In this document: positions 1 to 64,000 of the stretch, in pieces
Layout of the letters: each line of letters opens with the position of its first letter
How positions within the stretch are numbered: the first letter of the stretch is position 1
Source of the DNA: Mortierella sp. BCC40632
Taxonomy: Eukaryota; Mortierellomycota; Mortierellomycetes; Mortierellales; Mortierellaceae
NCBI GenBank assembly: GCA_011634665.1
Contig: WAEK01000033.1
Coordinates: forward strand, 46,667-110,666
Length of the DNA: 64,000 nucleotides
Direction: 5' to 3'
Notes under the pieces: model-generated
What the model was told of the DNA's origin: nothing
Seen by the model: the letters and a program-made list of their open reading frames with translations, nothing else
Database searches by the model: none
Made by a program: the position numbers and the translations under genes

Positions 1-1
1 T

Positions 2-271
2 GGATTTTTTGGTAAAACCCATTCTGAGGAAACTAAAACTCTTATGAAAGCTGCTGCAGCTAACAGAGAAAAACCTCCTGTTACTGGTATTGAAGTTGAG
101 ATTACAGATCTTGAGACTAATATAACAACTAAGTATGATTCTGTTCGATTAGCTGCCAAAGCTATTAATTCAGATATTAAAACATTACTACGTCGGGAGA
201 AATCTCAATTAGAAAAAGGTATTAATACACCTTATAGAGGTAGATTTATGATAGTTATTAGAAGATCTTAA
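2..271 (+). CDS. GIY-YIG endonuclease, C-terminal part (cut by window edge)
   Basis: The reading frame is open from base 2 and ends at TAA 271. It starts in a NUMOD3-type DNA-binding repeat (FFGKTHSEETK) and ends in a helix-turn-helix-like tail (around VRLAAKAINSD) and RGRFMIVIRRS. This is the usual C-terminal half of the GIY-YIG homing endonucleases that recur across the window; the catalytic domain would lie before base 1. The tail differs from the other copies, which mostly end in KQWILSS, so it belongs to another subfamily. Whether the full gene is intact cannot be judged here. Confidence 0.7.
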   Translation, partial: GFFGKTHSEETKTLMKAAAANREKPPVTGIEVEITDLETNITTKYDSVRLAAKAINSDIKTLLRREKSQLEKGINTPYRGRFMIVIRRS

Positions 272-364
272 GTCTATTAGTTTAGGTTGGTTTTTATTTC
301 CAACAAAGGGAATTACTTTATTTATATATATATTTAATAGTGAGTGTAGTAATGTATTAACATT

Positions 365-1076
365 ATGAGGGTTGGCGGTGGGTCACTTCCTTTTTTTTTT
401 TGCTTTAATGATGGCGTTCTTATTATTATACTCATAATGATATTAACAAAATCCCCCTTAATTCTTCCAATTGTCTCCTTAATTTTTATAATCTTTATCT
501 CACTTCTTAAAATAATTATTGTCTCCTTACAATGGAATTTATCAAATTTACTATAATTTTTTCCTGATAGTTATGAACAATTATATCCTTTATGTTCACT
601 TTTATTTGTTTTACCTGTCGGTGTTAAATCTTATGAAAATGCTGATTCACAAAAATTAGCTATTTTAACCGACAACAAAGGCAAAGCTGGGATTTATCAA
701 TGGTCTCATAAAGGTTCAAGTCTAAAATATGTTGGTAGTGCTGTTGATTTAGGAAAAAGATTGTATGATTATTTTTTATTATCTTATTTACTTAATCCTA
801 ATAAGAGAAGCTATATTTATAAAGCTCCCTCCGGGCGCTCCGCCCGGGGGGTGCCCCCCCCCCCTGGGGAGCTTTACTTAAAGATGGACATTCTGCATTT
901 AGACTAACTATTCTTGAGCATATTGATATAACTAATCTTTCTAAAGAGGACTCAAGAAAATTAATATTAGCACGGGAACAATTTTATATAGATAAAATAC
1001 AACCTAAATATAATATACTTTCTATAGCAGGAAATTCATTAGGGTTCAAGCATTTAGAAGAGACTAAAAACAATTA
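365..1076 (+). pseudogene. GIY-YIG endonuclease pseudogene with GC-palindrome insertion
   Basis: A hydrophobic leader (365-556) is followed, in another frame, by a recognisable GIY-YIG domain: NADSQKLAILTDNKGKAGIY, then KYVGSAVDLGKRL, later LAREQFYIDKIQPKYNILS and AGNSLGFKHLEE. It is broken between leader and domain, again by a GC-rich palindrome at 823-873 whose net length shifts the frame, and it stops abruptly in a poly-G run near 1076 with no NUMOD repeats or tail. The family cuts DNA to promote homing of its element; this copy is dead. The leader plus NADxxKxxIL linker matches the N-terminus of the intact copies. Confidence 0.75.
823..873. repeat. GC-rich palindromic insertion, AGCT-flanked, copy 1
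   Basis: The sequence begins AGCTCCCTCCGGGCGCTCCG, passes through runs of G and C, and ends TGGGGAGCT, so the two ends can pair into long hairpins. It interrupts a GIY-YIG reading frame between codons for ...YIYKA and LLKDGHSAF, just after AAAGCT. Related copies lie at 5057, 34587, 37973, 38390 and 54945. Confidence 0.85.
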
Positions 1077-1240
1077 AGTGAGTTAAAAAAAGGGGGGGGG
1101 GAGAGGAATCGAACCAATAATTCTAATACTATAACTCTCCCAAAAATGATAAACCCTAAGCTTAATGAATAAATCAGTTCGATTGCCCTCTCCCCTGGGG
1201 GGCAAATATTTATAAGATTTATTCTTATAAAATAATAAAA

Positions 1241-1312
1241 GCGCGGATGATAGAATCGAACTATCAATACAAGATCATGAGTCTTATGTGCTGACCTTTA
1301 CACTAATCCACA
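1241..1312 (-). tRNA. trnM: tRNA-Met(CAU)
   Basis: A full cloverleaf can be drawn on the minus strand. The acceptor stem TGTGGAT/ATCCGCG uses two G-U pairs, the D stem is GTG/CAC, and the anticodon stem TAAGA/TCTTG encloses the loop CTCATGA (anticodon CAT). The T arm is GATAG-TTCGATT-CTATC. Whether it is the initiator or elongator form cannot be decided. A truncated second copy lies at 3362-3413. Confidence 0.8.
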
Positions 1313-1422
1313 TTTATATATTTAAAAAAATAATTTGTGTAACATATTAAGAATTAAGTTTTTATACTATTATTCTCCTTATATATTAAAGTATTAGAAT
1401 TCTTTATTTTAGTAACGCCGAT

Positions 1423-1660
1423 ACCATTAGCTTCTCTTTATTTATCAACAATCTTTCCTTCGGGACGATTAGCTGTTTATATATTTCATCCGGCTGCGCG
1501 TATTTTTCAATTATAGAGTTCAATTATATGGACGGTTAAATCAACTAACTTTTTATCAATTAAATTTTGATATATTTTTAAAAATCCTTCTCATTTGCCT
1601 TCTTTGTGTGCTTGCATATGAAGAAGAGGGTGGTTTTTCTTTTATAGAAGAATCTGCATT
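1423..1660 (+). repeat. About 240-bp inverted duplication, partner at 24232-24470
   Basis: This block recurs almost unchanged on the minus strand at 24232-24470. Both copies hold an open stretch ending LLCVLAYEEEGGFSFIEE. Here the frame runs on to SAFGSIKVAWYKI and a stop near 1694; in the 24-kb copy it is joined in frame to a GIY-YIG endonuclease. The parent gene is not recognised. A CCGGCTGCGC mini-insertion sits in both copies near 1491. Confidence 0.8.
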
Positions 1661-1710
1661 CGGAAGTATAAAAGTAGCCTGGTATAAAATTTAATAAGAT
1701 ATCATTACCT

Positions 1711-1815
1711 AAGGGGGGGTGTTCACACCTATTAGTAATGAACTGCAAGATGCAGTGAGTCTAATACTACATTAGGATAAACACTTAAAATTAAAGAAAC
1801 AATGAAGAAAAAACT
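1711..1815 (-). pseudogene. nad4: Displaced nad4 3' end (third copy)
   Basis: Read on the minus strand, this gives a nad4 C-terminus: a region like FFIVSLILSVYPNVVLDS, then LHL..., ending LIGVNTP in the tract GAACACCCCCCC. It matches the nad4 ends at 44.6 and 45.7 kb at nearly every codon but has small indels. It follows directly downstream, on the same strand, of the LAGLIDADG gene at 1836-2548, which is the order expected if an endonuclease element inserted at the end of nad4 and pushed the old 3' end away. Confidence 0.7.
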
Positions 1816-1835
1816 CTCGTCTAATTATATCTTAA

Positions 1836-2548
1836 TTAATCTGCGAGTTTATACATCATTGATGAATGGAAATAAGGGGTAACAAGAGCTCTAAATTTTG
1901 TCATTGAGTCTGACTTAATGTAGATTCTATACCGATCTTTACTTTTCTTGTGAGATGTACAATTTAAATTTAAGTTTTCCTTTAAAACCTTAATTAATAA
2001 TTGAACTTCTTCAAAAGTGAAAGAGTGTGTACAAAATGTAAAACCTGAATCCTTCTTAGCTCCATCATCCATTGCCCAATATGCTAAAGATCTCGCAGTT
2101 AAAAGTTCACCAATATTTAAAGGTATTATTTTAACTTTATCCTTATAGAATAAATCATGATAATAATTAAAACAAGGCAAAGAATAAGAATAAAAAAGGA
2201 TTCTACTATAAATCTTACCTGTTCTAAAATTAGGTTTTCGATCACTATACTTAAGCCCAGAATTACAATAGTCTTTAAATAAATCATATAAATGTATTAT
2301 ATATGCTTCATTTATTAAGCCTTGCTCAAACTGTAAAGCATTTAACCCTTTAGGCATTTTACGAATATATAAATCCCCTAAACAAACACCAATTATTACT
2401 TCATGTAGATCAGAGGGTACAGTAAAAGAATTTCTTTCCTCTTTAGTAATTCTTTTAGAACTATAAAACCGATTAACAAAACCAGCACTTTTAACAAAAC
2501 CTGCACTAATAAATTTAAAAACTGTAAATATGTTAGACTTGAACTTTC
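1836..2548 (-). CDS. LAGLIDADG homing endonuclease
   Basis: The frame is open from about 2548 to the stop at 1836; the first ATG in it is at 2357, but homology continues upstream (SKRITKEERNSFTVPSDLHE, then the first motif VIIGVCLGDLYI), so translation probably starts earlier or from a fusion. The second motif is SLAYWAMDDGAKKDSGF, with both acidic residues present (GD and DDG). The end MYKLAD matches the cox2- and nad6-linked copies (MYKLAT, MYKIAG). This LAGLIDADG_2-type family nicks intronless or element-free alleles to spread its host element. Upstream, minus-strand bases 2540-2620 match the start of the rnl intron, so a group I intron 5' part is also present. Confidence 0.8.
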
Positions 2549-2675
2549 TAGATCATGTCAATTAAGACATGATTTGTATTAAACTATCTTTTAATCAATT
2601 CTTGCTAAATAAATTTTTCCGGGAATTAAAAATTCCCTCGAATCTGAAATATTATTATCAGTCTTTGTTCCCATT

Positions 2676-3394
2676 ATGATTTATTCTAATGAAAATTTAA
2701 ACAAATCAACTATTTTATCAGATAATAAAGATAAAGCTGCTATTTATATGTGGACTCATAACTTATCTGGTAAAAGATATGTTGGTAGTGCTGTAAATTT
2801 TTCTAACCGAATAAATAATTATTTTAAAAAAGGCTATCTAGAGCGTAATAAAACTATGTATATTTACAATGCTTTACTTGTTCACGGTTATTCGGCATTT
2901 ACTCTTACAATCTTGGAATATATAGATATTACTAATTTATCTAAAGAAGATGCTAAAATTTTAATTCTTGGGCGAGAACAGTTTTATCTTGATATTATAT
3001 TTTCGGTAGATGAACCTAATACTTACAATATACTTAAAGTTGCAGGCTCTTCCTTAGGTTACAAACACACTGAGAAATCTTTAAAAAAACTGGTAAAGAT
3101 CATCATATGTTCGGTAAAACAGGTGAGAACCATCCTTTCTTTGGTAGAAATCATTCTTCAGAAACAATCGCTAAAATTAGTATTTCTAAAGGAGGAGGAA
3201 CTATTTATGTTTATGATTCCAAGGGTTCACTTGTAAATAATTTTAATTCTACTAGAGAAGCAGGGAAGTTCTTTAATTGTTCCCATGTATTAATATATAA
3301 ATATCTTAAGAATGGGAAATTGTTTAAAAAACAATGGATATTATCTACACCCCCCCTCGGTACGGATGATATTCTAATGAGTCTTATGTGTTAA
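2676..3394 (+). pseudogene. GIY-YIG endonuclease, frameshifted
   Basis: The first frame (2676-3236) holds the GIY-YIG domain (KAAIYMWTHNLSGKRYVGSA; then LILGREQFYLD; AGSSLGYKHTEKS). Homology then moves to another frame at about 3085-3100 (FGKTGENHPFFGRNHSSET, then the DNA-binding tail KLFKKQWILS) ending at 3394. One indel near a run of A explains the break, so this is either a recently inactivated gene or a sequence error. The end runs through a tract ACACCCCCCC, and a truncated tRNA-Met on the opposite strand overlaps the last codons. Confidence 0.75.
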
Positions 3395-3413
3395 CCATTA
3401 CACTAATCCACAT
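3362..3413 (-). pseudogene. Truncated tRNA-Met copy
   Basis: On the minus strand, 3413 down to about 3375 repeats the 5' part of tRNA-Met at 1241-1312 (acceptor TGTGGAT, D arm, anticodon CAT). The 3' side of the anticodon arm and the T arm are lost; only ATCATCCG of the acceptor remains. It abuts the GIY-YIG remnant and a poly-C tract. Confidence 0.7.
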
Positions 3414-3852
3414 AATTATTTTCAAGGGAAGATTATTGGTTTACCGTGAATCTTCCTTCCGTATTAATTCTAATAACTATAGATAAATATTTTTTAATCC
3501 CGTTGGGCCCTCAGTGTCAGTAACGGGGGTTAGACAAATATACTATAAATCGAGCCCCGCGGCCCTCCGCAAACATGCGGAGTGGCCCCATTAACTAGAG
3601 GGGACATTTGTTAATTTATAAGTTATATGTTTTAATATTTATAATTGTTATAAGGTTATCATTAATCTTGATAAACATCCTGTTGGGCCCTTTCCTGTTT
3701 CTCGTCTGGAAATTGGCAATTTTTATTATATAATAATTAACTATATAAATCTAATTTTTAATTATTTTAGATAAGGTAATTTAAATTAGATTGTTCAAGT
3801 CTTTTCTAATATGAATAATAGATTAGGCATATTTTGTAATTTAAATCTTCTT
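3414..3852. other. Intergenic, with GC clusters
   Basis: No gene is recognised. Features: a CGTTGGGCCC-type element at 3503 joined to a segment (TCAGTGTCAGTAACGGGG) that recurs near 32660; a GC palindrome at 3556-3592 built around CTCCGCAAACATGCGGAG, whose core is seen again at 62930; and a second GTTGGGCCC at 3683. Confidence 0.6.
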
Positions 3853-3925
3853 GGGAATGTAACTTAATTGGTAAAGTACTAAGCTTTTATCTTATCAAAT
3901 CAGAGTTCGAGTCTCTGCGTTCTCA
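3853..3925 (+). tRNA. trnK: tRNA-Lys(UUU), copy 1
   Basis: The acceptor GGGAATG pairs with CGTTCTC, followed by discriminator A. The D arm is ACTT/AAGT, the anticodon stem TAAG/CTTA encloses CTTTTAT (anticodon TTT), and the T arm is CAGAG-TTCGAGT-CTCTG. A second, similar gene is at 5523-5595, so this window has two tRNA-Lys of the same anticodon. Confidence 0.8.
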
Positions 3926-4070
3926 TTTATCTCTTTTCTATATCTATATCTATAAATCTTATATTAAACATTATACCCGGAGATTATATATGATAATTAT
4001 ATAACATAATATAATAAATATTATTATTTAGTCCTTTTTGGAGGGGGGAAGACTCGAACCAATTTAATAA

Positions 4071-4188
4071 AATCTTTCTCTTTTTATTAGCGAAGCCAAT
4101 ATTCTGGAAGCAAAAGATAAAGAATAATTATATTAAGGCTAGGATTTATTCTTAAAAGGTTATTTATTTTTAATTTATTCACCTTTAA
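4071..4188 (+). repeat. Copy of the nad6 5' leader
   Basis: Bases 4071-4188 repeat 6250-6366, the region just before nad6, almost exactly (shared core TTTTTATTAGCGAAGCCAAT, then GGAAGCAAAAGATAAAGAAT, down to ATTCACC). Here the copy ends only about a dozen bases before the ATG of an intact GIY-YIG gene (4200). The simplest reading is that the endonuclease gene acquired the transcription or translation leader of nad6. Confidence 0.8.
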
Positions 4189-4199
4189 ACCTTTAAAAT

Positions 4200-5204
4200 A
4201 TGAACTTAATATTTTCATACAATACAAATTTATTAGAGATCCTTGATTTTTCATCATTGTTGTTAATTGTGCCTGTTATAGTTTATTCTAATGCTGAGAC
4301 AGAGAAATCAAAAATTTTATTAGATAATAAAAAAAAAGCTGGGATCTATCTGTGGAAACATATAAAAACAGATAGAATTTATGTTGGTTCTGCCTTTGAT
4401 CTATCTATACGATTAAAGTATTACTATAATAATAATTATTTAGAGTGTAATAAAACTATGTATATCTGTAATGCTCTTCAAGTGCACGGACATTCTTTGT
4501 TTTCTTTAGAGATTCTTGAGTATATATCAATCACAAATCTATCAAAAAAAGAAGCACGTAAATTAATTCTTTCTAGGGAACAGTATTATATAGATTCTCT
4601 TGAGCCTAAATATAACATTAATCCAATTGCAGGATCTCGATTAGGAGCACAGCATACTGAGGATACTTTAGTAAAAATGAGTGAAGCAAAAATTGGTAAT
4701 AGTAATCCAATGTATGGTAAGACTGGTAAATTAAATCCGATGTTTGGTAAATCGCATTCTTCTGATACTAAAGCTAAAATTAGTTTAGCTAATATAGGTA
4801 AATTAATCTCAATAGAGACTAAAGCGAAAATGAGTGAAGCCTTGTCTGGTGAGAATAATCCTTTATTTGGTAGAACTCATGCTGAAAAATCAATAGCTTT
4901 AATGAGCGAAGCCATGACAGGTGTGAATTATACTATGTTTGGAAAATCTCATTCAGTTGAGACTAAAGCTAAAATTAGTGCAACACAAGGAACTGCTATT
5001 CTTGTATATGATTTAGACAAATCTACTCTTACCTATACTTTTCTTTCAGCTTTTAAAGCTCCCCAGGGGGGGGGCACCCCCCGGGCGGAGCGCCCGGAGG
5101 GAGCAGGAAAATTTTTTAATGTAACTCATTCTACTATTCTAAGATATGCTAGGAATGGTAAATTGTTTAAAGAACAATGGTATTTATCTTTATCAAAAAT
5201 TTAA
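4200..5204 (+). CDS. GIY-YIG homing endonuclease, intact (334 aa)
   Basis: The protein has a hydrophobic N-terminus (residues 1-30), a GIY-YIG catalytic domain at about 45-150 (GIY at 48-50, YVG at 61-63, the REQYYID segment with the expected Glu at 127, YNIN with the expected Asn at 139), then several NUMOD3-type repeats (NPMYGKTGKLNPMFGKSHSS and similar), and a C-terminal helix-turn-helix-like tail ending KEQWYLSLSK. GIY-YIG enzymes make site-specific cuts that drive homing. A GC-rich palindrome inside the tail (5057-5104) adds about 15 Pro/Gly/Arg-rich residues in frame without breaking the gene. The ATG lies directly after a copied nad6 leader, which supports this start. Confidence 0.9.
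   Translation: MNLIFSYNTNLLEILDFSSLLLIVPVIVYSNAETEKSKILLDNKKKAGIYLWKHIKTDRIYVGSAFDLSIRLKYYYNNNYLECNKTMYICNALQVHGHSLFSLEILEYISITNLSKKEARKLILSREQYYIDSLEPKYNINPIAGSRLGAQHTEDTLVKMSEAKIGNSNPMYGKTGKLNPMFGKSHSSDTKAKISLANIGKLISIETKAKMSEALSGENNPLFGRTHAEKSIALMSEAMTGVNYTMFGKSHSVETKAKISATQGTAILVYDLDKSTLTYTFLSAFKAPQGGGTPRAERPEGAGKFFNVTHSTILRYARNGKLFKEQWYLSLSKI
5057..5104. repeat. GC-rich palindromic insertion, AGCT-flanked, copy 2 (in frame)
   Basis: Reverse-complement orientation of copy 1. It begins AGCTCCCCAGG and ends GGAGGGAGC, interrupting codons for SAFKA|AGKFF in the 334-aa GIY-YIG gene. The insertion keeps the reading frame. Confidence 0.85.
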
Positions 5205-5300
5205 AAAAGTTAACTCAGATGAGGGATAGAAGGGAACTATCCCGTGTGACAATACGTTATCTCGTGTGACAACACGTTAACACCCACCGCCCCTGTCTGT
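5205..5300 (+). other. GIY-YIG 3' tail with hairpins
   Basis: After the stop comes AAAAAAGTTAACTCAGAT, then GGATAG...CTATCC that can form a stem, two near-repeats of CGTGTGACAATACGTTA, and an AACACCC junction at about 5279. A matching tail (reverse complement) follows the GIY-YIG remnant at 38160-38240, so the tail travels with the gene. Confidence 0.6.
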
Positions 5301-5522
5301 ATCGGGCCCCCATTACACAGCCATACTGAATTATAGAGCATTTTTTTATTATTATCATTAAGAACTACATGAAGTAATTTTATGTTATATAAATACAGTA
5401 TTGACATATGAAATAAATATATAGTTATAGCTTAGTATTAAATTTTAGTAAAAGGTTTGATTCTACTTTATAGTGATTTTTAATATTACCAGCCCGAAGC
5501 GAGGAGGGCTTACCTCAAATTT

Positions 5523-5595
5523 GAGAATGTAACTTAATTGGTAAAGTAACTAGTTTTTATTTAGTAATATCGGAGTTCGAGTCTCTGCGTTCTCA
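5523..5595 (+). tRNA. trnK: tRNA-Lys(UUU), copy 2
   Basis: The acceptor GAGAATG/CGTTCTC has discriminator A. The D arm is ACTT/AAGT, the anticodon stem ACTAG/TTAGT encloses TTTTTAT (anticodon TTT), and the T arm is CGGAG-TTCGAGT-CTCTG. It differs from copy 1 (3853-3925) mainly in the anticodon arm. Confidence 0.8.
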
Positions 5596-6249
5596 CTAGA
5601 TTCATTAAATGAATCTATATAACTATATATAACTATATATGACTATATTTATAAAAAATAAATCTTATAATAAAAGATCTATCCGGGATATTAATAAATT
5701 ATTTATTAAAAACATCTTATTTTCTTATTTAAATTAGATGATCAGCCTCCTCCCGAAGGGAGGGGGCCCCCCTGCGGGGAGCCTCTTTGGGGTTAATTGA
5801 GGGATTCGAAGAATTGATCAGCGACGTTGCCATAGATCTTTCTATGCAATAAGCTATCAGATTTGCTAAGGATCAAAATTAATAAATTAATATTGACTAC
5901 TCTCTCTCTCTGAGAATGAATATACCGATAAAAGATCTATAAGACCTTAAATAATATAATAATACTTATTCCCAAAGGGGCTGATTATTATTTTTTCACA
6001 AAACCTCTGACTACTTTATTTGATCAATAATAAATTTTTTTTATTTATTTAAATAAGCCTGCTTAAATAAAGTAGTATGCCTTATATACAAAAAATAAAA
6101 CTTGATTAATTAACTTTTATAATGATAATTACTTGTTTAACAAGAGACTAATTCAAGTTTCTGTTCTTCGGGCTGAAACACCCTGAGTTTCTATAGATAA
6201 ATAGTAAGTAACTTTTCATATATAAGTGGGGTCCAACCAGGATTAGTGA
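5596..6249. other. Intergenic
   Basis: No gene is recognised. A GC hairpin (CCTCCTCCCGAAGGGAGG) lies at 5747-5764. On the minus strand, 5795-5875 has a T-loop-like TTCGAAT and paired segments, but no complete tRNA can be folded. Confidence 0.5.
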
Positions 6250-6366
6250 GATCTTTTTCTTTTTATTAGCGAAGCCAATATTCTGGAAGCAAAAGATAAA
6301 GAATAATTATCTAAGGCTAGGATTTATATATTTTGGTTATTGATTATTAAATTAATTCACCATTAC
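6250..6366 (+). promoter_or_regulatory. nad6 leader (duplicated at 4071-4188)
   Basis: Conserved block just upstream of nad6. It contains the segment GCGAAGCCAATATTCTGGAA and is flanked by AGATAAAGAATAATTAT; it probably includes transcript leader or promoter. Its copy upstream of a GIY-YIG gene suggests that it is sufficient to express a downstream ORF (inference). Confidence 0.5.
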
Positions 6367-6386
6367 CAGGAGCTCTAAATAAAAAA

Positions 6387-7025
6387 ATGAATATCTTATT
6401 ACATTTATTAACATTCACTTCTATTCTATCAGCCCTTTTAGTTATTACTGCTAGAAGTCCTATAGTTTCGATATTGTTCTTAATAGCAGTATTTATAAAT
6501 ATAGCTGGTTACTTAATTTTATTAGGTATTAATTTTATTGCCTTAGCTTATATAATGGTCTACATCGGGGCCATCGCAATATTATTCCTTTTTGTAATTA
6601 TGATGCTAAATGTACGTTTAACAGAGATTAATCAAATAGGAGCTAATTATAGTAAAAATGTGCCATTAGCAGTTATAATTGCATCAGCATTAAGTTACTT
6701 AATAACATCTAACTCTTCTTTATCTAAATTAGATAATGTTTATTTAATTTCAACTATTTTTGATAAATTAAATTATTTGTTCTTAGGTATTAACTCTTCA
6801 GATAATACTGTCTATACTGGATTTAATGCAATTTACAATAATATTTTTGTTAATTACGATCAAATCCAAGCAGTAGGTGGGATTATGTATTCTACTTATG
6901 GATTGTATTTAGTTCTTGCTTCGTTCATTTTATTATTAGCTATGTTAGGTCCTATCATTATCACGTTAGATAACCCTCAAAAAGTGTCTAACACCCCCCC
7001 CCTAGTAAATCTTTTAATTTATTAA
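6387..7025 (+). CDS. nad6: NADH dehydrogenase subunit 6
   Basis: 212 codons as read. Hydrophobic throughout, with the nad6 signature in the N-terminal half (SPIVSILFLIAVFINIAGYL, then YIMVYIGAIAILFLFVIMML). It is a membrane subunit of respiratory complex I. The C-terminal helix (GLYLVLASFILLLAMLGPII) is complete; the following ...NPQKVSNTPPLVN lies across a run of nine C at 6994-7002 and looks like added sequence. In the -1 frame the run leads directly into a LAGLIDADG ORF, so the native stop has probably been replaced by an element. The start is taken at the ATG after the leader 6250-6366. Confidence 0.9.
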   Translation: MNILLHLLTFTSILSALLVITARSPIVSILFLIAVFINIAGYLILLGINFIALAYIMVYIGAIAILFLFVIMMLNVRLTEINQIGANYSKNVPLAVIIASALSYLITSNSSLSKLDNVYLISTIFDKLNYLFLGINSSDNTVYTGFNAIYNNIFVNYDQIQAVGGIMYSTYGLYLVLASFILLLAMLGPIIITLDNPQKVSNTPPLVNLLIY

Positions 7026-7699
7026 AGAATAAGGAAAATAATTTAGGTGTTCTTCGTCGACATTATAGTACTAAAAGACTAACTAAAGTTGAAAAGGATT
7101 CTTTCTCTGTACCTCAATATTTAGATGAAGTAATAATTGGTTGTACTCTCGCCGATATTCATATACGTTATATTCCTAAAGGGATAAATCCAAGATTAGA
7201 GTTTTCACAAGGTATAGTTAATGAATTATATCTTTTTCATTTATATGATTTATTCAAGGATTTTTGTCCTTCTTCACCTAAATATAGTCACCCTAAACCT
7301 GATAAACGTACAGGAAAAATATATAGTAAAATAATTTTTTATACTTATTCTTTACCTTGCTTTAAGTATTATCATTCTTTATTTTATGTGAATGGTGTAA
7401 AAATTATCCCTGACAATATAGGTGAAATATTAACACCTGTAAGTTTAGCGCATTGGGCAATGGGAGATGGATATAAGTCTAAATCAGGGTTTACTTTTAG
7501 TACAAACTCCTATACTCTTAGTGAAGTACAACTATTGGTTAAAGTTTTGAAAGATAAATTTGATTTAAATTGTACTATTCATAAAACTTCCGGGAAAGAT
7601 CAACATCTTATTTATATAGCAACTGGCTCAATGTCTAAATTTCGATCTTTAGTAACTCCACATTTCCATGAATCAATGATGTATAAAATTGCTGGCTAA
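7001..7699 (+). CDS. LAGLIDADG homing endonuclease joined to nad6 3' end
   Basis: Open from the poly-C run at the end of nad6 to TAA 7699, in a different frame from nad6. It contains SKSFNLLKNKENN, then KVEKDSFSVPQYLDE, first motif VIIGCTLADIHI (the expected Gly-Asp is Ala-Asp), a central FEQG-like SQGIVNELYLFHLYD, second motif SLAHWAMGDGYKSKSGF (Gly-Asp-Gly instead of Asp-Asp-Gly), and ends MYKIAG. No own start codon is obvious, so expression would need fusion with nad6 through slippage on the C run, or a GTG such as 7388. Paralogue of the 1836 and 49431 genes; both motifs carry substitutions, so activity is doubtful. Confidence 0.8.
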   Translation, partial: PSKSFNLLKNKENNLGVLRRHYSTKRLTKVEKDSFSVPQYLDEVIIGCTLADIHIRYIPKGINPRLEFSQGIVNELYLFHLYDLFKDFCPSSPKYSHPKPDKRTGKIYSKIIFYTYSLPCFKYYHSLFYVNGVKIIPDNIGEILTPVSLAHWAMGDGYKSKSGFTFSTNSYTLSEVQLLVKVLKDKFDLNCTIHKTSGKDQHLIYIATGSMSKFRSLVTPHFHESMMYKIAG

Positions 7700-7768
7700 T
7701 TATTATTTATGGTTTAATTGTGTGCCGAGGGAGCCACTCGCCGTTGGGCTCCCTTCTTTTTCTCATCT

Positions 7769-7805
7769 ATTATTCCGTTAGACTCTAAAAAGGAGTCTAA
7801 CACCC
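7769..7805. repeat. Hairpin followed by AACACCCCCC
   Basis: GTTAGACTC-TAAAAAG-GAGTCTAAC forms a 9-bp perfect stem, immediately followed by ACACCCCCC. It is the same arrangement, reversed, as the tails after the GIY-YIG genes at 29460 and 31245. Confidence 0.75.
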
Positions 7806-7829
7806 CCCTTACCGCGAAAGTGGCTCAAA

Positions 7830-8047
7830 TAAACTATTTAACAATATTAGTAGGGTTATCTTTTATTTTTTATTATTTTTCGAGATTTCTTCATTATTTT
7901 CTGAATTTGTTTTATCTATTTTTGTTCCAGTAATGATATATAAAAATGCTGATACGGACAGATCTCAGATCCTGTCGGATAACAAAGGGAAAACAGGGAT
8001 TTATATGTGGACCCATAATTCCTCAGGTAAAAGATATTCATCAGGGT
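7830..8047 (+). pseudogene. GIY-YIG N-terminal fragment
   Basis: A hydrophobic leader (VGLSFIFYYFSRF...) is followed, after a small frame change, by VMIYKNADTDRSQILSDNKG and KTGIYMWTHNSSGKRYS, the start of the family's catalytic domain. It is cut off at 8047 by unrelated G-rich sequence. It directly follows the AACACCCCCC junction at 7797. Confidence 0.75.
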
Positions 8048-8436
8048 AGCTTGGTGAGGGGGGGGGCCGAAGCTAAGTCCTGTAGGGTATATAGGGTATT
8101 ATTATGGAGAATAGGGGTAGATCGGCGTGAGATAAAATTAACGGGATTAAAAAAGTATAATTTAAATTCAGTATACTCATTATTATAAATATCTTCAATT
8201 ACATTAGATAAATCTCACACCACATATTCAAATTGGATTGTTTAATTGGTTCGAGTCCCCTCCCCGAAAGTTTTCATTAATACCTAGCTAATTGATAATC
8301 AACCTGCAAAATTTTATGCTAATAACAAAGAATCTAATTCTTAATTTATAAAAAGAATAAAGGAAAGCTAATATTTCTCTATAACTGTAAAATCAAATTA
8401 TAAAGATATCCTTTTAGTGTAATAGTTAAAAGTGAG
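8048..8436. other. Intergenic
   Basis: No gene is recognised. A T-arm-like piece (TTAATTGGTTCGAGTCCCCT) near 8241 resembles the isolated tRNA 3'-end fragments at 33712 and 37279. Confidence 0.4.
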
Positions 8437-8509
8437 TGGAGACAAAAAGACTCGAACTTTTCTCTTTAGTATGCAAAACTAATGTATTACCAAGATATAC
8501 AATGTCCCC
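8437..8509 (-). tRNA. trnA: tRNA-Ala(UGC)
   Basis: Minus strand. Acceptor GGGGACA/TGTCTCC with discriminator A, anticodon stem TTAGT/ACTAA around TTTGCAT (anticodon TGC), and T arm AAAAG-TTCGAGT-CTTTT. The cloverleaf is complete. Confidence 0.85.
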
Positions 8510-8544
8510 TTAATATTATAGTAGGGGCGGGGGTTTCTAGGGGA

Positions 8545-8845
8545 TAGGGGGTGATCATCACAACCCTACTTTAACCCATCACACACTTTTTAACCCTTTT
8601 TAATTTCTCTTTTTCTAGATTTCACTACACGCCCTTATGAGGGAAAAATATTTTTAGAGTATATCGCTCTCACAATTGTCAAGCATTCAACCCTTGGACA
8701 TATAATTTAAGAGGCTTCATATGTTTAAACCAATAATCCTAATATAATCATTACCCAACCACCGGGAAGGGGACAACCGTGATTTATAATGACATTATTA
8801 TCGCTTATAACTTGTGTTTCCTTCGCCTCCTTTTTATTCTAAAAA
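8545..8845 (+). repeat. Plasmid terminal-repeat copy (left type), truncated
   Basis: Shares AGATTTCACTACACGCCCTT with the ends at about 22000, and TTATGAGGGAAAAATATTTTT, CGCTCTCACAA and AATTTAAGAGG with the 13736-14050 end. It runs up to the gene-start consensus TTATCGCTTATAACTTGTG...CGCCTCCTTTTTA, which at 13998-14045 is the start of dpo. Here it is joined instead to the middle of an RNA polymerase gene, so the end is recombinant. Confidence 0.7.
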
Positions 8846-8851
8846 AAAATC

Positions 8852-10172
8852 TATGGTGCTAACTGTTTTTCAAAAGGTGCAAGAAAATTAAATAAAGATA
8901 AATTTGGAGAATATCCTTTTAATCATGATTTAGATAAAATTTCATTTAAAGATCGTGAAGAATTCATTAATTTACATCACAATAATATTTTATCTTTAGA
9001 CCCAGATTTTTGGAGTAAAGCAGATGAACCATTATTGTTTTTAGCTTTTTGCTTTGAGTATAAAGAATATTACGAAAATCCTTCAGAATTCATTACTCAT
9101 CTTCCAATACAATTAGATGCGACATGTAACGGTTTACAACATCTTTCATTAATCACAGCTAATCAAAATCTTGCTAGATTAGTAAATCTTTTACAGAATA
9201 CAGAAGATAAAAATCCATATGATCTTTATAGTGTTGTGTTAGATGAAATAAATAAAAGAATTGAAAATATAATATCTAATGAACCATTATATATTAATTT
9301 AAAATATTTAAATTTAGATCGTGCTATAGTTAAACGTTCAATTATGACTATACCTTACAACGTAACAATTAACGGCGTAGTAGAGCATCTTAAAGAATTC
9401 TTCAATAAAGAATATAAAGATAACAATTATCTATATATTCCTAAAAATAAAAATCATGGTACAAAATATATAACAGGTAAGGATTTATTTAAATTAGCAT
9501 CAATAATTCATACAACTTTATATAATTCACATCCAGAATTACAAGAAACAGTAAAATATTTTAAAGATATTGTAAATGTAATGACTGATTTAGATTTACC
9601 TGTTGTTTGGTTAACACCTGGTGGTCTTCGTATTAAACAAAAATATGTAAAAAGAGAATCAACTAGAATTAGAAGTGGCAATTACAGAGGAGCATCATAT
9701 AATATTGTAATTCCTACAGATAAAATTGATAAAGTTTCACAACAAAGTGCATTTATGCCCAACATTATACATAGCCTTTGACGGTAGTACAATAACAATA
9801 TTAGTTAAAAAATTAAAAATTTTAGGTATGTATAATATCTATTCAATACATGACTGCTTCTCTACTACGGCTAATAATATTTCTTTAATTAATGAATTAG
9901 TACGTGAAGCGTTCTGTGAAATTTATGGTGATGAGGAATTTTTATTTAATCTTCATAAATTCTTTATTGAATATATTGGAGGAAATTATGATATTTATTA
10001 TAATGATGAAAAATTTTTAAATAAAAATTCAATAACTAAGAAAATGGCTCTTGAAGGTAAATTTACTGTTGTTCAAAATGGAAATATATTTGATATACCT
10101 GAACTACCTAAAACAGGTGATTTTATTAATTTTAAAAATAATCTAAAAAATGCTATATATTTAATAAATTAG
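8852..10172 (+). pseudogene. rpo: T7-like RNA polymerase, C-terminal part, frameshifted (plasmid-derived)
   Basis: Open from 8852 (YGANCFSKGARKLNKDKFGE) to 9781, continuing in another frame to 10172. It contains the single-subunit polymerase motifs: DATCNGLQH (motif A aspartate), SIMTIPYNVTINGV (motif B) and SIHDCFS (motif C aspartate) after the shift. The shift falls between MPNIIHSL and the expected DG/DA, about 9775-9785. The whole N-terminal half is missing; the 5' side is a terminal-repeat sequence. Related to but clearly different from the intact rpo at 17260-20382, so it derives from a second plasmid. Confidence 0.85.
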
Positions 10173-10445
10173 TTTTTTAAAAATCTACATCCTGTGTACT
10201 AGAGTGGAAGCTTAATGGTTTTTATTAAAAAGGAATATTTTTATTAACTCTTGGAGTAGGAAAAATCAATGAATTTTTTGATCTTCATTTGAATAATCCG
10301 AGGGTAGGGTTGTGGGTTTAACCAGAGTTAATAATATTTTTATTATTTTTATATTTTTATTATCCTCTATAACGAGACACATGATTGTATCAGTTGGGGT
10401 GTTTATCCTAATATCATCAAAAGCCGTTAAGAGCAGTGTTGATGG
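10173..10445. repeat. Plasmid-end direct repeat (with 13736-13805)
   Basis: Bases about 10369-10435 repeat 13736-13805: CCTCTATAACG, GATTGTATCAGTTGGGG, ATATCATCAAAAGCCGTTAA. Thus the minus-strand dpo (10682-13645) lies between two directly repeated plasmid-end segments. The rest, 10173-10368, has no recognised content. Confidence 0.7.
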
Positions 10446-10560
10446 TGAGTGCTGTTATAGTTAACTTTATAGAATAAAGTTAACATCCTCTCCTTCTGAG
10501 AAGAGGAGGCTTAATGATTAAAGCAAGTAACTGTTAATTATTGGATAGAGGTTTGATTCC
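10446..10560 (+). pseudogene. tRNA-Asn copy split by a hairpin insertion
   Basis: The acceptor start GCTGTTATAG (10447-10456) is separated by about 47 bp from the remainder GGCTTAATGATTAAAGC...CTGTTAATTATT...GGTTTGATTCC (10509-10555), which matches the tRNA-Asn at 22628-22699. The insertion is two hairpins: GTTAACTTTATAGAATAAAG (and TTAAC) and CCTCTCCTTCTGAGAAGAGG. The 3' acceptor is lost in GGGGG. Confidence 0.7.
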
Positions 10561-10681
10561 CCATAAAGGGGGGGAGTTACTTGCTTTATCAACAAATATA
10601 AATAGAAATTCTATAGGACTTGTTATATAATTTCTTTTGCCTTCTCTCTGGGATGGAGGGGGATTGAAGAGTATATTTTTA

Positions 10682-13645
10682 TCACGCCCGATTCCATAAC
10701 GTGGTACAGGGGCTGGTTTGTGTAGTTTTTGCAAATTTATTAAGATCATTAACTAATTTACAATTTGGAGCCTGTCCTTGTGAGTGGTAAGATGAGTTCA
10801 CCCCAGCTTCAAGTTTTAATAATTTAGCTGGAACTTTGTTATCTCTGATTAAATCTTTAGGTATTAAAATTCTTAAATATAAAGTTTTAATATTATAACC
10901 ATTTTGATCTATATTATTATCTAATATAATCATTGATCCACTTTCTTGACCTCCTTCAATTATACCATTTAAATGTTGTTCATAAATATTTATTAATTCA
11001 TTCAAAGAGTTAAATGAATTTAGATAACTAATTGTATTTATTTTTTTAACACCCTGTGGTGTTATATATTCTTCAGAGATTAAATAACCTATATCTTTAA
11101 CTAATACATTTTCTTCTATAGCTTTTTCAGCTAAAGTAAATAAATTAGCTAATAAAATATTTTTAGCTTTTACAAATGGATCATTAGTTTCAATTATAAA
11201 TTTATCACTTAATTTTAAAGCATTAGAAAGTTTTCCGTCGAAAATAGGAGCAATATAATTTAATAAAAATCCATCAAATTTTTTATAATCAGTATTATAA
11301 ACATTATAATGATTAATTTTTACATCTTTATAACTTAAATAAACTTTTTTACTTAAATTTTCTTGTCTGTTTTGTCGTCCAATTATAGGCTCGAAATCGT
11401 AATTTTGTATTTTCACTGATGAAATATGAATAGGTTTAGTATCTATCCAAACACCATCTTCATTTCTAATCATAACTCTCTTACTATAATTAAATGTAAA
11501 AGTTTTCTCTGTTTTTTCATTTTTTATTTCAAATGTATTTATATTTTTAGATGTAATTTCTGTCTTTAATGTTAAATTTTTACCCGAATTTAAATAAATA
11601 GATTCAATAGTATTATGTAATTCTTCAGTAATAAAATTTTTATTTAAACCAGAGAATTTAGTAATAGGTCCTTTATTAAAGGGTTTAATACTATAAAGTT
11701 TATCTCTTAAAAAGATACCTTTTTCTAAATAGTATTCATGATCTTTTTCTATCGTATAATCTTTATCAGCTAATTCATTTTTCATTTGACCTAATCCATC
11801 ACCTAAGTATTCTTTTGGTAAAGGTTTGTTTAAGATTACACAGTCTGTATCAGAATAATAAATTTCATAACCAGGTAATCGTTTAAATTTATCTATTTCT
11901 ATTCTAGCATAAGAAGTTATTGCAGCAGCAATAGCTATATTAGCAGCTCTAGATTCTAAACCTTTTTCAAAAGTTTCTAAAAGTTGATTGAATAAATCAG
12001 GTGAATCTTTAAATAGTTCAGGATTAGGAGCTTTATCAAAAGAATAACCAGCAACTTTTTCATCAAATGTAGTTTGTTTTACATTAGTAAATGTTTTTTC
12101 AATTTGTTCCATTAAGCTAAGATCACTAGTAATAATATTCATTTTGTATTCTCTATGTTGACCCCATTTACCATATAAAGTATTTAAACAAAGTTTGAAA
12201 ACATCTCTTTCATCTTTATTTCCGGTTCGTTTTAATTCAAATAAAGGTTCAACATAATTATTAAAAACATTATCACCTTTTTGAAATTCCCAAGCTTCGA
12301 TTAATTCTATTTTACATCCTAATGATTCAGCATATTTTAATTCTTCAGAAAAGTAGTAACCTTTGAAAGTACCTGTTGGAAAGACTAATCTATCCTGTCC
12401 TTCAATTTTAACATAAAGTGGTAAAACAGGAATATTTAATGTTACAGGTACTTTAACTTTAACTAAAGCAAACCCAAAGAAATCTTTTAATCCTAAATTA
12501 ACATCATATTTTTTAGGAGTACCAACAGGCATAGTATTTAACATACAGTAAGGATAAAGAGAATTAATATCGTAATAATATAATTTTTTTCCAAAAGGTT
12601 TGTATACTGCAGTATGAGCTCCATAATAAGCTTTAGAAATTAAATTTTGCATTTTTTTACTAAACATTCTTATTTTAATATCTTCATCTAAATTTCTTTT
12701 TCTAAATAATTCCATAACTAGTTGAGGTAAAGTAATACAATGAGTAAAATCTATATGGAAATTATCAACAAGAATTCTAAAGAATTTTTCAATAGCTTTA
12801 TGTAAACCAACAGTATCTATTTCGTTGTAAATAATAGAATATTTTTTAAAATTAAAATTACCATCTTTATCAAGAACATCAATATTTAATAATAGTTCTT
12901 TATAAGAAGATAACCAGCTAGGAATTTTACCATTATAATCTAAGGAATTTTCATTTACCCAATTATGATTAAAGGGTAATTTACCTAAAGATTCATTTAC
13001 TTTAATTTTAAAACCTTTTAAAATTTTATCTAATTTAATAGGCATTAATTTATAAGAATCTTTGAACTCAAATATATGGTTATTATGTTCAAATTTAATA
13101 TAAAATATAGAATTACCAGGATCCATTAAATATTCAATTTTATCTGATCCTTTATTTTTTATAATATCTTTCATAATCAAATAAGCATCAAAACCACCAG
13201 CATAGTGAGCAAAAAAGGAAACTTTTTTAACAGGGTAATCATAATTTAATATAAATTCTAATGCTTTTTCTACACAATCTAACCCATAAAACGCTTTAAA
13301 TCCAATAGTGGGAATATATATACCAAATAAATATGGAGTAGCAATTCCTTTATCATTTTTAAAAGTTTCAAGATCATAAGTACAGAAATAAGGGTTAAAT
13401 TTAAGATTAGTAATATATTTAAATTTTAAAGTTGAAATATATTTAGTATTAAATTCAGTTTTATATTTTTTAAATTTATCAATAAAAGAATCATCATTAA
13501 TGTCTGATACAGATTGATTGAAAGAATCATGTTTTATTGATTTAGATTTACTATTAGTAGAATAGTTTTTGATTAAAGAAGGGTATGGAGAGTTATTCCA
13601 TAAAGTAGTCTCAAAAAGAGATAAGTTAAATTTAGTTAAGATCAT
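10682..13645 (-). CDS. dpo: Family B (protein-primed type) DNA polymerase, plasmid-derived, 987 aa
   Basis: All expected motifs are in order: Exo I FCTYDLETF (Asp91, Glu93), Exo II HYAGGFDAYLI (about 147-157), Exo III YNEIDTVGL (Tyr273, Asp277), the YxGG-like YYGAHTAVY (340), motif A DINSLYP (359-365), motif B KLCLNTLYGKWG (484-495), motif C YSDTD (597-601). These catalyse proofreading and protein-primed replication of linear plasmids (invertrons). The N-terminal region before Exo I is short (about 85 residues), so a large terminal-protein domain is not evident. The tail after about residue 950 looks non-homologous and may be read-through into flanking sequence. The frame is unbroken over 3 kb and Trp is always TGG. 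ATG 13645 is preceded by a T/A-rich leader. Confidence 0.92.
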   Translation of the reverse strand: MILTKFNLSLFETTLWNNSPYPSLIKNYSTNSKSKSIKHDSFNQSVSDINDDSFIDKFKKYKTEFNTKYISTLKFKYITNLKFNPYFCTYDLETFKNDKGIATPYLFGIYIPTIGFKAFYGLDCVEKALEFILNYDYPVKKVSFFAHYAGGFDAYLIMKDIIKNKGSDKIEYLMDPGNSIFYIKFEHNNHIFEFKDSYKLMPIKLDKILKGFKIKVNESLGKLPFNHNWVNENSLDYNGKIPSWLSSYKELLLNIDVLDKDGNFNFKKYSIIYNEIDTVGLHKAIEKFFRILVDNFHIDFTHCITLPQLVMELFRKRNLDEDIKIRMFSKKMQNLISKAYYGAHTAVYKPFGKKLYYYDINSLYPYCMLNTMPVGTPKKYDVNLGLKDFFGFALVKVKVPVTLNIPVLPLYVKIEGQDRLVFPTGTFKGYYFSEELKYAESLGCKIELIEAWEFQKGDNVFNNYVEPLFELKRTGNKDERDVFKLCLNTLYGKWGQHREYKMNIITSDLSLMEQIEKTFTNVKQTTFDEKVAGYSFDKAPNPELFKDSPDLFNQLLETFEKGLESRAANIAIAAAITSYARIEIDKFKRLPGYEIYYSDTDCVILNKPLPKEYLGDGLGQMKNELADKDYTIEKDHEYYLEKGIFLRDKLYSIKPFNKGPITKFSGLNKNFITEELHNTIESIYLNSGKNLTLKTEITSKNINTFEIKNEKTEKTFTFNYSKRVMIRNEDGVWIDTKPIHISSVKIQNYDFEPIIGRQNRQENLSKKVYLSYKDVKINHYNVYNTDYKKFDGFLLNYIAPIFDGKLSNALKLSDKFIIETNDPFVKAKNILLANLFTLAEKAIEENVLVKDIGYLISEEYITPQGVKKINTISYLNSFNSLNELINIYEQHLNGIIEGGQESGSMIILDNNIDQNGYNIKTLYLRILIPKDLIRDNKVPAKLLKLEAGVNSSYHSQGQAPNCKLVNDLNKFAKTTQTSPCTTLWNRA

Positions 13646-13735
13646 ATTTTTTTTTTTTGTTTTTTATTTTATAATTCGAGCGGGCCACTTATACAAACTT
13701 TACAAGGCCTAGCATAAAGCAGGTGCAGAGTAATT

Positions 13736-14050
13736 ATATCCTCTATAACGGACACAGGATTGTATCAGTTGGGGCCTTTATCTGTATATCATCAAAAGCC
13801 GTTAAGAGGAATGTTTAATAGGGGGGATAGGGGTATAAATCTACTTATCACTTATTTATTATCACACTTTTTTTTATTTTATTTTTTTTTTCTTCAGACT
13901 AAAAACTCTACAACCCCTTATGAGGGAAATAATAATAATATTTTTATTTGAGTAAACCACTCTCACAAGTATTATCTATATAATTTAAGAGGGTTTATAT
14001 TGATAATGTTATCGCTTATACCTTGTGTTTTCCTAGCCTCTTTTTTAAAA
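13736..14050 (+). repeat. Left terminal repeat of the integrated invertron
   Basis: 13800-13945 is repeated inverted at about 22460-22612 (ATGTTTAATAGGGGGGATAG, CTTATCACTTATTTATTATC, TTCAGACTAAAAACTCTACA), and parts recur at 8545, 20650 and 21960. It runs into the first codons of dpo (14000). Terminal inverted repeats at both ends of a dpo/rpo pair are the hallmark of fungal mitochondrial linear plasmids. Confidence 0.8.
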
Positions 14051-16834
14051 ATATACACAATGATAAATAATAATAATAATAATAATAATTACACTAAATT
14101 TAAAACTTCATCTGATTTTAAAATTGGATGGAATGAATTTGAATTTAATATTAATAATGTTCCTCTTACAGATTCTGTTTTATCTTTTATTATATACAGA
14201 TTTTGCGAGGAAGTTGTTCCTTTATTTAATGGGAAAAGCTATCGCATTATACTTAAACTAAAATTTGAGAACAATCAAATTAGATCTATTTCTTATATGC
14301 AATTATTACGTAAAGAATCTTTTGAAGACTTAAAATCTATTTTTCTAGATTTTTGGAGACTTAAAAATCAAAATTATCACTTAATGAATGTTAATGAAGT
14401 TATTCTTCAATTTAAAATTTTAACTGTTGATAAACCATCTAAAATAGTTAAAGCTAAAAATCCTATATCAAATGTTAAACCTTCATTTACCTTTAAAGGT
14501 TATTCCTTACCAAATACTATGGATTTATATCAATGGGGTAATGTATCTTTTAATGATGATTATACTAATGCTATGATTACTAGTGGTAGAACTCTTTCCT
14601 ATAGTGTTACTTTATATGGATTAAAATCTATAGTTCATGTATTTTCTTCTGGTAAATTATTATTTAAATTTACTGATGAATTGTTCAATTCCTCTGATTT
14701 ATCTTCATTTAAAAGAATTATTAATAAACAAGAATTTATTTTTCATAATGGTGTTAATGTACTGAAAACATTAAAAAGAAAATGTAAATTTATACAAAAA
14801 TTATTACCTGCTCTACACAGATCAGAAAATTTTATTACAATGGATCTTGAAACTCGAACTATTAATAATAATATGAGTATTGTTTGTATTAGTTATTTTG
14901 ATGGTAATAACTATTCTAGTTTTTATCTTAATAATTATAATTCTGAATTTGATATGATATCTGCAGCTTTTAAAGCTTTGTGTATACGTAAATATGCAGG
15001 TTATAGAGTTTATTTTCATAATTTATCTAAATTTGATTCAGTGTTTTTACTTAAACATTTAACTTCTTTATATAAAATTAAACCTATTAAAAGAGATGGA
15101 GCTTTAATCGAGATTAAATTAAATTTTGGTAAAGGTAGTCTTTATATTCATGATTCATTATTGTTATTACCCGCTTCTTTAGCTAAATTAGCTAAATCTT
15201 TTAAAGTTGAAAATAAAGGATTTTTCCCTTATAAATTTATTAATAATAATGATATACCTCTTAATTATGATGGACCTATACCTGACTTTAAATTTTATAA
15301 AGATATTAAATTAACTACTTATTTAGAATATGTAAATAATCATAAATTAAAATATTCTTCTTGGAATTTAGAAAATGAAATTATAAAATATTGTGAACTT
15401 GATGTAAAAGTTTTATATCAAGTAATTAACAAATTTAGTATTGAGATTTTCGATTTATATAGAGTTGATGTTCTTAAATATCCTACATTACCATCTTTAG
15501 CTTTTACTATTTTTCGTACTAGATTTATGAAAAATGAAAACATTCCTATTGTTTTGGGTGAGATGTACAATGATTTATATACTGGTTATACAGGTGGAGC
15601 AGTAGATGTTTATAAACCTATTGGTAATAATGTCTATAGTTATGATGTTAATTCATTATTTCCTACAGCCATGTATAATTGTGATATGCCTGTTGGTACA
15701 CCTATTTATTTTGAAGGTAATATTAGTTTAACTAATAATAACTCATTCGGATTTTATTATGTTAAAGTTAGTGCTCCCAAAGATCTACATAAACCAATAT
15801 TACAATTAAGAATTAGAACTCATAATGGTGTACAAACAATCGCTCCTGTTGGAACTTGGGAAGGATGGTATTTTAGTGAAGAATTAAATAATGCAGTAAA
15901 AAACTATGGTTATGAAATTGAAATTTTAAGAGGTTATCTTTTTGAAAAAGAAAATATTTTTAAAGAATATGTAGAAACTTTATATAAAATTAAAGAAGAT
16001 AACTCTCCTGATAATAAAAATATTCCTGATGATCTAAAAGACCCTTGTAAATGTTTAATAGCTAAATTTCTATTAAATATGTTATATGGTAGATTTGGTA
16101 TGAGTCCTGATATGAGTGATCATATTGTATTAACAAGTGATGAAGCTGAAAAATATTATGATGAATATGAAATTAGTGATGTAACTAATTTTAATAATGG
16201 TTATGAATTACTTGAATTTCATTCTAAAGAGATTAAAGATAATAATATGGGTCCTAATGTTTCTGTAGTTATTTCTGCTGCTGTAACAGCTCATTCTCGT
16301 ATTATTATGAGTGAATTTAAACATCTTAAAGATAATGAAATACTTTATAGTGATACAGATAGTGCACATTTATTAAAACCTTTACCCCGTGAATATGTTG
16401 GTTCTGGTCTTGGTAAAATGAAATTAGAACATATTTTTTCTAAATCAATTTACTTAGCTCCCAAAGTTTATGGTGGTTTATACGATAATATATTGTCTGG
16501 TGATAAAATTAAAAAACAAGGACCTGAATTAGTTAAAGTAAAAGGACTTAAAAATCCAATTTCTTATTTTAATCTTGAAGTATTATTATATAAAAATAAT
16601 TCACTAGAAGTTAAACAAGATAAATGGTATAGATATTTTGATCAAGGTTATATTTCTATACAAGAAGAATCTTATACTTTAAAAGCTACTGGTAATAAGC
16701 GTGAATTAATTTATGATTCTAATGGTAAATTCGTTGATACTAAACCCTTTGTGCTGAAAAATGGTAAGATTATTAAATCTGATTCTACTAAATTATATTA
16801 TCTTCCATTACACTCTGACTCCGCTATAATATAA
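14000..16834 (+). CDS. dpo: Family B DNA polymerase, plasmid-derived, 944 aa
   Basis: Motifs: Exo I TMDLETRT (Asp282, Glu284), Exo II HNLSKFDSVFL (340-350), Exo III YCELDVKVL (Tyr464, Asp468), YTGGAVDVY (530-538), motif A DVNSLFP (549-555), motif B KFLLNMLYGRFG (689-700), motif C YSDTDS (783-788). The approximately 280 residues before Exo I contain an Asn run (23-30) and could include a terminal-protein region, as in known linear-plasmid polymerases. It is clearly a different protein from the dpo at 10682. It converges with rpo (17260-20382) across a bidirectional terminator. The first codons (MIMLSLIPCVFLAS) fall in the terminal repeat; the Met before the Asn run (residue 21) is an alternative start. 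Confidence 0.93.
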   Translation: MIMLSLIPCVFLASFLKIYTMINNNNNNNNYTKFKTSSDFKIGWNEFEFNINNVPLTDSVLSFIIYRFCEEVVPLFNGKSYRIILKLKFENNQIRSISYMQLLRKESFEDLKSIFLDFWRLKNQNYHLMNVNEVILQFKILTVDKPSKIVKAKNPISNVKPSFTFKGYSLPNTMDLYQWGNVSFNDDYTNAMITSGRTLSYSVTLYGLKSIVHVFSSGKLLFKFTDELFNSSDLSSFKRIINKQEFIFHNGVNVLKTLKRKCKFIQKLLPALHRSENFITMDLETRTINNNMSIVCISYFDGNNYSSFYLNNYNSEFDMISAAFKALCIRKYAGYRVYFHNLSKFDSVFLLKHLTSLYKIKPIKRDGALIEIKLNFGKGSLYIHDSLLLLPASLAKLAKSFKVENKGFFPYKFINNNDIPLNYDGPIPDFKFYKDIKLTTYLEYVNNHKLKYSSWNLENEIIKYCELDVKVLYQVINKFSIEIFDLYRVDVLKYPTLPSLAFTIFRTRFMKNENIPIVLGEMYNDLYTGYTGGAVDVYKPIGNNVYSYDVNSLFPTAMYNCDMPVGTPIYFEGNISLTNNNSFGFYYVKVSAPKDLHKPILQLRIRTHNGVQTIAPVGTWEGWYFSEELNNAVKNYGYEIEILRGYLFEKENIFKEYVETLYKIKEDNSPDNKNIPDDLKDPCKCLIAKFLLNMLYGRFGMSPDMSDHIVLTSDEAEKYYDEYEISDVTNFNNGYELLEFHSKEIKDNNMGPNVSVVISAAVTAHSRIIMSEFKHLKDNEILYSDTDSAHLLKPLPREYVGSGLGKMKLEHIFSKSIYLAPKVYGGLYDNILSGDKIKKQGPELVKVKGLKNPISYFNLEVLLYKNNSLEVKQDKWYRYFDQGYISIQEESYTLKATGNKRELIYDSNGKFVDTKPFVLKNGKIIKSDSTKLYYLPLHSDSAII

Positions 16835-16937
16835 TAATAAAAATCCCTGATTGCTCCTCAACCTCCGTTTATAGTTGGGTGTTATAATTATAAAGTAAGA
16901 TTCACACTATTTAAATAAAAAAATAATACACAAATGT

Positions 16938-16998
16938 TTTTTTTTCCCCTTATTAAGTATAACTATATACTATATAACATAAGGGGTTTTTTTTAATC
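16938..16998. terminator. Bidirectional terminator between dpo and rpo
   Basis: A run of T, then CCCCTTAT, a loop of about 27 bases, then ATAAGGGG and a run of T. On either strand this gives an 8-bp stem followed by a T run. It lies in the 425-bp gap between the convergent dpo and rpo stops, where a two-way terminator is expected. The remainder of 16835-17259 has no recognised content. Confidence 0.65.
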
Positions 16999-17259
16999 GT
17001 GTTGGACCATAATTCTACAAATTAAGTATTTTTCCCCTAATCCCAAACCCTCAACCGTATTATGAATGATAACAAATGTAACCCCGGAGTGATTACATTA
17101 ATACGATCTACACACTTAATCAGATCGAAACATATAAAGTTAAATATTTTAAATTAGATAACAAATGTATTCATATTACTTTTTTATAAAAAACCTCACA
17201 CCAAATTAATGATGTAAGGGAAAAAAAGAAGATTTTTTTTATTACTATACCTCGAAGGG

Positions 17260-20200
17260 CTAACAAATCATGTATTTAGAATTAATAATATTCTCTAATT
17301 CTAATTTACCAATTTTAGGACATTCTGGTAATTTTAATAATTTTTTATTATGTAAGATATAAACATTATTGTCTTTTTCTTTTATTATAAAATTATTATC
17401 TTTAATTGATTGAATTATCTTCATATGAAATGACTTCAAGAAGTTAGGGTTTGAATATAATAGTATAAATTCCTTTTTAACTTCATATGATAATTCGTCC
17501 ATCCTGTTGGGAAGTGTACCAAAGCAATCGTGCACACTTAAAACAGGAGTAAAATCATTTTTTATAGCACTATTAATAAGATTAATTAAATGAGCTGCGT
17601 CAAGGCTATGTATAATGTTAGGAATTATAGCATTAACTTGTTTTCGTGTATCTAGTTTATTTATCATATCTCTTAAAACCATTACTTTCTTTTTACCTCT
17701 TATACTTATACTCACTTTATGTACTTTTGATTGTAAATAGTTTTGTGTAATTTCTAATCCTGAAGGTGTAAACCATACCATAGGAATACCTAAAATTATC
17801 ATTATTCTTACTATCTCTAAGAAATAATCATAAATAATTTTTAAAGATGGAAATTGTTCAAAAATAGTGTCATTAATAATGTTAGCTATTTTAAATATTT
17901 CTGGTGTATTTAATAATACATTCCCATGTTTTCCAGGTGCTTCGTATCTATATATTTTTTCAGCAATTTTTACTTTTTTAAAATTACTAATTAATTGATC
18001 TTTAATACCCATAATAGAAACATTATATGTTTTTGTCATAATTGGAGTCTTAATATGTTTACGAGTTAATTTAATTTGAGATAAATTATTAAATTCAATA
18101 TTATCTTCACCAAATTTATTAATATTTTTATTAATAGGATCTAGTAAAGAAGAATAAATGTCTGCAATATTCTCACTTGGTACTAAATTTACATTTGACC
18201 CTAAATTAAAATCAGATAATAATGCTGCTAAATGCTGTACACCCGAGCACGTGGCGTCTAAAAACACAGGTAGTTTAATTATAGCATTAGGGTCTTTATC
18301 CAGATTTTTTAATGCTAAAGAAAAAGCTAAAAATAAATATGGAGACTCAGCACTAGCAATAAATTGTGGATTCATTTCTAATATTGTATTAATATTATCT
18401 TTAACCCATTTTATTCTAATATCAAATGGTTTTTTATCTAATCCATCTTTCCCATAACAATTAGCACCGTATATATATAAGTAATCTAAACCTGATTCAG
18501 TTAAAATTTGTCCATCCCAAAATTGTAAAACAGCAGAACTTAGATCACCTCCTTGATATGAAATGAAAAATGAATGAGTATAAATTCTACTTCGCCAGTC
18601 ACAATGTGTGTTGAGGTAGAAAGGTATATCTTTATATACTTCAGCCAATCTTAAAGTTATATTTCTTTGAAGTATCTCAGATTTACATAATTCTTTATCA
18701 GATTCATCTATAATTTTAGCATCTAATAAAGAAATTAGTGATTTACCATTTTCTCCATTTAAATAATCCAACAATTCAGTGTTGATAGAAAATTTTATAG
18801 TATTTAAATAATTAATAGCATTATATAAATTATCCATATTCTTCATAGAGTGTTTGTGATACGTAGAACCCGTAATAACACTTTCTTTTAAATAAGTATT
18901 TTCAAGAAAACCACCATAAAGATTCTCACCCCATGGGTTAGGTTTAGTTATCATAGGAATTGATTTAGGATGAAGCATTATTTCATTTCTAATTAACTCA
19001 CTATATTCAGGGTTTATAATTAAATCAATATCTGAATCTATAGTATATTCATCTGTATCAAAACTTTCATCAAAAATATGTGTTGGTTCTGACATGAATA
19101 AATACATAAAATAACCACCTAATCTACCAATTTTATTTTTATCATCTTTTTCTAAATCAACATTGTAATAACCTTTATCAATTTTAAAAGATAAAAAGCT
19201 TTCATATTCTAATTTATGTTTCTTAAATATTTCATATAAAATACTGTAACCAATACTCATAGCTATATTATTTCGTTTATTAAAATTATATTGAGAAAGT
19301 AAATAACCAAGAGTTAACAAAAGAAAATCAGGGTTATTAATATCTTCAAATAAAGTTTTAAAACGTCTTTTTAAATCTCCCTTTTGAGATGCAATTTCTA
19401 ATGTTTCTTTAGATTTTTTAAAAATAGTAGGTAATTTAGATCTTATATTCTTATCACTATTAGATAATAATTTCTCTTTTAAAATATTTATCCATGATTC
19501 TTCCAATTTCTTTTGTGCTTTAATTGGATCATTATTTACTTCTTTAACAATTTCTTTAAGAGTATCTAAATAAAATGAAAAATCATCACCTTCATGTCCT
19601 AGGGAAGTAAATTTATTGTTATTAGCAGAGGACAAATTATAATTTATTCCAAGGGATAGAGTACTAAATTTTTTATTTGAACCTTTATTATCATTCAATA
19701 TTAATGAATGTTTACCAGAAATGATCCCATTACCAGAATTTAATGGTAAAGATTTTTTATTAATATTATTAATTACCGGTAATAAATTTTCTTTAGGCAT
19801 ACATATATCTTTATCAATCTCATTAAAAGATGTTACTACATCTGTATATTCATATCCAAAACTAGTTATAACAAATAATAATTTTAGATGTATAGGTGAA
19901 ATTATATGTCGTCTAGTAGAACTTCCTCCTGATATTATAATTTTTCTTTCTAAAAAGGCTTTAGTTATATCTTTCCATTTTAAATTATTAAATATGAAAA
20001 CTGATTTACTAATAAGATCAGTGTCTAACGTATCCTTAAACAATTGACCCTCTCTTAATAAATAATCCAAGTCACAATTAAGGATAGTAAATTTTTTACC
20101 TTGCACATTTAAAAATTCAATTTTATGTTCTTTAAAATTAGGGTCAATATTAAATACATGATTAAATTTGTAATTAATCAAACTATTAGCTATATTATGT

Positions 20201-20382
20201 TTGTCTATACTAGTTTTAGTAAAAAAGATAGAAGCAATAAGGTTATAAGAATTAGATTTGTGAAATTCTGTTGAAGAGAACACACAAAAAATTTTCCAAG
20301 AATTTTTATTAATATTTTTTAAATTGTTTAAAACCATTGTTAATTGTATATTATATATAAAAAGAGGCAAGCGAATAACCAT
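17260..20382 (-). CDS. rpo: T7-like (single-subunit) RNA polymerase, plasmid-derived, 1040 aa
   Basis: Long unbroken frame on the minus strand with the phage/mitochondrial RNA polymerase signatures: LDATCSGVQHLAALL (motif A, about residue 709), KTPIMTKTYNVSIMGI (motif B, about 782), and LSVHDCFGT (motif C, about 949) preceded by IIPNIIHSLDAAHLINL. Such polymerases transcribe the linear plasmid from its own promoters. The length matches typical plasmid rpo genes (about 900-1100 aa). The first codons (MVIRLPLFI) share the CGCTTGCCTCTTTTTA start consensus seen at the other plasmid ORFs. A 53-bp piece of this gene recurs at 38044-38096. Confidence 0.93.
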   Translation of the reverse strand: MVIRLPLFIYNIQLTMVLNNLKNINKNSWKIFCVFSSTEFHKSNSYNLIASIFFTKTSIDKHNIANSLINYKFNHVFNIDPNFKEHKIEFLNVQGKKFTILNCDLDYLLREGQLFKDTLDTDLISKSVFIFNNLKWKDITKAFLERKIIISGGSSTRRHIISPIHLKLLFVITSFGYEYTDVVTSFNEIDKDICMPKENLLPVINNINKKSLPLNSGNGIISGKHSLILNDNKGSNKKFSTLSLGINYNLSSANNNKFTSLGHEGDDFSFYLDTLKEIVKEVNNDPIKAQKKLEESWINILKEKLLSNSDKNIRSKLPTIFKKSKETLEIASQKGDLKRRFKTLFEDINNPDFLLLTLGYLLSQYNFNKRNNIAMSIGYSILYEIFKKHKLEYESFLSFKIDKGYYNVDLEKDDKNKIGRLGGYFMYLFMSEPTHIFDESFDTDEYTIDSDIDLIINPEYSELIRNEIMLHPKSIPMITKPNPWGENLYGGFLENTYLKESVITGSTYHKHSMKNMDNLYNAINYLNTIKFSINTELLDYLNGENGKSLISLLDAKIIDESDKELCKSEILQRNITLRLAEVYKDIPFYLNTHCDWRSRIYTHSFFISYQGGDLSSAVLQFWDGQILTESGLDYLYIYGANCYGKDGLDKKPFDIRIKWVKDNINTILEMNPQFIASAESPYLFLAFSLALKNLDKDPNAIIKLPVFLDATCSGVQHLAALLSDFNLGSNVNLVPSENIADIYSSLLDPINKNINKFGEDNIEFNNLSQIKLTRKHIKTPIMTKTYNVSIMGIKDQLISNFKKVKIAEKIYRYEAPGKHGNVLLNTPEIFKIANIINDTIFEQFPSLKIIYDYFLEIVRIMIILGIPMVWFTPSGLEITQNYLQSKVHKVSISIRGKKKVMVLRDMINKLDTRKQVNAIIPNIIHSLDAAHLINLINSAIKNDFTPVLSVHDCFGTLPNRMDELSYEVKKEFILLYSNPNFLKSFHMKIIQSIKDNNFIIKEKDNNVYILHNKKLLKLPECPKIGKLELENIINSKYMIC

Positions 20383-20780
20383 TAGGTTATTTAACTATGT
20401 AAATAAACTGGGCACCCTCTTAAAGCTACCAGTTTAAGTTTAAAATAATAGCAGACCCCGGGGGCCTGATCTCCACCGGGGTCGGAGACCGCCGTCCGGC
20501 GGGATCAGATAAATATTTAACAAAAGTTAATATTTAACAAGTTATCTCACCTTAGGGGTACAAACTAACAGAATTGCACTGATCTAAACCAAACACATAT
20601 AGATACTTGGTAAGTATTAAAATTATGAATAGGTTTACTGCTACCAGAGTTTGTTAAAATTGTTTTTCCTCATAACGACGTGTAGTGAAATCTATAAAAG
20701 TAGAAATTAAATAGGGTCAAAAATGTGTGTAGAGTATTAGTAATAATGTGATATTCTGCCCGGGGGGTGTTTTCCATTAC
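20383..20780. repeat. Right terminal region of the invertron, diverged
   Basis: On the minus strand this carries TTTCTACTTTTATAGATTTC and ACTACACG...TTATGAGG like the other ends, followed by upstream sequence of rpo. It contains a GC cluster (GACCCCGGGGG...CGGCGGGATC at 20455-20505) and ends at a CCCGGGGGGTGTT junction (20760-20772). Confidence 0.65.
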
Positions 20781-20806
20781 TCTGTTAAATAGAAAACAAT
20801 TTATTA

Positions 20807-21835
20807 TCAATGATTACTTATAAATTTTAAATAATCTCTAGAGAATTGTTCAAAATTAATTATAAGTTCATACATAAAATAAATAGAAGCTAAACAACTA
20901 ATAAATATAAAAATTATTAAAAAAATAGTATAAAATCTATTAACTGTATCAGAATATTTATAAATAGAATCTATAAAACCTTTTATTTTATCACTTTTAA
21001 TAAAAGGTAAAAATTTATTAACAGTTTTAATATTTAAACCCTTAATTAATACAAGTCTATTAATCAGTGATAAGAGAAAAAATATAAACAGTAATAAAGT
21101 GCAAATATTTAACCCAAGTATTGAATACAATAAATCTTCAACATAATTAGTGTTAGAGAATAAATTTTCATTTACCTCCAAAGGTGAATTAGCATTAAAT
21201 TTATCTAAAGGAGGATTTTCAGTTGGAAAATTATCAACCCCGGCCCGCTCCACACTGCGGGACGGGCCTGGCGAAATTGAACAATCGTCAACTGAAGTTA
21301 ATGAACTATTTAATTTTCCTTTATTTATAGCAGTCGCAGCAACATGAATTAGCCCTCCTACAGCACTGGCAGCTAAAACAGCACCAACTTTTTGTATAGG
21401 AGGCATAGGGCTAGTTTTTAAAACAGTAGAAACAGCAGCAGCAGTTCCACCTACAGTTGCTCCTAACCCTATATTAGATCCAACTGTTGTAAGTGCATCA
21501 CTTAATTTATCAATTCCATTACTTAATTTATCAACACCATCTTTAGTAACATTAATAGTAACATTAGAAGATAATACAGGATCAGAGGTTGAAGTATTTT
21601 CAGCAGCATAAACAGTTGGTAAAGAGAAAAATTTAAAATATAGATATAAATAGATAGACCCGAGCATGGAATATTGGGAATATCTAATAAATTTAACATC
21701 AGAAAATTTAAACCCGTCTAAAATAAAAGTAACAGAAAGAAAGGTAAAAATAATAGAAACAATAGTTAAATAATAAGACAAGAAAAAAGTAAGCATAGAT
21801 TTTTTTTTATTATTAAAAAGAGGCGAGGGAATCAT
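20807..21835 (-). CDS. Plasmid-associated membrane protein of unknown function (342 aa)
   Basis: No family is recognised. Visible parts: an N-terminal hydrophobic stretch (about 14-38), a second (about 50-72) ending ...PTVYA that resembles a signal-type junction, a Thr/Ser/Asn-rich segment, an Ala/Gly-rich central part (IGLGATVGGTAAAVS, VGAVLAASAVGGLI), a polar linker, and two C-terminal membrane segments (LLYSILGLNICTLLLFIFFL and IFLIIFIFISCLASIYFMY). The polar linker includes SPGPSRSVERAG, encoded by an in-frame GC-rich insertion (about 21239-21275, GCGGGACGGGCC core). The gene starts right after a terminal-repeat-like region with the shared start consensus (ATGATTCCCTCGCCTCTTTT), so it looks like a third plasmid gene. 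Confidence 0.7.
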   Translation of the reverse strand: MIPSPLFNNKKKSMLTFFLSYYLTIVSIIFTFLSVTFILDGFKFSDVKFIRYSQYSMLGSIYLYLYFKFFSLPTVYAAENTSTSDPVLSSNVTINVTKDGVDKLSNGIDKLSDALTTVGSNIGLGATVGGTAAAVSTVLKTSPMPPIQKVGAVLAASAVGGLIHVAATAINKGKLNSSLTSVDDCSISPGPSRSVERAGVDNFPTENPPLDKFNANSPLEVNENLFSNTNYVEDLLYSILGLNICTLLLFIFFLLSLINRLVLIKGLNIKTVNKFLPFIKSDKIKGFIDSIYKYSDTVNRFYTIFLIIFIFISCLASIYFMYELIINFEQFSRDYLKFISNH

Positions 21836-22125
21836 AATACAAGTGGGAATTACACCAAATAATATATAACGGGTAGTAAGATTTGTAATATTGGGTTAAA
21901 TCATATAAACCCTCTTAAAATATATGATAAAACTTAATATAATGAGTATCATAAGACAGAAACTAATAAATATAATAAAATATTTTTCCTTCATAAGGGC
22001 GTGTAGTGAAATCTATAAAAGTAGAAATTAAAATAAAAAAAAGTGTGATAATAATTAAGTGATAAGTTGATATACACCCCTATCCCCCCTATTAAACATT
22101 CCTCTTAACTTAGGGTGGGAGTGGT
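21836..22125. repeat. Terminal-repeat copy upstream of the membrane-protein ORF
   Basis: Minus strand: ATGTTTAATAGGGGGGATAG, TTATCACTTAATTATTATCA, TTTCTACTTTTATAGATTTC, ACTACACGCCCTTATG and TTTAAGAGGGTTTATATGAT, in the same order as at 13800-14010. A second, internal right end of a plasmid. Confidence 0.75.
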
Positions 22126-22212
22126 AGCCGTTAAGAGGAATCAAACCTCTATCCAATAATTAACAGGGCCCGTAAGGCTTACTTACTTTATCATTAAGCG
22201 TAGATAACAGCG
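22126..22212 (-). pseudogene. tRNA-Asn copy with 12-bp GC insertion
   Basis: Same sequence as tRNA-Asn at 22628-22699 (GCCGTTAAGAGGAATCAAAC... on the plus strand), but with about 12 extra bases (GGCCCGTAAGGC) after AACAG and a few changes near GTAGATAACAGC. It abuts the terminal repeat at 21836-22125. Confidence 0.7.
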
Positions 22213-22351
22213 AGTAGGATATATCGGCGATTAAACAGTTAATTAAGAAAATAAATAAACATATCAAAACTTAGACACACTAAAATATACTTTAGAAATA
22301 TTATAATATGATATCATGATATCCATCTTAATAAATAAACGAGTAAAGATT

Positions 22352-22615
22352 TTATTGCTCTTCACAACCTCCAATAATTAAATAATATATAATATTAGCC
22401 ATACAAGTTTGTTTAGGGAGGTCTATAAAGCCGTTAAGAGGAATATTAACTAAAGAAAACCAATAATTCTCAATATTATTATTTCCCTCATAAGGGGTTG
22501 TAGAGTTTTTAGTCTGAAGAAAAAAAAAATAAAATAAAAAAAAGTGTGATAATAAATAAGTGATAAGTAGATTTATACCCCTATCCCCCCTATTAAACAT
22601 TCCTCTTAACTTAGA
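22352..22615. repeat. Outer right terminal repeat
   Basis: Inverted match to 13800-13945: TAATAGGGGGGATAGGGG, TATCACTTATTTATTATCAC, CTTCAGACTAAAAACTCTAC and CCCCTTATGAGGGAAATAAT. It is immediately followed by tRNA-Asn. An apparent 82-codon frame here is just terminal-repeat sequence that is also open at 13760. Confidence 0.8.
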
Positions 22616-22627
22616 GGTGGGAGTGGT

Positions 22628-22699
22628 AGCCGTTAAGAGGAATCAAACCTCTATCCAATAATTAACAGTTACTTGCTTTAATCATTAAGCTATAACAGC
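22628..22699 (-). tRNA. trnN: tRNA-Asn(GUU)
   Basis: Minus strand. Acceptor GCTGTTA/TAACGGC, D arm GCTT/AAGC, anticodon stem AGTAA/TTATT around CTGTTAA (anticodon GTT), and T arm AGAGG-TTTGATT-CCTCT. Discriminator T. This is the intact one of three copies, all next to plasmid ends. Confidence 0.8.
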
Positions 22700-23388
22700 G
22701 ATTATTATATGTATAATATTAATACACCTCCTAAAATTAATCCTATTTAGAAATAAAAAAATTAAAACCTTATTTTCAAGTTTTATATTAATCTTTAGGA
22801 AAAAGGGGGGGGGGGAGGGGAGGGTGTTCAAGCTTATTAGGGTCATTGGGCTTTAAGAAAATACTAATTTTTCTCTTCTCCCAGATTTCTTAAATCAACA
22901 AATGATCAATTTTCTGCGACTATTTTTTGATTTAGGATCATACAATTAATAAAATTTATTATGATGGTTTACGAAGGTATAAATTTATAATTCTTATTTA
23001 TCATTATCTGAATTACTGTTTGCAGAAAGTAAAAAATCTTTATTATTAGATATATACCAATTATTATTTAACAATTTTCCATTTTAATAAAATATTTCAT
23101 TTATTTCCTGCTGATTGCCCTATTTTCTAGAGAAGATTTTTACATATATTAAAAAGGTACTTCAAATTTTAAAGGGGTTTCCAGTATACAGCAAAATTAA
23201 ATGAGCACATAAGAGAAATTTTATAGTTCATAAATTAAGAATTAGTGTATTTAACTCTACTTTTTTTTGTCTAATAAGAATAAATATAAGAATGGAGAGA
23301 GGGGGGGTGTTATAATACCTCGCAGAAGTGAGACTATAACAAAAAATTGTCGCATAGAGCAAACTCATAATAGTAATTACCCCTACTA
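22700..23388. other. Intergenic
   Basis: No gene is recognised. There is a long G tract ending GGGAGGGTGTTCAAG at 22807-22834 and GGGGGGGTGTT at 23302-23312, both in the orientation found upstream (plus coordinates) of minus-strand GIY-YIG genes. A stem TAATAGTAATTAC-CCC-TACTATTA lies at 23372-23393. Confidence 0.5.
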
Positions 23389-24276
23389 TTATGATTCAGA
23401 AACTGAGCTTGACGATAAAATCCATTGTTTCTTATATAATTTCTTCTTATCTAAATAATTAGAGATTGAACGTGTAGAACAACCAAAGAAATTAGCAGCA
23501 TCTTTACAAGTATTAAAAGATTTACACAGTATTAAATCTTTCGTCTCTGAGTCTAAGGAATAAAGAAATACTTTTTTAGTAGCATGAAGATTATCTACCT
23601 TAGCAGCACTCATTTTAACTTTAACCTCAAGAGAAACTATACGACCTTGCATTTTAGCTTTTGTCTCAGCAGAATGTTTTTTACCTAACATCCCACGAGG
23701 ATGGTTTTCACCTGATCTGTCAATGGTTTTCTGGATTTTACTCATTTTAGCTTTAGCTTCTTCTGAATGGGTACGACCTTTCATTCTAGCTATAACTTCT
23801 TCTGAATGTTTAAAGCCTAGGATAGAACCTGCTTCCTTAAGTATATTATAAGTATTAGGGTCTTCAACCGAAAAGAGGACATCAAGATGAAACTGCTCAC
23901 GTGAAAGTATTAATTTTTTTGTTTCATCTTTTGACAAATGAGAAATATCAATGAGCTCAAGAATCGTTAGACTAAATACTGAATAACCATGATGTAGAAG
24001 AGCATTACAAATATACCTAGTTTTAAATCTATTCAAATATCCTAATGAATAATAATTAGATAATCGTTTAGATAAATTAACTGCTGAACCTACGTATCTT
24101 TTACCTGATGAGTTATGAGTCCACATATAAATTCCTGCTTTACCTTTGAGGTAAGATAGAATCTTATATTTTTCTATATCTGCATTAGGATAAATCATAA
24201 TAGGAACAAAGCATGTTAATAAAACTAAAGGTTCTTCTATAAAAGAAAAACCACCCTCTTCTTCATATGCAAGCAC
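23389..24276 (-). CDS. GIY-YIG homing endonuclease, intact (295 aa)
   Basis: The N-terminus (MLAYEEEGGFSFIEE) is shared with an endonuclease-free copy of the flanking sequence at 1615-1660, then comes the family linker (IMIYPNADIEKYKIL) and the catalytic domain: KAGIYMWTHNSSGKRYVGSA, LILSREQFHLD, EAGSILGFKHSEE. NUMOD3 repeats (RMKGRTHSEEAKAKMSK, GMLGKKHSAETKAKM) and a tail KLYKKQWILSSS follow. GIY, YVG and the REQ glutamate are present, so it is probably active. The true start may lie further upstream in the duplicated block, where the frame stays open over LKILLICLLCV. Confidence 0.88.
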   Translation of the reverse strand: MLAYEEEGGFSFIEEPLVLLTCFVPIMIYPNADIEKYKILSYLKGKAGIYMWTHNSSGKRYVGSAVNLSKRLSNYYSLGYLNRFKTRYICNALLHHGYSVFSLTILELIDISHLSKDETKKLILSREQFHLDVLFSVEDPNTYNILKEAGSILGFKHSEEVIARMKGRTHSEEAKAKMSKIQKTIDRSGENHPRGMLGKKHSAETKAKMQGRIVSLEVKVKMSAAKVDNLHATKKVFLYSLDSETKDLILCKSFNTCKDAANFFGCSTRSISNYLDKKKLYKKQWILSSSSVSES

Positions 24277-24470
24277 ACAAAGAAGGCAAATGAGAAGGAT
24301 TTTTAAAAATATATCAAAATTTAATTGATAAAAAGTTAGTTGATTTAACCGTCCATATAATTGAACTCTATAATTGAAAAATACGCGCAGCCGGATGAAA
24401 TATATAAACAGCTAATCGTCCCGAAGGAAAGATTGTTGATAAATAAAGAGAAGCTAATGGTATCATAACT
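24232..24470 (-). repeat. Inverted partner of 1423-1660, interrupted by a GIY-YIG gene
   Basis: Minus-strand sequence is nearly identical to 1423-1660, including the CCGGCTGCGC mini-insertion and ACCATTAGCTTCTC. The match ends at codons FIEE, where the GIY-YIG coding sequence starts. Confidence 0.8.
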
Positions 24471-24999
24471 ACTAAATAATAAGTTCTAATATTAATATTT
24501 TTGTTTTTGAAAAAAGTAGATTTAAACTCATATTAACTAATATTCAAATTATAAATAATAATAATTAGTTTAATCCCCTAATTTTAACTATTTTATATAT
24601 TATATATTCAATAAATCTAGTAAAAATTAAAAGTCACTTTTTTTAGCAGTTTAAGGGCTTTTCTAAAGAATGGTCAAGAGTTTATCTTTACCTTCCTTTT
24701 ATAATAATTTGGCCCCTCTGAAGATTTATAAATTTATAATAATTTTATCTATTAATTTATCATTAATTAAAAGTTTTGTAGATTAGCTCTTTGGAGGTCA
24801 TAGGTTCTCCCACTGAAATAGTCTTTTCGGAGGAGCCCCCCCCTAATTTAGGAGCTTTTTTTTGATTTTATAAGATCAGTGTCAGCTTTTGAACACTTTA
24901 TAAAAGCAAAGGTTCAGCTTTTTAATAAGTAGATATATTTAGTTATAGATTACTATAAAGAAGAAAAGGTCAATAAATAATGTATATAAAAATAATAGT
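24471..24999. other. Region upstream of rnl
   Basis: No gene is recognised. It contains GGAGGAGCCCCCCCC near 24830. The rnl promoter and processing site must lie in this region or just after, but I cannot place them. Confidence 0.4.
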
Positions 25000-27771
25000 A
25001 TTGATATGTAAAATAATTTTCAAGATAATAAAGAGATTAATTGAGGATGACTAGCCAATGATTATAAAGGAGGTATAAATACCAAATATCCTAGCTAATA
25101 ATTTCAAGCTTAGCTAAATCTAGGATTATCCTATGGGAAACCAAAAATTTAAAAATAAATAAACAACCTTATGAACTGAAACATCTAAGTAATAAGAGGA
25201 AAAAAAATCAACTGAGATTCTGCTAGTAGTGGTGAGCGAAAACAGATAAGCCTGCCGGCATTAAGCTGGCTATAATATATAATTTTATTATGAATAATTA
25301 ATTTCTTCCCTGATATCGTATAGGTATTTTGGGTTTAATGAAATTTCTGGAAGTGAGATATACCAAAGAGGGTGATAGTCCCGTAATAATTAAATTATAA
25401 TTTGTTCTTTCTGTCGTCAACGATAATTAGAACAAATAATAATGTTTCATTTCCTAAAGAGATAAAACATTATTTAAATAAAAAAAGTAAGATGGAAGAT
25501 AATCTGTCTGAATTAGGGGAACCATCCTCTAAGGCTAAATATGAATCATTGAGCGATAGTGAATAGTACCGTGAGGGAAACGTTGAAAAGTAAGTAGATA
25601 ACTGGTGAAATAGATCCTGAATCAATAATCTTATAAGCAGTCGGAGTATGAAACGAATAAAATAGTATGACGACGTACCTTTTGCATCATGGGTCAGCGA
25701 GTTTATAGGTAGTGCAAGTAAAAAATTAAAGTTATCTTTTTATAAAGGTAGAATTATTTTAATAATACTTAGTGAAAGCGATCATAGATTATTTGATTTG
25801 GTTTAGGCTAATTTTTTATAATTTATGAGGAAAGTACTATATATAAGACCCGAAACCAGGTGATCTTACCATGGCCAGGTGTAAGACCGAACCAACTACT
25901 GTTGCAATAGTACTGGATGAGCTATGGTAGGGAGTGAAAGGCTATTCTTACCTGTAAATAGCTGGTATTCTGCGAAACCTATTTAGGTAGGATCTATATT
26001 TGAATTATAGCAAGTAGTGCTCTGCTTTTAGCAATCTATTTGTTATTATAACAAATGGGATTGTATTGTAAAATACAATTTATATTTAATGGGGGGATTA
26101 TTATGATTCTATCCACTGAAGGCAATCAAACCAATGGTTATAAATTCAAGATATAGGGTCAGACTATGGGTGCTAAGGCCGATAGTCGAATGGGGAAGAG
26201 CCCAGAATAGTAACTAAGGTCCCTAAATAAATACTAAGTGAATATAAGGTAGTGTCGTATAGAAAACATCCATTATGTAGGCTTGGAGGCAGCAATCATT
26301 TAGAGAAAGCGTAAATGCTCAATGGTCTTTTTTTAATATATGATGCACCAATAATTTAACGGGTCTAAAGTATTTTACCGATGTTCTATCTGCAAAATAA
26401 TATTAATAATATGCCTCTCTGATTAACAGAATAGGTGGTTTTTAGTGAACCATTATAAAAATTTGCTGGGTAGCAGAACATACTATAAATGGAATGAAGG
26501 GTATTTTTTAATTACCTTGACATAATAGTAGGGATTATGCTGACATGAGTAACGCAAAAGCATTAAAATATGCTTCACCGAATGCCTAAGGGTTCCATAG
26601 AAAAATTAAATTGCTATGGGTTAAACGGTCTCTAAGAATATAAGCGAAAGCTTTGATTGATGAGGAATTTATTATAAATATATTTAATAGAAAATAAATT
26701 TATAAAATTGATTTATTTTTTTTATTTATACAGGAAAAAATAATATATAATATACCGTACTCTAAACCGACACTGGTAGGCAGGTAGAATATACTAAGGT
26801 GTTGAGAGAACTCTCCTGAAGGAACTAGGCAAAATAACTCTGTAATTTCGAAAGAAAGAGTGGCTATTGAATTATTATTAAACTGAAAGGTGAAATAATA
26901 ATTTGATGGCTGGCACATAAATGTGAGGTACGACTGTTTACTAAAAACACAGCACTTTGCTAACATAACAATGGATGTATAAAGTGTGATACCTGCTCAA
27001 TGCCAAACGTATAAAATTTTTGGTTTCACGATCAAAAATCAAACATTGGTCAATAGCGGCTGTAACTATGACAGTCCTAAGGTAGCGAAATACCTAGTCG
27101 GATAATTGCCGACGTGCATGAATGGTTTAACGATACTTCAACTGTCTCCAGGAGAGACTCAGTGAAATTGAACTAACCGTGATGATGCGGTTTACCTACA
27201 GCTAGACACGAAGACCCTATGAAGCTTTACTGTAGTTAATTATTGTTAATTTTTTATTAAGATACAGCAATAAGGTAGTTGATTAAACAAAATTGAGAGC
27301 CCTTAACTTAATATTAAATTAACTAAGATAATATTCAATCTTTATATTACTTCTTCCTTGTATCTTTTAGGTCAAGATTGAAATATATAAAATTATTGAA
27401 TATTCTTCCTTGGTTTTACCAAGGACCTGGAAAATTTTATAAAATAATTATTTTATAAAGGTTCCCCAAAGGGAAAATGATTAATTGGCAGTTTACCTGG
27501 GGCGGGATTCTCATAAATAGTATCTGAGAAGTACACAAGGTTTGTTTAAATTGGATGGAAACCAATGGGTTTATGATAACCTAATTAAGCGTAATGGTAT
27601 AAACAAGCTTAACTGTAAGACAAAAAAGTCAAACAGACGCGTAAGCGGGTCATAGTGATCTGATAGTTTCATTATGGAATGGCTATCACACAACTGATAA
27701 AAGTTACTCTAGGGATAACAGGCTAGTCACTGACGAGAGTCCATATTGACTCAGTGGTCCGGCACCTCGAT

Positions 27772-28951
27772 AAAAAAGATGTCGAGTATAAATCGGGTGA
27801 ATTGTCAAGAAAAGATTAGTAAATTTAAACCCTTTACTAACCCAACTTGCAGCGAAGTGCACTTCAGCATAATATTGTAAAATATTTAGAAGTGTAAACG
27901 TTCAACGACTAGGAAGTGAGTTATGCTAACAATAATCTTCCCACGAGCGCCCGACAATATTTATAATAATAACAAAAGCACAATCATAGATTTAATAAGA
28001 AGCCGAAAAAATAAGAGGCCGAAAGTGAAATAACCGATTTATAACATATAACAAGAATTGATTAAAAGATAGTTTAATACAAATCATGTTTTAATTAACA
28101 TGATCTCATACATTGTTAGATGAAATTTACATACACTTTATTCAATCGCGTTAAGGATGGCTATGCTTTAAATTCTAAGTATTGGCAAGATTATAAACGA
28201 TCTTTGCCAAATTTACCTACGAATTTATATGAGATAGCAGTTGGATCATTATTGGGAGATGCATGTTTATATAGAGTTAGTAAAGATGCTAAGATTAAAT
28301 TTGAGCAAGGTCATATGCATAAGGAATATTTATTTTCTTTATTTAATTTATTTAAAGTATATACTTTTCAAGAAGAGCCTTATACTCGATTAGAAATTCA
28401 CGGTTCTAAAAAAGGTCAGGTTAAAAGTTATTCGTTTAGAACTTTTACTCATACAACTTTTAATGATCTTTGGGATTTATTAATGGTTGATGGTAGAAAA
28501 TCTATAAGACCAGGCTTAATTACAAACCATTTAACTGGTTTAGGTTTAGCATACTGGATTATGGATGATGGTTCTTTACAGAATGACAAGAAAAGTATGA
28601 TAATTCATACTCAATCTTATACTAAAGCTGAAGTTGAGTTATTAAGTTCTGAGCTTAATATGAAATTCAGTTTATCTTCTAGAGTTATACCTCATAAACA
28701 GGTATACCATGTTATATTTATTCCTAGTAAGGATGCTAATACTTTATATAATCTTATATCTCCTTTTGTTCATCAATCTATGTGCTATAAATTACCGGTT
28801 ATTAAATAATTTTATTTAATACACCCCCCATATTTATTGGGTCCTTTTGTTATTTAGGTAAAATAAATTATAAAAATTGAAGACATAGTCTGAACAGATA
28901 GGCAACTATCTGAAGTATGGAATAAACATCTATACGATAACAATATTTTTG
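27772..28951 (+). other. Group I intron in rnl (after E. coli U2504)
   Basis: The exons join as ...GGCACCTCGAT|GTCGACTCATC.... P1 pairs exon CTCGAT with intron GTCGAG, giving the required U-G at the 5' splice site, and the intron ends in G. Core segments: CTTGCAGCGAAGTGC and ACGTTCAACGACTAGG (27845-27915) and AAGACATAGTCTGAAC (28880). The insertion is inside the peptidyl-transferase loop, right after A2503-U2504. It hosts a LAGLIDADG gene. Confidence 0.88.
28120..28809 (+). CDS. LAGLIDADG homing endonuclease in the rnl intron (229 aa)
   Basis: Intact frame with two motifs, AVGSLLGDACLY (about residues 46-57) and GLGLAYWIMDDGSL (about 144-157), both with acidic active-site residues. The C-terminus HQSMCYKLP is the counterpart of ESMMYKLA in the other LAGLIDADG_2-like genes here. 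It would cut intronless rnl at the target flanking U2504 and so spread the intron; it may also help splicing. The ATG is 8 bp after CATTGTTAG within the intron loop. The sequence following the stop includes ACACCCCCC. Confidence 0.9.
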   Translation: MKFTYTLFNRVKDGYALNSKYWQDYKRSLPNLPTNLYEIAVGSLLGDACLYRVSKDAKIKFEQGHMHKEYLFSLFNLFKVYTFQEEPYTRLEIHGSKKGQVKSYSFRTFTHTTFNDLWDLLMVDGRKSIRPGLITNHLTGLGLAYWIMDDGSLQNDKKSMIIHTQSYTKAEVELLSSELNMKFSLSSRVIPHKQVYHVIFIPSKDANTLYNLISPFVHQSMCYKLPVIK

Positions 28952-29454
28952 GTCGACTCATCTTTTCCTGGGGGTTGTAGTTGCTCCCAAGGGTTCGACT
29001 GTTCGTCGAGTAAAAAGGTACGTGAGTTGGGTTTAATACGATGTGAATCAGTATTGATTATATCTACTGTAGGAGTTAGAATAAGAATAGCAGTTTATCT
29101 TAGTACGCAAGGACCAGATTAAGTGCACCTATGGTTTACCAGTTGTATAACATTATAATAAATGAATGCATGGCTGGAAAGCTATGTGCATAAATGATAA
29201 CTACTGAAAGCATATAAGTAGGAAACAGAGCTATGAATTATTCTTTTCCTTGCATTATTTAGATGTAAAGGAAATAAAATTAGCAATAGACTATTGCTTT
29301 GATAGGCTACCCAATTGCCTCTGACGAGGCGGGGAGTTAACTAATTCATCCTCTTTTAGAGGAAGTTATCTATGAGGTGTAAGAATAGTAATATTTTAAG
29401 CCATCTAAGTACTAAATATCAATTAATCTTGAAAATTATCTTATCAATAACACC

Positions 29455-29535
29455 AGAATGGTGGGGTGTTAGACTAACTTTTGTCTAACGTAATTATTAG
29501 AAGCTAATAGTATATAAGCCCTACTATTATTTTGG
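29455..29535 (-). other. 3' tail of GIY-YIG gene: two hairpins and ACACCCC end
   Basis: Minus strand after the stop: AATAGTAGGGCTTATATACTATT (stem TAGTA/TACTA), then GTTAGAC-AAAAGTTA-GTCTAAC, then ACCCCACC. The same tail, with small changes, is at 31240-31330. Confidence 0.75.
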
Positions 29536-29539
29536 TAAT

Positions 29540-30592
29540 TTATTTCTTGGACGAAGATAAAATCCATTCCCCTTGAAATATTTTACCACTTTTGACATAT
29601 TTCGAAATTGTCATTATATTACAAGAAAAATGTACCGCTGCTTCTGAATAAGATGCAAATTTATGAGAAAGAACCGTCGGAGAAGAAATTGAATAAACAA
29701 GTACCTCTTTAGACATAGATTTTGAAATTTTTGTTTTATGTTCCTCTGTTTTAGGAACTCCTTTACGAGCTTCACTCATTTTTTTAATAGCCTCAGCCGA
29801 ATGAGTTTTACCAAACATAGGATGATTCTCACCTACTTTTCCAAATAAAGGATGATTTTCTCCTGATTTGGCTTCACTCATTTTTGCTTTAGCCTCAGGT
29901 GTATGTATCTTACCGTAAAAATGATTATTTTTACCAGATACTTTAGCTAATGTCTCAAATGAATGAGTCTTACCAAAGAAAGGATGATTTTCACCAGACA
30001 TAGCTTCACTAATTAAAGCTTTAGCTTCTTCTGAATGAATAAAACCTAGCGAAGAACCAGCAACTTTAAGAATATTGTAAGTATTTGGTTCAGCTCCCTT
30101 AAAGATTAGATCTAAATAATTCTGCTCACGTTCTAGAATCAATTTACGTGCTTCTTCTAATGATAAATTAGAGATATCAATAAATTCCAAGATAGATAAA
30201 GAAAATGCAGAATGACCGTGATTAATTAAAGCTCTAGAAATATAATTATCCGTTTGTTTTAGTTGAAAAGGGGAATAATACGAAGTTAATCGATCAGATA
30301 AATCAAATGCTGAACCAATATAAATTCTACCAGTTTTTTTATGTTTCCACTGATAGATCCCAGTTTTACCTTTATTATCTGATAAAATCCGTGATTTGTC
30401 TATTTCCGCATTATTATATACTATTATAGGGATAAAAGAATAAATAATAATAGAATCAAAATAAACTGCATCAAAATAGATATTCATTAGAAAGAAAACT
30501 ATTAGGATGGTAGATAAAAAGGATCCTGCAAAAGTAACTTTAATTGTGGTATTAAAAGTTTTAGTATAAAGTGTAGAAAATAATTTTGCCAT
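29540..30592 (-). CDS. GIY-YIG homing endonuclease, intact (350 aa)
   Basis: N-terminal hydrophobic region (about 20-58), linker IVYNNAEIDKSRILSDNKGK, catalytic domain (GIY 78-80, YIG 91-93, LILEREQNYLD, AGSSLGFIHSEE), five NUMOD3-type units (GENHPFFGKTHS, KNNHFYGKIHTPEAK, GENHPLFGKVGENHPMFGKT), and a tail IFQGEWILSSSK. All visible key residues are present. The first residues MAKLF and upstream sequence resemble those at 60080-60341 in front of another GIY-YIG gene. The last about 130 codons are nearly the same as those of 31335-31910. Confidence 0.9.
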   Translation of the reverse strand: MAKLFSTLYTKTFNTTIKVTFAGSFLSTILIVFFLMNIYFDAVYFDSIIIYSFIPIIVYNNAEIDKSRILSDNKGKTGIYQWKHKKTGRIYIGSAFDLSDRLTSYYSPFQLKQTDNYISRALINHGHSAFSLSILEFIDISNLSLEEARKLILEREQNYLDLIFKGAEPNTYNILKVAGSSLGFIHSEEAKALISEAMSGENHPFFGKTHSFETLAKVSGKNNHFYGKIHTPEAKAKMSEAKSGENHPLFGKVGENHPMFGKTHSAEAIKKMSEARKGVPKTEEHKTKISKSMSKEVLVYSISSPTVLSHKFASYSEAAVHFSCNIMTISKYVKSGKIFQGEWILSSSKK

Positions 30593-31033
30593 TTTTGTTA
30601 GAATATATCATCTGACTGGTTACAGGTAATATAATTGTATTTAAATTTAGGTTAGTAAAAATCTAAAAGTAAGGTAAGGGTGCTAGCCGCCTTTAACATC
30701 TTAGAGTAGATTACCTCATATAAGTTACATCTCCTTCTTCTTAGTATCGTTAAGAAATGATAAGCATAAAAAAAATAAACTATACTAGTAAGCGGAGTTC
30801 GATACAAAATACTCCAGAAAAATAATTTTATTCCGTATCCATACTCTCTTTTCTAGTGAACTTCCTCCCGAGTGTCAGTTACCGTTGGTCCCAATTTCCC
30901 CCACACGTTATAACGTGTGGATCTGGTTAGTAGCTCGCCTTAGTTCTCTGCAGAAGCGCATTTCAGCATTCACTATACTCCAATTTTTTTACCAAGAATA
31001 ATCTTATTTTGTCCTAAAGCTAATAAGATAAAA
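30593..31033. other. Leader region of the 350-aa GIY-YIG gene
   Basis: Minus-strand upstream sequence shares GGAGATGTAACT and AATGTTAA-GGCGGCTA segments with 60100-60160. A perfect 20-bp palindrome (CCACACGTTATAACGTGTGG) is at 30901-30920. No coding content seen. Confidence 0.5.
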
Positions 31034-31107
31034 ATGCCAAGGAAGAATCGAACTTCCATCTTAAAATATCAAAAAGATCCGCTGTTTTACCGATTAAACT
31101 ATTGACA
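31034..31107 (-). tRNA. tRNA-like, anticodon unresolved
   Basis: Minus strand. Acceptor TGTCAA/TTGGCA, D arm GTTTAATCGGTAAAAC, and a perfect T arm GGAAG-TTCGATT-CTTCC. The anticodon arm is abnormal (GGATCTTTTTGATATTTTAAGAT), with either a poor stem or an enlarged loop that contains GAT, so identity cannot be given. A sister copy is at 51743-51816. Confidence 0.5.
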
Positions 31108-31239
31108 AATTTATCTTTATATTAGTAATATTTTAACCCCAAACTACTTTATGCTAAATATAAATCTATTTATAACTTTTTAAAGGAGGGCAGTGGTAAA
31201 TTGGATATTTTTTAATCTTGAAAATTAATCTTATCAATA

Positions 31240-31330
31240 ACGCCGGATTGGCGTGGGGTGTTAGACAAAAGTCTAACGTAATAATTAGAAGCTAATAGTA
31301 TATAAACCCGGCTGCGCACTATTATTTTGG
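31240..31330 (-). other. GIY-YIG 3' tail with CCGGCTGCGC insertion
   Basis: As at 29455-29535, but the first hairpin loop carries the extra bases CCGGCTGCGC. The second hairpin is GTTAGAC-AAAA-GTCTAAC, followed by ACCCCACGCC. Confidence 0.75.
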
Positions 31331-31334
31331 TCAC

Positions 31335-31910
31335 TTATTTATTGGATGGAGATAAAATCCATTCCCCTTGAAATATTTTACCACTTTTGACATATTTCGA
31401 AATTGTCATTATATTACAAGAAAAATGTACCGCTGCTTCTGAATAAGATACAAATTCATGAGAAAGAATTGTAGGAGTAGAACTTGAATAAACAAATACT
31501 TTTTTAGTCATAGATTTTGAAATTTTTGTTTTATGTTCCTCTGTTTTAGGAACTCCTTTACGAGCTTCACTCATTTTTTTAATAGCCTCAGCCGAATGAG
31601 TTTTACCAAACATAGGATGATTCTCACCTATTTTTCCAAATAAAGGATGATTATTTCCTGTTTTAGCTTCACTCATTTTGACTTTAGCCTCAAGAGAATG
31701 AGTTTTACCAAAAAATGGATTATTCTCACCTATTTTGGCTTCACTAATTAAAGCTTTAGTTTCTGCTGTAATAGATTTACCAAACATTGGGTGATTTTCA
31801 CCCATTTTTGCTTCACTCATTAAAGCTTTAGTCTCATCAGAATGAAATGATCCTAAACGAGATCCTGCAATAGGATTTATATTATATTTGTATTTTAAGT
31901 TTGAACTCAT
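31335..31910 (-). pseudogene. GIY-YIG C-terminal half, catalytic domain missing
   Basis: 191 codons: YKYNINPIAGSRLG, then NUMOD3-like units (GENHPMFGKSITAETK, GENNPFFGKTHSLEAK, GNNHPLFGKIGENHPMFGKT) and the tail IFQGEWILSPSNK. There is no GIY-YIG domain before it; sequence upstream of 31910 is unrelated. From about 31335 to 31700 it is nearly identical to 29545-29900, pointing to a recent duplication or gene conversion. It could encode a DNA-binding protein only. Confidence 0.8.
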
Positions 31911-32893
31911 AGAAAGCCTGTCATTAAATCATGTAGGTTTAGAACATAATAATCCTTAGTTGAAGTGTTAGTTAATTATTAATACTCACCTCTGGCTTTA
32001 CAGTTCGATCATATCTTTAATTAATGTATACTTATATCTTCTAAAGGCTTACCCCTCCTATTCACGACCTGTATATTTATTGCCTATTCTTATAATAGGG
32101 AGTCACTACTTAGCGACGTTCATGGGTTTTAATGAAACATTTCAGTTTCTTGAGGGAGACTAAAGGATAAAATATCAAGGAAGAGTCGAACTTCCATCTA
32201 ACCCATAACTGCCAGAAAGCTTTACGTTAAGTTATTATCTTAATAAATCTTATCTTTAACACCCGGATGGGTAAAACGAATTTATAAAAACTTAATTTTT
32301 TATAAAATGAAAGTTAATTCTTAATTAAGGAAAAATAATGTCCTACAGATGGAACAAAACCTCAGCTACCTGGGGGTCACTCCCCTCGGTGTAGCCCCCG
32401 AAGGAAGCTGCTTCATTTTATAAAAAGAACCTGCCCCTGGGCCGGTTCCCGCTCTCTAGTCTGCACGGGAGAACCTTAAATATATTTCACGGAAGGATAT
32501 TTTTCATCTTAAATTCATAACAAAATTCTAAAATATTCTTTAATTTATTCAAATAGCATAAATTAGTTATTCAAAGATAAAATACTAACCCATAGGGCAC
32601 CCGATTACCCAGTTAATAAAATACCCATAATTTGTTTAATTCGAATAAACAAGGAGAAGGCCCTCAGTGTCAGTAACGGGGGATAGACCGAATAAACTAT
32701 ATATTTAGAATATTGACTTAAGATTGTGTATTTTAGAATATTGAGTTAAGAGAAAAGGTAACAGTGGTCATATCCGTTAACTGATCTTACTAATAATAAA
32801 ATATTAGATTTTTTATCAATTTTAGTGCTCTTCATCTTAAAAATTTATTTTAATTTAAAGGTAACAGGGTATCCTAAAATTTAATATAATAAA
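31911..32893. other. Intergenic with tRNA-like remnant and GC cluster
   Basis: On the minus strand, 32167-32248 has a T arm GGAAG-TTCGACT-CTTCC and a D-arm-like AACTTAACGTAAAGC, similar to 57062-57137, but no proper anticodon arm. A GC hairpin region is at 32371-32405. A TCAGTGTCAGTAACGGGG segment at 32662-32681 repeats 3511. Confidence 0.45.
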
Positions 32894-32964
32894 GCGGTTA
32901 TAGGTTAATGGTAAACCAGTGCTCTTCCAAAGCGAAATTCCTTTTTCGATTAAAGGTAACCGCA
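32894..32964 (+). tRNA. trnG: tRNA-Gly(UCC)
   Basis: Acceptor GCGGTTA/TAACCGC with discriminator A, D arm GGTT/AACC, anticodon loop CTTCCAA (anticodon TCC), and T arm CCTTT-TTCGATT-AAAGG. Confidence 0.85.
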
Positions 32965-33802
32965 TAATTAGGTGTAAAACCCGGAAAGCTATACGAGCGG
33001 TATTCGTGACGTAAGCACTATTACGTTAACGGTATAACAGTGTCTTAGGAACTGTAGAATGGGGTATAGTTGAGATTATTGAAGATAACTTTACGGTTTT
33101 CAGATCGGTAAATCTATCAAGAAAGACACTTAGGGTTAATATAGTAGGGGGTGTTTAAAGTTTACTAGCAGGTTTATGGTTGTTACTGCTACACCAAACA
33201 ATAACAGGCTGAAATTCCACTTGATGTACTAGTTTACGTGAGAATCTTATTATTACTTGATTAATAGGGTTGAGTCGCCTAGATCTTTTATATGTTTGCC
33301 ATACATTAGATATTTTATTTATTCCAGACATTAATCATTTATTCATTTTTATCACGAGATTGTAAGACTGCAGATGCAGCTAGTTCTGCAAAGGTAGATC
33401 TATAAGATTTATTGGTCTTGATATGGAATGTGAACCAATTACAACATTCGTATAATTTTTTTTCATGATGATACCTTGAAACTTTCGCCTTTACTCTTTA
33501 CTTTTACTGTAGTGAAAAGGAGGTAATGATAAGACTATTAATTTAGAAAATTAACTTAATTTGCTATATTAAGCTGACCTAACCCGTGTCTAAATCTTAA
33601 TTTTTCAACTTCAGGGCTTATATGGGAATGTTAAATCATTAACAATCATTGTAAAAGAGTATTAATTAGTAATAATACTAACTAAGGAAGATTATTCTTT
33701 TAATAAAATTGGTTCGATTCTTCTCCCGCCCCAATTTAGAAAACTATTATCCTGGATAAAGGAATTTTGGCCCTATATTTCATGGCAGATTATTAATACT
33801 TT
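32965..33802. other. Intergenic
   Basis: No gene is recognised with confidence. 33009-33065 has a D-arm-like part and CTTAGGA (Leu anticodon-like) but no T arm. GGGGGTGTTTAAAG lies at 33148, and an isolated tRNA 3'-end-like piece (TTGGTTCGATTCTTCTCCCG) at 33711, repeated at 37278. Confidence 0.4.
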
Positions 33803-33874
33803 CGGGTTGGTCAGAATCGAACTAACTGTCTTCTAAACCCAATTTAGACGCCTCACCAGTTTTGGCTTCAACCC
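33803..33874 (-). tRNA. trnP: tRNA-Pro(UGG)
   Basis: Minus strand. Acceptor GGGTTG/CAACCC, D stem GCC/GGC, anticodon stem TCTAA/TTAGA around ATTGGGT (anticodon TGG), and T arm GTTAG-TTCGATT-CTGAC. Discriminator G. Confidence 0.85.
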
Positions 33875-34367
33875 GTTTTTAGTTTCTTAAATTTTAATAT
33901 TAATAAAAATTTTACCCGTATTTATTAATAAAACTTTACTCACTTATAATAATATTGTAATAAATATATTGACATATAATTAAAGATAAAGCTCGTCGGA
34001 CCTCGCTGGGGTACTCCTTTTCTTTTTGAAATGTTTATAAATATAAACTACGAGGTAGCCCCCTTTTTGAGATGCATTGTTTTATAAACAAAGCTAATTA
34101 AAAAATCGTTGGGCCCCATAAAGATTATAAGTTTACTATGCTTATTCATTAATTTATTTATGGATTTAATAAAAAACTTTTTTCCTTCTAAGAATAATTT
34201 TAATAAGGTCTTTAGATTGGTTTAATAAAAGTTTCTAAATCCCCTGAATTTTAAAGCTTTCCCGTCCTAGGAACACTCCCTCGGGAGCTCGGAGGAGTTT
34301 TAATTTATTAAGTTTTTAAAGAACTTATTTTAATTTCATAACCAATAAGTTAAAATTATTTATTAAT

Positions 34368-34449
34368 CGGAAGAAGAGGGATTCGAACCCACAAAGAGGA
34401 ATCTCTAAGGATTTAGCAAATACTTCGTCTTGCCTATGACAACTCTTCC
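34368..34449 (-). tRNA. trnS: tRNA-Ser(GCU)
   Basis: Minus strand. Acceptor GGAAGAG/TTCTTCC, D stem GTC/GAC, anticodon loop TTGCTAA (anticodon GCT), a long variable arm (AGAG/CTCT) typical of tRNA-Ser, and T arm GTGGG-TTCGAAT-CCCTC with one mismatch. A diverged copy is at 37062-37139. Confidence 0.8.
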
Positions 34450-34586
34450 TTTTATGTATGAAAAAACTATTTAACGGGGGCCCAACGGGGTGTTCATTAA
34501 GGAGAATAAAAATAAATTAAAGCTAACAGATATACTTGATTACACCCTATCTGCAATAACATAAAATTTTATTATTTATTTAAATT

Positions 34587-34632
34587 AGCTCCCTCCGGGC
34601 GCTCCGCCCGGGGGGTGCCCCCCTGGGGAGCT
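34587..34632. repeat. GC-rich palindromic insertion, AGCT-flanked, copy 3
   Basis: Same element as at 823, here in non-coding DNA between TTAAATT and TTAAATT, with AGCT at both ends. Confidence 0.85.
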
Positions 34633-34829
34633 TTAAATTGTATTAATTTTATTTTCCCTTCCTTTGTTTTATTTATCCTTTTATAGTATCAAAATTTCTT
34701 ATTACCTATTATATAGATAATTCTTAGAATATAAGAGGGAGGTTTCAAAAGAATTATTAGTTTTAATGTTATAAATTTATAGTATATTACTCCCTACTAT
34801 TATTTCTGAGTTATTAGTGAGTATAATCA

Positions 34830-35723
34830 CTACTTCTCAGATGAAGATAAGATCCATTGCTTTTTATATAATTTGTTTTTGTCTATATAATAAGAAATTA
34901 ATTGTGTGCTACAATCAAAGAATTTAGCTGCTTCTTTACAAGAATTAAAAGATTTATGAAGAATAAAACCCTTAGTGTCAGAATCTAAAGTGTAAAGAAA
35001 TACTTTCTTATTGTTTACTAAAGACATTTTTACGAGAGTCTCGGCTGAATGAGATTTACCTAGCATCCCCTTAGGATGATTGTCCCCAGACAGAGCTTCA
35101 CTTATTAAAGTTTTAGTTTTTTCAGAAAGAGTTTTACCTTTATGGGCTTCACTCATTAAAGCTTTAGTCTCCTCAGAATGAGTTTTACCAAGCATAGGTC
35201 GAGGATGATTGTCACCTCTTCTACCGAACATCGAATTCTTCTCACCAGTCTTAGCTTCTCTTATTTTAGCTAGAGATTCTTCAGTATGTCTATAACCTAG
35301 CGAAGAACCTGCAGTAGAAAGTATATTGTACTCAGACTGTAATGAATTAATATAAAACTGCTCTCGAACTTGCAGTTTTTCAGCCTCGCAATACTCAAAA
35401 ACTATAAATATAAAATCCGGTAGAGTATATTTTTTAATAGCCCTTTGGAGTAAAATATTAGATCTAGCACCTTTGATATGCTCACTAAATCGACTAGATA
35501 ATTTAATTGAAGAACCAATATATAGTTTACCTGTTGTTTTACAAACAAATCCGTAGATACCAGATTTTCCAAATAATTCTTGTTTTATAATTAAATATAT
35601 TTCCGTTATATGTAAAGAACCAATAAAGATTTCAATATTTTTAAATGGAAGAAATCGAGCATTAATAATTGTAAATAAGTTTGTCATTGTATTTTTATTA
35701 TAACTTAAGGATTTATGATTCAC
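34830..35723 (-). CDS. GIY-YIG homing endonuclease, intact (297 aa)
   Basis: A separate subgroup: N-terminal NTMTNLFTIINARFLPF, then LFGKSGIYGFVCKTTGKLYI and GSSIKLSSRFSEHIKG, with VREQFYINSLQSEYNILSTA. NUMOD3-type units (GEKNSMFGRRGDNHPRPMLG, GDNHPKGMLGKSHS) and a tail KLYKKQWILSSS follow. Catalytic GIY, YIG, Arg, Glu and Asn are visible. It is close to the gene at 53009 (SGIYGFFCKTTRKLYIGSS). On the minus strand, an AATAGTAGGGAGTAATATACTA hairpin lies after the stop (34770-34803), like the other tails. Confidence 0.9.
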   Translation of the reverse strand: MNHKSLSYNKNTMTNLFTIINARFLPFKNIEIFIGSLHITEIYLIIKQELFGKSGIYGFVCKTTGKLYIGSSIKLSSRFSEHIKGARSNILLQRAIKKYTLPDFIFIVFEYCEAEKLQVREQFYINSLQSEYNILSTAGSSLGYRHTEESLAKIREAKTGEKNSMFGRRGDNHPRPMLGKTHSEETKALMSEAHKGKTLSEKTKTLISEALSGDNHPKGMLGKSHSAETLVKMSLVNNKKVFLYTLDSDTKGFILHKSFNSCKEAAKFFDCSTQLISYYIDKNKLYKKQWILSSSEK

Positions 35724-37061
35724 TAGAGTAATCTTGTAATCGATTTACCCAGAATAGCATGCTTATCTTTCCAGCCTCCAGTCTATTGATCGCCTGTTAC
35801 TATCAATAGGATGAAAGAGGAGCCCTCGCCGCCTAGGAGCCTCACTGGGTTTCTATCTGGATAATAAGTCAACTTAACTAGTATTCCCACCTAATATATT
35901 CATGACTTTTAATCAATCCGGAAGGCTAATTGCCTACTAATTCAAGGGCTTTTTTCGTAACACTGTTTTAATACAGAAAAAAAAAGGATCGATAATTTTC
36001 AAATTATGATTACCATTATAGACAGGTTCTCATTAACCATTGGTTTCCGTCCAATTTTAATCTAGGATTCATATTTTGAGGGGGATATCTTTTGTATCAT
36101 ATTGCTATAAAACAAATTTCTGGTCCCAAATGCAGATAAAACTTAAAATCAGATTAAACCAGAAATTCCGGATACAAGAGTAAAAATCACACGCAGTATC
36201 AAAGCAGTGTGTATTAAAGAGGTTTTTATTTTCTCTACCATGGCTGGCCCACTCCCGATGGGCGCCAATCTAATTTTTTACTAATAAAAAAATCGTGGGG
36301 CCGGTGTTTATGCTTTAAAAGAAATATTTCTCGCTTCTCATAAATTAAAATTAAATTATCCATGAATCAGTTTGATCAGTAAAAAATTTAATAGTGATCC
36401 CGGGGGTATAATTAATATAATGGTTAATTTTGGTTGACAGACGTTTGATATCTTATTCCTGTGGGATAAGTTAAGTTAATAAAAAAAAATAAAAAAACTT
36501 ACTAAAAAACTGGCTAACTAGAATGAATCACCTATAACTAAAATGAATTGCATATAACCCTGATACTGGTTATCAAACTATGAGCTTACGTTAAACTTTG
36601 TAAGTAGAAGAATCGAACTTCAAGTTATTATCAAAGATTTTTATAAAGAATGCCCTTTGATAGATTTGCAATACCACATAAAATAAAGTTAATTAAGCCT
36701 AAAAAAAGATTATATGAATCATAGATATGAAATTAAATGTGACTATTAAGATTTTTATCTATCCTATTTCTTTACAAAAAAAATTACTTTATTTTATGAC
36801 AACTAATAAGGACTTTTTTAGTACTTTTTTCACTAATGAAAAGAACAAATAACAATTGAACTTCAAAAATAAAATTAAGAGATTTGTCAAAAGAAAGCTA
36901 GAAAGAATTAGATCTTATACTATTTAACATGGGGGGCCCCAATCTATCTGTCTAGGCCTCCTCGATGAGAAAGATTTGTCACTCAACTATCTTCCTATCT
37001 CTTGATAGTGGTTTAAGCACGTTTTTTAAGATAATATAAAATATATTGCGGAGCATCAATA
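35724..37061. other. Long intergenic region, unassigned
   Basis: No coding region is recognised. 36600-36680 on the minus strand has a T-arm-like GAAG-TTCGATT-CTTC and an 8-bp stem TATCAAAG/CTTTGATA, suggesting a degraded tRNA. Small GC hairpins occur near 35825 and 36250. Confidence 0.4.
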
Positions 37062-37139
37062 TGGAAGAAGATAGATTCTAGTTCACAAAGAGGTTTTCTT
37101 TTAGTGTTTTCAAATTGTCTTGCCTATGACGACTCTTCC
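37062..37139 (-). pseudogene. Diverged tRNA-Ser copy
   Basis: Minus strand GGAAGAGTCGTCATAGGCAA matches the tRNA-Ser at 34368-34449, and so do CCTCTTTGTG and the 3' acceptor TTCTTCC. The anticodon arm (AATTTGAAAACACTA) no longer pairs and the T arm is altered, so it is probably non-functional. Confidence 0.65.
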
Positions 37140-37475
37140 TATATATATTATTATAATATTATATTATTATATTATTATATATGTTATAAAAATAAATATT
37201 TAAAATTAACCTAAATTGTTAATTAAAATTGTCGGGCTTTTTTCTAATAAAATCCCGTTGGGCCCCCATTTAAGATTTTTAAATTGGTTCGATTCTTCTC
37301 CCGCCCCTGACAATAAAATTAAACTTCTCTATAAACCAATCTTTTAATGAATTAAATCCCGTTAGACCCCGAAACGTGTTTATTTTTAATCTAATTTATT
37401 ATATCTTATTTATTTGACTAAATCAAAAAAAAGTACATGATAATAAATCGATTAATTTTAGATTTTATAAATTTT

Positions 37476-37549
37476 CTGGGTTCGGTAGATTCGAACTACC
37501 AATCTCTTAAATCAAAATTAAGTGTCCTACCTGTTTAGACTAGAACCCA
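37476..37549 (-). tRNA. trnQ: tRNA-Gln(UUG)
   Basis: Minus strand. Acceptor TGGGTTC/GAACCCA, D stem GTC/GAC, anticodon stem CTTAA/TTAAG around TTTTGAT (anticodon TTG), and T arm GGTAG-TTCGAAT-CTACC. All stems are perfect. Confidence 0.88.
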
Positions 37550-37764
37550 TTTATTATGTAAATTAATTTGGATAAGGTTTTATTCATCAATATTATTCAC
37601 TCTATCTGGGAGGTCGCCGGGCAAAGAGTAATGTCCGGATACATAAAATTAATAAGAGCCCCCTCGGGGACGCGGCCCAACGAGGTACAATAATATTTAT
37701 AATAAAATGACAACTTTAAATAATACTGTTTACATTAATTGTTCGAATCCGCTTCTCGAAACAA

Positions 37765-37876
37765 ATTGTTATAGTTTTTTTCTCATATTTAGCTAGAGCT
37801 TTAAGTTTAGGGTTACGATTAACTGCTAATATGATTGAGAGTTTTGCTTTAATTTTTCTAATATTTTTACTCCCCT
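37765..37876 (+). pseudogene. atp6: atp6 fragment
   Basis: Translates as VIVFFSYLARALSLGLRLTA then NMIESFALIFLIFLLP. The segment ARALSLGLRLTANM is the signature of ATP synthase subunit a around the essential arginine. Only the stretch near the conserved helix is present, and it then runs into a GIY-YIG fragment through a small GC hairpin (CTCCCCTGAGG...TTTGGGAG). The functional atp6 must lie outside the window. Confidence 0.75.
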
Positions 37877-38050
37877 GAGGCGAGCGCCTTTGGGAGCAAT
37901 AGACCTATCTAAACGATTATCTCAATATTATTCTACTTCAGAATTAAAACGTGTAGATAATTATATCTCTAGAGCTCCCCAGGGGGGGGGGCACCCCCCC
38001 GGGCGGAGCGCCCGGAAGGAGCTCTTCTTAATCATACTCATTCAGCAATT
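37877..38050 (+). pseudogene. GIY-YIG fragment with GC insertion
   Basis: GAIDLSKRLSQYYSTSELKR, VDNYISRA, [GC palindrome 37973-38023], LLNHTHSAI: the middle of the catalytic domain only. It is joined on the left to atp6 and on the right to a piece of plasmid rpo. Confidence 0.75.
37973..38023. repeat. GC-rich palindromic insertion, AGCT-flanked, copy 4
   Basis: Same element, in the orientation of the 5057 copy, within GIY-YIG codons for ISRA|LLNH, the equivalent site to copy 1 (YKA|LLKDGH). Confidence 0.85.
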
Positions 38051-38096
38051 TTTACTTTTTTAAAATTACTAATTAATTGATCTTTAATACCCATAA
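38044..38096 (-). pseudogene. 53-bp fragment of plasmid rpo
   Basis: TTTTTACTTTTTTAAAATTA and its flanks match the plus-strand sequence of rpo at about 17961-18013 essentially exactly. The join to GIY-YIG lies in the shared word TCAGCAATTTTT. Confidence 0.8.
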
Positions 38097-38159
38097 ACCG
38101 AGAAAAACTTCAATTTATAAATATTGTCTGAGTCAGTATATGTAGTCTCCCAATTGTTG

Positions 38160-38510
38160 GGTATTAACATACGAACTAGTCGTACGGAATAGTTCCCTAT
38201 GCTATTCCTCATAATCTGAGTTAACTTTTTTGGTACAAAATTTTATCTAGGCCCGAAAATATCCGAAGTAGATAAGATCCACTGTTCTTTAAATACTAAA
38301 CCATTTTTACAATATTTTAAAATAGTATTATGAGAAACTCCCTCCGGGGGTTTCCGCCCCGAAAGGGCAGAAACTTTAAAAACTTCACCAGCTCCCTCCG
38401 GGCGCTCCGCCCGGGGGGTGCCCCCCCCTGGGGAGCTTTATTAGCAGAAGGAAAACTATTAATTAATGTTTTACCATCACTCGAATATACGTAAATTGCA
38501 GTACCCGATA
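38160..38510 (-). pseudogene. GIY-YIG C-terminal fragment with two GC insertions and tail
   Basis: Minus strand: GTAIYVYSSDGKTLINSFPS, ANKA, [GC element 38390-38437], GEVFKV, a second GC insertion (about 38340-38372), HNTILKYCKNGLVFKEQWIL. The tail after the stop (38160-38240) matches the tail of the 334-aa gene. The GC element is at the same codon position as in that gene. Confidence 0.75.
38390..38437. repeat. GC-rich palindromic insertion, AGCT-flanked, copy 5
   Basis: Same element, in a GIY-YIG tail. Confidence 0.85.
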
Positions 38511-38600
38511 TTGAGCTACGTCTCTATTAGATTTAATAGATATATTACCAATACCCTTAAAAAATTCTTGAATTTTGTATAAAATTTCAACATCTTGTTC

Positions 38601-38681
38601 TATGGATAGTGAGACTTGAACTCACATGATAAAAATCAAATTATCCTAAATAACTCGCGTATACCTTTCCGCCACATCCAT
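38601..38681 (-). tRNA. trnL: tRNA-Leu(UAG)
   Basis: Minus strand. Acceptor ATGGATG/TATCCAT with discriminator A, D stem GCG/CGC, anticodon stem AGTTA/TAATT around TTTAGGA (anticodon TAG), variable arm TGAT/ATCA, and T arm GTGAG-TTCAAGT-CTCAC. Confidence 0.85.
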
Positions 38682-38904
38682 TTTTTATAATAAAATCGAA
38701 AAAGATTTATATGCTAATATAGTAAAATTAAATTATAAAGTAAATTATTTAATTAATATAGGTATTCAATAAATATCTCTTATAAAAAAATGTTCATTGA
38801 TAATTAGTATACCACTGCCAAGTCTAAATTAAGAAGAACCCGAGAGATCTACCAAAGCTGCAAGCCTTGCCGCGGGTTTTAATTTTTGCGACTTGGTCCT
38901 GTGG

Positions 38905-39500
38905 AGGGGGGTGTTTAGCAAAAATTAAACTTTTTGTAAATTAATTATTATTGATTATAGTATATTAACCCCTACTATAATAGAGATGGATATTATAATT
39001 TAGATGTAGATAAGATCCATTTGTTTTTGAATAATCTTCCATTTGAAACATAACTTAAAATAGTAACATGGAACTATTAAAAAATTCAGCTGCTTTTCTA
39101 GCTGAACAGAAATAATTAATAAGTGAGCCATTAGTATCATAAACATAAATAGTACCTCCTCCTTTAGCAATACTTATAGATTCACTCATTTTCATTTTTA
39201 TTCCAGTTGAATGTGTCTTCCCAAAAAAAAGTTATTTTTCCCACTAGTTTTGAGGATTGTTTCTTCTGAATGAGTATAATCTAGAATAGAACTTGCTTTT
39301 TAGTATATTATAATGAGGATCGAAAATATCAAAATTGCTGTTCACTTGAAAGAATCAATTTACGTGCTTCTGAGGGAAGCATGTAGGGAGGATTGGGCAT
39401 TTTTGATAAACCTGTAATCTTAATATACTTAAGTATCATAAGTCTCGGGGGCCCACCCCTGATGCAGGGGACCCCGCGATGCGGCTCGAAAATTCAGAAT
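38905..39500 (-). pseudogene. GIY-YIG pseudogene with 3' tail
   Basis: From about 39500 to 38998 on the minus strand the remains of a GIY-YIG gene can be read with several frameshifts (LPSEARKLILSSEQ, then ...SIAKGGGTIYVYDTNGSLI, ending NLPFKNKWILSTSK). A GC cluster (GGGGCCCACCCCTGATGCAG at 39450) interrupts the catalytic domain. The stem TATAGTAGGGG...TACTATA follows the stop, and the GGGGGGTGTTTAGC junction is at 38905-38918. Confidence 0.7.
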
Positions 39501-39637
39501 AACCGTGAGTAGACCCAAGCCAAATATATTAAAAATATATAGTCAAGTTATACGATATGATTTAATCAAAGGGTAATAAGAGTCAAGAGATAGTAAGGGG
39601 CCCAACGGGGTGTTCATATGTTTATCATAAAGATAAA

Positions 39638-39710
39638 AGGATGGTAGTTTAATTGGTAAAGCGCTTGGCTCCAAACTGAGAAACTGGAAGTTCAAGTCTT
39701 CCCCGTCCTG
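39638..39710 (+). tRNA. trnW: tRNA-Trp(CCA)
   Basis: Acceptor AGGATGG/CCGTCCT with discriminator G, D arm GTTT/AAGC, anticodon stem CTTGG/CTGAG around CTCCAAA (anticodon CCA), and T arm GGAAG-TTCAAGT-CTTCC. CCA reads only UGG; fungal mitochondria that read UGA as Trp normally carry UCA. The readable long genes here have no in-frame TGA. Confidence 0.85.
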
Positions 39711-39879
39711 TAATAACCAGCTTTACATCAGCTAAGCTTAGCTTATTTTGTAAACCTTAAGGGTAGGTTAATAAAAATAAATAGACGCTTAATATTATAT
39801 TTTATAAAGTATAATATATGGGGCCCAATGATTTTTTAATAAACAAGGCTCTGTAGTGAGCCCTATTTAATTTAGAAAT

Positions 39880-40095
39880 TGATTAACCAATGACGAGTTT
39901 GTCGGGTAAAGATTATAAAATTATAATCATTATAATCAAGTTAAGTGCAAAATTACTATAATATAAAAATCATTTCTTTATAAAATTTTTATATAAATCA
40001 GTTTTCTAATAAGAATTTCTACTGGGGAAGTTTTCTAGGAAGAATTAATATTTCCTTAGTAGAAAGCTGTAATTATGGGATTTATATTAATTATA
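39880..40095 (+). promoter_or_regulatory. cox3 leader, duplicated at 52822-53030
   Basis: More than 200 bp upstream of cox3 (GATTAACCAATGACGAGTTT ... TTTCTACTGGGGAAGTTTTC ... GGGATTTATATTAATTATAA) recurs in front of the GIY-YIG gene at 53009. Being preserved in front of two unrelated ORFs suggests promoter or translation signals (inference). Confidence 0.6.
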
Positions 40096-40097
40096 AT

Positions 40098-41849
40098 ATG
40101 TATAAAAATATTCAAGCTCATCCTTTCCATTTAGTGGAACCATCACCTTGGCCTTTAGCGGCTTCATTAGCATTATTAACTACAACGATTTCAGGTGTTA
40201 TGTATTTTAATAATTATGCTAATGGTGGTTTATTATTAACATTAGGTTTAATTTCTACTGTATTTTCAATGTCATTATGGTTTAGAGATATAATTATTGA
40301 AAGTACATTTCAAGGGTCACATACTTCTAAAGTACAACAAGGATTAACATTAGGATTTATTTTATTTGTAATATCTGAAGTATTCTTCTTTATTTCTATC
40401 GGTTGGGCCTTCTTCCATTCAGCTTTAAGCCCAACAGTAGAATTAGGTTGTATGTGGCCTCCAGCAGGTATAGAACCATTAAATCCTTAAAAGTATTAAC
40501 CAGGGACTCATATGTGTGAATATATGGTGAAAAATAAGGCTATATGCTGAAAATTCCTTAGAGCCTTAAATACCAATTATAACCTTTTTGGTAAAATTTT
40601 TTAAGGATTGGATAATCAGCAGAAAACCAATTATAATCTGATTGGGATTCTCAGAGACTATACGCCTTACGTCCATAAATTATGGATGATGATATAGTCC
40701 GAACAATTATGAAAATAATTGATAACATACTTTGTGGCTATCATTTAGTCTATTAGCATTTTCTAATACTAAAGTTTTATATAATAAAGCGATAGAAAAA
40801 TCATCATCTGGTTTACCTTTACCCGATTATTTATATCAAGTAATAATTGGGATAGTACTAGGAGATGCACATATTTATCGTCATAAAACAGAGAATGCTA
40901 GTTTTCATATAGAACAGTCTTATGAAAAAAAAGAATAATCATTTGTATGATTTATTTAAAGATTACTGTAAATCTCAGCCTGTTGTTAGAACTAGAACAA
41001 GTAAAAAAACTGGAGTTACTACTCAATCCATTAGATTCACAACTAGACAATTAACTTGTTTTACTCAATTACATGAGTTATTTTACATAAATGGTGTTAA
41101 ATCTATTCCTTTAAATATAGATGATTTAATTACTCCTGTAAGTCTAGCTTATTGGGCAATGGATGATGGTAGTAAAGCAGGTTCTGGTTTTCATTATAAC
41201 ACATACGGTTTAACTTTAAAAGAGGTAGAATTACTTTCTAGTATATTATTAAATAAATTTAATCTAATAAATACTATACAATCTCATAAACATAGATATA
41301 GAATTTATATTTCTAGTAAATCTATGGATACTTTTAAAGCTTTAGTAAAACCTTATTTTCATAATTCTATGCTATCTAAATTAGACTAATATAGTTACAG
41401 TTATATTAGTTAAATTTATAATTAATATAATTTTTCGTTTGTGGGAAATACCTTTATTAAACACGATAATTCTTTTATCATCTGGTGCAACAATTACTGT
41501 AGCTCATCATGGGCTGATCCATGGTAACAGAAAATTCACTATTTATGGTACTTTCTTTACTATAATCTTAGCATTGATATTTACAGGGTTCCAAGTATTT
41601 GAGTATGCTCATGCTCCTTTTACTATTGCAGATAGTGTTTTTGGATCTGTATTCTTCTTTGGTACTGGGTTCCATGGTTTACACATTATTATTGGAACTA
41701 TATTCTTATCTGTAGGTTTATATAGAATGATAAATTATCATTTCACGGATTTCCATCACGTTGGAATGGAGGCAGCAATCATCTATTGGCATTTTGTAGA
41801 TGTTGTATGGTTATTATTATTTATCTTCTTTTACTATTGGGGTTCATAA
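40098..41849 (+). CDS. cox3: Cytochrome c oxidase subunit 3 (exons 40098-40487 and 41442-41849)
   Basis: Exon 1 encodes MYKNIQAHPFHLVEPSPWPL to ...MWPPAGIEPLNP; exon 2 continues WEIPLLNTIILLSSGATITV to ...LLLFIFFYYWGS, about 265 residues in total, the usual length. Subunit 3 of respiratory complex IV, with seven membrane helices. The splice junction is NP|WE: exon 1 ends in T (40487), intron ends in G (41441), as expected for group I. No frameshift is present, unlike many neighbours. The start is the ATG after the conserved leader. Confidence 0.95.
40488..41441 (+). other. Group I intron in cox3
   Basis: Core segments near the 5' side: GGATTGGATAATCAGCAG (about 40612), CTCAGAGACTATACGCC (40653) and GATATAGTCCGAAC (40691). 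An endonuclease ORF fills the 3' part. Confidence 0.8.
40732..41389 (+). pseudogene. LAGLIDADG endonuclease in cox3 intron, frameshifted
   Basis: Frame 1 (40732-40938) holds QVIIGIVLGDAHIYRHKTEN; frame 2 (40922-41389) holds NNHLYDLFKDYCKS, SLAYWAMDDGSKAGSGFHYN and ends NSMLSKLD. The change lies in a run of eight A at about 40924-40932. Both LAGLIDADG acidic motifs are kept, so a single-base error or a very recent mutation is likely; slippage on the A run is another possibility. Confidence 0.8.
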
Positions 41850-42394
41850 TAATGCTGCATGAACTCCCCCCTTACATTTTATTTGTGTTCATTATAATAA
41901 TGAACACCCCCTCCCTCTTTTAGATTAGGTGTCATTTTTATAATTAAAATAAGCCCTCCGAGCACCTTCTGGTCCCGAAAGGTGGTCTAATTTAATATAA
42001 CCGAATTAACCAAATTAATATAAATAACAAGAATTGATTAAAAGATAATTTAATACAAGTCATGTCTTTATTGACGAAATAATAAAATTCCAAAAAGTGT
42101 TCAAGTCTAACATTCTCACAGGTGCTGGAAGTTAATCTTAAGAGTTGGGGGTTTTAATTACTAATATTGGCAGTGTTAAGTTAATCTCAGGTCTTTCCCG
42201 GGGGGGGACCCCCCCCGGGGGGGCAGGTCTCGGTTATTATTAATTTATTTCAAGTATTAGCTGTAAAGAAAACATGAGCGATGTTCCTCTATCTTTAATA
42301 AAGTTCCAGGGGCCCACCCCTGATGCAGAGTTTAAAAATTTATATTAAAAACAAACGCCGGAGGCCGGGCCCCGGGCTCAGTATTAACGCGAAG
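41850..42394. other. Intergenic after cox3
   Basis: TGTTCATTATAATAATGAAC hairpin followed by ACCCCCTCCC at 41887-41912. At 42025-42070 the rnl-intron-like 5' segment CAAGAATTGATTAAAAGATA recurs. GC hairpins at 42198-42226 and 42308-42330. Confidence 0.5.
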
Positions 42395-42940
42395 CCGGGT
42401 TATTATTAAGTGATGGTATGTTAATTAAGCGTAATAAAGATATTAAGGGGAAAGCTAGCTTCTCTTTAACTCAAACATGTAATCCTAATAGTGAATATGT
42501 TTTAGGTCATGTAGAATTATTATTTTATACTTTCAATTTATTTGATAATTATATTAATTATCCAATTCCTATAAATAATTGGGCACGAACTAAAAATATA
42601 TTATATCTTTATTTGTACTTCAATATAATAACATCTAATGAATTTTTTTAGTTATATAATTTATGGTATATTAATAATAAGACAGTTCCAAAAAACATAG
42701 ACCTACTTCTTACTCTAAAGTTTTAGCTTTTTGGGTAATGGGAGATGGTTCAAAATGTCGTTCAGGTTTTCATTTTAATACTAATGCTTTATTAAAAAAT
42801 TTTAATCTAAGTACTTTTATACATTCTAGAAATCCCGGCGGGACCCGCGTTTGGCTCCACATAGCGGGACGGGCCCGGGCGAAGAAAAAGCGGGACGGAC
42901 GAATTTTTAATAATGTTAGGTTAATTATCTGAATAATCAG
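42395..42940 (+). pseudogene. LAGLIDADG pseudogene with GC insertion
   Basis: Readable pieces: GLLLSDGMLIKRNKDIKGKA, HVELLFYTFNLFDNYINYPI, LAFWVMGDGSKCRSGFHFNT, LKNFNLSTFIHSRN. Stops and frame changes separate them, the first motif lacks its start, and a GC cluster (GCGGGACGGGCC core) replaces the C-terminus after 42830. A relic of an intron whose exons are gone. Confidence 0.7.
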
Positions 42941-43207
42941 TTAACATCTAATACCTCCCCAAGGTGTTCCTCATAGTTTATCAACTGAGCCCCGGGGGGC
43001 GCAGGCCCGGAGGGACTGAGTGGGCAAAACTATAATTTATAGTTAATTATATTATATAAATATATCTCTCATTTAAGATATTTTTATTAATATCGCTTAA
43101 TTCAACCTAATTAAGCTTAAGTCTTTTATATAAAATTCCTCTAATAAAATAAAGTAATTAGATGAAGATTAGAAATTTATAGTCGAGGCAAAATATATAT
43201 TATTTAA

Positions 43208-44672
43208 ATGCTTACATCTTTAATTTTAATACCTTTAATAGGTGCATTATCCTTATTATTTGTAAATAACAAATCCTTAATTAAACAAATAACATTAGGT
43301 ACTACTATTGTTAACTTTTTCCTTAGTTTAATTATTTGGGGGAAATTTGATAATAATACTCATGAATATCAATTTGTACAAGAATGGGCTGAAATATCGT
43401 TCTGTCATTTTAATGTAGGAATAGATGGTATATCATTATTTTTTGTATTATTAACAACATTTCTTTTCCCTATTATTATATTAACAAGTTGGGATCATAA
43501 AAATAACCTTAAACATTATTTATTAAATTTTTTAATTTTAGAAAGTTTATTAATAGCAACTTTCATAGTTTTAGATTTATTATTATTTTATATCTTCTTT
43601 GAAAGTATATTAATTCCATTATTCTTCATTATTATAAGTTTTGGAGATTTGTTGACTAAGGAAAAAGCTGGGTACTTATTATTTTTATATACATTATTCG
43701 GATCTTTATTTATGTTATTATCTATAATAACAATTTTAATTTTAACAGGAACAACAGATTTTCAAATCTTATCTACTATAGATTTTGGTACAGATGTAAA
43801 AAAATTTTTTTTATAGGATTTTTAATCGCTTTTTTTATTGTTAAAACTCCATTAATTCCGGCGCACATTTGGTTGGGCTTCGCTCACGTTGCTGCTCCAA
43901 TTGGTGGATCTGTATTACTAGCTGGTGTAATTCTTAAATTAGCTACATACCTAGCCTTACGGGTTATGATTCCATATTTCCCTGATGCTACTTTTACTTT
44001 TTTTACTCCTTCCTTTTTTTTACTTTAGCAGTAATCAGTATTATCTACGTCTTTCTTTTGTTTGTTTTAGATTATTAATGTTAAAGCTATTATCGCTTAC
44101 TCTTCTGTTTCTCACATGGGTGTTGTAGTGCTCGGATTGTTTTCAAATAATTTACAAGGACTTGAAGGTTCAATAATATTAGGATTAGCGCATGGTGTTA
44201 TATCTCCTTTTACTATTTATTATTGTGGGTGAAATCTTATATATAAGATCTCATACAAGAATAATTAAATATTATCGAGGTATCGCTTCCACAATGCCTA
44301 TTTTTTCTCTCTTTTTCTTTTTTTTTGCTACTCTTGCTAATATCGGTACTCCTTTCTCAGGGTAACTTTTTATTGGAGAATTTATGTCTTATGCTGGTGC
44401 TTTTTCAATTAAATCCCGTAATCACTATACTTGGGGCTACAGGGATGTTCTTGTCTGCAGCATACTCTATCTGGTTATTTAATAAAGTTTTTTTTTCGGG
44501 TCTGCCTCTAGATACATGAGTACTATGCCAGATATCTCAAGAAGAGAATTCTCTTCGTATTACCTCTTATTATTATTTTATTTTCATTTTAGGTGTTTTA
44601 CCCTAATATAGTATTAGATTCTTTACATTTAGGTGTAAGTTCTTTACTAATTGGTGTGAACACCCCCCTAGA
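43208..44672 (+). CDS. nad4: NADH dehydrogenase subunit 4, with several frameshifts
   Basis: The N-terminal 200 codons are intact (MLTSLILIPLIGALSLLFVN ... LLFYIFFESILIPLFFIIIS). The protein then continues across frame changes near 43803, 44030, 44075, 44220, 44365 and 44500: KTPLIPAHIWLGFAHVAAPI, GSVLLAGVILKLATYLAL, AIIAYSSVSHMGVVVLGLFS, GLEGSIILGLAHGVISPFTI, LGATGMFLSAAYSIWLFNKV. Complex I membrane subunit. Most breaks are in homopolymers. The C-terminus (FYPNIVLDSLHLGVSSLLIG, VNTPL) runs in frame into a GIY-YIG ORF. As read it cannot be translated; it may be a pseudogene, edited, or mis-sequenced. Confidence 0.85.
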
Positions 44673-45493
44673 GATTGTTCTAAGCTTTATACCAGCCTTT
44701 GTTTTATTAAATAAAAATAAAGAAGGATCCAATTTAGAGGAATCTAATACAATTAACCCATTATATGTTTATGAGGATATTATCGGTTCTAGATCTCAAA
44801 TACAAAAAGATCTTAAAGGGAAATGTGGGATATATCAATTTATTAATAAAGAAGATCCTACTAAAACTTATGTAGGTTCTTCAATAAATTTATGGGAAAG
44901 AATTCGATATCATTTAAGAACAGCTAATAATGAGAATTACACTTATGTTTCCTTATTATATAGAGGAATAGCTAAACACAAATGGGAAGGGTTTAAATTA
45001 ATTATTATTGAATTGACTGAGAATAATAAAAAAATTCTATTAGCTAGAGAACAATATTATCTAGACTTGTTAAAACCTTATTATAACATACTTACAGAAG
45101 CAGGCAGTCCAGCAGGTCGTGTATTAAGTATAGAGACTAGGGCTAAAATTAGCTTAGGGGTAAAAGGGGAGAAAAATGGAATGTTTGGTAAAACTCATTC
45201 TACAGAAACTAGGGCTTTAATGAGTTTAGCTCAATCTGGGGAAAAAAAAAAATCCTTTCTGGGGTAAAAACAACTTCCTGAAAAACTAAACTAAATTAGC
45301 AATGAGTATTGCTAAAGGAACTGCCATATATGTTTATTCTGCAGATAAAAGTACACTTCTTAATACTTTTAGCTCGGCTAGAAAAGCTGCTGAACATTTT
45401 AATAGTAATCATAAATTAATTTTAAAACATGCTAGAGATGGATCATTATTTAAAGATCAATGGATACTCTCTATAAAACTTTTAAATGATTAA
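44593..45493 (+). CDS. nad4 C-terminus fused in frame to GIY-YIG endonuclease
   Basis: The open frame from 44593 encodes the last codons of nad4 (through IGVNTPLEIVLSF), a linker, then the endonuclease: KGKCGIYQFINKEDPTKTYV, SSINLWERIRYH, LAREQYYLDLLKPYYNILTE, NUMOD3-type GEKNGMFGKTHSTETRALMS. A frameshift in an A run at about 45243-45252 separates the tail (45302-45493, GTAIYVYSADKSTLLNTFSS ... DQWILSIK). The fusion without a stop suggests that the endonuclease is made as a C-terminal extension of Nad4 and released by processing (inference). AAACACCCCGTTGGGCCCC follows about 75 bp after the stop. Confidence 0.8.
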
Positions 45494-45618
45494 CTTTGAT
45501 TATTCTGATAGGGGGTATATAAATATATTAGTACTTTTATATATATATAAAAAAATATATAAACACCCCGTTGGGCCCCCTCCAGAGTAGGGCATAAAAG
45601 ATCATATAAGATATCAAC

Positions 45619-45820
45619 ATGGTAATTCTTTATAATTTTAATCGAATGGCGTTTGGTGCTGCTTCTCGATATATGAGTACTATGCCGGATATTAATAGAA
45701 GAGAGTTCTTTGTAGTTCTTCCATTAATCATTGTTTCTTTCATTTTAGGTGTTTATCCAAATGTAGTATTAGATTTTACACTTAGGTGTAAGTTCTTTAC
45801 TAATTGGTGTGAACACCCCC
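45619..45820 (+). pseudogene. nad4: Displaced nad4 3' end (second copy)
   Basis: NRMAFGAASRYMSTMPDINR, REFFVVLPLIIVSFILGVYP, NVVLD, then with one indel LHLGVSSLLIGVNTPP. It matches, and is better preserved than, the end fused to the GIY-YIG gene. It ends in GAACACCCCCCCC and leads into a LAGLIDADG relic. Confidence 0.85.
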
Positions 45821-45827
45821 CCCCTAG

Positions 45828-46560
45828 ACCTAAGTGAGATAACTATTCTTTCTTTAATCCCATTATTAGGAGTAACAGAGAATTCTAAACAAAAATTAGA
45901 TCCATTTTTTGTAACGCCACAGGCCGGATTTACTGATGCCGAGAGATGTTTTATGATAAATATTAGAGAAAGAAACAAAAATCTTATTGGTTGGGGGGGG
46001 TTAATGCGATATTAAAAATTGAACTACATTCAAAAGATTTATCTTTATTAAAAGAAATCCATACATTTTTTGGAGTTGGTAATATTTCATTTTATAATAG
46101 ATGGAGTTTATTTTTCTGTTCAAGATATGAAGTATATAACAGATGTAATAATACCTCATTTTAATAAATATCCTACAGAGTGCTAAAAATAGATTATGAG
46201 TTATGGAAACAGTGTATAAACTTAAAAATTCAAGAAAAATCATTAACGTTGTTCAGCTTAGAGGAAATAATAGCAATAAAGGAGCTATTAATTTAGGTTT
46301 ACCTGATAAATTAAAAATTGCTTTCCCTAATGTTAAAATTTTAACTAGACCAGAGTTTAAAGTTAGTGAAGGAAAATTAAATCCTCATTAGATTAGTGAG
46401 TTTAGTACAGGTGATTGTTGTTTTTCATTTTCTATAAGTGAAAATCGAGCGTATGCTTCTTATATTATTCATCTACATCAGAGAGAAGAACCACTTTTGT
46501 TAAAAATTATGGAATTTTTTAGTTTAAAAAAGGTTATATAGGATCTCATGAGAGAAAACT
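45828..46560 (+). pseudogene. LAGLIDADG pseudogene behind nad4 copy 2
   Basis: KLDPFFVTPQAGFTDAERCF, MINIRERNKN, then across frameshifts LLKEIHTFFGVGNISFYNRW, LRGNNSNKGAINLGLPDKLK, and a second motif region ISEFSTGDCCFSFSISENRA. This is the two-motif LAGLIDADG_1 type. The motifs are damaged (DAERCF for DAEGCF; GDCCF for GDGCF) and stops are frequent. Confidence 0.75.
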
Positions 46561-46799
46561 TCAGTAATATATCGAATTGTAGCTACATCTGATTTAAATA
46601 CATTTGTTCTACCCATTTTTTTAAAAAAAATGATTTGATTTTAGTTTTTATTTGATTAATGAAAGGATTAGAATTAAGATTTTTATTAAAGAATATAAGA
46701 TTCTATTCTTATAAGCTTGGGCTTTGATTTTTTTTTGAATTATAAAATCTCTATAAATAATTAATAGTAGCAGAGTATTTCTACAAACAACTCTTTTTG

Positions 46800-47580
46800 T
46801 TACCGTCTGCGAGAAGGGGGTGTTCATATAAATTATTAATATATAAACGAAAAATAATCTACGACTTTTAGTCAAATCAGCATATTTGGCCCCTACTGAT
46901 TTGATTTACCTCAGCTATGCTAAGATGTAGATAATAGCCATTCCTTTTGAAACAATTTGCCATTTTTAGCGAATTTTATAATTGTTGGATAAAAAAACAA
47001 CCAAAATGTTCAGCAGCTTTCCTTGCTGATAAAAAAATATAAGCTAGTGAACCTTGAGTATCATATACATAAATAGCAGTTCCTTTTTAGCAATACTCAT
47101 TTTATCTAAAGTTTTAACAGAATGAGTTTTTCCAAACATTGGATTTTTTCTCACCTGTTCTATCAATACCAACCATAGGATTATTCTCACCAAACTTAGC
47201 TATACTCATTTTTTTTTTTTAGCTTCCTCTATGATTATAACCTAATGAATTACCTGCCCTTTGAAGAATATTCATAGTAGGCCTAATGACATCAATGTAG
47301 AATTGTTCCTGACTAATGGTATCTTTAATTTCACAATACTCAAGAATAATAATACTAAAATTAGAGTAACCATTTTTTATGATAGAAGAATATATAACGC
47401 TTCTTCTATTAACAGAACTAGAAATATAATTATAATTAAAATATTGAGCAAATCTTCTACTTAAGTTAGTAGAACTTCCTACATAAGAATTTCCAGTTAA
47501 TAAATTAATAAATTGGTAGACACCGGGTTTATTTTTATTCTCTAGAATAATTTTTTTCTTTATCAAGGTCGCATTTTTTG
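46800..47580 (-). pseudogene. GIY-YIG pseudogene with tail
   Basis: The N-terminal domain is intact at 47566-47219 (NKNKPGVYQFINLLTGNSYV, SSTNLSRRFAQYF, SQEQFYIDVIRPTMNILQRA). NUMOD3 pieces and a tail (GTAIYVYDTQGSLAYIFLSA ... ending QKEWLLSTS-like) are readable with frameshifts to 46915. After the stop come the stem AATCAGTAGGGG...CTGATT and a second hairpin, then GAACACCCCCTTCTC (46800-46822). Confidence 0.7.
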
Positions 47581-48190
47581 ATATATTTTAATAGGCACTG
47601 TACTAGATAATGATATAAATACATTAAAAGCTTCTATAGTATCTAAGCTGACAGAAAAGAAAAACATGGAAAATCCGGCCTGTGGCGTTATAAAAAAAGC
47701 AAAACAAATTAAATTTAAGAAAACGATCCCAATGAATAAAAGGTAATCTAAGTGTTTAGTCCCTCGTAGAGGATATTTATTAAAAAAAGGAACTGCCTCC
47801 GGCGGTTCCCCCCCTGTGGGGAGGAACTATAATATTTTTAATACTATATTGATCTGATACTGTGAAATCTAAACAATCTTTAAGATCTATTTTACTAATA
47901 TTACCGCAATTGAAATATTTTTTTATCATATGTAATAATACAATATCTCGCACATGAGCAGTAATTCTAAATCGAGGTTTAACACTAAATCCTGTATTAA
48001 TGGTTTTAGATTTACTAATAGCAAAATCAAAACAACCTTCAGCATCAGCAAAACCGGCTGCGCGTTATGAACGAAGGAGAAATATTTATTGGAACTTGAG
48101 GTTCATTTAATAAAATTGGTTCTTTACGATCCTTAGAATAATTTATTATTAAAGTAGATAAGCTTAAAGTCAATAAACTTTCTTCATTTA
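47580..48190 (-). pseudogene. LAGLIDADG pseudogene with two GC insertions
   Basis: Minus strand: GFADAEGCFDFAISKSKTIN, TGFSVKPRFRITAHVRDIVL, LHMIKKYFNCGNISKIDLKD, then a GC insertion (47796-47830), NKYPLRGTKHLDYLLF, and a second-motif region degraded. CCGGCTGCGCG sits just before the first motif (48052). The preceding frame (NEESLLTLSLSTLIINYSKD) resembles the linker between cox2 and its LAGLIDADG ORF. Confidence 0.7.
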
Positions 48191-48224
48191 AGATTATTGA
48201 CATATTTAAATAATCACATATCAA

Positions 48225-48352
48225 AAAGCACAGAACATAATTTGATCAAGATTAATAATTCTATCAAAAGATGGTAATGCCCTATCTTGAATAGAAAATC
48301 GCCAAGGTATTAACATGTCACAAAAAGAGTAACATTAAAATTGAAAAAGTTT
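48225..48352 (-). pseudogene. cox2: cox2 5' end, degenerate copy
   Basis: Minus strand: NFFNFNVTLFVTC, then IPWRFSIQDRALPSFDRIIN and LDQIMF, corresponding to [12 protein letters not shown]...[19 protein letters not shown] of the cox2 at 50956. Several substitutions and indels make it non-functional. Confidence 0.75.
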
Positions 48353-48464
48353 AATAACATGATTAGAAATTTTTAATTTAATACAAAAATGAGATTTAAT
48401 TATTTATATTATATGAATCGGACACGGTCACTTTAATAATTAATATTATTAAGACGCGGAGCCG

Positions 48465-48512
48465 GGGGGGTGTTTAGCTTAAGTATTCGTTAAGCTAAAC
48501 TAAAATTTTCGA
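48465..48512. repeat. GGGGGGTGTT junction with hairpin
   Basis: GGGGGGGTGTTTAGCTTAAG, then ...TTAAGCTAAAC: an 11-bp stem GTTTAGCTTAA/TTAAGCTAAAC next to the G tract, the same layout as the GIY-YIG tails. Confidence 0.75.
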
Positions 48513-48547
48513 GAACTGCCTAATTATAGACAGAAATCGGGAGCATT

Positions 48548-49330
48548 CTAACTTAAATGCTCATTTAACCAAGCTAAATATTTCTCAAGAGAAACAGCTT
48601 GGATAACAATTGGCATAACAGAAATTATTATCGATAAAGTGTTTAGCTCTATCTTCCAATAGTTACCTATTGGCTTAGACTATGTTATCAACCAATATAC
48701 TTGATGGTAAATGGTTGTAGGGGGCACTCGTGTCCGGATTATTGCTAGTGCTGCTCACCGATTAGTCGTTGAACGTTCGTATACCTATAAAGACACTGAT
48801 ATACGCTTCGCTGCAAATTATCCCTCTGTGAAAAGGATGTTTTTGCAATTCACCCTATTTGCATTAAAGTATTATTACTCTAAGGGGCTTTTTTTTAATT
48901 TAACCCATGATTTACACCACATAACTCTGCAGTATTAATAATTTATTTCAAAATAAAACTGGACTATATCATCATCCTTTTCCATAAAGGATGTTAAGCA
49001 TGTAGTCTCTGAGGATCTCCACCGAGTTCCGAATGGGTTTCCCTGATTGATTGTCCAATCCTTAAGATTTTTTTACCTTTACTCACAATAAATGGTACTT
49101 AAGGCTCTAAGGATGTTCCAGCATATAGCTTAATACAAATTATATTGTTACCAATATAAAGGTCCAGAATTTGAACATTGACCATAGAATAACCCTTCTC
49201 GGTTAATAAACGTAGAAGTTTGATTTAACCGACCTGGGATAGAATCTAATTTAAGACCTAAAAGCTGGAACAAAAAAAAGAATGTATAACATCGCTACCA
49301 GTTAAAATAAATCTAACATGAGTATGGTTT
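48548..49330 (-). pseudogene. cox2: Displaced cox2 3' end in three exons
   Basis: Exon pieces on the minus strand: about 49327-49172 ([15 protein letters not shown] ... [19 protein letters not shown], ending GQCS), a 24-base exon at 48927-48904 (ELCGVNHG), and about 48621-48548 ([20 protein letters not shown], then LS and stop). Two group I introns separate them: the first has CCTCAGAGACTACATGC and GATATAGTCCAGTT, the second GCAGCGAAG, ACGTTCAACGACTA and AACATAGTCTAAGCC. This looks like the original, intron-containing end of cox2 left behind when an intronless end plus LAGLIDADG ORF was inserted. Small indels (around 49275) show decay. Confidence 0.85.
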
Positions 49331-49430
49331 TAGAATGTTTAATTTTAAAAAAATACAGTAAAAGGGGAGTATAATTAGTTTAAGTTTTTTATTAAAAAAA
49401 AAGTAAAATTAAATATTATTAAAAAAATAG

Positions 49431-50150
49431 TTAGGTAGCAAGTTTATACATCATTGATTCATAGAAATGAGGTGTAACAAGAGATATAAATTTATCCATG
49501 AAATCCGATTTTATATAAATTCTATAGCTATTTTTACTTTTATGAATAGAGCAATTTAAATCAAAATTATCTTTTAAAGCTTTAATCAATAATTCTATTT
49601 CTTTAAAAGAATAAGATTCCGTAGACAATGTAAACCCTGAACTTTGTGAAAAACCATCATCCATTGCCCAATATGCTAAACTTACAGGTGTTAAAAGTTC
49701 CCCTATATTTAAAGGAATGGTTTTAACACCATCAATATAAAACAATTCCCGATAATAATTAAAACAAGGTAAGGCGTAAGAACTTAATTGAATTCTAGTA
49801 TATACTTTACCTGTACGTTTATCAGGTTTAAACTCACTGTATTTAGGTGCTGAACTACAATAATCTTTAAATAAAGAATATAAATGTAAGATATATGCTT
49901 CATGAATTATACCTTGTTCAAACATTAAATTAGCATTTATCCCCTTAGCATGTTTACGAATATAAAGATCGCCTAAACAATTACCTATGATAACTTCATG
50001 TAAATGCTGAGGTATAGAAAATGAATCTCTTTCAATTTTAGTTAATCTTCGTGTGCTATAACTTCTATCTAATAAAAAAAATTTTGAAGAGGTTTTAGGT
50101 TCATCAATAGGAAGAGAATTTTTAGAAGTTTTTTGAATATTTAATTAAAA
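49431..50150 (-). CDS. LAGLIDADG homing endonuclease joined to cox2 3' end
   Basis: Readable from about 50130 (KTSKNSLPIDEPKTSSKFFL, DRSYSTRRLTKIERDSFSIP) through motif 1 VIIGNCLGDLYI, FEQGIIHEAYILHLYSLFKD, motif 2 SLAYWAMDDGFSQSSGFTLS, to ESMMYKLAT and stop 49431. The first ATG in frame (49925) is after motif 1, so real translation must begin upstream, most likely as an extension of Cox2 (one base shift near 50125 separates the frames). Both acidic motifs are intact. Closest relatives in the window are at 1836 and 7001. Confidence 0.85.
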
Positions 50151-50164
50151 TAGAAGACGTACTT

Positions 50165-50956
50165 AAAGTTAATAGTTCCTCTTCTTCAGGGGGGGGAGTT
50201 TAATTGTTCGTTTAACCATGCTAAGTATTTCTCTAAAGAAACAGCTTGGATAACGATTGGCATAAACCCGTGGTTAACACCACACAATTCTGAACATTGT
50301 CCATAGAATAAACCTTCTCGGTTAATAAACGTTGAAGTTTGGTTTAACCGACCTGGGATAGAATAAATTTAAGACCTACCTAAAGCTGGAACAGCAAAAG
50401 AATGGATTACATCACTTCCTGTTAGTATAAATCTAACATGCGTATCAACAGGTAATACTACTCTGTTATCTACTTCAAGTAATCTAAATTGTCCTTCCTC
50501 CAAGTCTGCCTCTGGAACCATAAAACTATCAAAAGCTATTGGTTCTCCAGAATCTGAGATATAATCAGAGTATTCATAGCTCCAGAACCATTGAGAACCT
50601 ACAGCTTTAACAGTAATAGCAGGATCTATTACTTCATCCATCAGATACAATAATCTAAAACTTGGGAATGCTATGGCAACTAGAACTAATGCAGGAGTAA
50701 TTGTCCAAATTAATTCTATAACAGTACCATGTGTAAAATATTTGTATACAATAGGGTTTTTAGCTGTATTAAATTTAATAATAATTGTACCTAACATCCA
50801 AGATACAAGAATAAGAATTATTATTAAATAAAACATAATTTGATCATGAAGATCTACAATTCCATCAAAAGATGGTGATGCTCCATCTTGGAAAGAAAAT
50901 TGCCAGGGCTCCGGCATGTCACAATAAGCAACATTAAAATTGAAAAGGTTTAACAT
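50165..50956 (-). CDS. cox2: Cytochrome c oxidase subunit 2, with in-frame stop from small indels
   Basis: 195 codons from ATG 50956 (two N-terminal helices: [20 protein letters not shown] and [20 protein letters not shown]; then the cupredoxin domain with [10 protein letters not shown]). At about 50371 there is a 4-base duplication (AGGT) plus a 1-base loss, giving ALGRS and a TAA; reading in the same frame resumes with [20 protein letters not shown], the CuA ligands in [14 protein letters not shown], and [12 protein letters not shown]. The displaced copy at 49.3 kb has the normal sequence at this spot. The C-terminus is extended ([16 protein letters not shown]) through a C run towards the LAGLIDADG ORF instead of ending ...NEHLS. 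Complex IV, electron entry site. Confidence 0.9.
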
Positions 50957-51074
50957 AATTAAAAATTAAGAATCTTGTACAAAAAATGAAATTTAATCAT
51001 TTATATATTCATAACGGTTATAGCCACTTTTAATCAATAACCTACAATATAGGGGGCCGACGATTTTTAATTAA

Positions 51075-51147
51075 GCACTTGTAACTTAACTGGAAAAGTG
51101 TGAGTCTTCGAAACTTAATAATAATAGTTCAAATCTATTCAAGTGTT
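51075..51147 (+). tRNA. trnR: tRNA-Arg(UCG)
   Basis: Acceptor GCACTTG/CAAGTGT, D arm ACTT/AAGT, anticodon stem TGAGT/ACTTA around CTTCGAA (anticodon TCG), and T arm ATAG-TTCAAAT-CTAT. Related to tRNA-Arg(UCU) at 62681 and to a 3' fragment at 51969. Confidence 0.8.
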
Positions 51148-51167
51148 CATAATTTAATATTAAAAAC

Positions 51168-51530
51168 CCCCATTCGCGGGGGGCGGGGGTGTTAATCAAA
51201 AATTTTGATTAAACGTTAGCATAATTGGGACGTTATAGTATATTATAACCCTACTATAATTATTCCTTAGAAATTAAGGAAGTTGATAAAATCCATTTAT
51301 CTTTAAATTAAGGAAGTAGATAAAATCCATTCTTTTCTAAATAATTTGTTTTTATCTATATATCTAGATAATGTACGTAAACCGCATTTAAAATGTAAAC
51401 TCACTTCTGAACAATTATCAAAAGATTTATGCAGTTTTTTTATTAGAAAGAGAATCAAAAGAGTAAACAAATACTCTTTTATTTTTTGCTAAACTCATTT
51501 TAGCTTTAGTTTCAGCTGAATGTTTTGACC
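51168..51530 (-). pseudogene. GIY-YIG C-terminal fragment with tail
   Basis: Minus strand 51530-51257: NUMOD-like SAETKAKMSLAKNKRVFVYS, then SFDNCSEVSLHFKCGLRTLS, RYIDKNKLFRKEWILSTSLI. A 30-bp piece around the last codons (AAGGAAGT-GATAAAATCCAT) is tandemly duplicated. After the stop: TATAGTAGGGTTATAATATACTATA stem (split here for length: TATAGTAGGG / ATACTATA), hairpin GTTTAATCAAAA/TTTTGATTAA, then ACACCCCCGCC. Confidence 0.7.
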
Positions 51531-51742
51531 ATTGCCAATAAAGAATGGTTAACCTGAATAGTCAGTAAAGGCGCAATTAATTTAATAATAATAGAGATCA
51601 ACTTATTCGTAACTAAACAAGAAGAATCCATAAAGGAAATCTATTAATAAAAAATCAAAGAAATGAAAAAAGAGAAGCTAACGGTATTGTGGGCGACACA
51701 AAGTTACTCGTATCTAGGTGGGTAGAGAGGTAGGATAAAAAA

Positions 51743-51816
51743 TTAACCAAGGAAGACTCGAACTTCCGTCTTTAAAATATCTAAGAGATCCGCTGTTTTA
51801 CTTAAACTATTGATTT
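51743..51816 (-). tRNA. tRNA-like, anticodon unresolved (sister of 31034)
   Basis: Minus strand. D arm ATAGTTTAAGTAAAACAG, T arm GGAAG-TTCGAGT-CTTCC, acceptor AATCAA/TTGGTT. The anticodon arm (GGATCTCTTAGATATTTTAA) does not fold normally. Downstream minus-strand sequence (TTAATTTTTTATCC ... GATACGAGTAACTTTGTGTC ... GTTAGCTTCTCTTTTTT) recurs at 59868-59955. Confidence 0.45.
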
Positions 51817-52501
51817 AGTTTTTACCCTAATTATGAACCACTATTAAATAATTATATCCACTATTTATTAATTTTAACCAGGATTTAATATATAATAATA
51901 TTTTTTTTAATGCCTCTATTTAAAGCTAAGATAGAGTAATAAAAGAATATATTAAAAATCCTTAGAATTTCTTCGAAACTTAATAATAATGGTTCAAATC
52001 CATTCAAGTGTTTTCTACGCTTTTCCCGTTTTTATTTATAAAGAAAACATAAAACAACCATAAATTAGGGGACCAACGATTTTTATAATAGATATTATCT
52101 TTTAGTAAGCTTTACAACTTCAAATGAAGCTTAAGAATAATTCTTAAATTAATAATAATCATTTAAAATATGACTTTGCTTTCTTTTTTTTATCCCCCGA
52201 AAAAAAATTATATAACCAGGAAAATACTTTTATGGTATTATGTTTATTTTAATAAGATAATGATAGTTCAATTCTTTCATTCTATTGAAATTTCTGGTAA
52301 CTTTCGGTATATTAGATGATAAGTATGGTCTCTCTACAACAAAATAATGTTGTTGGTCTCACTGTTTTACTATTTTGTGGCTCTTACCGAATAAAGACCA
52401 CATTTTATAGACTCCTAATTTTATATATAAAAATATGAGAATTCTATAAAGTAAAACGATTATTGGATCAATAGAGATAAAGAAATAATAATAAAAATAA
52501 T
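51817..52501. other. Intergenic, with tRNA-Arg 3' fragment
   Basis: 51969-52012 repeats the 3' half of tRNA-Arg(UCG) (CTTCGAAACTTAATAATAAT, GGTTCAAATCC, AAGTGTT). A 7-bp inverted pair near 52340-52375 is present, and otherwise nothing recognised up to nad1. Confidence 0.5.
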
Positions 52502-52632
52502 ATGATAATTTATTTATTAGAAGCATTAATTGTAATAGGACCTTTATTGGGTTCTATAGCTTACGTTACAATTGCTGAACGTAAAATTATGGGATCGATG
52601 CAGAGACGTATCGGTCCGAATCGCGTAGGGTT
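52502..52632 (+). CDS. nad1: NADH dehydrogenase subunit 1, exon 1
   Basis: MIIYLLEALIVIGPLLGSIA, YVTIAERKIMGSMQRRIGPN, RVG: the universally conserved Nad1 N-terminus. Homology stops at RVG and resumes at 56177 with [15 protein letters not shown], so an intron of about 3.5 kb separates them. The open frame beyond 52632 (LRFLLDFELDLIIS...) is intron sequence; a related segment (TTAGATCTTATCATAT) is repeated near 54435. Confidence 0.9.
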
Positions 52633-52821
52633 AAGATTTTTATTGGACTTCGAATTAGATCTTATCATATCTACATTAGCATGTAATAATAATAAACACC
52701 CCCTTGGGCCCCTTCTCTTACTTAGTCATTAAATATAAGAATAAATCTTATATTATATATTTAATAATAATATTATTAAAGGGAATCTTTTATTGTAAGT
52801 TCAATTCTAACCTATCAAGGT

Positions 52822-53030
52822 TGATTAACCAATGACGAGTTTGTCGGGTAAAGATTATAAAATTATAATCATTATAATCAAGTTAAGTGTGCAAAATTAC
52901 CATGAAAAAAATTATAAAAAATTTTTGTAAATCAGTTTTCTAATAAGAATTTCTACTGGGGAAGTTTTCTAGGAAAAAGAATTATTTCCTTAGTAGAAAG
53001 CTGTAATTATGGGATTTATATTAATTATAA
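52822..53030 (+). repeat. Copy of the cox3 leader
   Basis: Repeats 39880-40095 with few differences (shared TTTCTACTGGGGAAGTTTTC, TTAGTAGAAAGCTGTAATTA). It leads into the GIY-YIG gene at 53009. Confidence 0.85.
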
Positions 53031-53930
53031 AAATGTTCAACTTAAATAAAAAATTTACTTCTAGCAAGTTATTAAATTCATTAAAAAAAAATAGAATTAA
53101 TAGCGGATCTTCAATGAATAATAATAATAGTAATGATAAAAATTTGATTAAGAATTTACAATTATTTTTTCTAACTATAGAGTTATTCTCAGGATTGTTA
53201 CATTTAGAAAGCATAAAAACAATTATTAGAGAAGAAATAAAAAATAAATCTGGTATTTATGGATTTTTTTGTAAAACAACGCGTAAATTATATATTGGTT
53301 CTTCAGTGGATTTATATTCTCGTTTCAATGACCATATTGTTGGTTCTAAATCAAATATTTTACTCCAAAGAGCTATAAATAAATACAAATTACAAGATTT
53401 CATTTTTATAGTATTTCAATATTGTGAAGAGGAGAAACTGATTTCTCGAGAACAGTTTTATTTTGATGAGCTTAAACCTGAATATAATATTCAAAAAATT
53501 GCCGGTTCTTCTCTAGGTTTTAAACATTCTGAGGAGACTAAAGCTTTACTTAGTAAGTTAAATAAGGGAGAAAATCACCCTATGTTTGGTAAATCTCATT
53601 CAGCGGAATCATTGGCGAAAAGGATGGGTGAAAATCATCCTATGTTTGGAAAAAATCATAGTGCTGAAAAAAAAAAAAAAAATAAGTGAAGCTAAGCTAG
53701 GTAGATTTCCTTCTGAAGAAACTAAAAGCTAAAAAAAAAATTAGTGCGGCTAGAGGAGCTGCTATTTATATTTTTTTTCTTTTAGATAAAAAAACCATTT
53801 TAGTTAATAGTTTTCCTTCAGCTTCTAAGGCCGCTATAGGATTAAACGTTTCTAGAGAAACAGTGTTAAATTATGCTAAAAGTGGTAAAAAATATTAAAA
53901 AAACAATATATCATATCTTTCTCTAAAGAG
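53009..53930 (+). pseudogene. GIY-YIG endonuclease behind cox3 leader, frameshifted late
   Basis: 226 codons: Asn/Ser-rich N-terminus, then NKSGIYGFFCKTTRKLYIGS, LISREQFYFDELKPEYNIQK, AGSSLGFKHSEE, NUMOD3 units (GENHPMFGKSHSAES, GENHPMFGKNHSAE). A run of about 15 A at 53670-53684 shifts the frame; the tail continues (ISEAKLGRFPSEETK ... ARGAAIYIFFLLDKKTILVN, ETVLNYAKSGKKY). The start may be ATG 53009 inside the leader copy or 53033, which is where the cox3 ATG would be. Catalytic residues are intact. Closest to the 34830 gene. Confidence 0.85.
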
Positions 53931-54127
53931 TTTCAGTAATAAATACGAACTCTTCAAGAATATATATAAATTGATCCCGGTAGTTCCATACCCCCCGCAG
54001 GCACTAGCTCGGAGGAATAGTTAAACTTAGCCTAAAAGTTATTTTCTCATTTAGTTTTAATTTCTGCCAAATAACAAATTATTCAGAATTTGTTCCAGCT
54101 TTTTTTACTAGCCTGAAAGGTGCTGGT

Positions 54128-54222
54128 ATTAAAAACTGCAAACTACGCTAGAGTGGGCGATAACGTCTTCTCCAGCATTCCATGCATTTGAAGGTCAATT
54201 ACCTGTACAATCAGTTAGTTAA
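54128..54222 (+). pseudogene. cox1: Displaced cox1 3' end
   Basis: Translates as LEWAITSSPAFHAFEGQLPV, QSVS and stop TAA, the C-terminus of cytochrome oxidase subunit 1 (pattern LEW...SSP..HAF...P.Q). The stop overlaps the junction GTTAACACCCCCC. The main cox1 is not in this window. Confidence 0.75.
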
Positions 54223-54659
54223 CACCCCCCAGGCTCCCTTTTTCAAACCTTTTATTTTCCAAGGCTTAAATTATTTTTTATAGTTATAATCTATAGTAAG
54301 GTTATCTTTCATTGTAAGATTCAATTAATCCTAGAGTTCAGTATACAGGAGGATTAATTAAAAACAAAAGATTAAAGTAAATATTTCAAAATAATCGTGT
54401 AGGTCAACATAATCCTATTGACTTTTTTTCAAATTAGATCTTATCATATTTCTGCTATAACATATAATAATAATAATAAACACCCAACTCCTATTGAATT
54501 CTTAATATAAAGATAGAGCAGCTCCAGTAAAAATTTTTGATAGTAACAAAATTATTGCTACTTGCTTTTAATCTTTTTTTTATGTAGTTACAGTAAATAG
54601 TAAAATTTCAAGTTGACATGTTAATAAATATTATTGTACTATAATATATTCATAATGGG

Positions 54660-55640
54660 CATAATAATAAGGAGGGTGTTTAGATTACTCTAAACAAGAA
54701 AATTATCGTCTGACCAGAGTCTAATAGTATATAACCCGGCTGCGCACTATTATTTTTAGAAATTAAAGATGTTGATAAGATCCATTGTTTTTGTATAACT
54801 TATTTTTATCTACATAATTAGATAATGTACGTTACTACAATTAAAGTATAAAAGACGCTTCTGTATAATTATCAAAAATTTTATACAATCTAGTTTCATT
54901 TGAAAGAGAATCAAAACTATACACAAAATTTTTTTTTTATTCAAAGCTCCCTCCGGGCGCTCCGCCCGGGGTGCCCCCCCTTGGGGAGCTTTTAGTAATT
55001 AATGCTTTTGTTTCAGCACTATGAGTATGACCTAACATTCCTCATGGATTATTCTCACCTAATTTAGCTTCACTCATTTTTGCTTTTTTGTTTCAGCAGT
55101 ATGAGTACGACCGTAAAAAGGATGATTTTTCATTGTTCGACCGTACATAGGATTTTTTTCATCTGTTTGACCAAACATAGGATGATTTTTTTCTAGACAT
55201 TTTAGCAAGAGTTTTTCTGAATGTTTAAATCCAAGCAAGGAACCGGCTGCGCGCGCTTTTAAGTGTATTATATGTATTTGGTTTAACCTCTGAAAAAAAA
55301 AAATGAAATCAAGATAATTCTGCTCACGTTCAATAATCAATTTACGTGCATCTTCTAAAGATAAATTCGAGATATCAATATATTCAATAATAGTAAGAGA
55401 AAATACTGCAAATCCATGATCTTGTAAAAAGCACTACAGATATAAGAATTTCCTCTTACATTTTGAAGGTAAGCTTTTTAGAAAAAAATATAGCCCTAAT
55501 CATCTAGATAAATCCACTGCTGAACCAATATATGTTTTACCTGATTCATAAGTCCACATATATATTCCGCTTTTCCCTTTATTATCAGTTAAAATAGTTG
55601 ATTTATCAGTATATGCATTACTATAAATTTTTTATTGGCC
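54660..55640 (-). pseudogene. GIY-YIG pseudogene with GC insertions and tail
   Basis: Minus strand from about 55640: NKGKAEYICGL..., LNLSLEDARKLIIEREQNYL, AGSLLGFKHSEK, GRTMKNHPFYGRTHTAETK, then MSEAKLGENNP, ALITKA, GC palindrome (54945-54990), and a tail ending NKNNGSYQHL. Many frameshifts. CCGGCTGCGC-type insertions at 55242 and 54735. Tail: stem AATAGTGCGCAGCC...TATACTATT, hairpin GTTTAGA-GTAA-TCTAAAC, then ACCCTCC. Confidence 0.75.
54945..54990. repeat. GC-rich palindromic insertion, AGCT-flanked, copy 6
   Basis: Same element as at 823, after AAAGCT and ending AGCTTTT, in a GIY-YIG pseudogene. Confidence 0.85.
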
Positions 55641-56176
55641 CGAGATTTTACTTATTTATTTTTTTTCCTTTTTTGATAAAGGAGTTTTATCAGATTAAAT
55701 TAATTAATAATTATATTAATTTATATTTATTGCTTATTATTATTATTTTTGTTTTTTTATGTGATAAGTTCAAGTCCAATAAAGAAAATTATTTTTCTTC
55801 GGCCTAAAGTTAAAGTAAACCTTTAGCTATAAACCATCAAATTGCGGGAACGCCCTAAAGCAATTTCAACTAAACAAGAATGGTAACATGTCTTGTGGCA
55901 CAGGTAATGACTCGTGGTATAGTAAAATCGAAATTGATGTACGAGAGGAAATGGGTAATCCGCAGCCAAGCACCATTTTTAAAATGGTGTGCAGTTCATC
56001 GACTATACGGTGGTTGGCGCAAGCTTAAGATATAGTCAGACCCTACTTGAAAAAGAGTACAGGATAATAAATTTATTATCCGTTAAATGGATAGTTTAAC
56101 TATTTAGGGAGAAGGGGAGAAGGATCCTTAGTATATTTATAATGTTTAATAATAAATAACTAGAAGGATAGATTTG

Positions 56177-57045
56177 TACTATGGGTTATTACAAGCATTC
56201 GCAGATGCTTTTAAAATTACTAGTTAAAGAATTAGTATTACCTTCAAATACAGATAAAAAAATTTTTTGTATTAGCGCCTATGATTTTTTTTTAGTTTGT
56301 GGTTTTTAGTTTGGACTCTAATACCGTATGGAAAAGGTTTAGTAATTGCTGATTTTTCTTTTAGGTATTGTAACAATTTTAGCTATATCTTCAGTAGCAG
56401 CTTATGGAATTATATTAGCGGGTTGGGCCTCAAACAATAAATATTCATTTATAGGTTCTTTTAAGAGCTACAGCACAATTAATAAGTTATGAAGAAGTTT
56501 TTGGGTTAATAATTTTATTAGTGATATTTTTTGTAGGTTCATTTAATTTAACTACAATTATAGAATCTCAAAAAGCTATTTGGTATATTGTACCATTATT
56601 CCCTATAGCATTAATGTTCTTAATAGCTATATTAGCTGAAAGTAATAGAGCACCTTTTGATTTACCAGAATCAGAATCAGAATTAACAGCTGGGTTCATG
56701 ACTGAATACAGTGCGTTTCCATTCGTGTTCTTCTTCTTAGCTGAATATGGTAGTATTGTGTTCTTAAGTACTTTATCTTCTATACTATTCTTAGGAGGTT
56801 ATTTAGTACCTGGTGTTGAATCAAATGGTTTAATGACTGGTCTATCTCTTGGATTGAAAACTTCATTCATGTTATTCCTTATAATTTGGATACGTGCGTC
56901 ATTTCCGAGATTACGATACGATCAGTTAATGTCAGCTATTTGGTGTAATATGCTTCCTATAGTTATTGCGTTCTCAATTTTAATTCCGTGTATTATCAAG
57001 GCTTTTGATATTTACACCCCCCCCCCAAGCCCACGAAAAGTATAA
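56177..57045 (+). CDS. nad1: NADH dehydrogenase subunit 1, exon 2, frameshifted in its first third
   Basis: [78 protein letters not shown] and [19 protein letters not shown] are spread over frames by 1-base indels between 56200 and 56500; from 56521 to 57045 it is clean ([60 protein letters not shown]). Complex I membrane subunit near the quinone site; the [10 protein letters not shown] loop is intact. The native end is altered: ...AFDIYT then P-rich codons in a run of ten C. Confidence 0.88.
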
Positions 57046-57061
57046 TTATTTTTTTATAAAT

Positions 57062-57137
57062 AGAACAATAACTTAACAGAAAGCAAGCTTTCTGTCAGGT
57101 ATGGAGTATAATGGAAGTTCGATTCTTCCTTGTTCTT
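57062..57137 (+). tRNA. tRNA-like, anticodon unresolved
   Basis: Acceptor AGAACAA/TTGTTCT is perfect and the T arm is GGAAG-TTCGATT-CTTCC, with a D-arm-like AACTTAACAGAAAGC. The middle (AGAAAGCAAGCTTTCT) is itself a hairpin and no normal anticodon arm forms. Related remnant at 32167-32248 (minus). Confidence 0.4.
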
Positions 57138-57564
57138 ACTAATTTCAATTTCTACCTTTATATTAAGGTAATATTATTTAATATAGTATACAGATCTGTA
57201 TATTATTAAATTTTTTTTTTTTTTTAATTAAGTTGAATATTTCGTATTTTTTTTTTATTTAAACCAATAAAAAATACTTAATTATTTTTCATAATAGATT
57301 AAAAAGTACTTACAAGTTAAATATTAAACTCATTTAATAATAATTATATGAGGTGGCAATAAATTGCCTTAAATTAATAACTTATTTTGCTTATTATATA
57401 AAATAAATTTTTACCGGGTGTAAAAAATACTATATAATTTGACATATACCTTCGTTAGAGGGTATACCTTATTATCTATGACCAGTAACCTGTTTCATAG
57501 TATGATTTTGGTAATATAAAATTTTTATAATATACAAAAATGATAAACTTATTTAATAATTTTA
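57138..57564. other. AT-rich intergenic stretch
   Basis: Long T and A runs; a stem GACATATACC...GGTATACC near 57440-57465. No gene seen. Confidence 0.4.
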
Positions 57565-58850
57565 ATTTTTCTTCCAAATGGTTCTCTGGGACCTGGTGCA
57601 GTAAATAAAATGGCTTATAGCCCTTTTGTTACTCCTTCTTTTACTTTAAAACAAGCTTTATGTTTTTCTACAGAAAATATAAAAGATCAAAAATCTTTAA
57701 TTAACTACAATTCTATTTTAAAAGGCCAAACTCCGGAATTTAAACAATGGTTTGTTGGATTCTTAGATGCTGAGGGATGTTTTTATATAAATTATAGACA
57801 AGATAATACTTTTCGTTTAATGATAAAAATTGTTTTACATATAGACGAATTACCTTTATTGAAAATTCTACATAAAAAAATTAGGTTGTGGTGTTATCTC
57901 AAAAGTAAAAAAGTATATCTCAATATACTATTAATAAACAAAGTGATTTAATAAATATTATTGTACCAATATTGGAAGAATTTCCTCTCAATACTACAAA
58001 ATATTTAAATTATCTTGATTTTAAAAAAACTTTAGATATTATGCAGAGAAAAGAGCATTTAACCGATAATGGAAAATTACAAATTTTAAATTTAAAAAAT
58101 AAGATGAATAGATCCAGAACAAACTATGAAATGCCGTCTAAGCATTCTATTAGAATAACACCTTCATGGCTTTTAGGTTTTATTGAAGGTGATGGATCAT
58201 TCACAACTACTAAATCAATGCCCTTTTTAAGTATAGCTCAATCAATAAAAGATTATGCTGTTCTTAAAAAAATATCAGAATATTTTAGTTCTGGTACATT
58301 ACAAGAACAAAAAATAACAAATCGATATAAGGATGAGCAATCAATGGTAAGATTAATTTGTCAAGATATTATCTTTTTACATAATACACTTTTACCATTA
58401 TTAGACTCATTAGAATTTTTATTCTAAAAACAACTTGACTATAAAGATTGGGCAATTATAGTTAAGTTATATTATTCTGGTATTCATTTATACCCTCAAG
58501 GTGAAAAATTAATAAATGATTTGAAAATGAATATGAATAATTATCGATTATCTACTTATAAGAATCTAAATGATAAACCAATAATTACTCAAGAAATGAT
58601 TAATGAAGTTTTATCTCTGGAACCTTTATATCATTTAGTAGATTCAAAACGAGTACATATAAAATCTAATAAACCTTTACGTTCAGGTAGAATGCTAAAA
58701 AATTCTAGCTAAAAAATATTGATAATAGTTCTATGGAATTTAATAGTATTAAAGAAGCAAGCAAGTTCTTTAAGTGTCATACCGATACAATAAGTCGACG
58801 TATTAACACTGATAGATTGTATCTAAATAAATGGAAGTTCACCACTATTT
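57565..58850 (+). pseudogene. LAGLIDADG endonuclease (two-motif type) with frameshifts
   Basis: Frame 57610-57951 holds FKQWFVGFLDAEGCFYINYR (motif 1); 57972-58427 holds SIRITPSWLLGFIEGDGSFT (motif 2) and AQSIKDYAVLKKISEYF; 58521-58712 holds NDKPIITQEMINEVLSLEPL and DSKRVHIKSNKPLRSG; a NUMOD-type tail (FNSIKEASKFFKCHTDTISR ... LYLNKWKFTT) ends near 58850. At least three single-base breaks. Both motifs keep Glu/Asp residues. It stands downstream of the nad1 end, and a second copy of its C-terminal part follows nad1 copy 3. Confidence 0.8.
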
Positions 58851-59178
58851 AGTTATATTAATCATAATGTACGCCAAATTATACTGTTATAATCGTTCTT
58901 ACAAAGTAAGAAATCCTACCCTCTAAATCCGATCCTACCTCCGAGGTTAGGTAGTTCGGGAAAGAGTCTTTAGTTGCCCACGTAGCGCTGGGCTTAGTTT
59001 ATAATATTTGTCATATGCAACCTTGCATTAAGTTTTATTATATGCAACCTTGCAATTAAGATTAATCATTGGGTTATTCTTAAAATATCTAATATATCTA
59101 TAAGCCCATTTGTGTTATAGATAGGGTTAGAGTTTATATTTAAATTCCTTGAAAAAGCTTAAAAATAAACACCCCACC
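58851..59178. other. Intergenic
   Basis: Two near-identical TATGCAACCTTGCA segments at 59013-59050, and AAACACCCCACC at 59166 just before the nad1 copy. No gene seen. Confidence 0.45.
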
Positions 59179-59508
59179 ATCATATTCTGCCTTCCTTTTT
59201 TGTATTCTTCTTCCTTGCAGAGTACGGTAGTATTATTTTTAAGTACTCTTAGTTCAATTTTATTCTTAGGTGGATATTTAGTACCTGGAATTGAATCAAA
59301 CGGTCTACTTACTGGTTTATCTCTTGGATTGAAAACTTCATTCATGTTATTCTTGATAATTTGGATACGTGCGTCATTCCCGAGATTACGATACGATCAG
59401 TTAATGTCAGCTATTTGGTGTAACATGCTTCCTATCGTTATTGCGTTCTCAATTTTAATTCCGTGTATTATCAAAGCTTTTGATATTTACACCCCCCGAG
59501 TTATATAA
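59179..59508 (+). pseudogene. nad1: nad1 3' end, second copy
   Basis: [78 protein letters not shown], ending [13 protein letters not shown]. Nearly the same as codons 56713-57010 with a few synonymous or conservative changes (VPGIES for VPGVES). Ends in TTTACACCCCCC. Confidence 0.9.
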
Positions 59509-60338
59509 AACGATGATATACTTTAACAAAAATTTTAACCATTTTGCGATAACTAGAATTAATTCCATTGCTAATGCCCGGCCCGTCCCGCAAGGTAGAG
59601 CAGGCCAAGGCTTTCTGTAAATCTTAATTTTTCTCTCTATAAGAGTGTACCTTAAAAGTTAACAGTCCCCTAATAGAACCTAGAAACATAAGATTATTAA
59701 GCAAGTGTCTTTTACTAATACTGGTAAGGGTATGCAAAGCCTATTGATTTAGTGACCTAAAATATCTAATTTTTTTTAATTAGGAAAATATTAACATAAT
59801 GGTCATATAATTATTATGGGGTTAGTAGTAATACTAATGAGAGTTCAAGTCTCTCCTCTGATATTCTTCCTTGGTCAATTTTTATTCTCACCTCTCACAT
59901 AGATACGAATATTTTTTGTGTCGCCCGATGATACCATTAGCTTCTCTTTTTTGCTCTAATAAACAATTATTAATAAATATTATATTCCCTAGAGACCAAT
60001 AATAATATATTTAGTTGTTCCTGGTCTTTAAAACGATCAGGGTCGACGAGAGCCCTTTGGGCCTAGTAGATCATTTTATCTATACGGGAGTAATAGATAG
60101 GAGGAGATGTAACTCTATGATTAAATTTATCAACAAAATGTTAAGGCGGCTAATACCCCAACCTTCTTCTTGAAGATAATTTTTCTTGCTAGTAATTAGT
60201 TATTGGAAAACAGCCTCCTCAATGCTGCAGAACCATGTTAGAGGGCCCTAAATTCCGAGGGACATGGAGATAAGTTAGGGAATTCTTTGATTCAAAGCCC
60301 GAACTTATGATAATAGGATCCAATTATAATACAAAAAA
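59509..60338. other. Intergenic, leader-like region
   Basis: GC cluster at 59577-59612 (CCGGCCCGTCCCGC). 59868-59960 repeats, in reverse, sequence at 51655-51750 (TGTGTCGCCC, ACC(G)TTAGCTTCTCTTTTTT). 60100-60160 resembles the leader of the 30592 GIY-YIG gene. A tRNA-like T arm (GAGAG-TTCAAGT-CTCTC) at 59851. Confidence 0.45.
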
Positions 60339-61201
60339 ATGGCAAAATTATTTAACAAATTTAATACTGTAACTTTAAGTATCATAACTAAATTTACACC
60401 TTCGGAGCAAGTTTGTTTTTTTTTACAGAGAATAACTATAAATTGGATATTCAATTCAAAACATGGCTTATCGATAATAAACCTGCAAAAGTTTATTTAA
60501 ATAGTGCTGAATCTAAAAATATAATTTACAGTGAAAATTGTAGTAAATCAGGAGTATACTTATGGTATAATAATATAAATGGAAAATATTATGTAGGGTC
60601 AAGTATTAACTTAAAACATCGTCTTTATTATTATTTTAGTCCGGCATATCTTAAAAAAAATAAATTCTTAATACAAAGAGCTCTTATGAATCATACTCAT
60701 AATACTTTTTTTCTTTATATATTAGAGTATTGTGATATTAAAGACTTAATTTTAAGAGAACAATATTATATTGACTTACTAACTCCTCCTTATAATATTA
60801 ACCCTACGGCTTATTCACGTTTAGGTTCTAAACATAATGAAGATTCTAAGGAATTAATGCGAATTAACAACATCGGAGAAAAAAATCCAATGTATGGAAA
60901 ATCTCATTCAGCAGAATATAAAACAATTCTTAGTGAACGTATGACTAAGAATAATCCTATGGCGGGTAAACCTTGTACTGAGGAAGTAAAAATTATAATA
61001 AAAAAAGTACAAAGTATACCTTTATACGTATATGATGCTAATACTAAATTATTATTATTTAAATATGATTCTCAAAAAGAATTTGTTAAAGCTTTTAAGG
61101 TTTCTACTAAAACCATAATTAAATATGTTAATACTAACAATACATTCCGTGGAAAATATATATTATCAAGTACTTTATTAGATAATACTTCTGAAGAATA
61201 G
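60339..61201 (+). CDS. GIY-YIG homing endonuclease (262 aa main frame)
   Basis: Main frame from TTG 60413 to 61201: SKSGVYLWYNNINGKYYVGS, SINLKHRLYYYF, LILREQYYIDLLTPPYNINP, YSRLGSKHNED, NUMOD3-type GEKNPMYGKSHSAEYK and KNNPMAGKPCTEE, tail TFRGKYILSSTL. GIY appears as GVY, with YVG, Arg and Glu present. An upstream start ATG 60339 (MAKLFNKFNTVTLSIITKF) matches MAKLF... of the 350-aa gene, but a T run at about 60414-60422 puts it in another frame. It lies between nad1 end copies 2 and 3. Confidence 0.85.
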
Positions 61202-61304
61202 AATTTCCTTCAAGATTAGGTACAAGACTTTAGGGGAATATAAAGTCTTAGAAAATAGTTTACGCATTGGATATGAGCAAGTTTTTTATAGAAAATAAAC
61301 ACAT

Positions 61305-61440
61305 TGGATTAGAGCAAGTTTTCCGAGATTAAGATATGATCAACTTATGTCTGCAATCTGGTGTAATATGCTTCCTATAATTATTGCGTTCTCAATTTTA
61401 ATCCCGTGTATTATCAAGGCTTTTGATATTTACACCCCCC
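61305..61440 (+). pseudogene. nad1: nad1 3' end, third copy
   Basis: [45 protein letters not shown], then read-through into a LAGLIDADG remnant. More diverged at the DNA level than copies 1 and 2 (e.g. AGATTAAGATATGATCAACT), so it may be the original end or from another source. Confidence 0.88.
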
Positions 61441-61722
61441 TCCTCCCAAAGTTAGTAGATTCAAAACGTGTTCATATAAAATCTAATAAACCTTTACGCT
61501 CTGGTAGAAAATGTAAAAATTATAGCTCCCTTCGGGAGCTACACCACCGGGGAGCGACCCCCGGGTAGTTAGTAATATTGATAATAGTTTTATAATATTT
61601 AATAGTATTAAAGAAGCAAGCGAATTCTTTTAATGTCATACCGATACAATAAATAAACGTCTTGATACTGATAGATTATATCTAAATAAATGGAAATTTA
61701 CCTCTAGTTATATAAATAATTA
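61441..61722 (+). pseudogene. LAGLIDADG C-terminal remnant
   Basis: Joined in frame to nad1 copy 3: KLVDSKRVHIKSNKPLRSGR, then a GC hairpin (AGCTCCCTTCGGGAGCT at 61523) and FNSIKEASEFF...LYLNKWKFTS in another frame. Same sequence as 58640-58850, about 90% alike. The rest of the endonuclease is absent. Confidence 0.8.
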
Positions 61723-62291
61723 GTTAACTTTATGCTACATTCCATTAGAACTTGATTCTTATATTAACACTTTACAGGCCCCTCTCGCTTATTAATAAAA
61801 GATACAAAGGGCTAATAAAGCTTTGGTCCTCAGGCCTGTTTTTTGACAAGGAACAATTTAAATGGGAGGATATAAATAATTTATTGTAAATGGTCTACCG
61901 GGGATTTAATTTATTTTTTTATTACCTACTGTTAATTGTGACGTAGCATAATTTTAGCAATATACTCTCGAAAATTATTTATCTACCAGATGGTGGAATT
62001 GTTTATTTCAATGCAGACTGATAAAGCCTGATTAAAAAATTCCGTTGGGCCCCTTAATTCCTATAACAAATTATCTATAACTTACCAAAGACTAATTAAT
62101 CTATAACAAGTTTAAATAATTAGACCCGAGGGTTAGCTAATTACATTTATATTTCATTTTTTTATTAAGATTTTGGGGGGGCTAATTTATAAAACCTTTA
62201 TCAAAGAATATTTTATAGTTAATAGTCAGTAATGAATTCATAAACCCTTAAAGCCTTTATAATTTAAAAGCCCCAAATTTTTAATTAATTT
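61723..62291. other. Intergenic
   Basis: CCGTTGGGCCCC at 62042; no gene seen. Confidence 0.4.
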
Positions 62292-62365
62292 GGGCGAAAA
62301 CAAGGGTTCGAACCTTGGTATATAGATCCACAATCTACCGTTCTGCCAATTGAACTATAATCGCC
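62292..62365 (-). tRNA. trnH: tRNA-His(GUG)
   Basis: Minus strand. Acceptor GGCGA/TCGCC, D arm AGTTC/GAAC, anticodon stem GTAGA/TCTAT around TTGTGGA (anticodon GTG), and T arm CAAGG-TTCGAA-CCTTG. Confidence 0.82.
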
Positions 62366-62680
62366 TTATTAATAATATACTAATTATTGCCCTTTTTCTT
62401 TAAAAATCATTAGAAAAAAGGTAATTAATTATTAAGATACATGCTGGAGATAAAATTTTTCTTGTATGTCTTACCACGAGAAAGAAAGCTATTAATATTA
62501 CCATTACTAAAAATTTATTAGGGGATCCTGTCGATGTTATTGTACAGGTTATTGACTTTCAAACGCATGAAAGCCAGACATTAAGTTTAGTAAAGGGAAT
62601 AGAGGGATTTAATTCTGGCTACTGAAGGTCTAATCTCTAAGACTAGTTTTTACTAAAATTCATTTAGCTTAACTGGATAA

Positions 62681-62754
62681 AGCACTCGAATGGATTTGAA
62701 CCATTATTGTTAGGTTTAGAAGACCTATACTTTTTCCAATTAAGTTACAAGTGC
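62681..62754 (-). tRNA. trnR: tRNA-Arg(UCU)
   Basis: Minus strand. Acceptor GCACTTG/CGAGTGC, anticodon stem TAGGT/ACCTA around CTTCTAA (anticodon TCT), and T arm AATGG-TTCAAAT-CCATT. Confidence 0.85.
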
Positions 62755-63094
62755 TTATTATTTTTTACCTAATAGAGCTGGCCCTGAACATAATTTATAG
62801 AAAAACTAAAGTTTAACATTAAGCTCTACCGCAATATGAGGCCTTGACGGGTCCTGTGGGGTATTAAATTATTTGAATTATTACCCTAAATAAAATTACG
62901 TATTTTATGTTAATTCCTGGCCCCCGGCCGTCCGCAATCATGCGGGCCGGCGCGGGGACAACACAAAATAATTAAATAAGTAAAAAGTTAAAATTTATTA
63001 AGTGTTTCTATTTTTGACTAGATAAGATAATAACCTAACATTAATAATAACTAGCCCTCCGGCTACCCCGATATTTTATCCTCCAAAAAATCTC
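62755..63094. other. Intergenic
   Basis: A GC palindrome at 62920-62957 built around CCGTCCGCAATCATGCGG, similar to 3556-3592. No gene seen. Confidence 0.45.
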
Positions 63095-63290
63095 TATTCT
63101 TTTGTTGATAAAATCCATTGTTCTTTAAATAACTTGTTTTATCAACATAATTAAACAATGTAGGTACAATTAAAGTATAAAGACACTTTATAACTATCAA
63201 AAGATTTAAATAGTTTATCATTTGAAACGGGATCAAAAGAATACATTAATCCTCCGTTTTTACTCAAGGCTTTAGAAATTTTTATTAATT
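63095..63290 (-). pseudogene. GIY-YIG C-terminal fragment
   Basis: Minus strand: KALSKNGGLMYSFDPVSNDK, LFKSFDSYKVSLYFNCTYIV, ...NKLFKEQWILSTK, similar to the tail of the 54.7-kb pseudogene (several indels). No catalytic domain nearby. Confidence 0.7.
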
Positions 63291-63341
63291 TTTATAATGC
63301 AGAAAATTATATATTTTAATATATTTATGAAAGAAAGCTTA

Positions 63342-63380
63342 CCTCCCCAGGGGGGGGTAAGCCCCCGGGGGGAGCTTACC
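63342..63380. repeat. GC-rich palindrome, variant
   Basis: GGTAAGCCCCCGGGGGGAGC and its flanks: GCTTACCTCCCCAGG pairs with the GGGGGGAGCTTACC side. A relative of the AGCT-flanked element but with a different end (GCTTACC). Confidence 0.7.
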
Positions 63381-63390
63381 TTTTAAATTT

Positions 63391-63463
63391 TGCCCTAAGG
63401 TTGAATCGAACAACCGTCAAAGGTTTTTCAAACCTCTACTTTAACCAATTAAGCTATCAGAGC
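63391..63463 (-). tRNA. trnF: tRNA-Phe(GAA)
   Basis: Minus strand. Acceptor GCTCTGA/TTAGGGC with discriminator A, D arm GCTT/AAGT, anticodon stem GAGGT/ACCTT around TTGAAAA (anticodon GAA), and T arm GGTTG-TTCGATT-CAACC. Confidence 0.87.
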
Positions 63464-63783
63464 TAATATAATAATTATCCAATAAAAGAATCGAACTTTT
63501 TACTAATTAATTTAAGCACGAAACATTTTATAATGTAATAAACTTATTATTTATTATAAGGTAAACTACTACCTTATAGTTGGGCGAGGGGGGTGTTAAC
63601 TGATTTTACAGATAAATCACCTATAATGTATGGAACGTTGTAATATTATCTCACTCATTGTTTCAGTTTTTCTATAACAACATGGGTAACGTTTACATAG
63701 AAAGCTGAACGATTCATGGATCAATTTACTATTGATTAAATTAACTATAAAAATTATATAGCGATATTATAGAAATTAAATTA
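63464..63783. other. Likely cob intron sequence
   Basis: Contains GGGGGGTGTTAACTGATTTT (junction motif, minus-strand AACACCCCCC) at 63588. No ORF of note. Confidence 0.4.
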
Positions 63784-63897
63784 ATCTGCATCAAATTCAT
63801 AATACATTGCTAGTGTAACACCTGTAGCAATTTGAATTACTAATACAAAACCAAGTAAACTTCTAAAATTCCATATATATGAATAGTTAATCATTAT
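63784..63897 (-). CDS. cob: Cytochrome b, internal N-terminal exon
   Basis: Minus strand: [36 protein letters not shown]. This matches the Cob region before the first heme-ligand helix (pattern W-N-F-G-S-L-L-G...Q-I-x-T-G). It is bounded on its 5' side by a GIY-YIG remnant and on its 3' side by an in-frame stop, so it is an exon (or displaced piece) between introns. Exact splice sites are not resolved. Confidence 0.8.
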
Positions 63898-63924
63898 CTG
63901 AAGAGCCTTTGTTAGGACTTACTA

Positions 63925-64000
63925 AAAAAATCTTTAGAAAAAGATAACTACCATTTACTTTGAAATAACTTATTATTTTTGTATATTTAACAATTGTAGA
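63925..64000 (-). pseudogene. GIY-YIG C-terminal fragment (cut by window edge)
   Basis: Minus strand: STIVKYTKNNKLFQSKW, a TAG where Tyr or Ile is usual, then LSFSK. The tail of another copy of the family, probably within a cob intron. The stop may be real or a single-base change. Confidence 0.6.

What the first reader, a model, noticed from the sequence alone, without database searches (positions are those of the whole stretch)
43208..61722. Endonuclease elements at gene 3' ends with displaced gene ends left behind
Three genes show the same order: gene end, endonuclease ORF, then another copy of the same gene end. nad1: end at 57.0 kb, LAGLIDADG, end copy at 59.2-59.5, GIY-YIG, end copy at 61.3-61.4, LAGLIDADG remnant. 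nad4: end fused to GIY-YIG at 44.6, copy at 45.6-45.8, LAGLIDADG, plus a third copy at 1711-1815 behind a LAGLIDADG gene. cox2 (minus): end at 50.2, LAGLIDADG, intron-containing copy at 49.3-48.5. A lone cox1 end (54128-54222) and the nad6-LAGLIDADG join fit too. Known precedents are the mobile 3'-end elements of Allomyces atp6 and the mobile ORFs of Rhizophagus. Here both endonuclease families use the route, repeatedly at one gene, which suggests a general mechanism: insertion of [new 3' end + endonuclease ORF] with displacement of the old end.
Basis: partly seen in the sequence, partly recalled or inferred. Interest (0 to 1): 0.92.

Follow-up and report, generated by a model that had tools for sequence, protein, structure and literature searches.

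The report
Stacked endonuclease inserts at gene ends
In the mitochondrial DNA of an unnamed fungus, selfish DNA-cutting genes appear to have repeatedly replaced the ends of essential genes and pushed the old ends downstream; this type of insert is known from a few fungi, but here the layers are stacked and the copies are patchworks that show how they were assembled.

Summary
In detail: nad1 (three end copies), nad4 (three) and cox2 (two) show gene end, homing-endonuclease ORF, second end, and a loose cox1 end lies behind a GIY-YIG ORF. nad6 has an endonuclease but no second end. Two other contigs of the assembly carry most of the arrangement, and the order recurs outside the window at cob and nad5, and in part at nad3.

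The class is known: mobile 3'-end elements of Allomyces, Glomus/Rhizophagus sp. and Phlebia, already with both endonuclease families and several genes. Insertion with displacement is supported; novelty of the route is not.

What is added: (1) a stack at nad1, LAGLIDADG over GIY-YIG over a LAGLIDADG remnant, with displaced ends starting at two different codons; (2) tandem duplication is unlikely, because copies differ mostly synonymously and the displaced cox2 end has two group I introns that the attached end lacks; (3) copies are mosaics: at nad1, synonymous divergence is very high beside the insertion points and low beyond, and the same 54 nt are near-identical in one comparison and about 28% different in another. 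So only a tract beside the cut site need be foreign. (4) Relatives carry nad4 fused to GIY-YIG or LAGLIDADG endonucleases.

The parts
56455..57045 (+). nad1 last exon (its later part) ending in end copy A; from about 56712 on it is homologous to B, from 56902 on to C
   Evidence: Pfam NADHdh 1e-56; open frame in contig C46
57062..57137 (+). decayed tRNA copy between end A and the LAGLIDADG gene; the stretch 57043-57413 is about 80% like the tRNA-Met region C42:7107-7466
57547..58850 (+). LAGLIDADG_1 endonuclease gene HE1 with C-terminal NUMOD1-like tail (end approximate). No contig has it open from start to end: the breaks lie at different places in C33, C42 and C46
59186..59497 (+). nad1 end copy B, displaced; begins at codon YSAFPF (frame open in C42)
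60341..61201 (+). GIY-YIG endonuclease gene with NUMOD3 and NUMOD1 (start approximate; 290 codons open in C42, broken in C46)
61308..61443 (+). nad1 end copy C, displaced; begins at codon WIRASF
61452..61680 (+). remnant of an HE1-like LAGLIDADG C-terminus, in frame with end C (end approximate)
43208..44668 (+). nad4 to the end of its conserved part (end copy P); frame broken in this contig, open in C46 as far as C46 reaches
44669..45490 (+). GIY-YIG + NUMOD3 domains fused in frame to nad4
45640..45821 (+). nad4 end copy Q, displaced
45822..46388 (+). broken LAGLIDADG_1 gene fused in frame to copy Q
   Evidence: 45967-46161, 2.3e-6; the frame stops early in C42 and C46 too; the piece 46152-46388 alone gives no Pfam match
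1839..2561 (-). LAGLIDADG_2 endonuclease ORF; contains one TGA, read as Trp for the scan although the tRNA-Trp found has anticodon CCA
1714..1803 (-). nad4 end copy R, downstream of that ORF
50186..50965 (-). cox2 with its attached, intron-free end (frame broken once in this contig)
49434..50144 (-). LAGLIDADG_2 endonuclease frame; its first ATG/GTG/TTG (49925) lies inside the domain, so its start is unclear
   Evidence: 1.1e-49
49165..49325 (-). displaced cox2 end, first exon
48941..49183 (-). group I intron match in the displaced cox2 end (the match reaches a little into the exon)
48904..48927 (-). small cox2 exon (ELCGVNHG) between the two introns
48656..48912 (-). second group I intron match in the displaced cox2 end (reaches a little into the small exon)
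48553..48618 (-). displaced cox2 end, last exon
53009..53930 (+). GIY-YIG ORF in the nad1 intron, upstream of the lone cox1 end (308 codons open in C42; end approximate)
54072..54230 (+). lone cox1 end copy; the cox1 gene itself ends near C33:34922, outside the window
6992..7696 (+). LAGLIDADG_2 frame overlapping the nad6 tail at a C run; its first ATG/GTG/TTG is at 7388, so it may be read as a fusion; no displaced nad6 end found

Best explanation
Mobile 3'-end elements. A homing endonuclease cuts a conserved coding site near the end of a mitochondrial gene. Repair from an element-bearing copy leaves: gene body, new end that restores the protein, endonuclease gene, old end now displaced. At nad1 this happened at least twice at two sites, probably on top of an older LAGLIDADG insertion. 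Shown: order, repeated ends, mainly synonymous divergence, mosaic structure, broken endonuclease genes in the displaced nad4 copy and below nad1 end C. Inferred: that cutting caused the insertions; that the tract next to the cut site is foreign and that the parts farther downstream became alike by recombination between the copies; that the tract stays different because restoring the old sequence beside the gene body would recreate the cleavage site.
For: Order and homology; also at cob (C42 28471-30770) and nad5 (C42 4619-6997). Changes between copies mostly keep the protein: synonymous/nonsynonymous codons nad1 A/B 30/2, B/C 16/1, cox2 19/0 (first exon 13/0, last 6/0), cob 10/2, nad4 18/6, nad5 40/12 over 152 codons; too few nonsynonymous for unconstrained drift in five of six pairs tested, cox1 being the exception. 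The displaced cox2 end holds two group I introns absent from the attached end. Mosaic: nad1 A/B 31 of the first 136 nt differ against 7 of the last 179 (0 of 2000 shuffles; 0 of 20000). Control: nt 180-233 differ at 1 of 54 between A and B but at 15 (A) and 16 (B) of 54 against C, so that stretch is not intrinsically conserved and A shares B's GIY-layer sequence; only C, which lacks the left half of the GIY site, has the other version. No intron RNA between the nad1 ends or the nad4 ends. Relatives with nad4 fused to GIY-YIG (P0001, P0002, P0003, P0016, P0020) or LAGLIDADG (P0004, P0165), and a nad4 end + GIY-YIG without nad4 body (P0019).
Against: The proximal pattern is strong only for nad1 and nad4. 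The cox2 first exon alone gives 496 of 20000 shuffles, its last exon goes the other way (17919), and the whole cox2 end shows none (8074); cox1 (2746), cob (1784) and nad5 (2254) are weak; nad5 is patchy. cox1 copies differ at 3 synonymous and 3 nonsynonymous codons. Codon usage does not tell new from displaced ends (68 codons, P 0.35). No DNA of a related species was available, so which copy is foreign is not shown. That GIY-YIG came before HE1 is likelier but not forced: it could have entered the already displaced copy. Open frames had to be taken from different contigs, and HE1 is not open throughout in any of the three.
Confidence: 0.77

Rival explanations
1. Plain tandem duplication of gene ends by replication slippage, with endonuclease ORFs landing between copies by chance.
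For: Direct repeats in the same orientation are what slippage gives; parts of the copies are near-identical.
Against: An unused copy should collect amino-acid changes; nonsynonymous changes are far too few (P 3e-11 nad1 A/B, 3e-7 B/C, 3e-6 nad4, 1e-11 cox2, 7e-5 cob; only 0.08 for cox1). The displaced cox2 end has two introns that the attached end lacks. An endonuclease ORF lies between the copies at five genes (nad1, nad4, nad5, cob, cox2).
Confidence: 0.07
2. Alternative last exons: the endonucleases sit in introns, and the copies are alternative 3' exons used by splicing.
For: The Phlebia authors speak of alternative C-termini (PMC4019555); group I introns are present in the displaced cox2 end and upstream in nad1.
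Against: No intron RNA between the nad1 ends or between the nad4 ends even at a permissive threshold; nad4 runs in frame without a gap into the endonuclease.
Confidence: 0.06
3. Whole foreign ends were imported, and the near-identical stretches are simply constrained at the DNA level.
For: Known Glomus and Allomyces cases are described as foreign ends (PMC3630166); one donor lineage that supplied both A and the GIY-layer part of B would give the same data if two stretches of nad1 were constrained.
Against: Divergence rises at both nad1 insertion points; the same 54 nt are near-identical in A/B and about 28% different against C, so constraint there is excluded; only nt 135-179 (3 of 45 differ in A/B) and 234-314 (3-5 of 81) could still be constrained.
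Confidence: 0.2

Closest known systems
mORF gene hybrids of Glomus/Rhizophagus sp. DAOM 229456 (PMC3630166; section 18 part 1 of 2 and passages read)
   Same: Endonuclease ORF with an inserted gene end and a displaced native end at atp6, atp9, cox2, nad3; LAGLIDADG, and GIY-YIG in atp9; some fused in frame; protein largely conserved.
   Different: In what I read, one insertion per gene, and the ends compared there are given as 64-81% identical; here insertions are stacked at one gene and the copies are mosaics of diverged and near-identical stretches.
Allomyces macrogynus atp6 element (recalled, and as cited in PMC3630166)
   Same: The insert carries a new atp6 end and an endonuclease; old end displaced.
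   Different: One case, with the displaced end identical to that of a sister species; that comparison could not be made here.
Phlebia radiata atp6 and cox2 (PMC4019555; section 12 and passages read)
   Same: Repeated gene ends with endonucleases of both families; two cox2 end regions separated by three LAGLIDADG and one GIY-YIG domains.
   Different: No nested start points, mosaic analysis or in-frame nad fusions in what I read.
Tremella fuciformis introns with N-terminal duplication (PMC7315562; passages read, part of the abstract among them)
   Same: Host gene fragments exchanged together with a mobile element.
   Different: Gene starts and introns, not gene ends.

Membership tests
Mobile 3'-end (mORF) elements | Endonuclease ORF directly downstream of, or fused to, a gene end | tested here: met
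   Pfam GIY-YIG, LAGLIDADG_1 or LAGLIDADG_2 at nad1, nad4, cox2, nad6, cob, nad5, nad3; nad4 fusion
Mobile 3'-end (mORF) elements | Second copy of the same gene end beyond the ORF | tested here: met
   nad1, nad4, cox2 in the window, cob and nad5 outside; not met at nad6 and atp6
Mobile 3'-end (mORF) elements | Attached end keeps the protein while differing in DNA from the displaced end | tested here: met
   cox1 inconclusive
Mobile 3'-end (mORF) elements | Inserted end foreign, displaced end matching sister species | not testable with these tools
   no DNA of relatives found; codon usage inconclusive
Mobile 3'-end (mORF) elements | Hybrid gene transcribed | not testable with these tools
   no RNA data
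Mobile 3'-end (mORF) elements | Endonuclease cuts the uninterrupted gene at the insertion point | not testable with these tools
   biochemistry needed
Group I or II introns with internal endonuclease | Intron RNA core between the end copies | tested here: not met
   none in 56900-61800 nor between the nad4 ends; the two hits near cox2 lie inside the displaced end

The most novel reading that the evidence does not exclude
The mobile unit is defined by a short, synonymously different tract beside the cut site that makes its carrier immune. Recombination erases differences between new and displaced ends except in that tract, because losing it re-exposes the gene to cutting. Each newcomer that inserts upstream takes over the host reading frame, cuts its predecessor off from translation and lets it decay, so the gene end is a layered record of rival endonucleases, including a second visit by the same family.
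Probability: 0.3. Interest if true: 0.75.

Novelty: new variant of a known kind. Interest (0 to 1): 0.55.

Why it matters
It shows how selfish endonucleases may patch coding sequence between lineages without breaking essential genes, which would distort mitochondrial gene trees. The nested, mosaic copies give a way to read the order of invasions and to test self-immunity: the inferred cut sites lie near nad1 codons YSAFPF and WIRASF, nad4 FN-K/R-FG and cox2 THVRFIL, and both the presumed cut and uncut versions sit in the same genome.

Tried and rejected
Foreign codon usage of the attached ends: no signal. An endonuclease-poor cob allele on contig C36: the stretch is low in quality (76-84% with scattered gaps), so not used. 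A duplicated rnl end next to the LAGLIDADG_2-like ORF at 28120-28806: none found. DNA of relatives in viral contigs: 14 loci, matching only residues 295-473 of the query, its endonuclease part. A universal proximal-to-distal gradient: rejected as universal. The P values of six pairs were first combined with cox2 represented by its first exon only (1.8e-9); with the whole cox2 end and with nad5 added the combined value is 1.7e-8, and 8e-4 without nad1. For the nad1 GIY layer the A/C comparison was used; a count of 0 of 20000 was entered as 0.5; pairs were treated as independent. PMC11277600 (passages) held nothing on this class.
Full report
What the window is. The window is the last 64,000 bases of contig C33 (110,666 bp, 28% G+C) in a 49.9-Mb assembly of 62 contigs. 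It carries fungal mitochondrial genes. Contig C42 carries the stretch from 45.3 kb to the window's end (98%) and C46 the stretch from 43.5 kb (94-97%). C46 lacks the cox2 body and has a noisy patch, and single-contig indels are common.

The observation. At nad1 the order is end A, LAGLIDADG gene HE1, end B, GIY-YIG gene, end C, and then, in frame with C, the C-terminal remnant of an HE1-like gene, all three contigs agreeing. At nad4 the gene runs in frame into a GIY-YIG endonuclease (644 codons without a stop in C46); a second end follows, fused in frame to a LAGLIDADG gene whose frame stops early in all three contigs; a third end lies behind a LAGLIDADG_2 ORF at 1.7 kb. At cox2 the intron-free attached end is followed by a LAGLIDADG_2 frame and a second end split by two group I introns around an 8-9-codon exon. 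A cox1 end lies behind a GIY-YIG ORF inside the nad1 intron. The window matches between end copies have E-values from 4e-14 to 3e-110.

Outside the window. I looked for second copies of the ends of 11 genes (nad1, nad4, nad6, cox2, cox3 and rnl; cob, cox1 and nad3 through the sequence before ACACCC tracts; nad5, atp6 and again nad6). Five show end, endonuclease, end on one strand: nad1, nad4, cox2, cob (LAGLIDADG frame of 448 codons between) and nad5 (GIY-YIG between). Two fit in part: cox1 (copies elsewhere) and nad3 (a second end of 39 nt at the very start of the contig; a GIY-YIG ORF follows the main end, and the ORF after the other gives no Pfam match). Four do not: nad6, cox3, rnl, and atp6, which has only 57-68-nt fragments elsewhere. 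nad2, nad4L, atp8 and atp9 were not located.

Not simple duplication. Differences between copies are mostly synonymous: nad1 A/B 30 synonymous to 2 nonsynonymous codons, B/C 16 to 1, cox2 19 to 0, cob 10 to 2, nad4 18 to 6, nad5 40 to 12. Nonsynonymous changes are fewer than expected without constraint in five of six pairs tested (nad1 A/B, nad1 B/C, nad4, cox2, cob), not in cox1 (3 to 3; P 0.08) (nad5 was not put to that test). So both copies seem to have evolved for long as working gene ends, which a local duplicate left unused would not. The introns present only in the displaced cox2 end point the same way.

Mosaic copies. In nad1 A/B, 31 differences fall in the first 136 nt and 7 in the last 179 (0 of 2000 shuffles reach the change-point score). 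Synonymous divergence is 1.77 in the first 135 nt and 0.20 beyond; for B/C it is saturated in the first 54 nt and 0.29 beyond. The key control is nt 180-233, where the GIY-YIG layer begins: A and B differ at 1 of 54 positions, but from C they differ at 15 and 16 of 54. That stretch is thus not intrinsically conserved, and A carries the version that belongs to the GIY-YIG layer. The simplest account is recombination between A and the resident end downstream of a foreign tract. Proximal clustering is strong for nad1 (both layers) and nad4, weak for cob, cox1 and nad5, and absent for cox2 taken whole; combined over seven pairs P is 1.7e-8, and 8e-4 without nad1, taking pairs as independent. nad5 is patchy (217 of 20000 shuffles as uneven). 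So mosaicism recurs, but a one-way gradient is not general.

Mechanism. The displaced ends begin in conserved protein motifs, where homing endonucleases typically act (general knowledge). Copies that still carry both halves of a site (A and B for the GIY-YIG site) have one version; C, which lacks the left half, has the other. This is what self-immunity would require, but it was not tested. Deeper endonucleases are broken in the displaced nad4 copy and below nad1 end C, as expected if displacement cuts them off from translation; but the GIY-YIG under HE1 is still open with its own ATG in C42, and HE1 on top is not open throughout in any contig (different breaks in each), so this is no rule.

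Relatives. With the nad4-GIY part as query, 6816 of 7998 scored proteins matched and 120 were listed. In that listing five carry nad4 with GIY-YIG (P0001, P0002, P0003, P0016, P0020) and one nad4 with LAGLIDADG (P0004); P0165 is another. P0005, P0006 and P0007 end shortly after the conserved VNTP without an endonuclease. P0019 has a nad4 end fused to GIY-YIG but no nad4 body, which looks like an orphaned layer in another organism. I aligned 17 chosen relatives, so no frequency is implied.

Comparison with print. PMC3630166 (section 18 part 1 and passages) and PMC4019555 (section 12 and passages) describe the class, with both endonuclease families and several genes. I saw no description of nested displaced ends or mosaic copies there, but only two paper searches were answered and the nine after them failed, so absence from print is not claimed.

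Noticed in passing
whole contig C33, e.g. window 7.0, 44.7, 54.2, 57.0, 59.5, 61.4 kb: ACACCCC occurs 26 times on + and 14 on - against about 0.8 expected per strand, often exactly at gene ends (nad1, nad4, cox1, nad6); perhaps an mRNA 3'-processing motif like the C-rich one recalled from fission yeast (not checked).
   Followed up: partly
57043-57413: A decayed copy of a tRNA-Met region (intact tRNA at C42:7125-7198) sits between nad1 end A and HE1; part of the same stretch also precedes a LAGLIDADG-like ORF at C33:40678-41847.
   Followed up: partly
48369-48234 (-): Copy of the cox2 start (78%) just beyond the displaced cox2 end.
   Followed up: no
52821-53030 and 39879-40096: The 5' flank of cox3 is repeated (89%) inside the nad1 intron.
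   Followed up: no
C33:770-837 and C33:84447-84503 (window 37781-37837): 57-68-nt fragments of atp6 elsewhere in the contig, the first inside an ORF that leads into a GIY-YIG-type frame.
   Followed up: no
63643-63596 (-): A further, decayed cox1 end of about 48 nt.
   Followed up: partly
57547-58850, 60341-61201: Endonucleases of two families share a similar N-terminal leader (LFN-FNT ... FSTE), seen by eye, as if leaders were exchanged.
   Followed up: no
1839-2561, 6992-7696, 49434-50144: The LAGLIDADG_2 proteins behind nad4 copy R, nad6 and cox2 are 63-67% identical to each other: one family at three genes.
   Followed up: partly
10679-20382: Long ORFs of about 1000 aa that look like linear-plasmid polymerases, judged by eye only.
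   Followed up: no
28120-28806: LAGLIDADG_2-like ORF just downstream of rnl (30-32% to the cox2, nad4 and nad6 ones); no second rnl end.
   Followed up: partly
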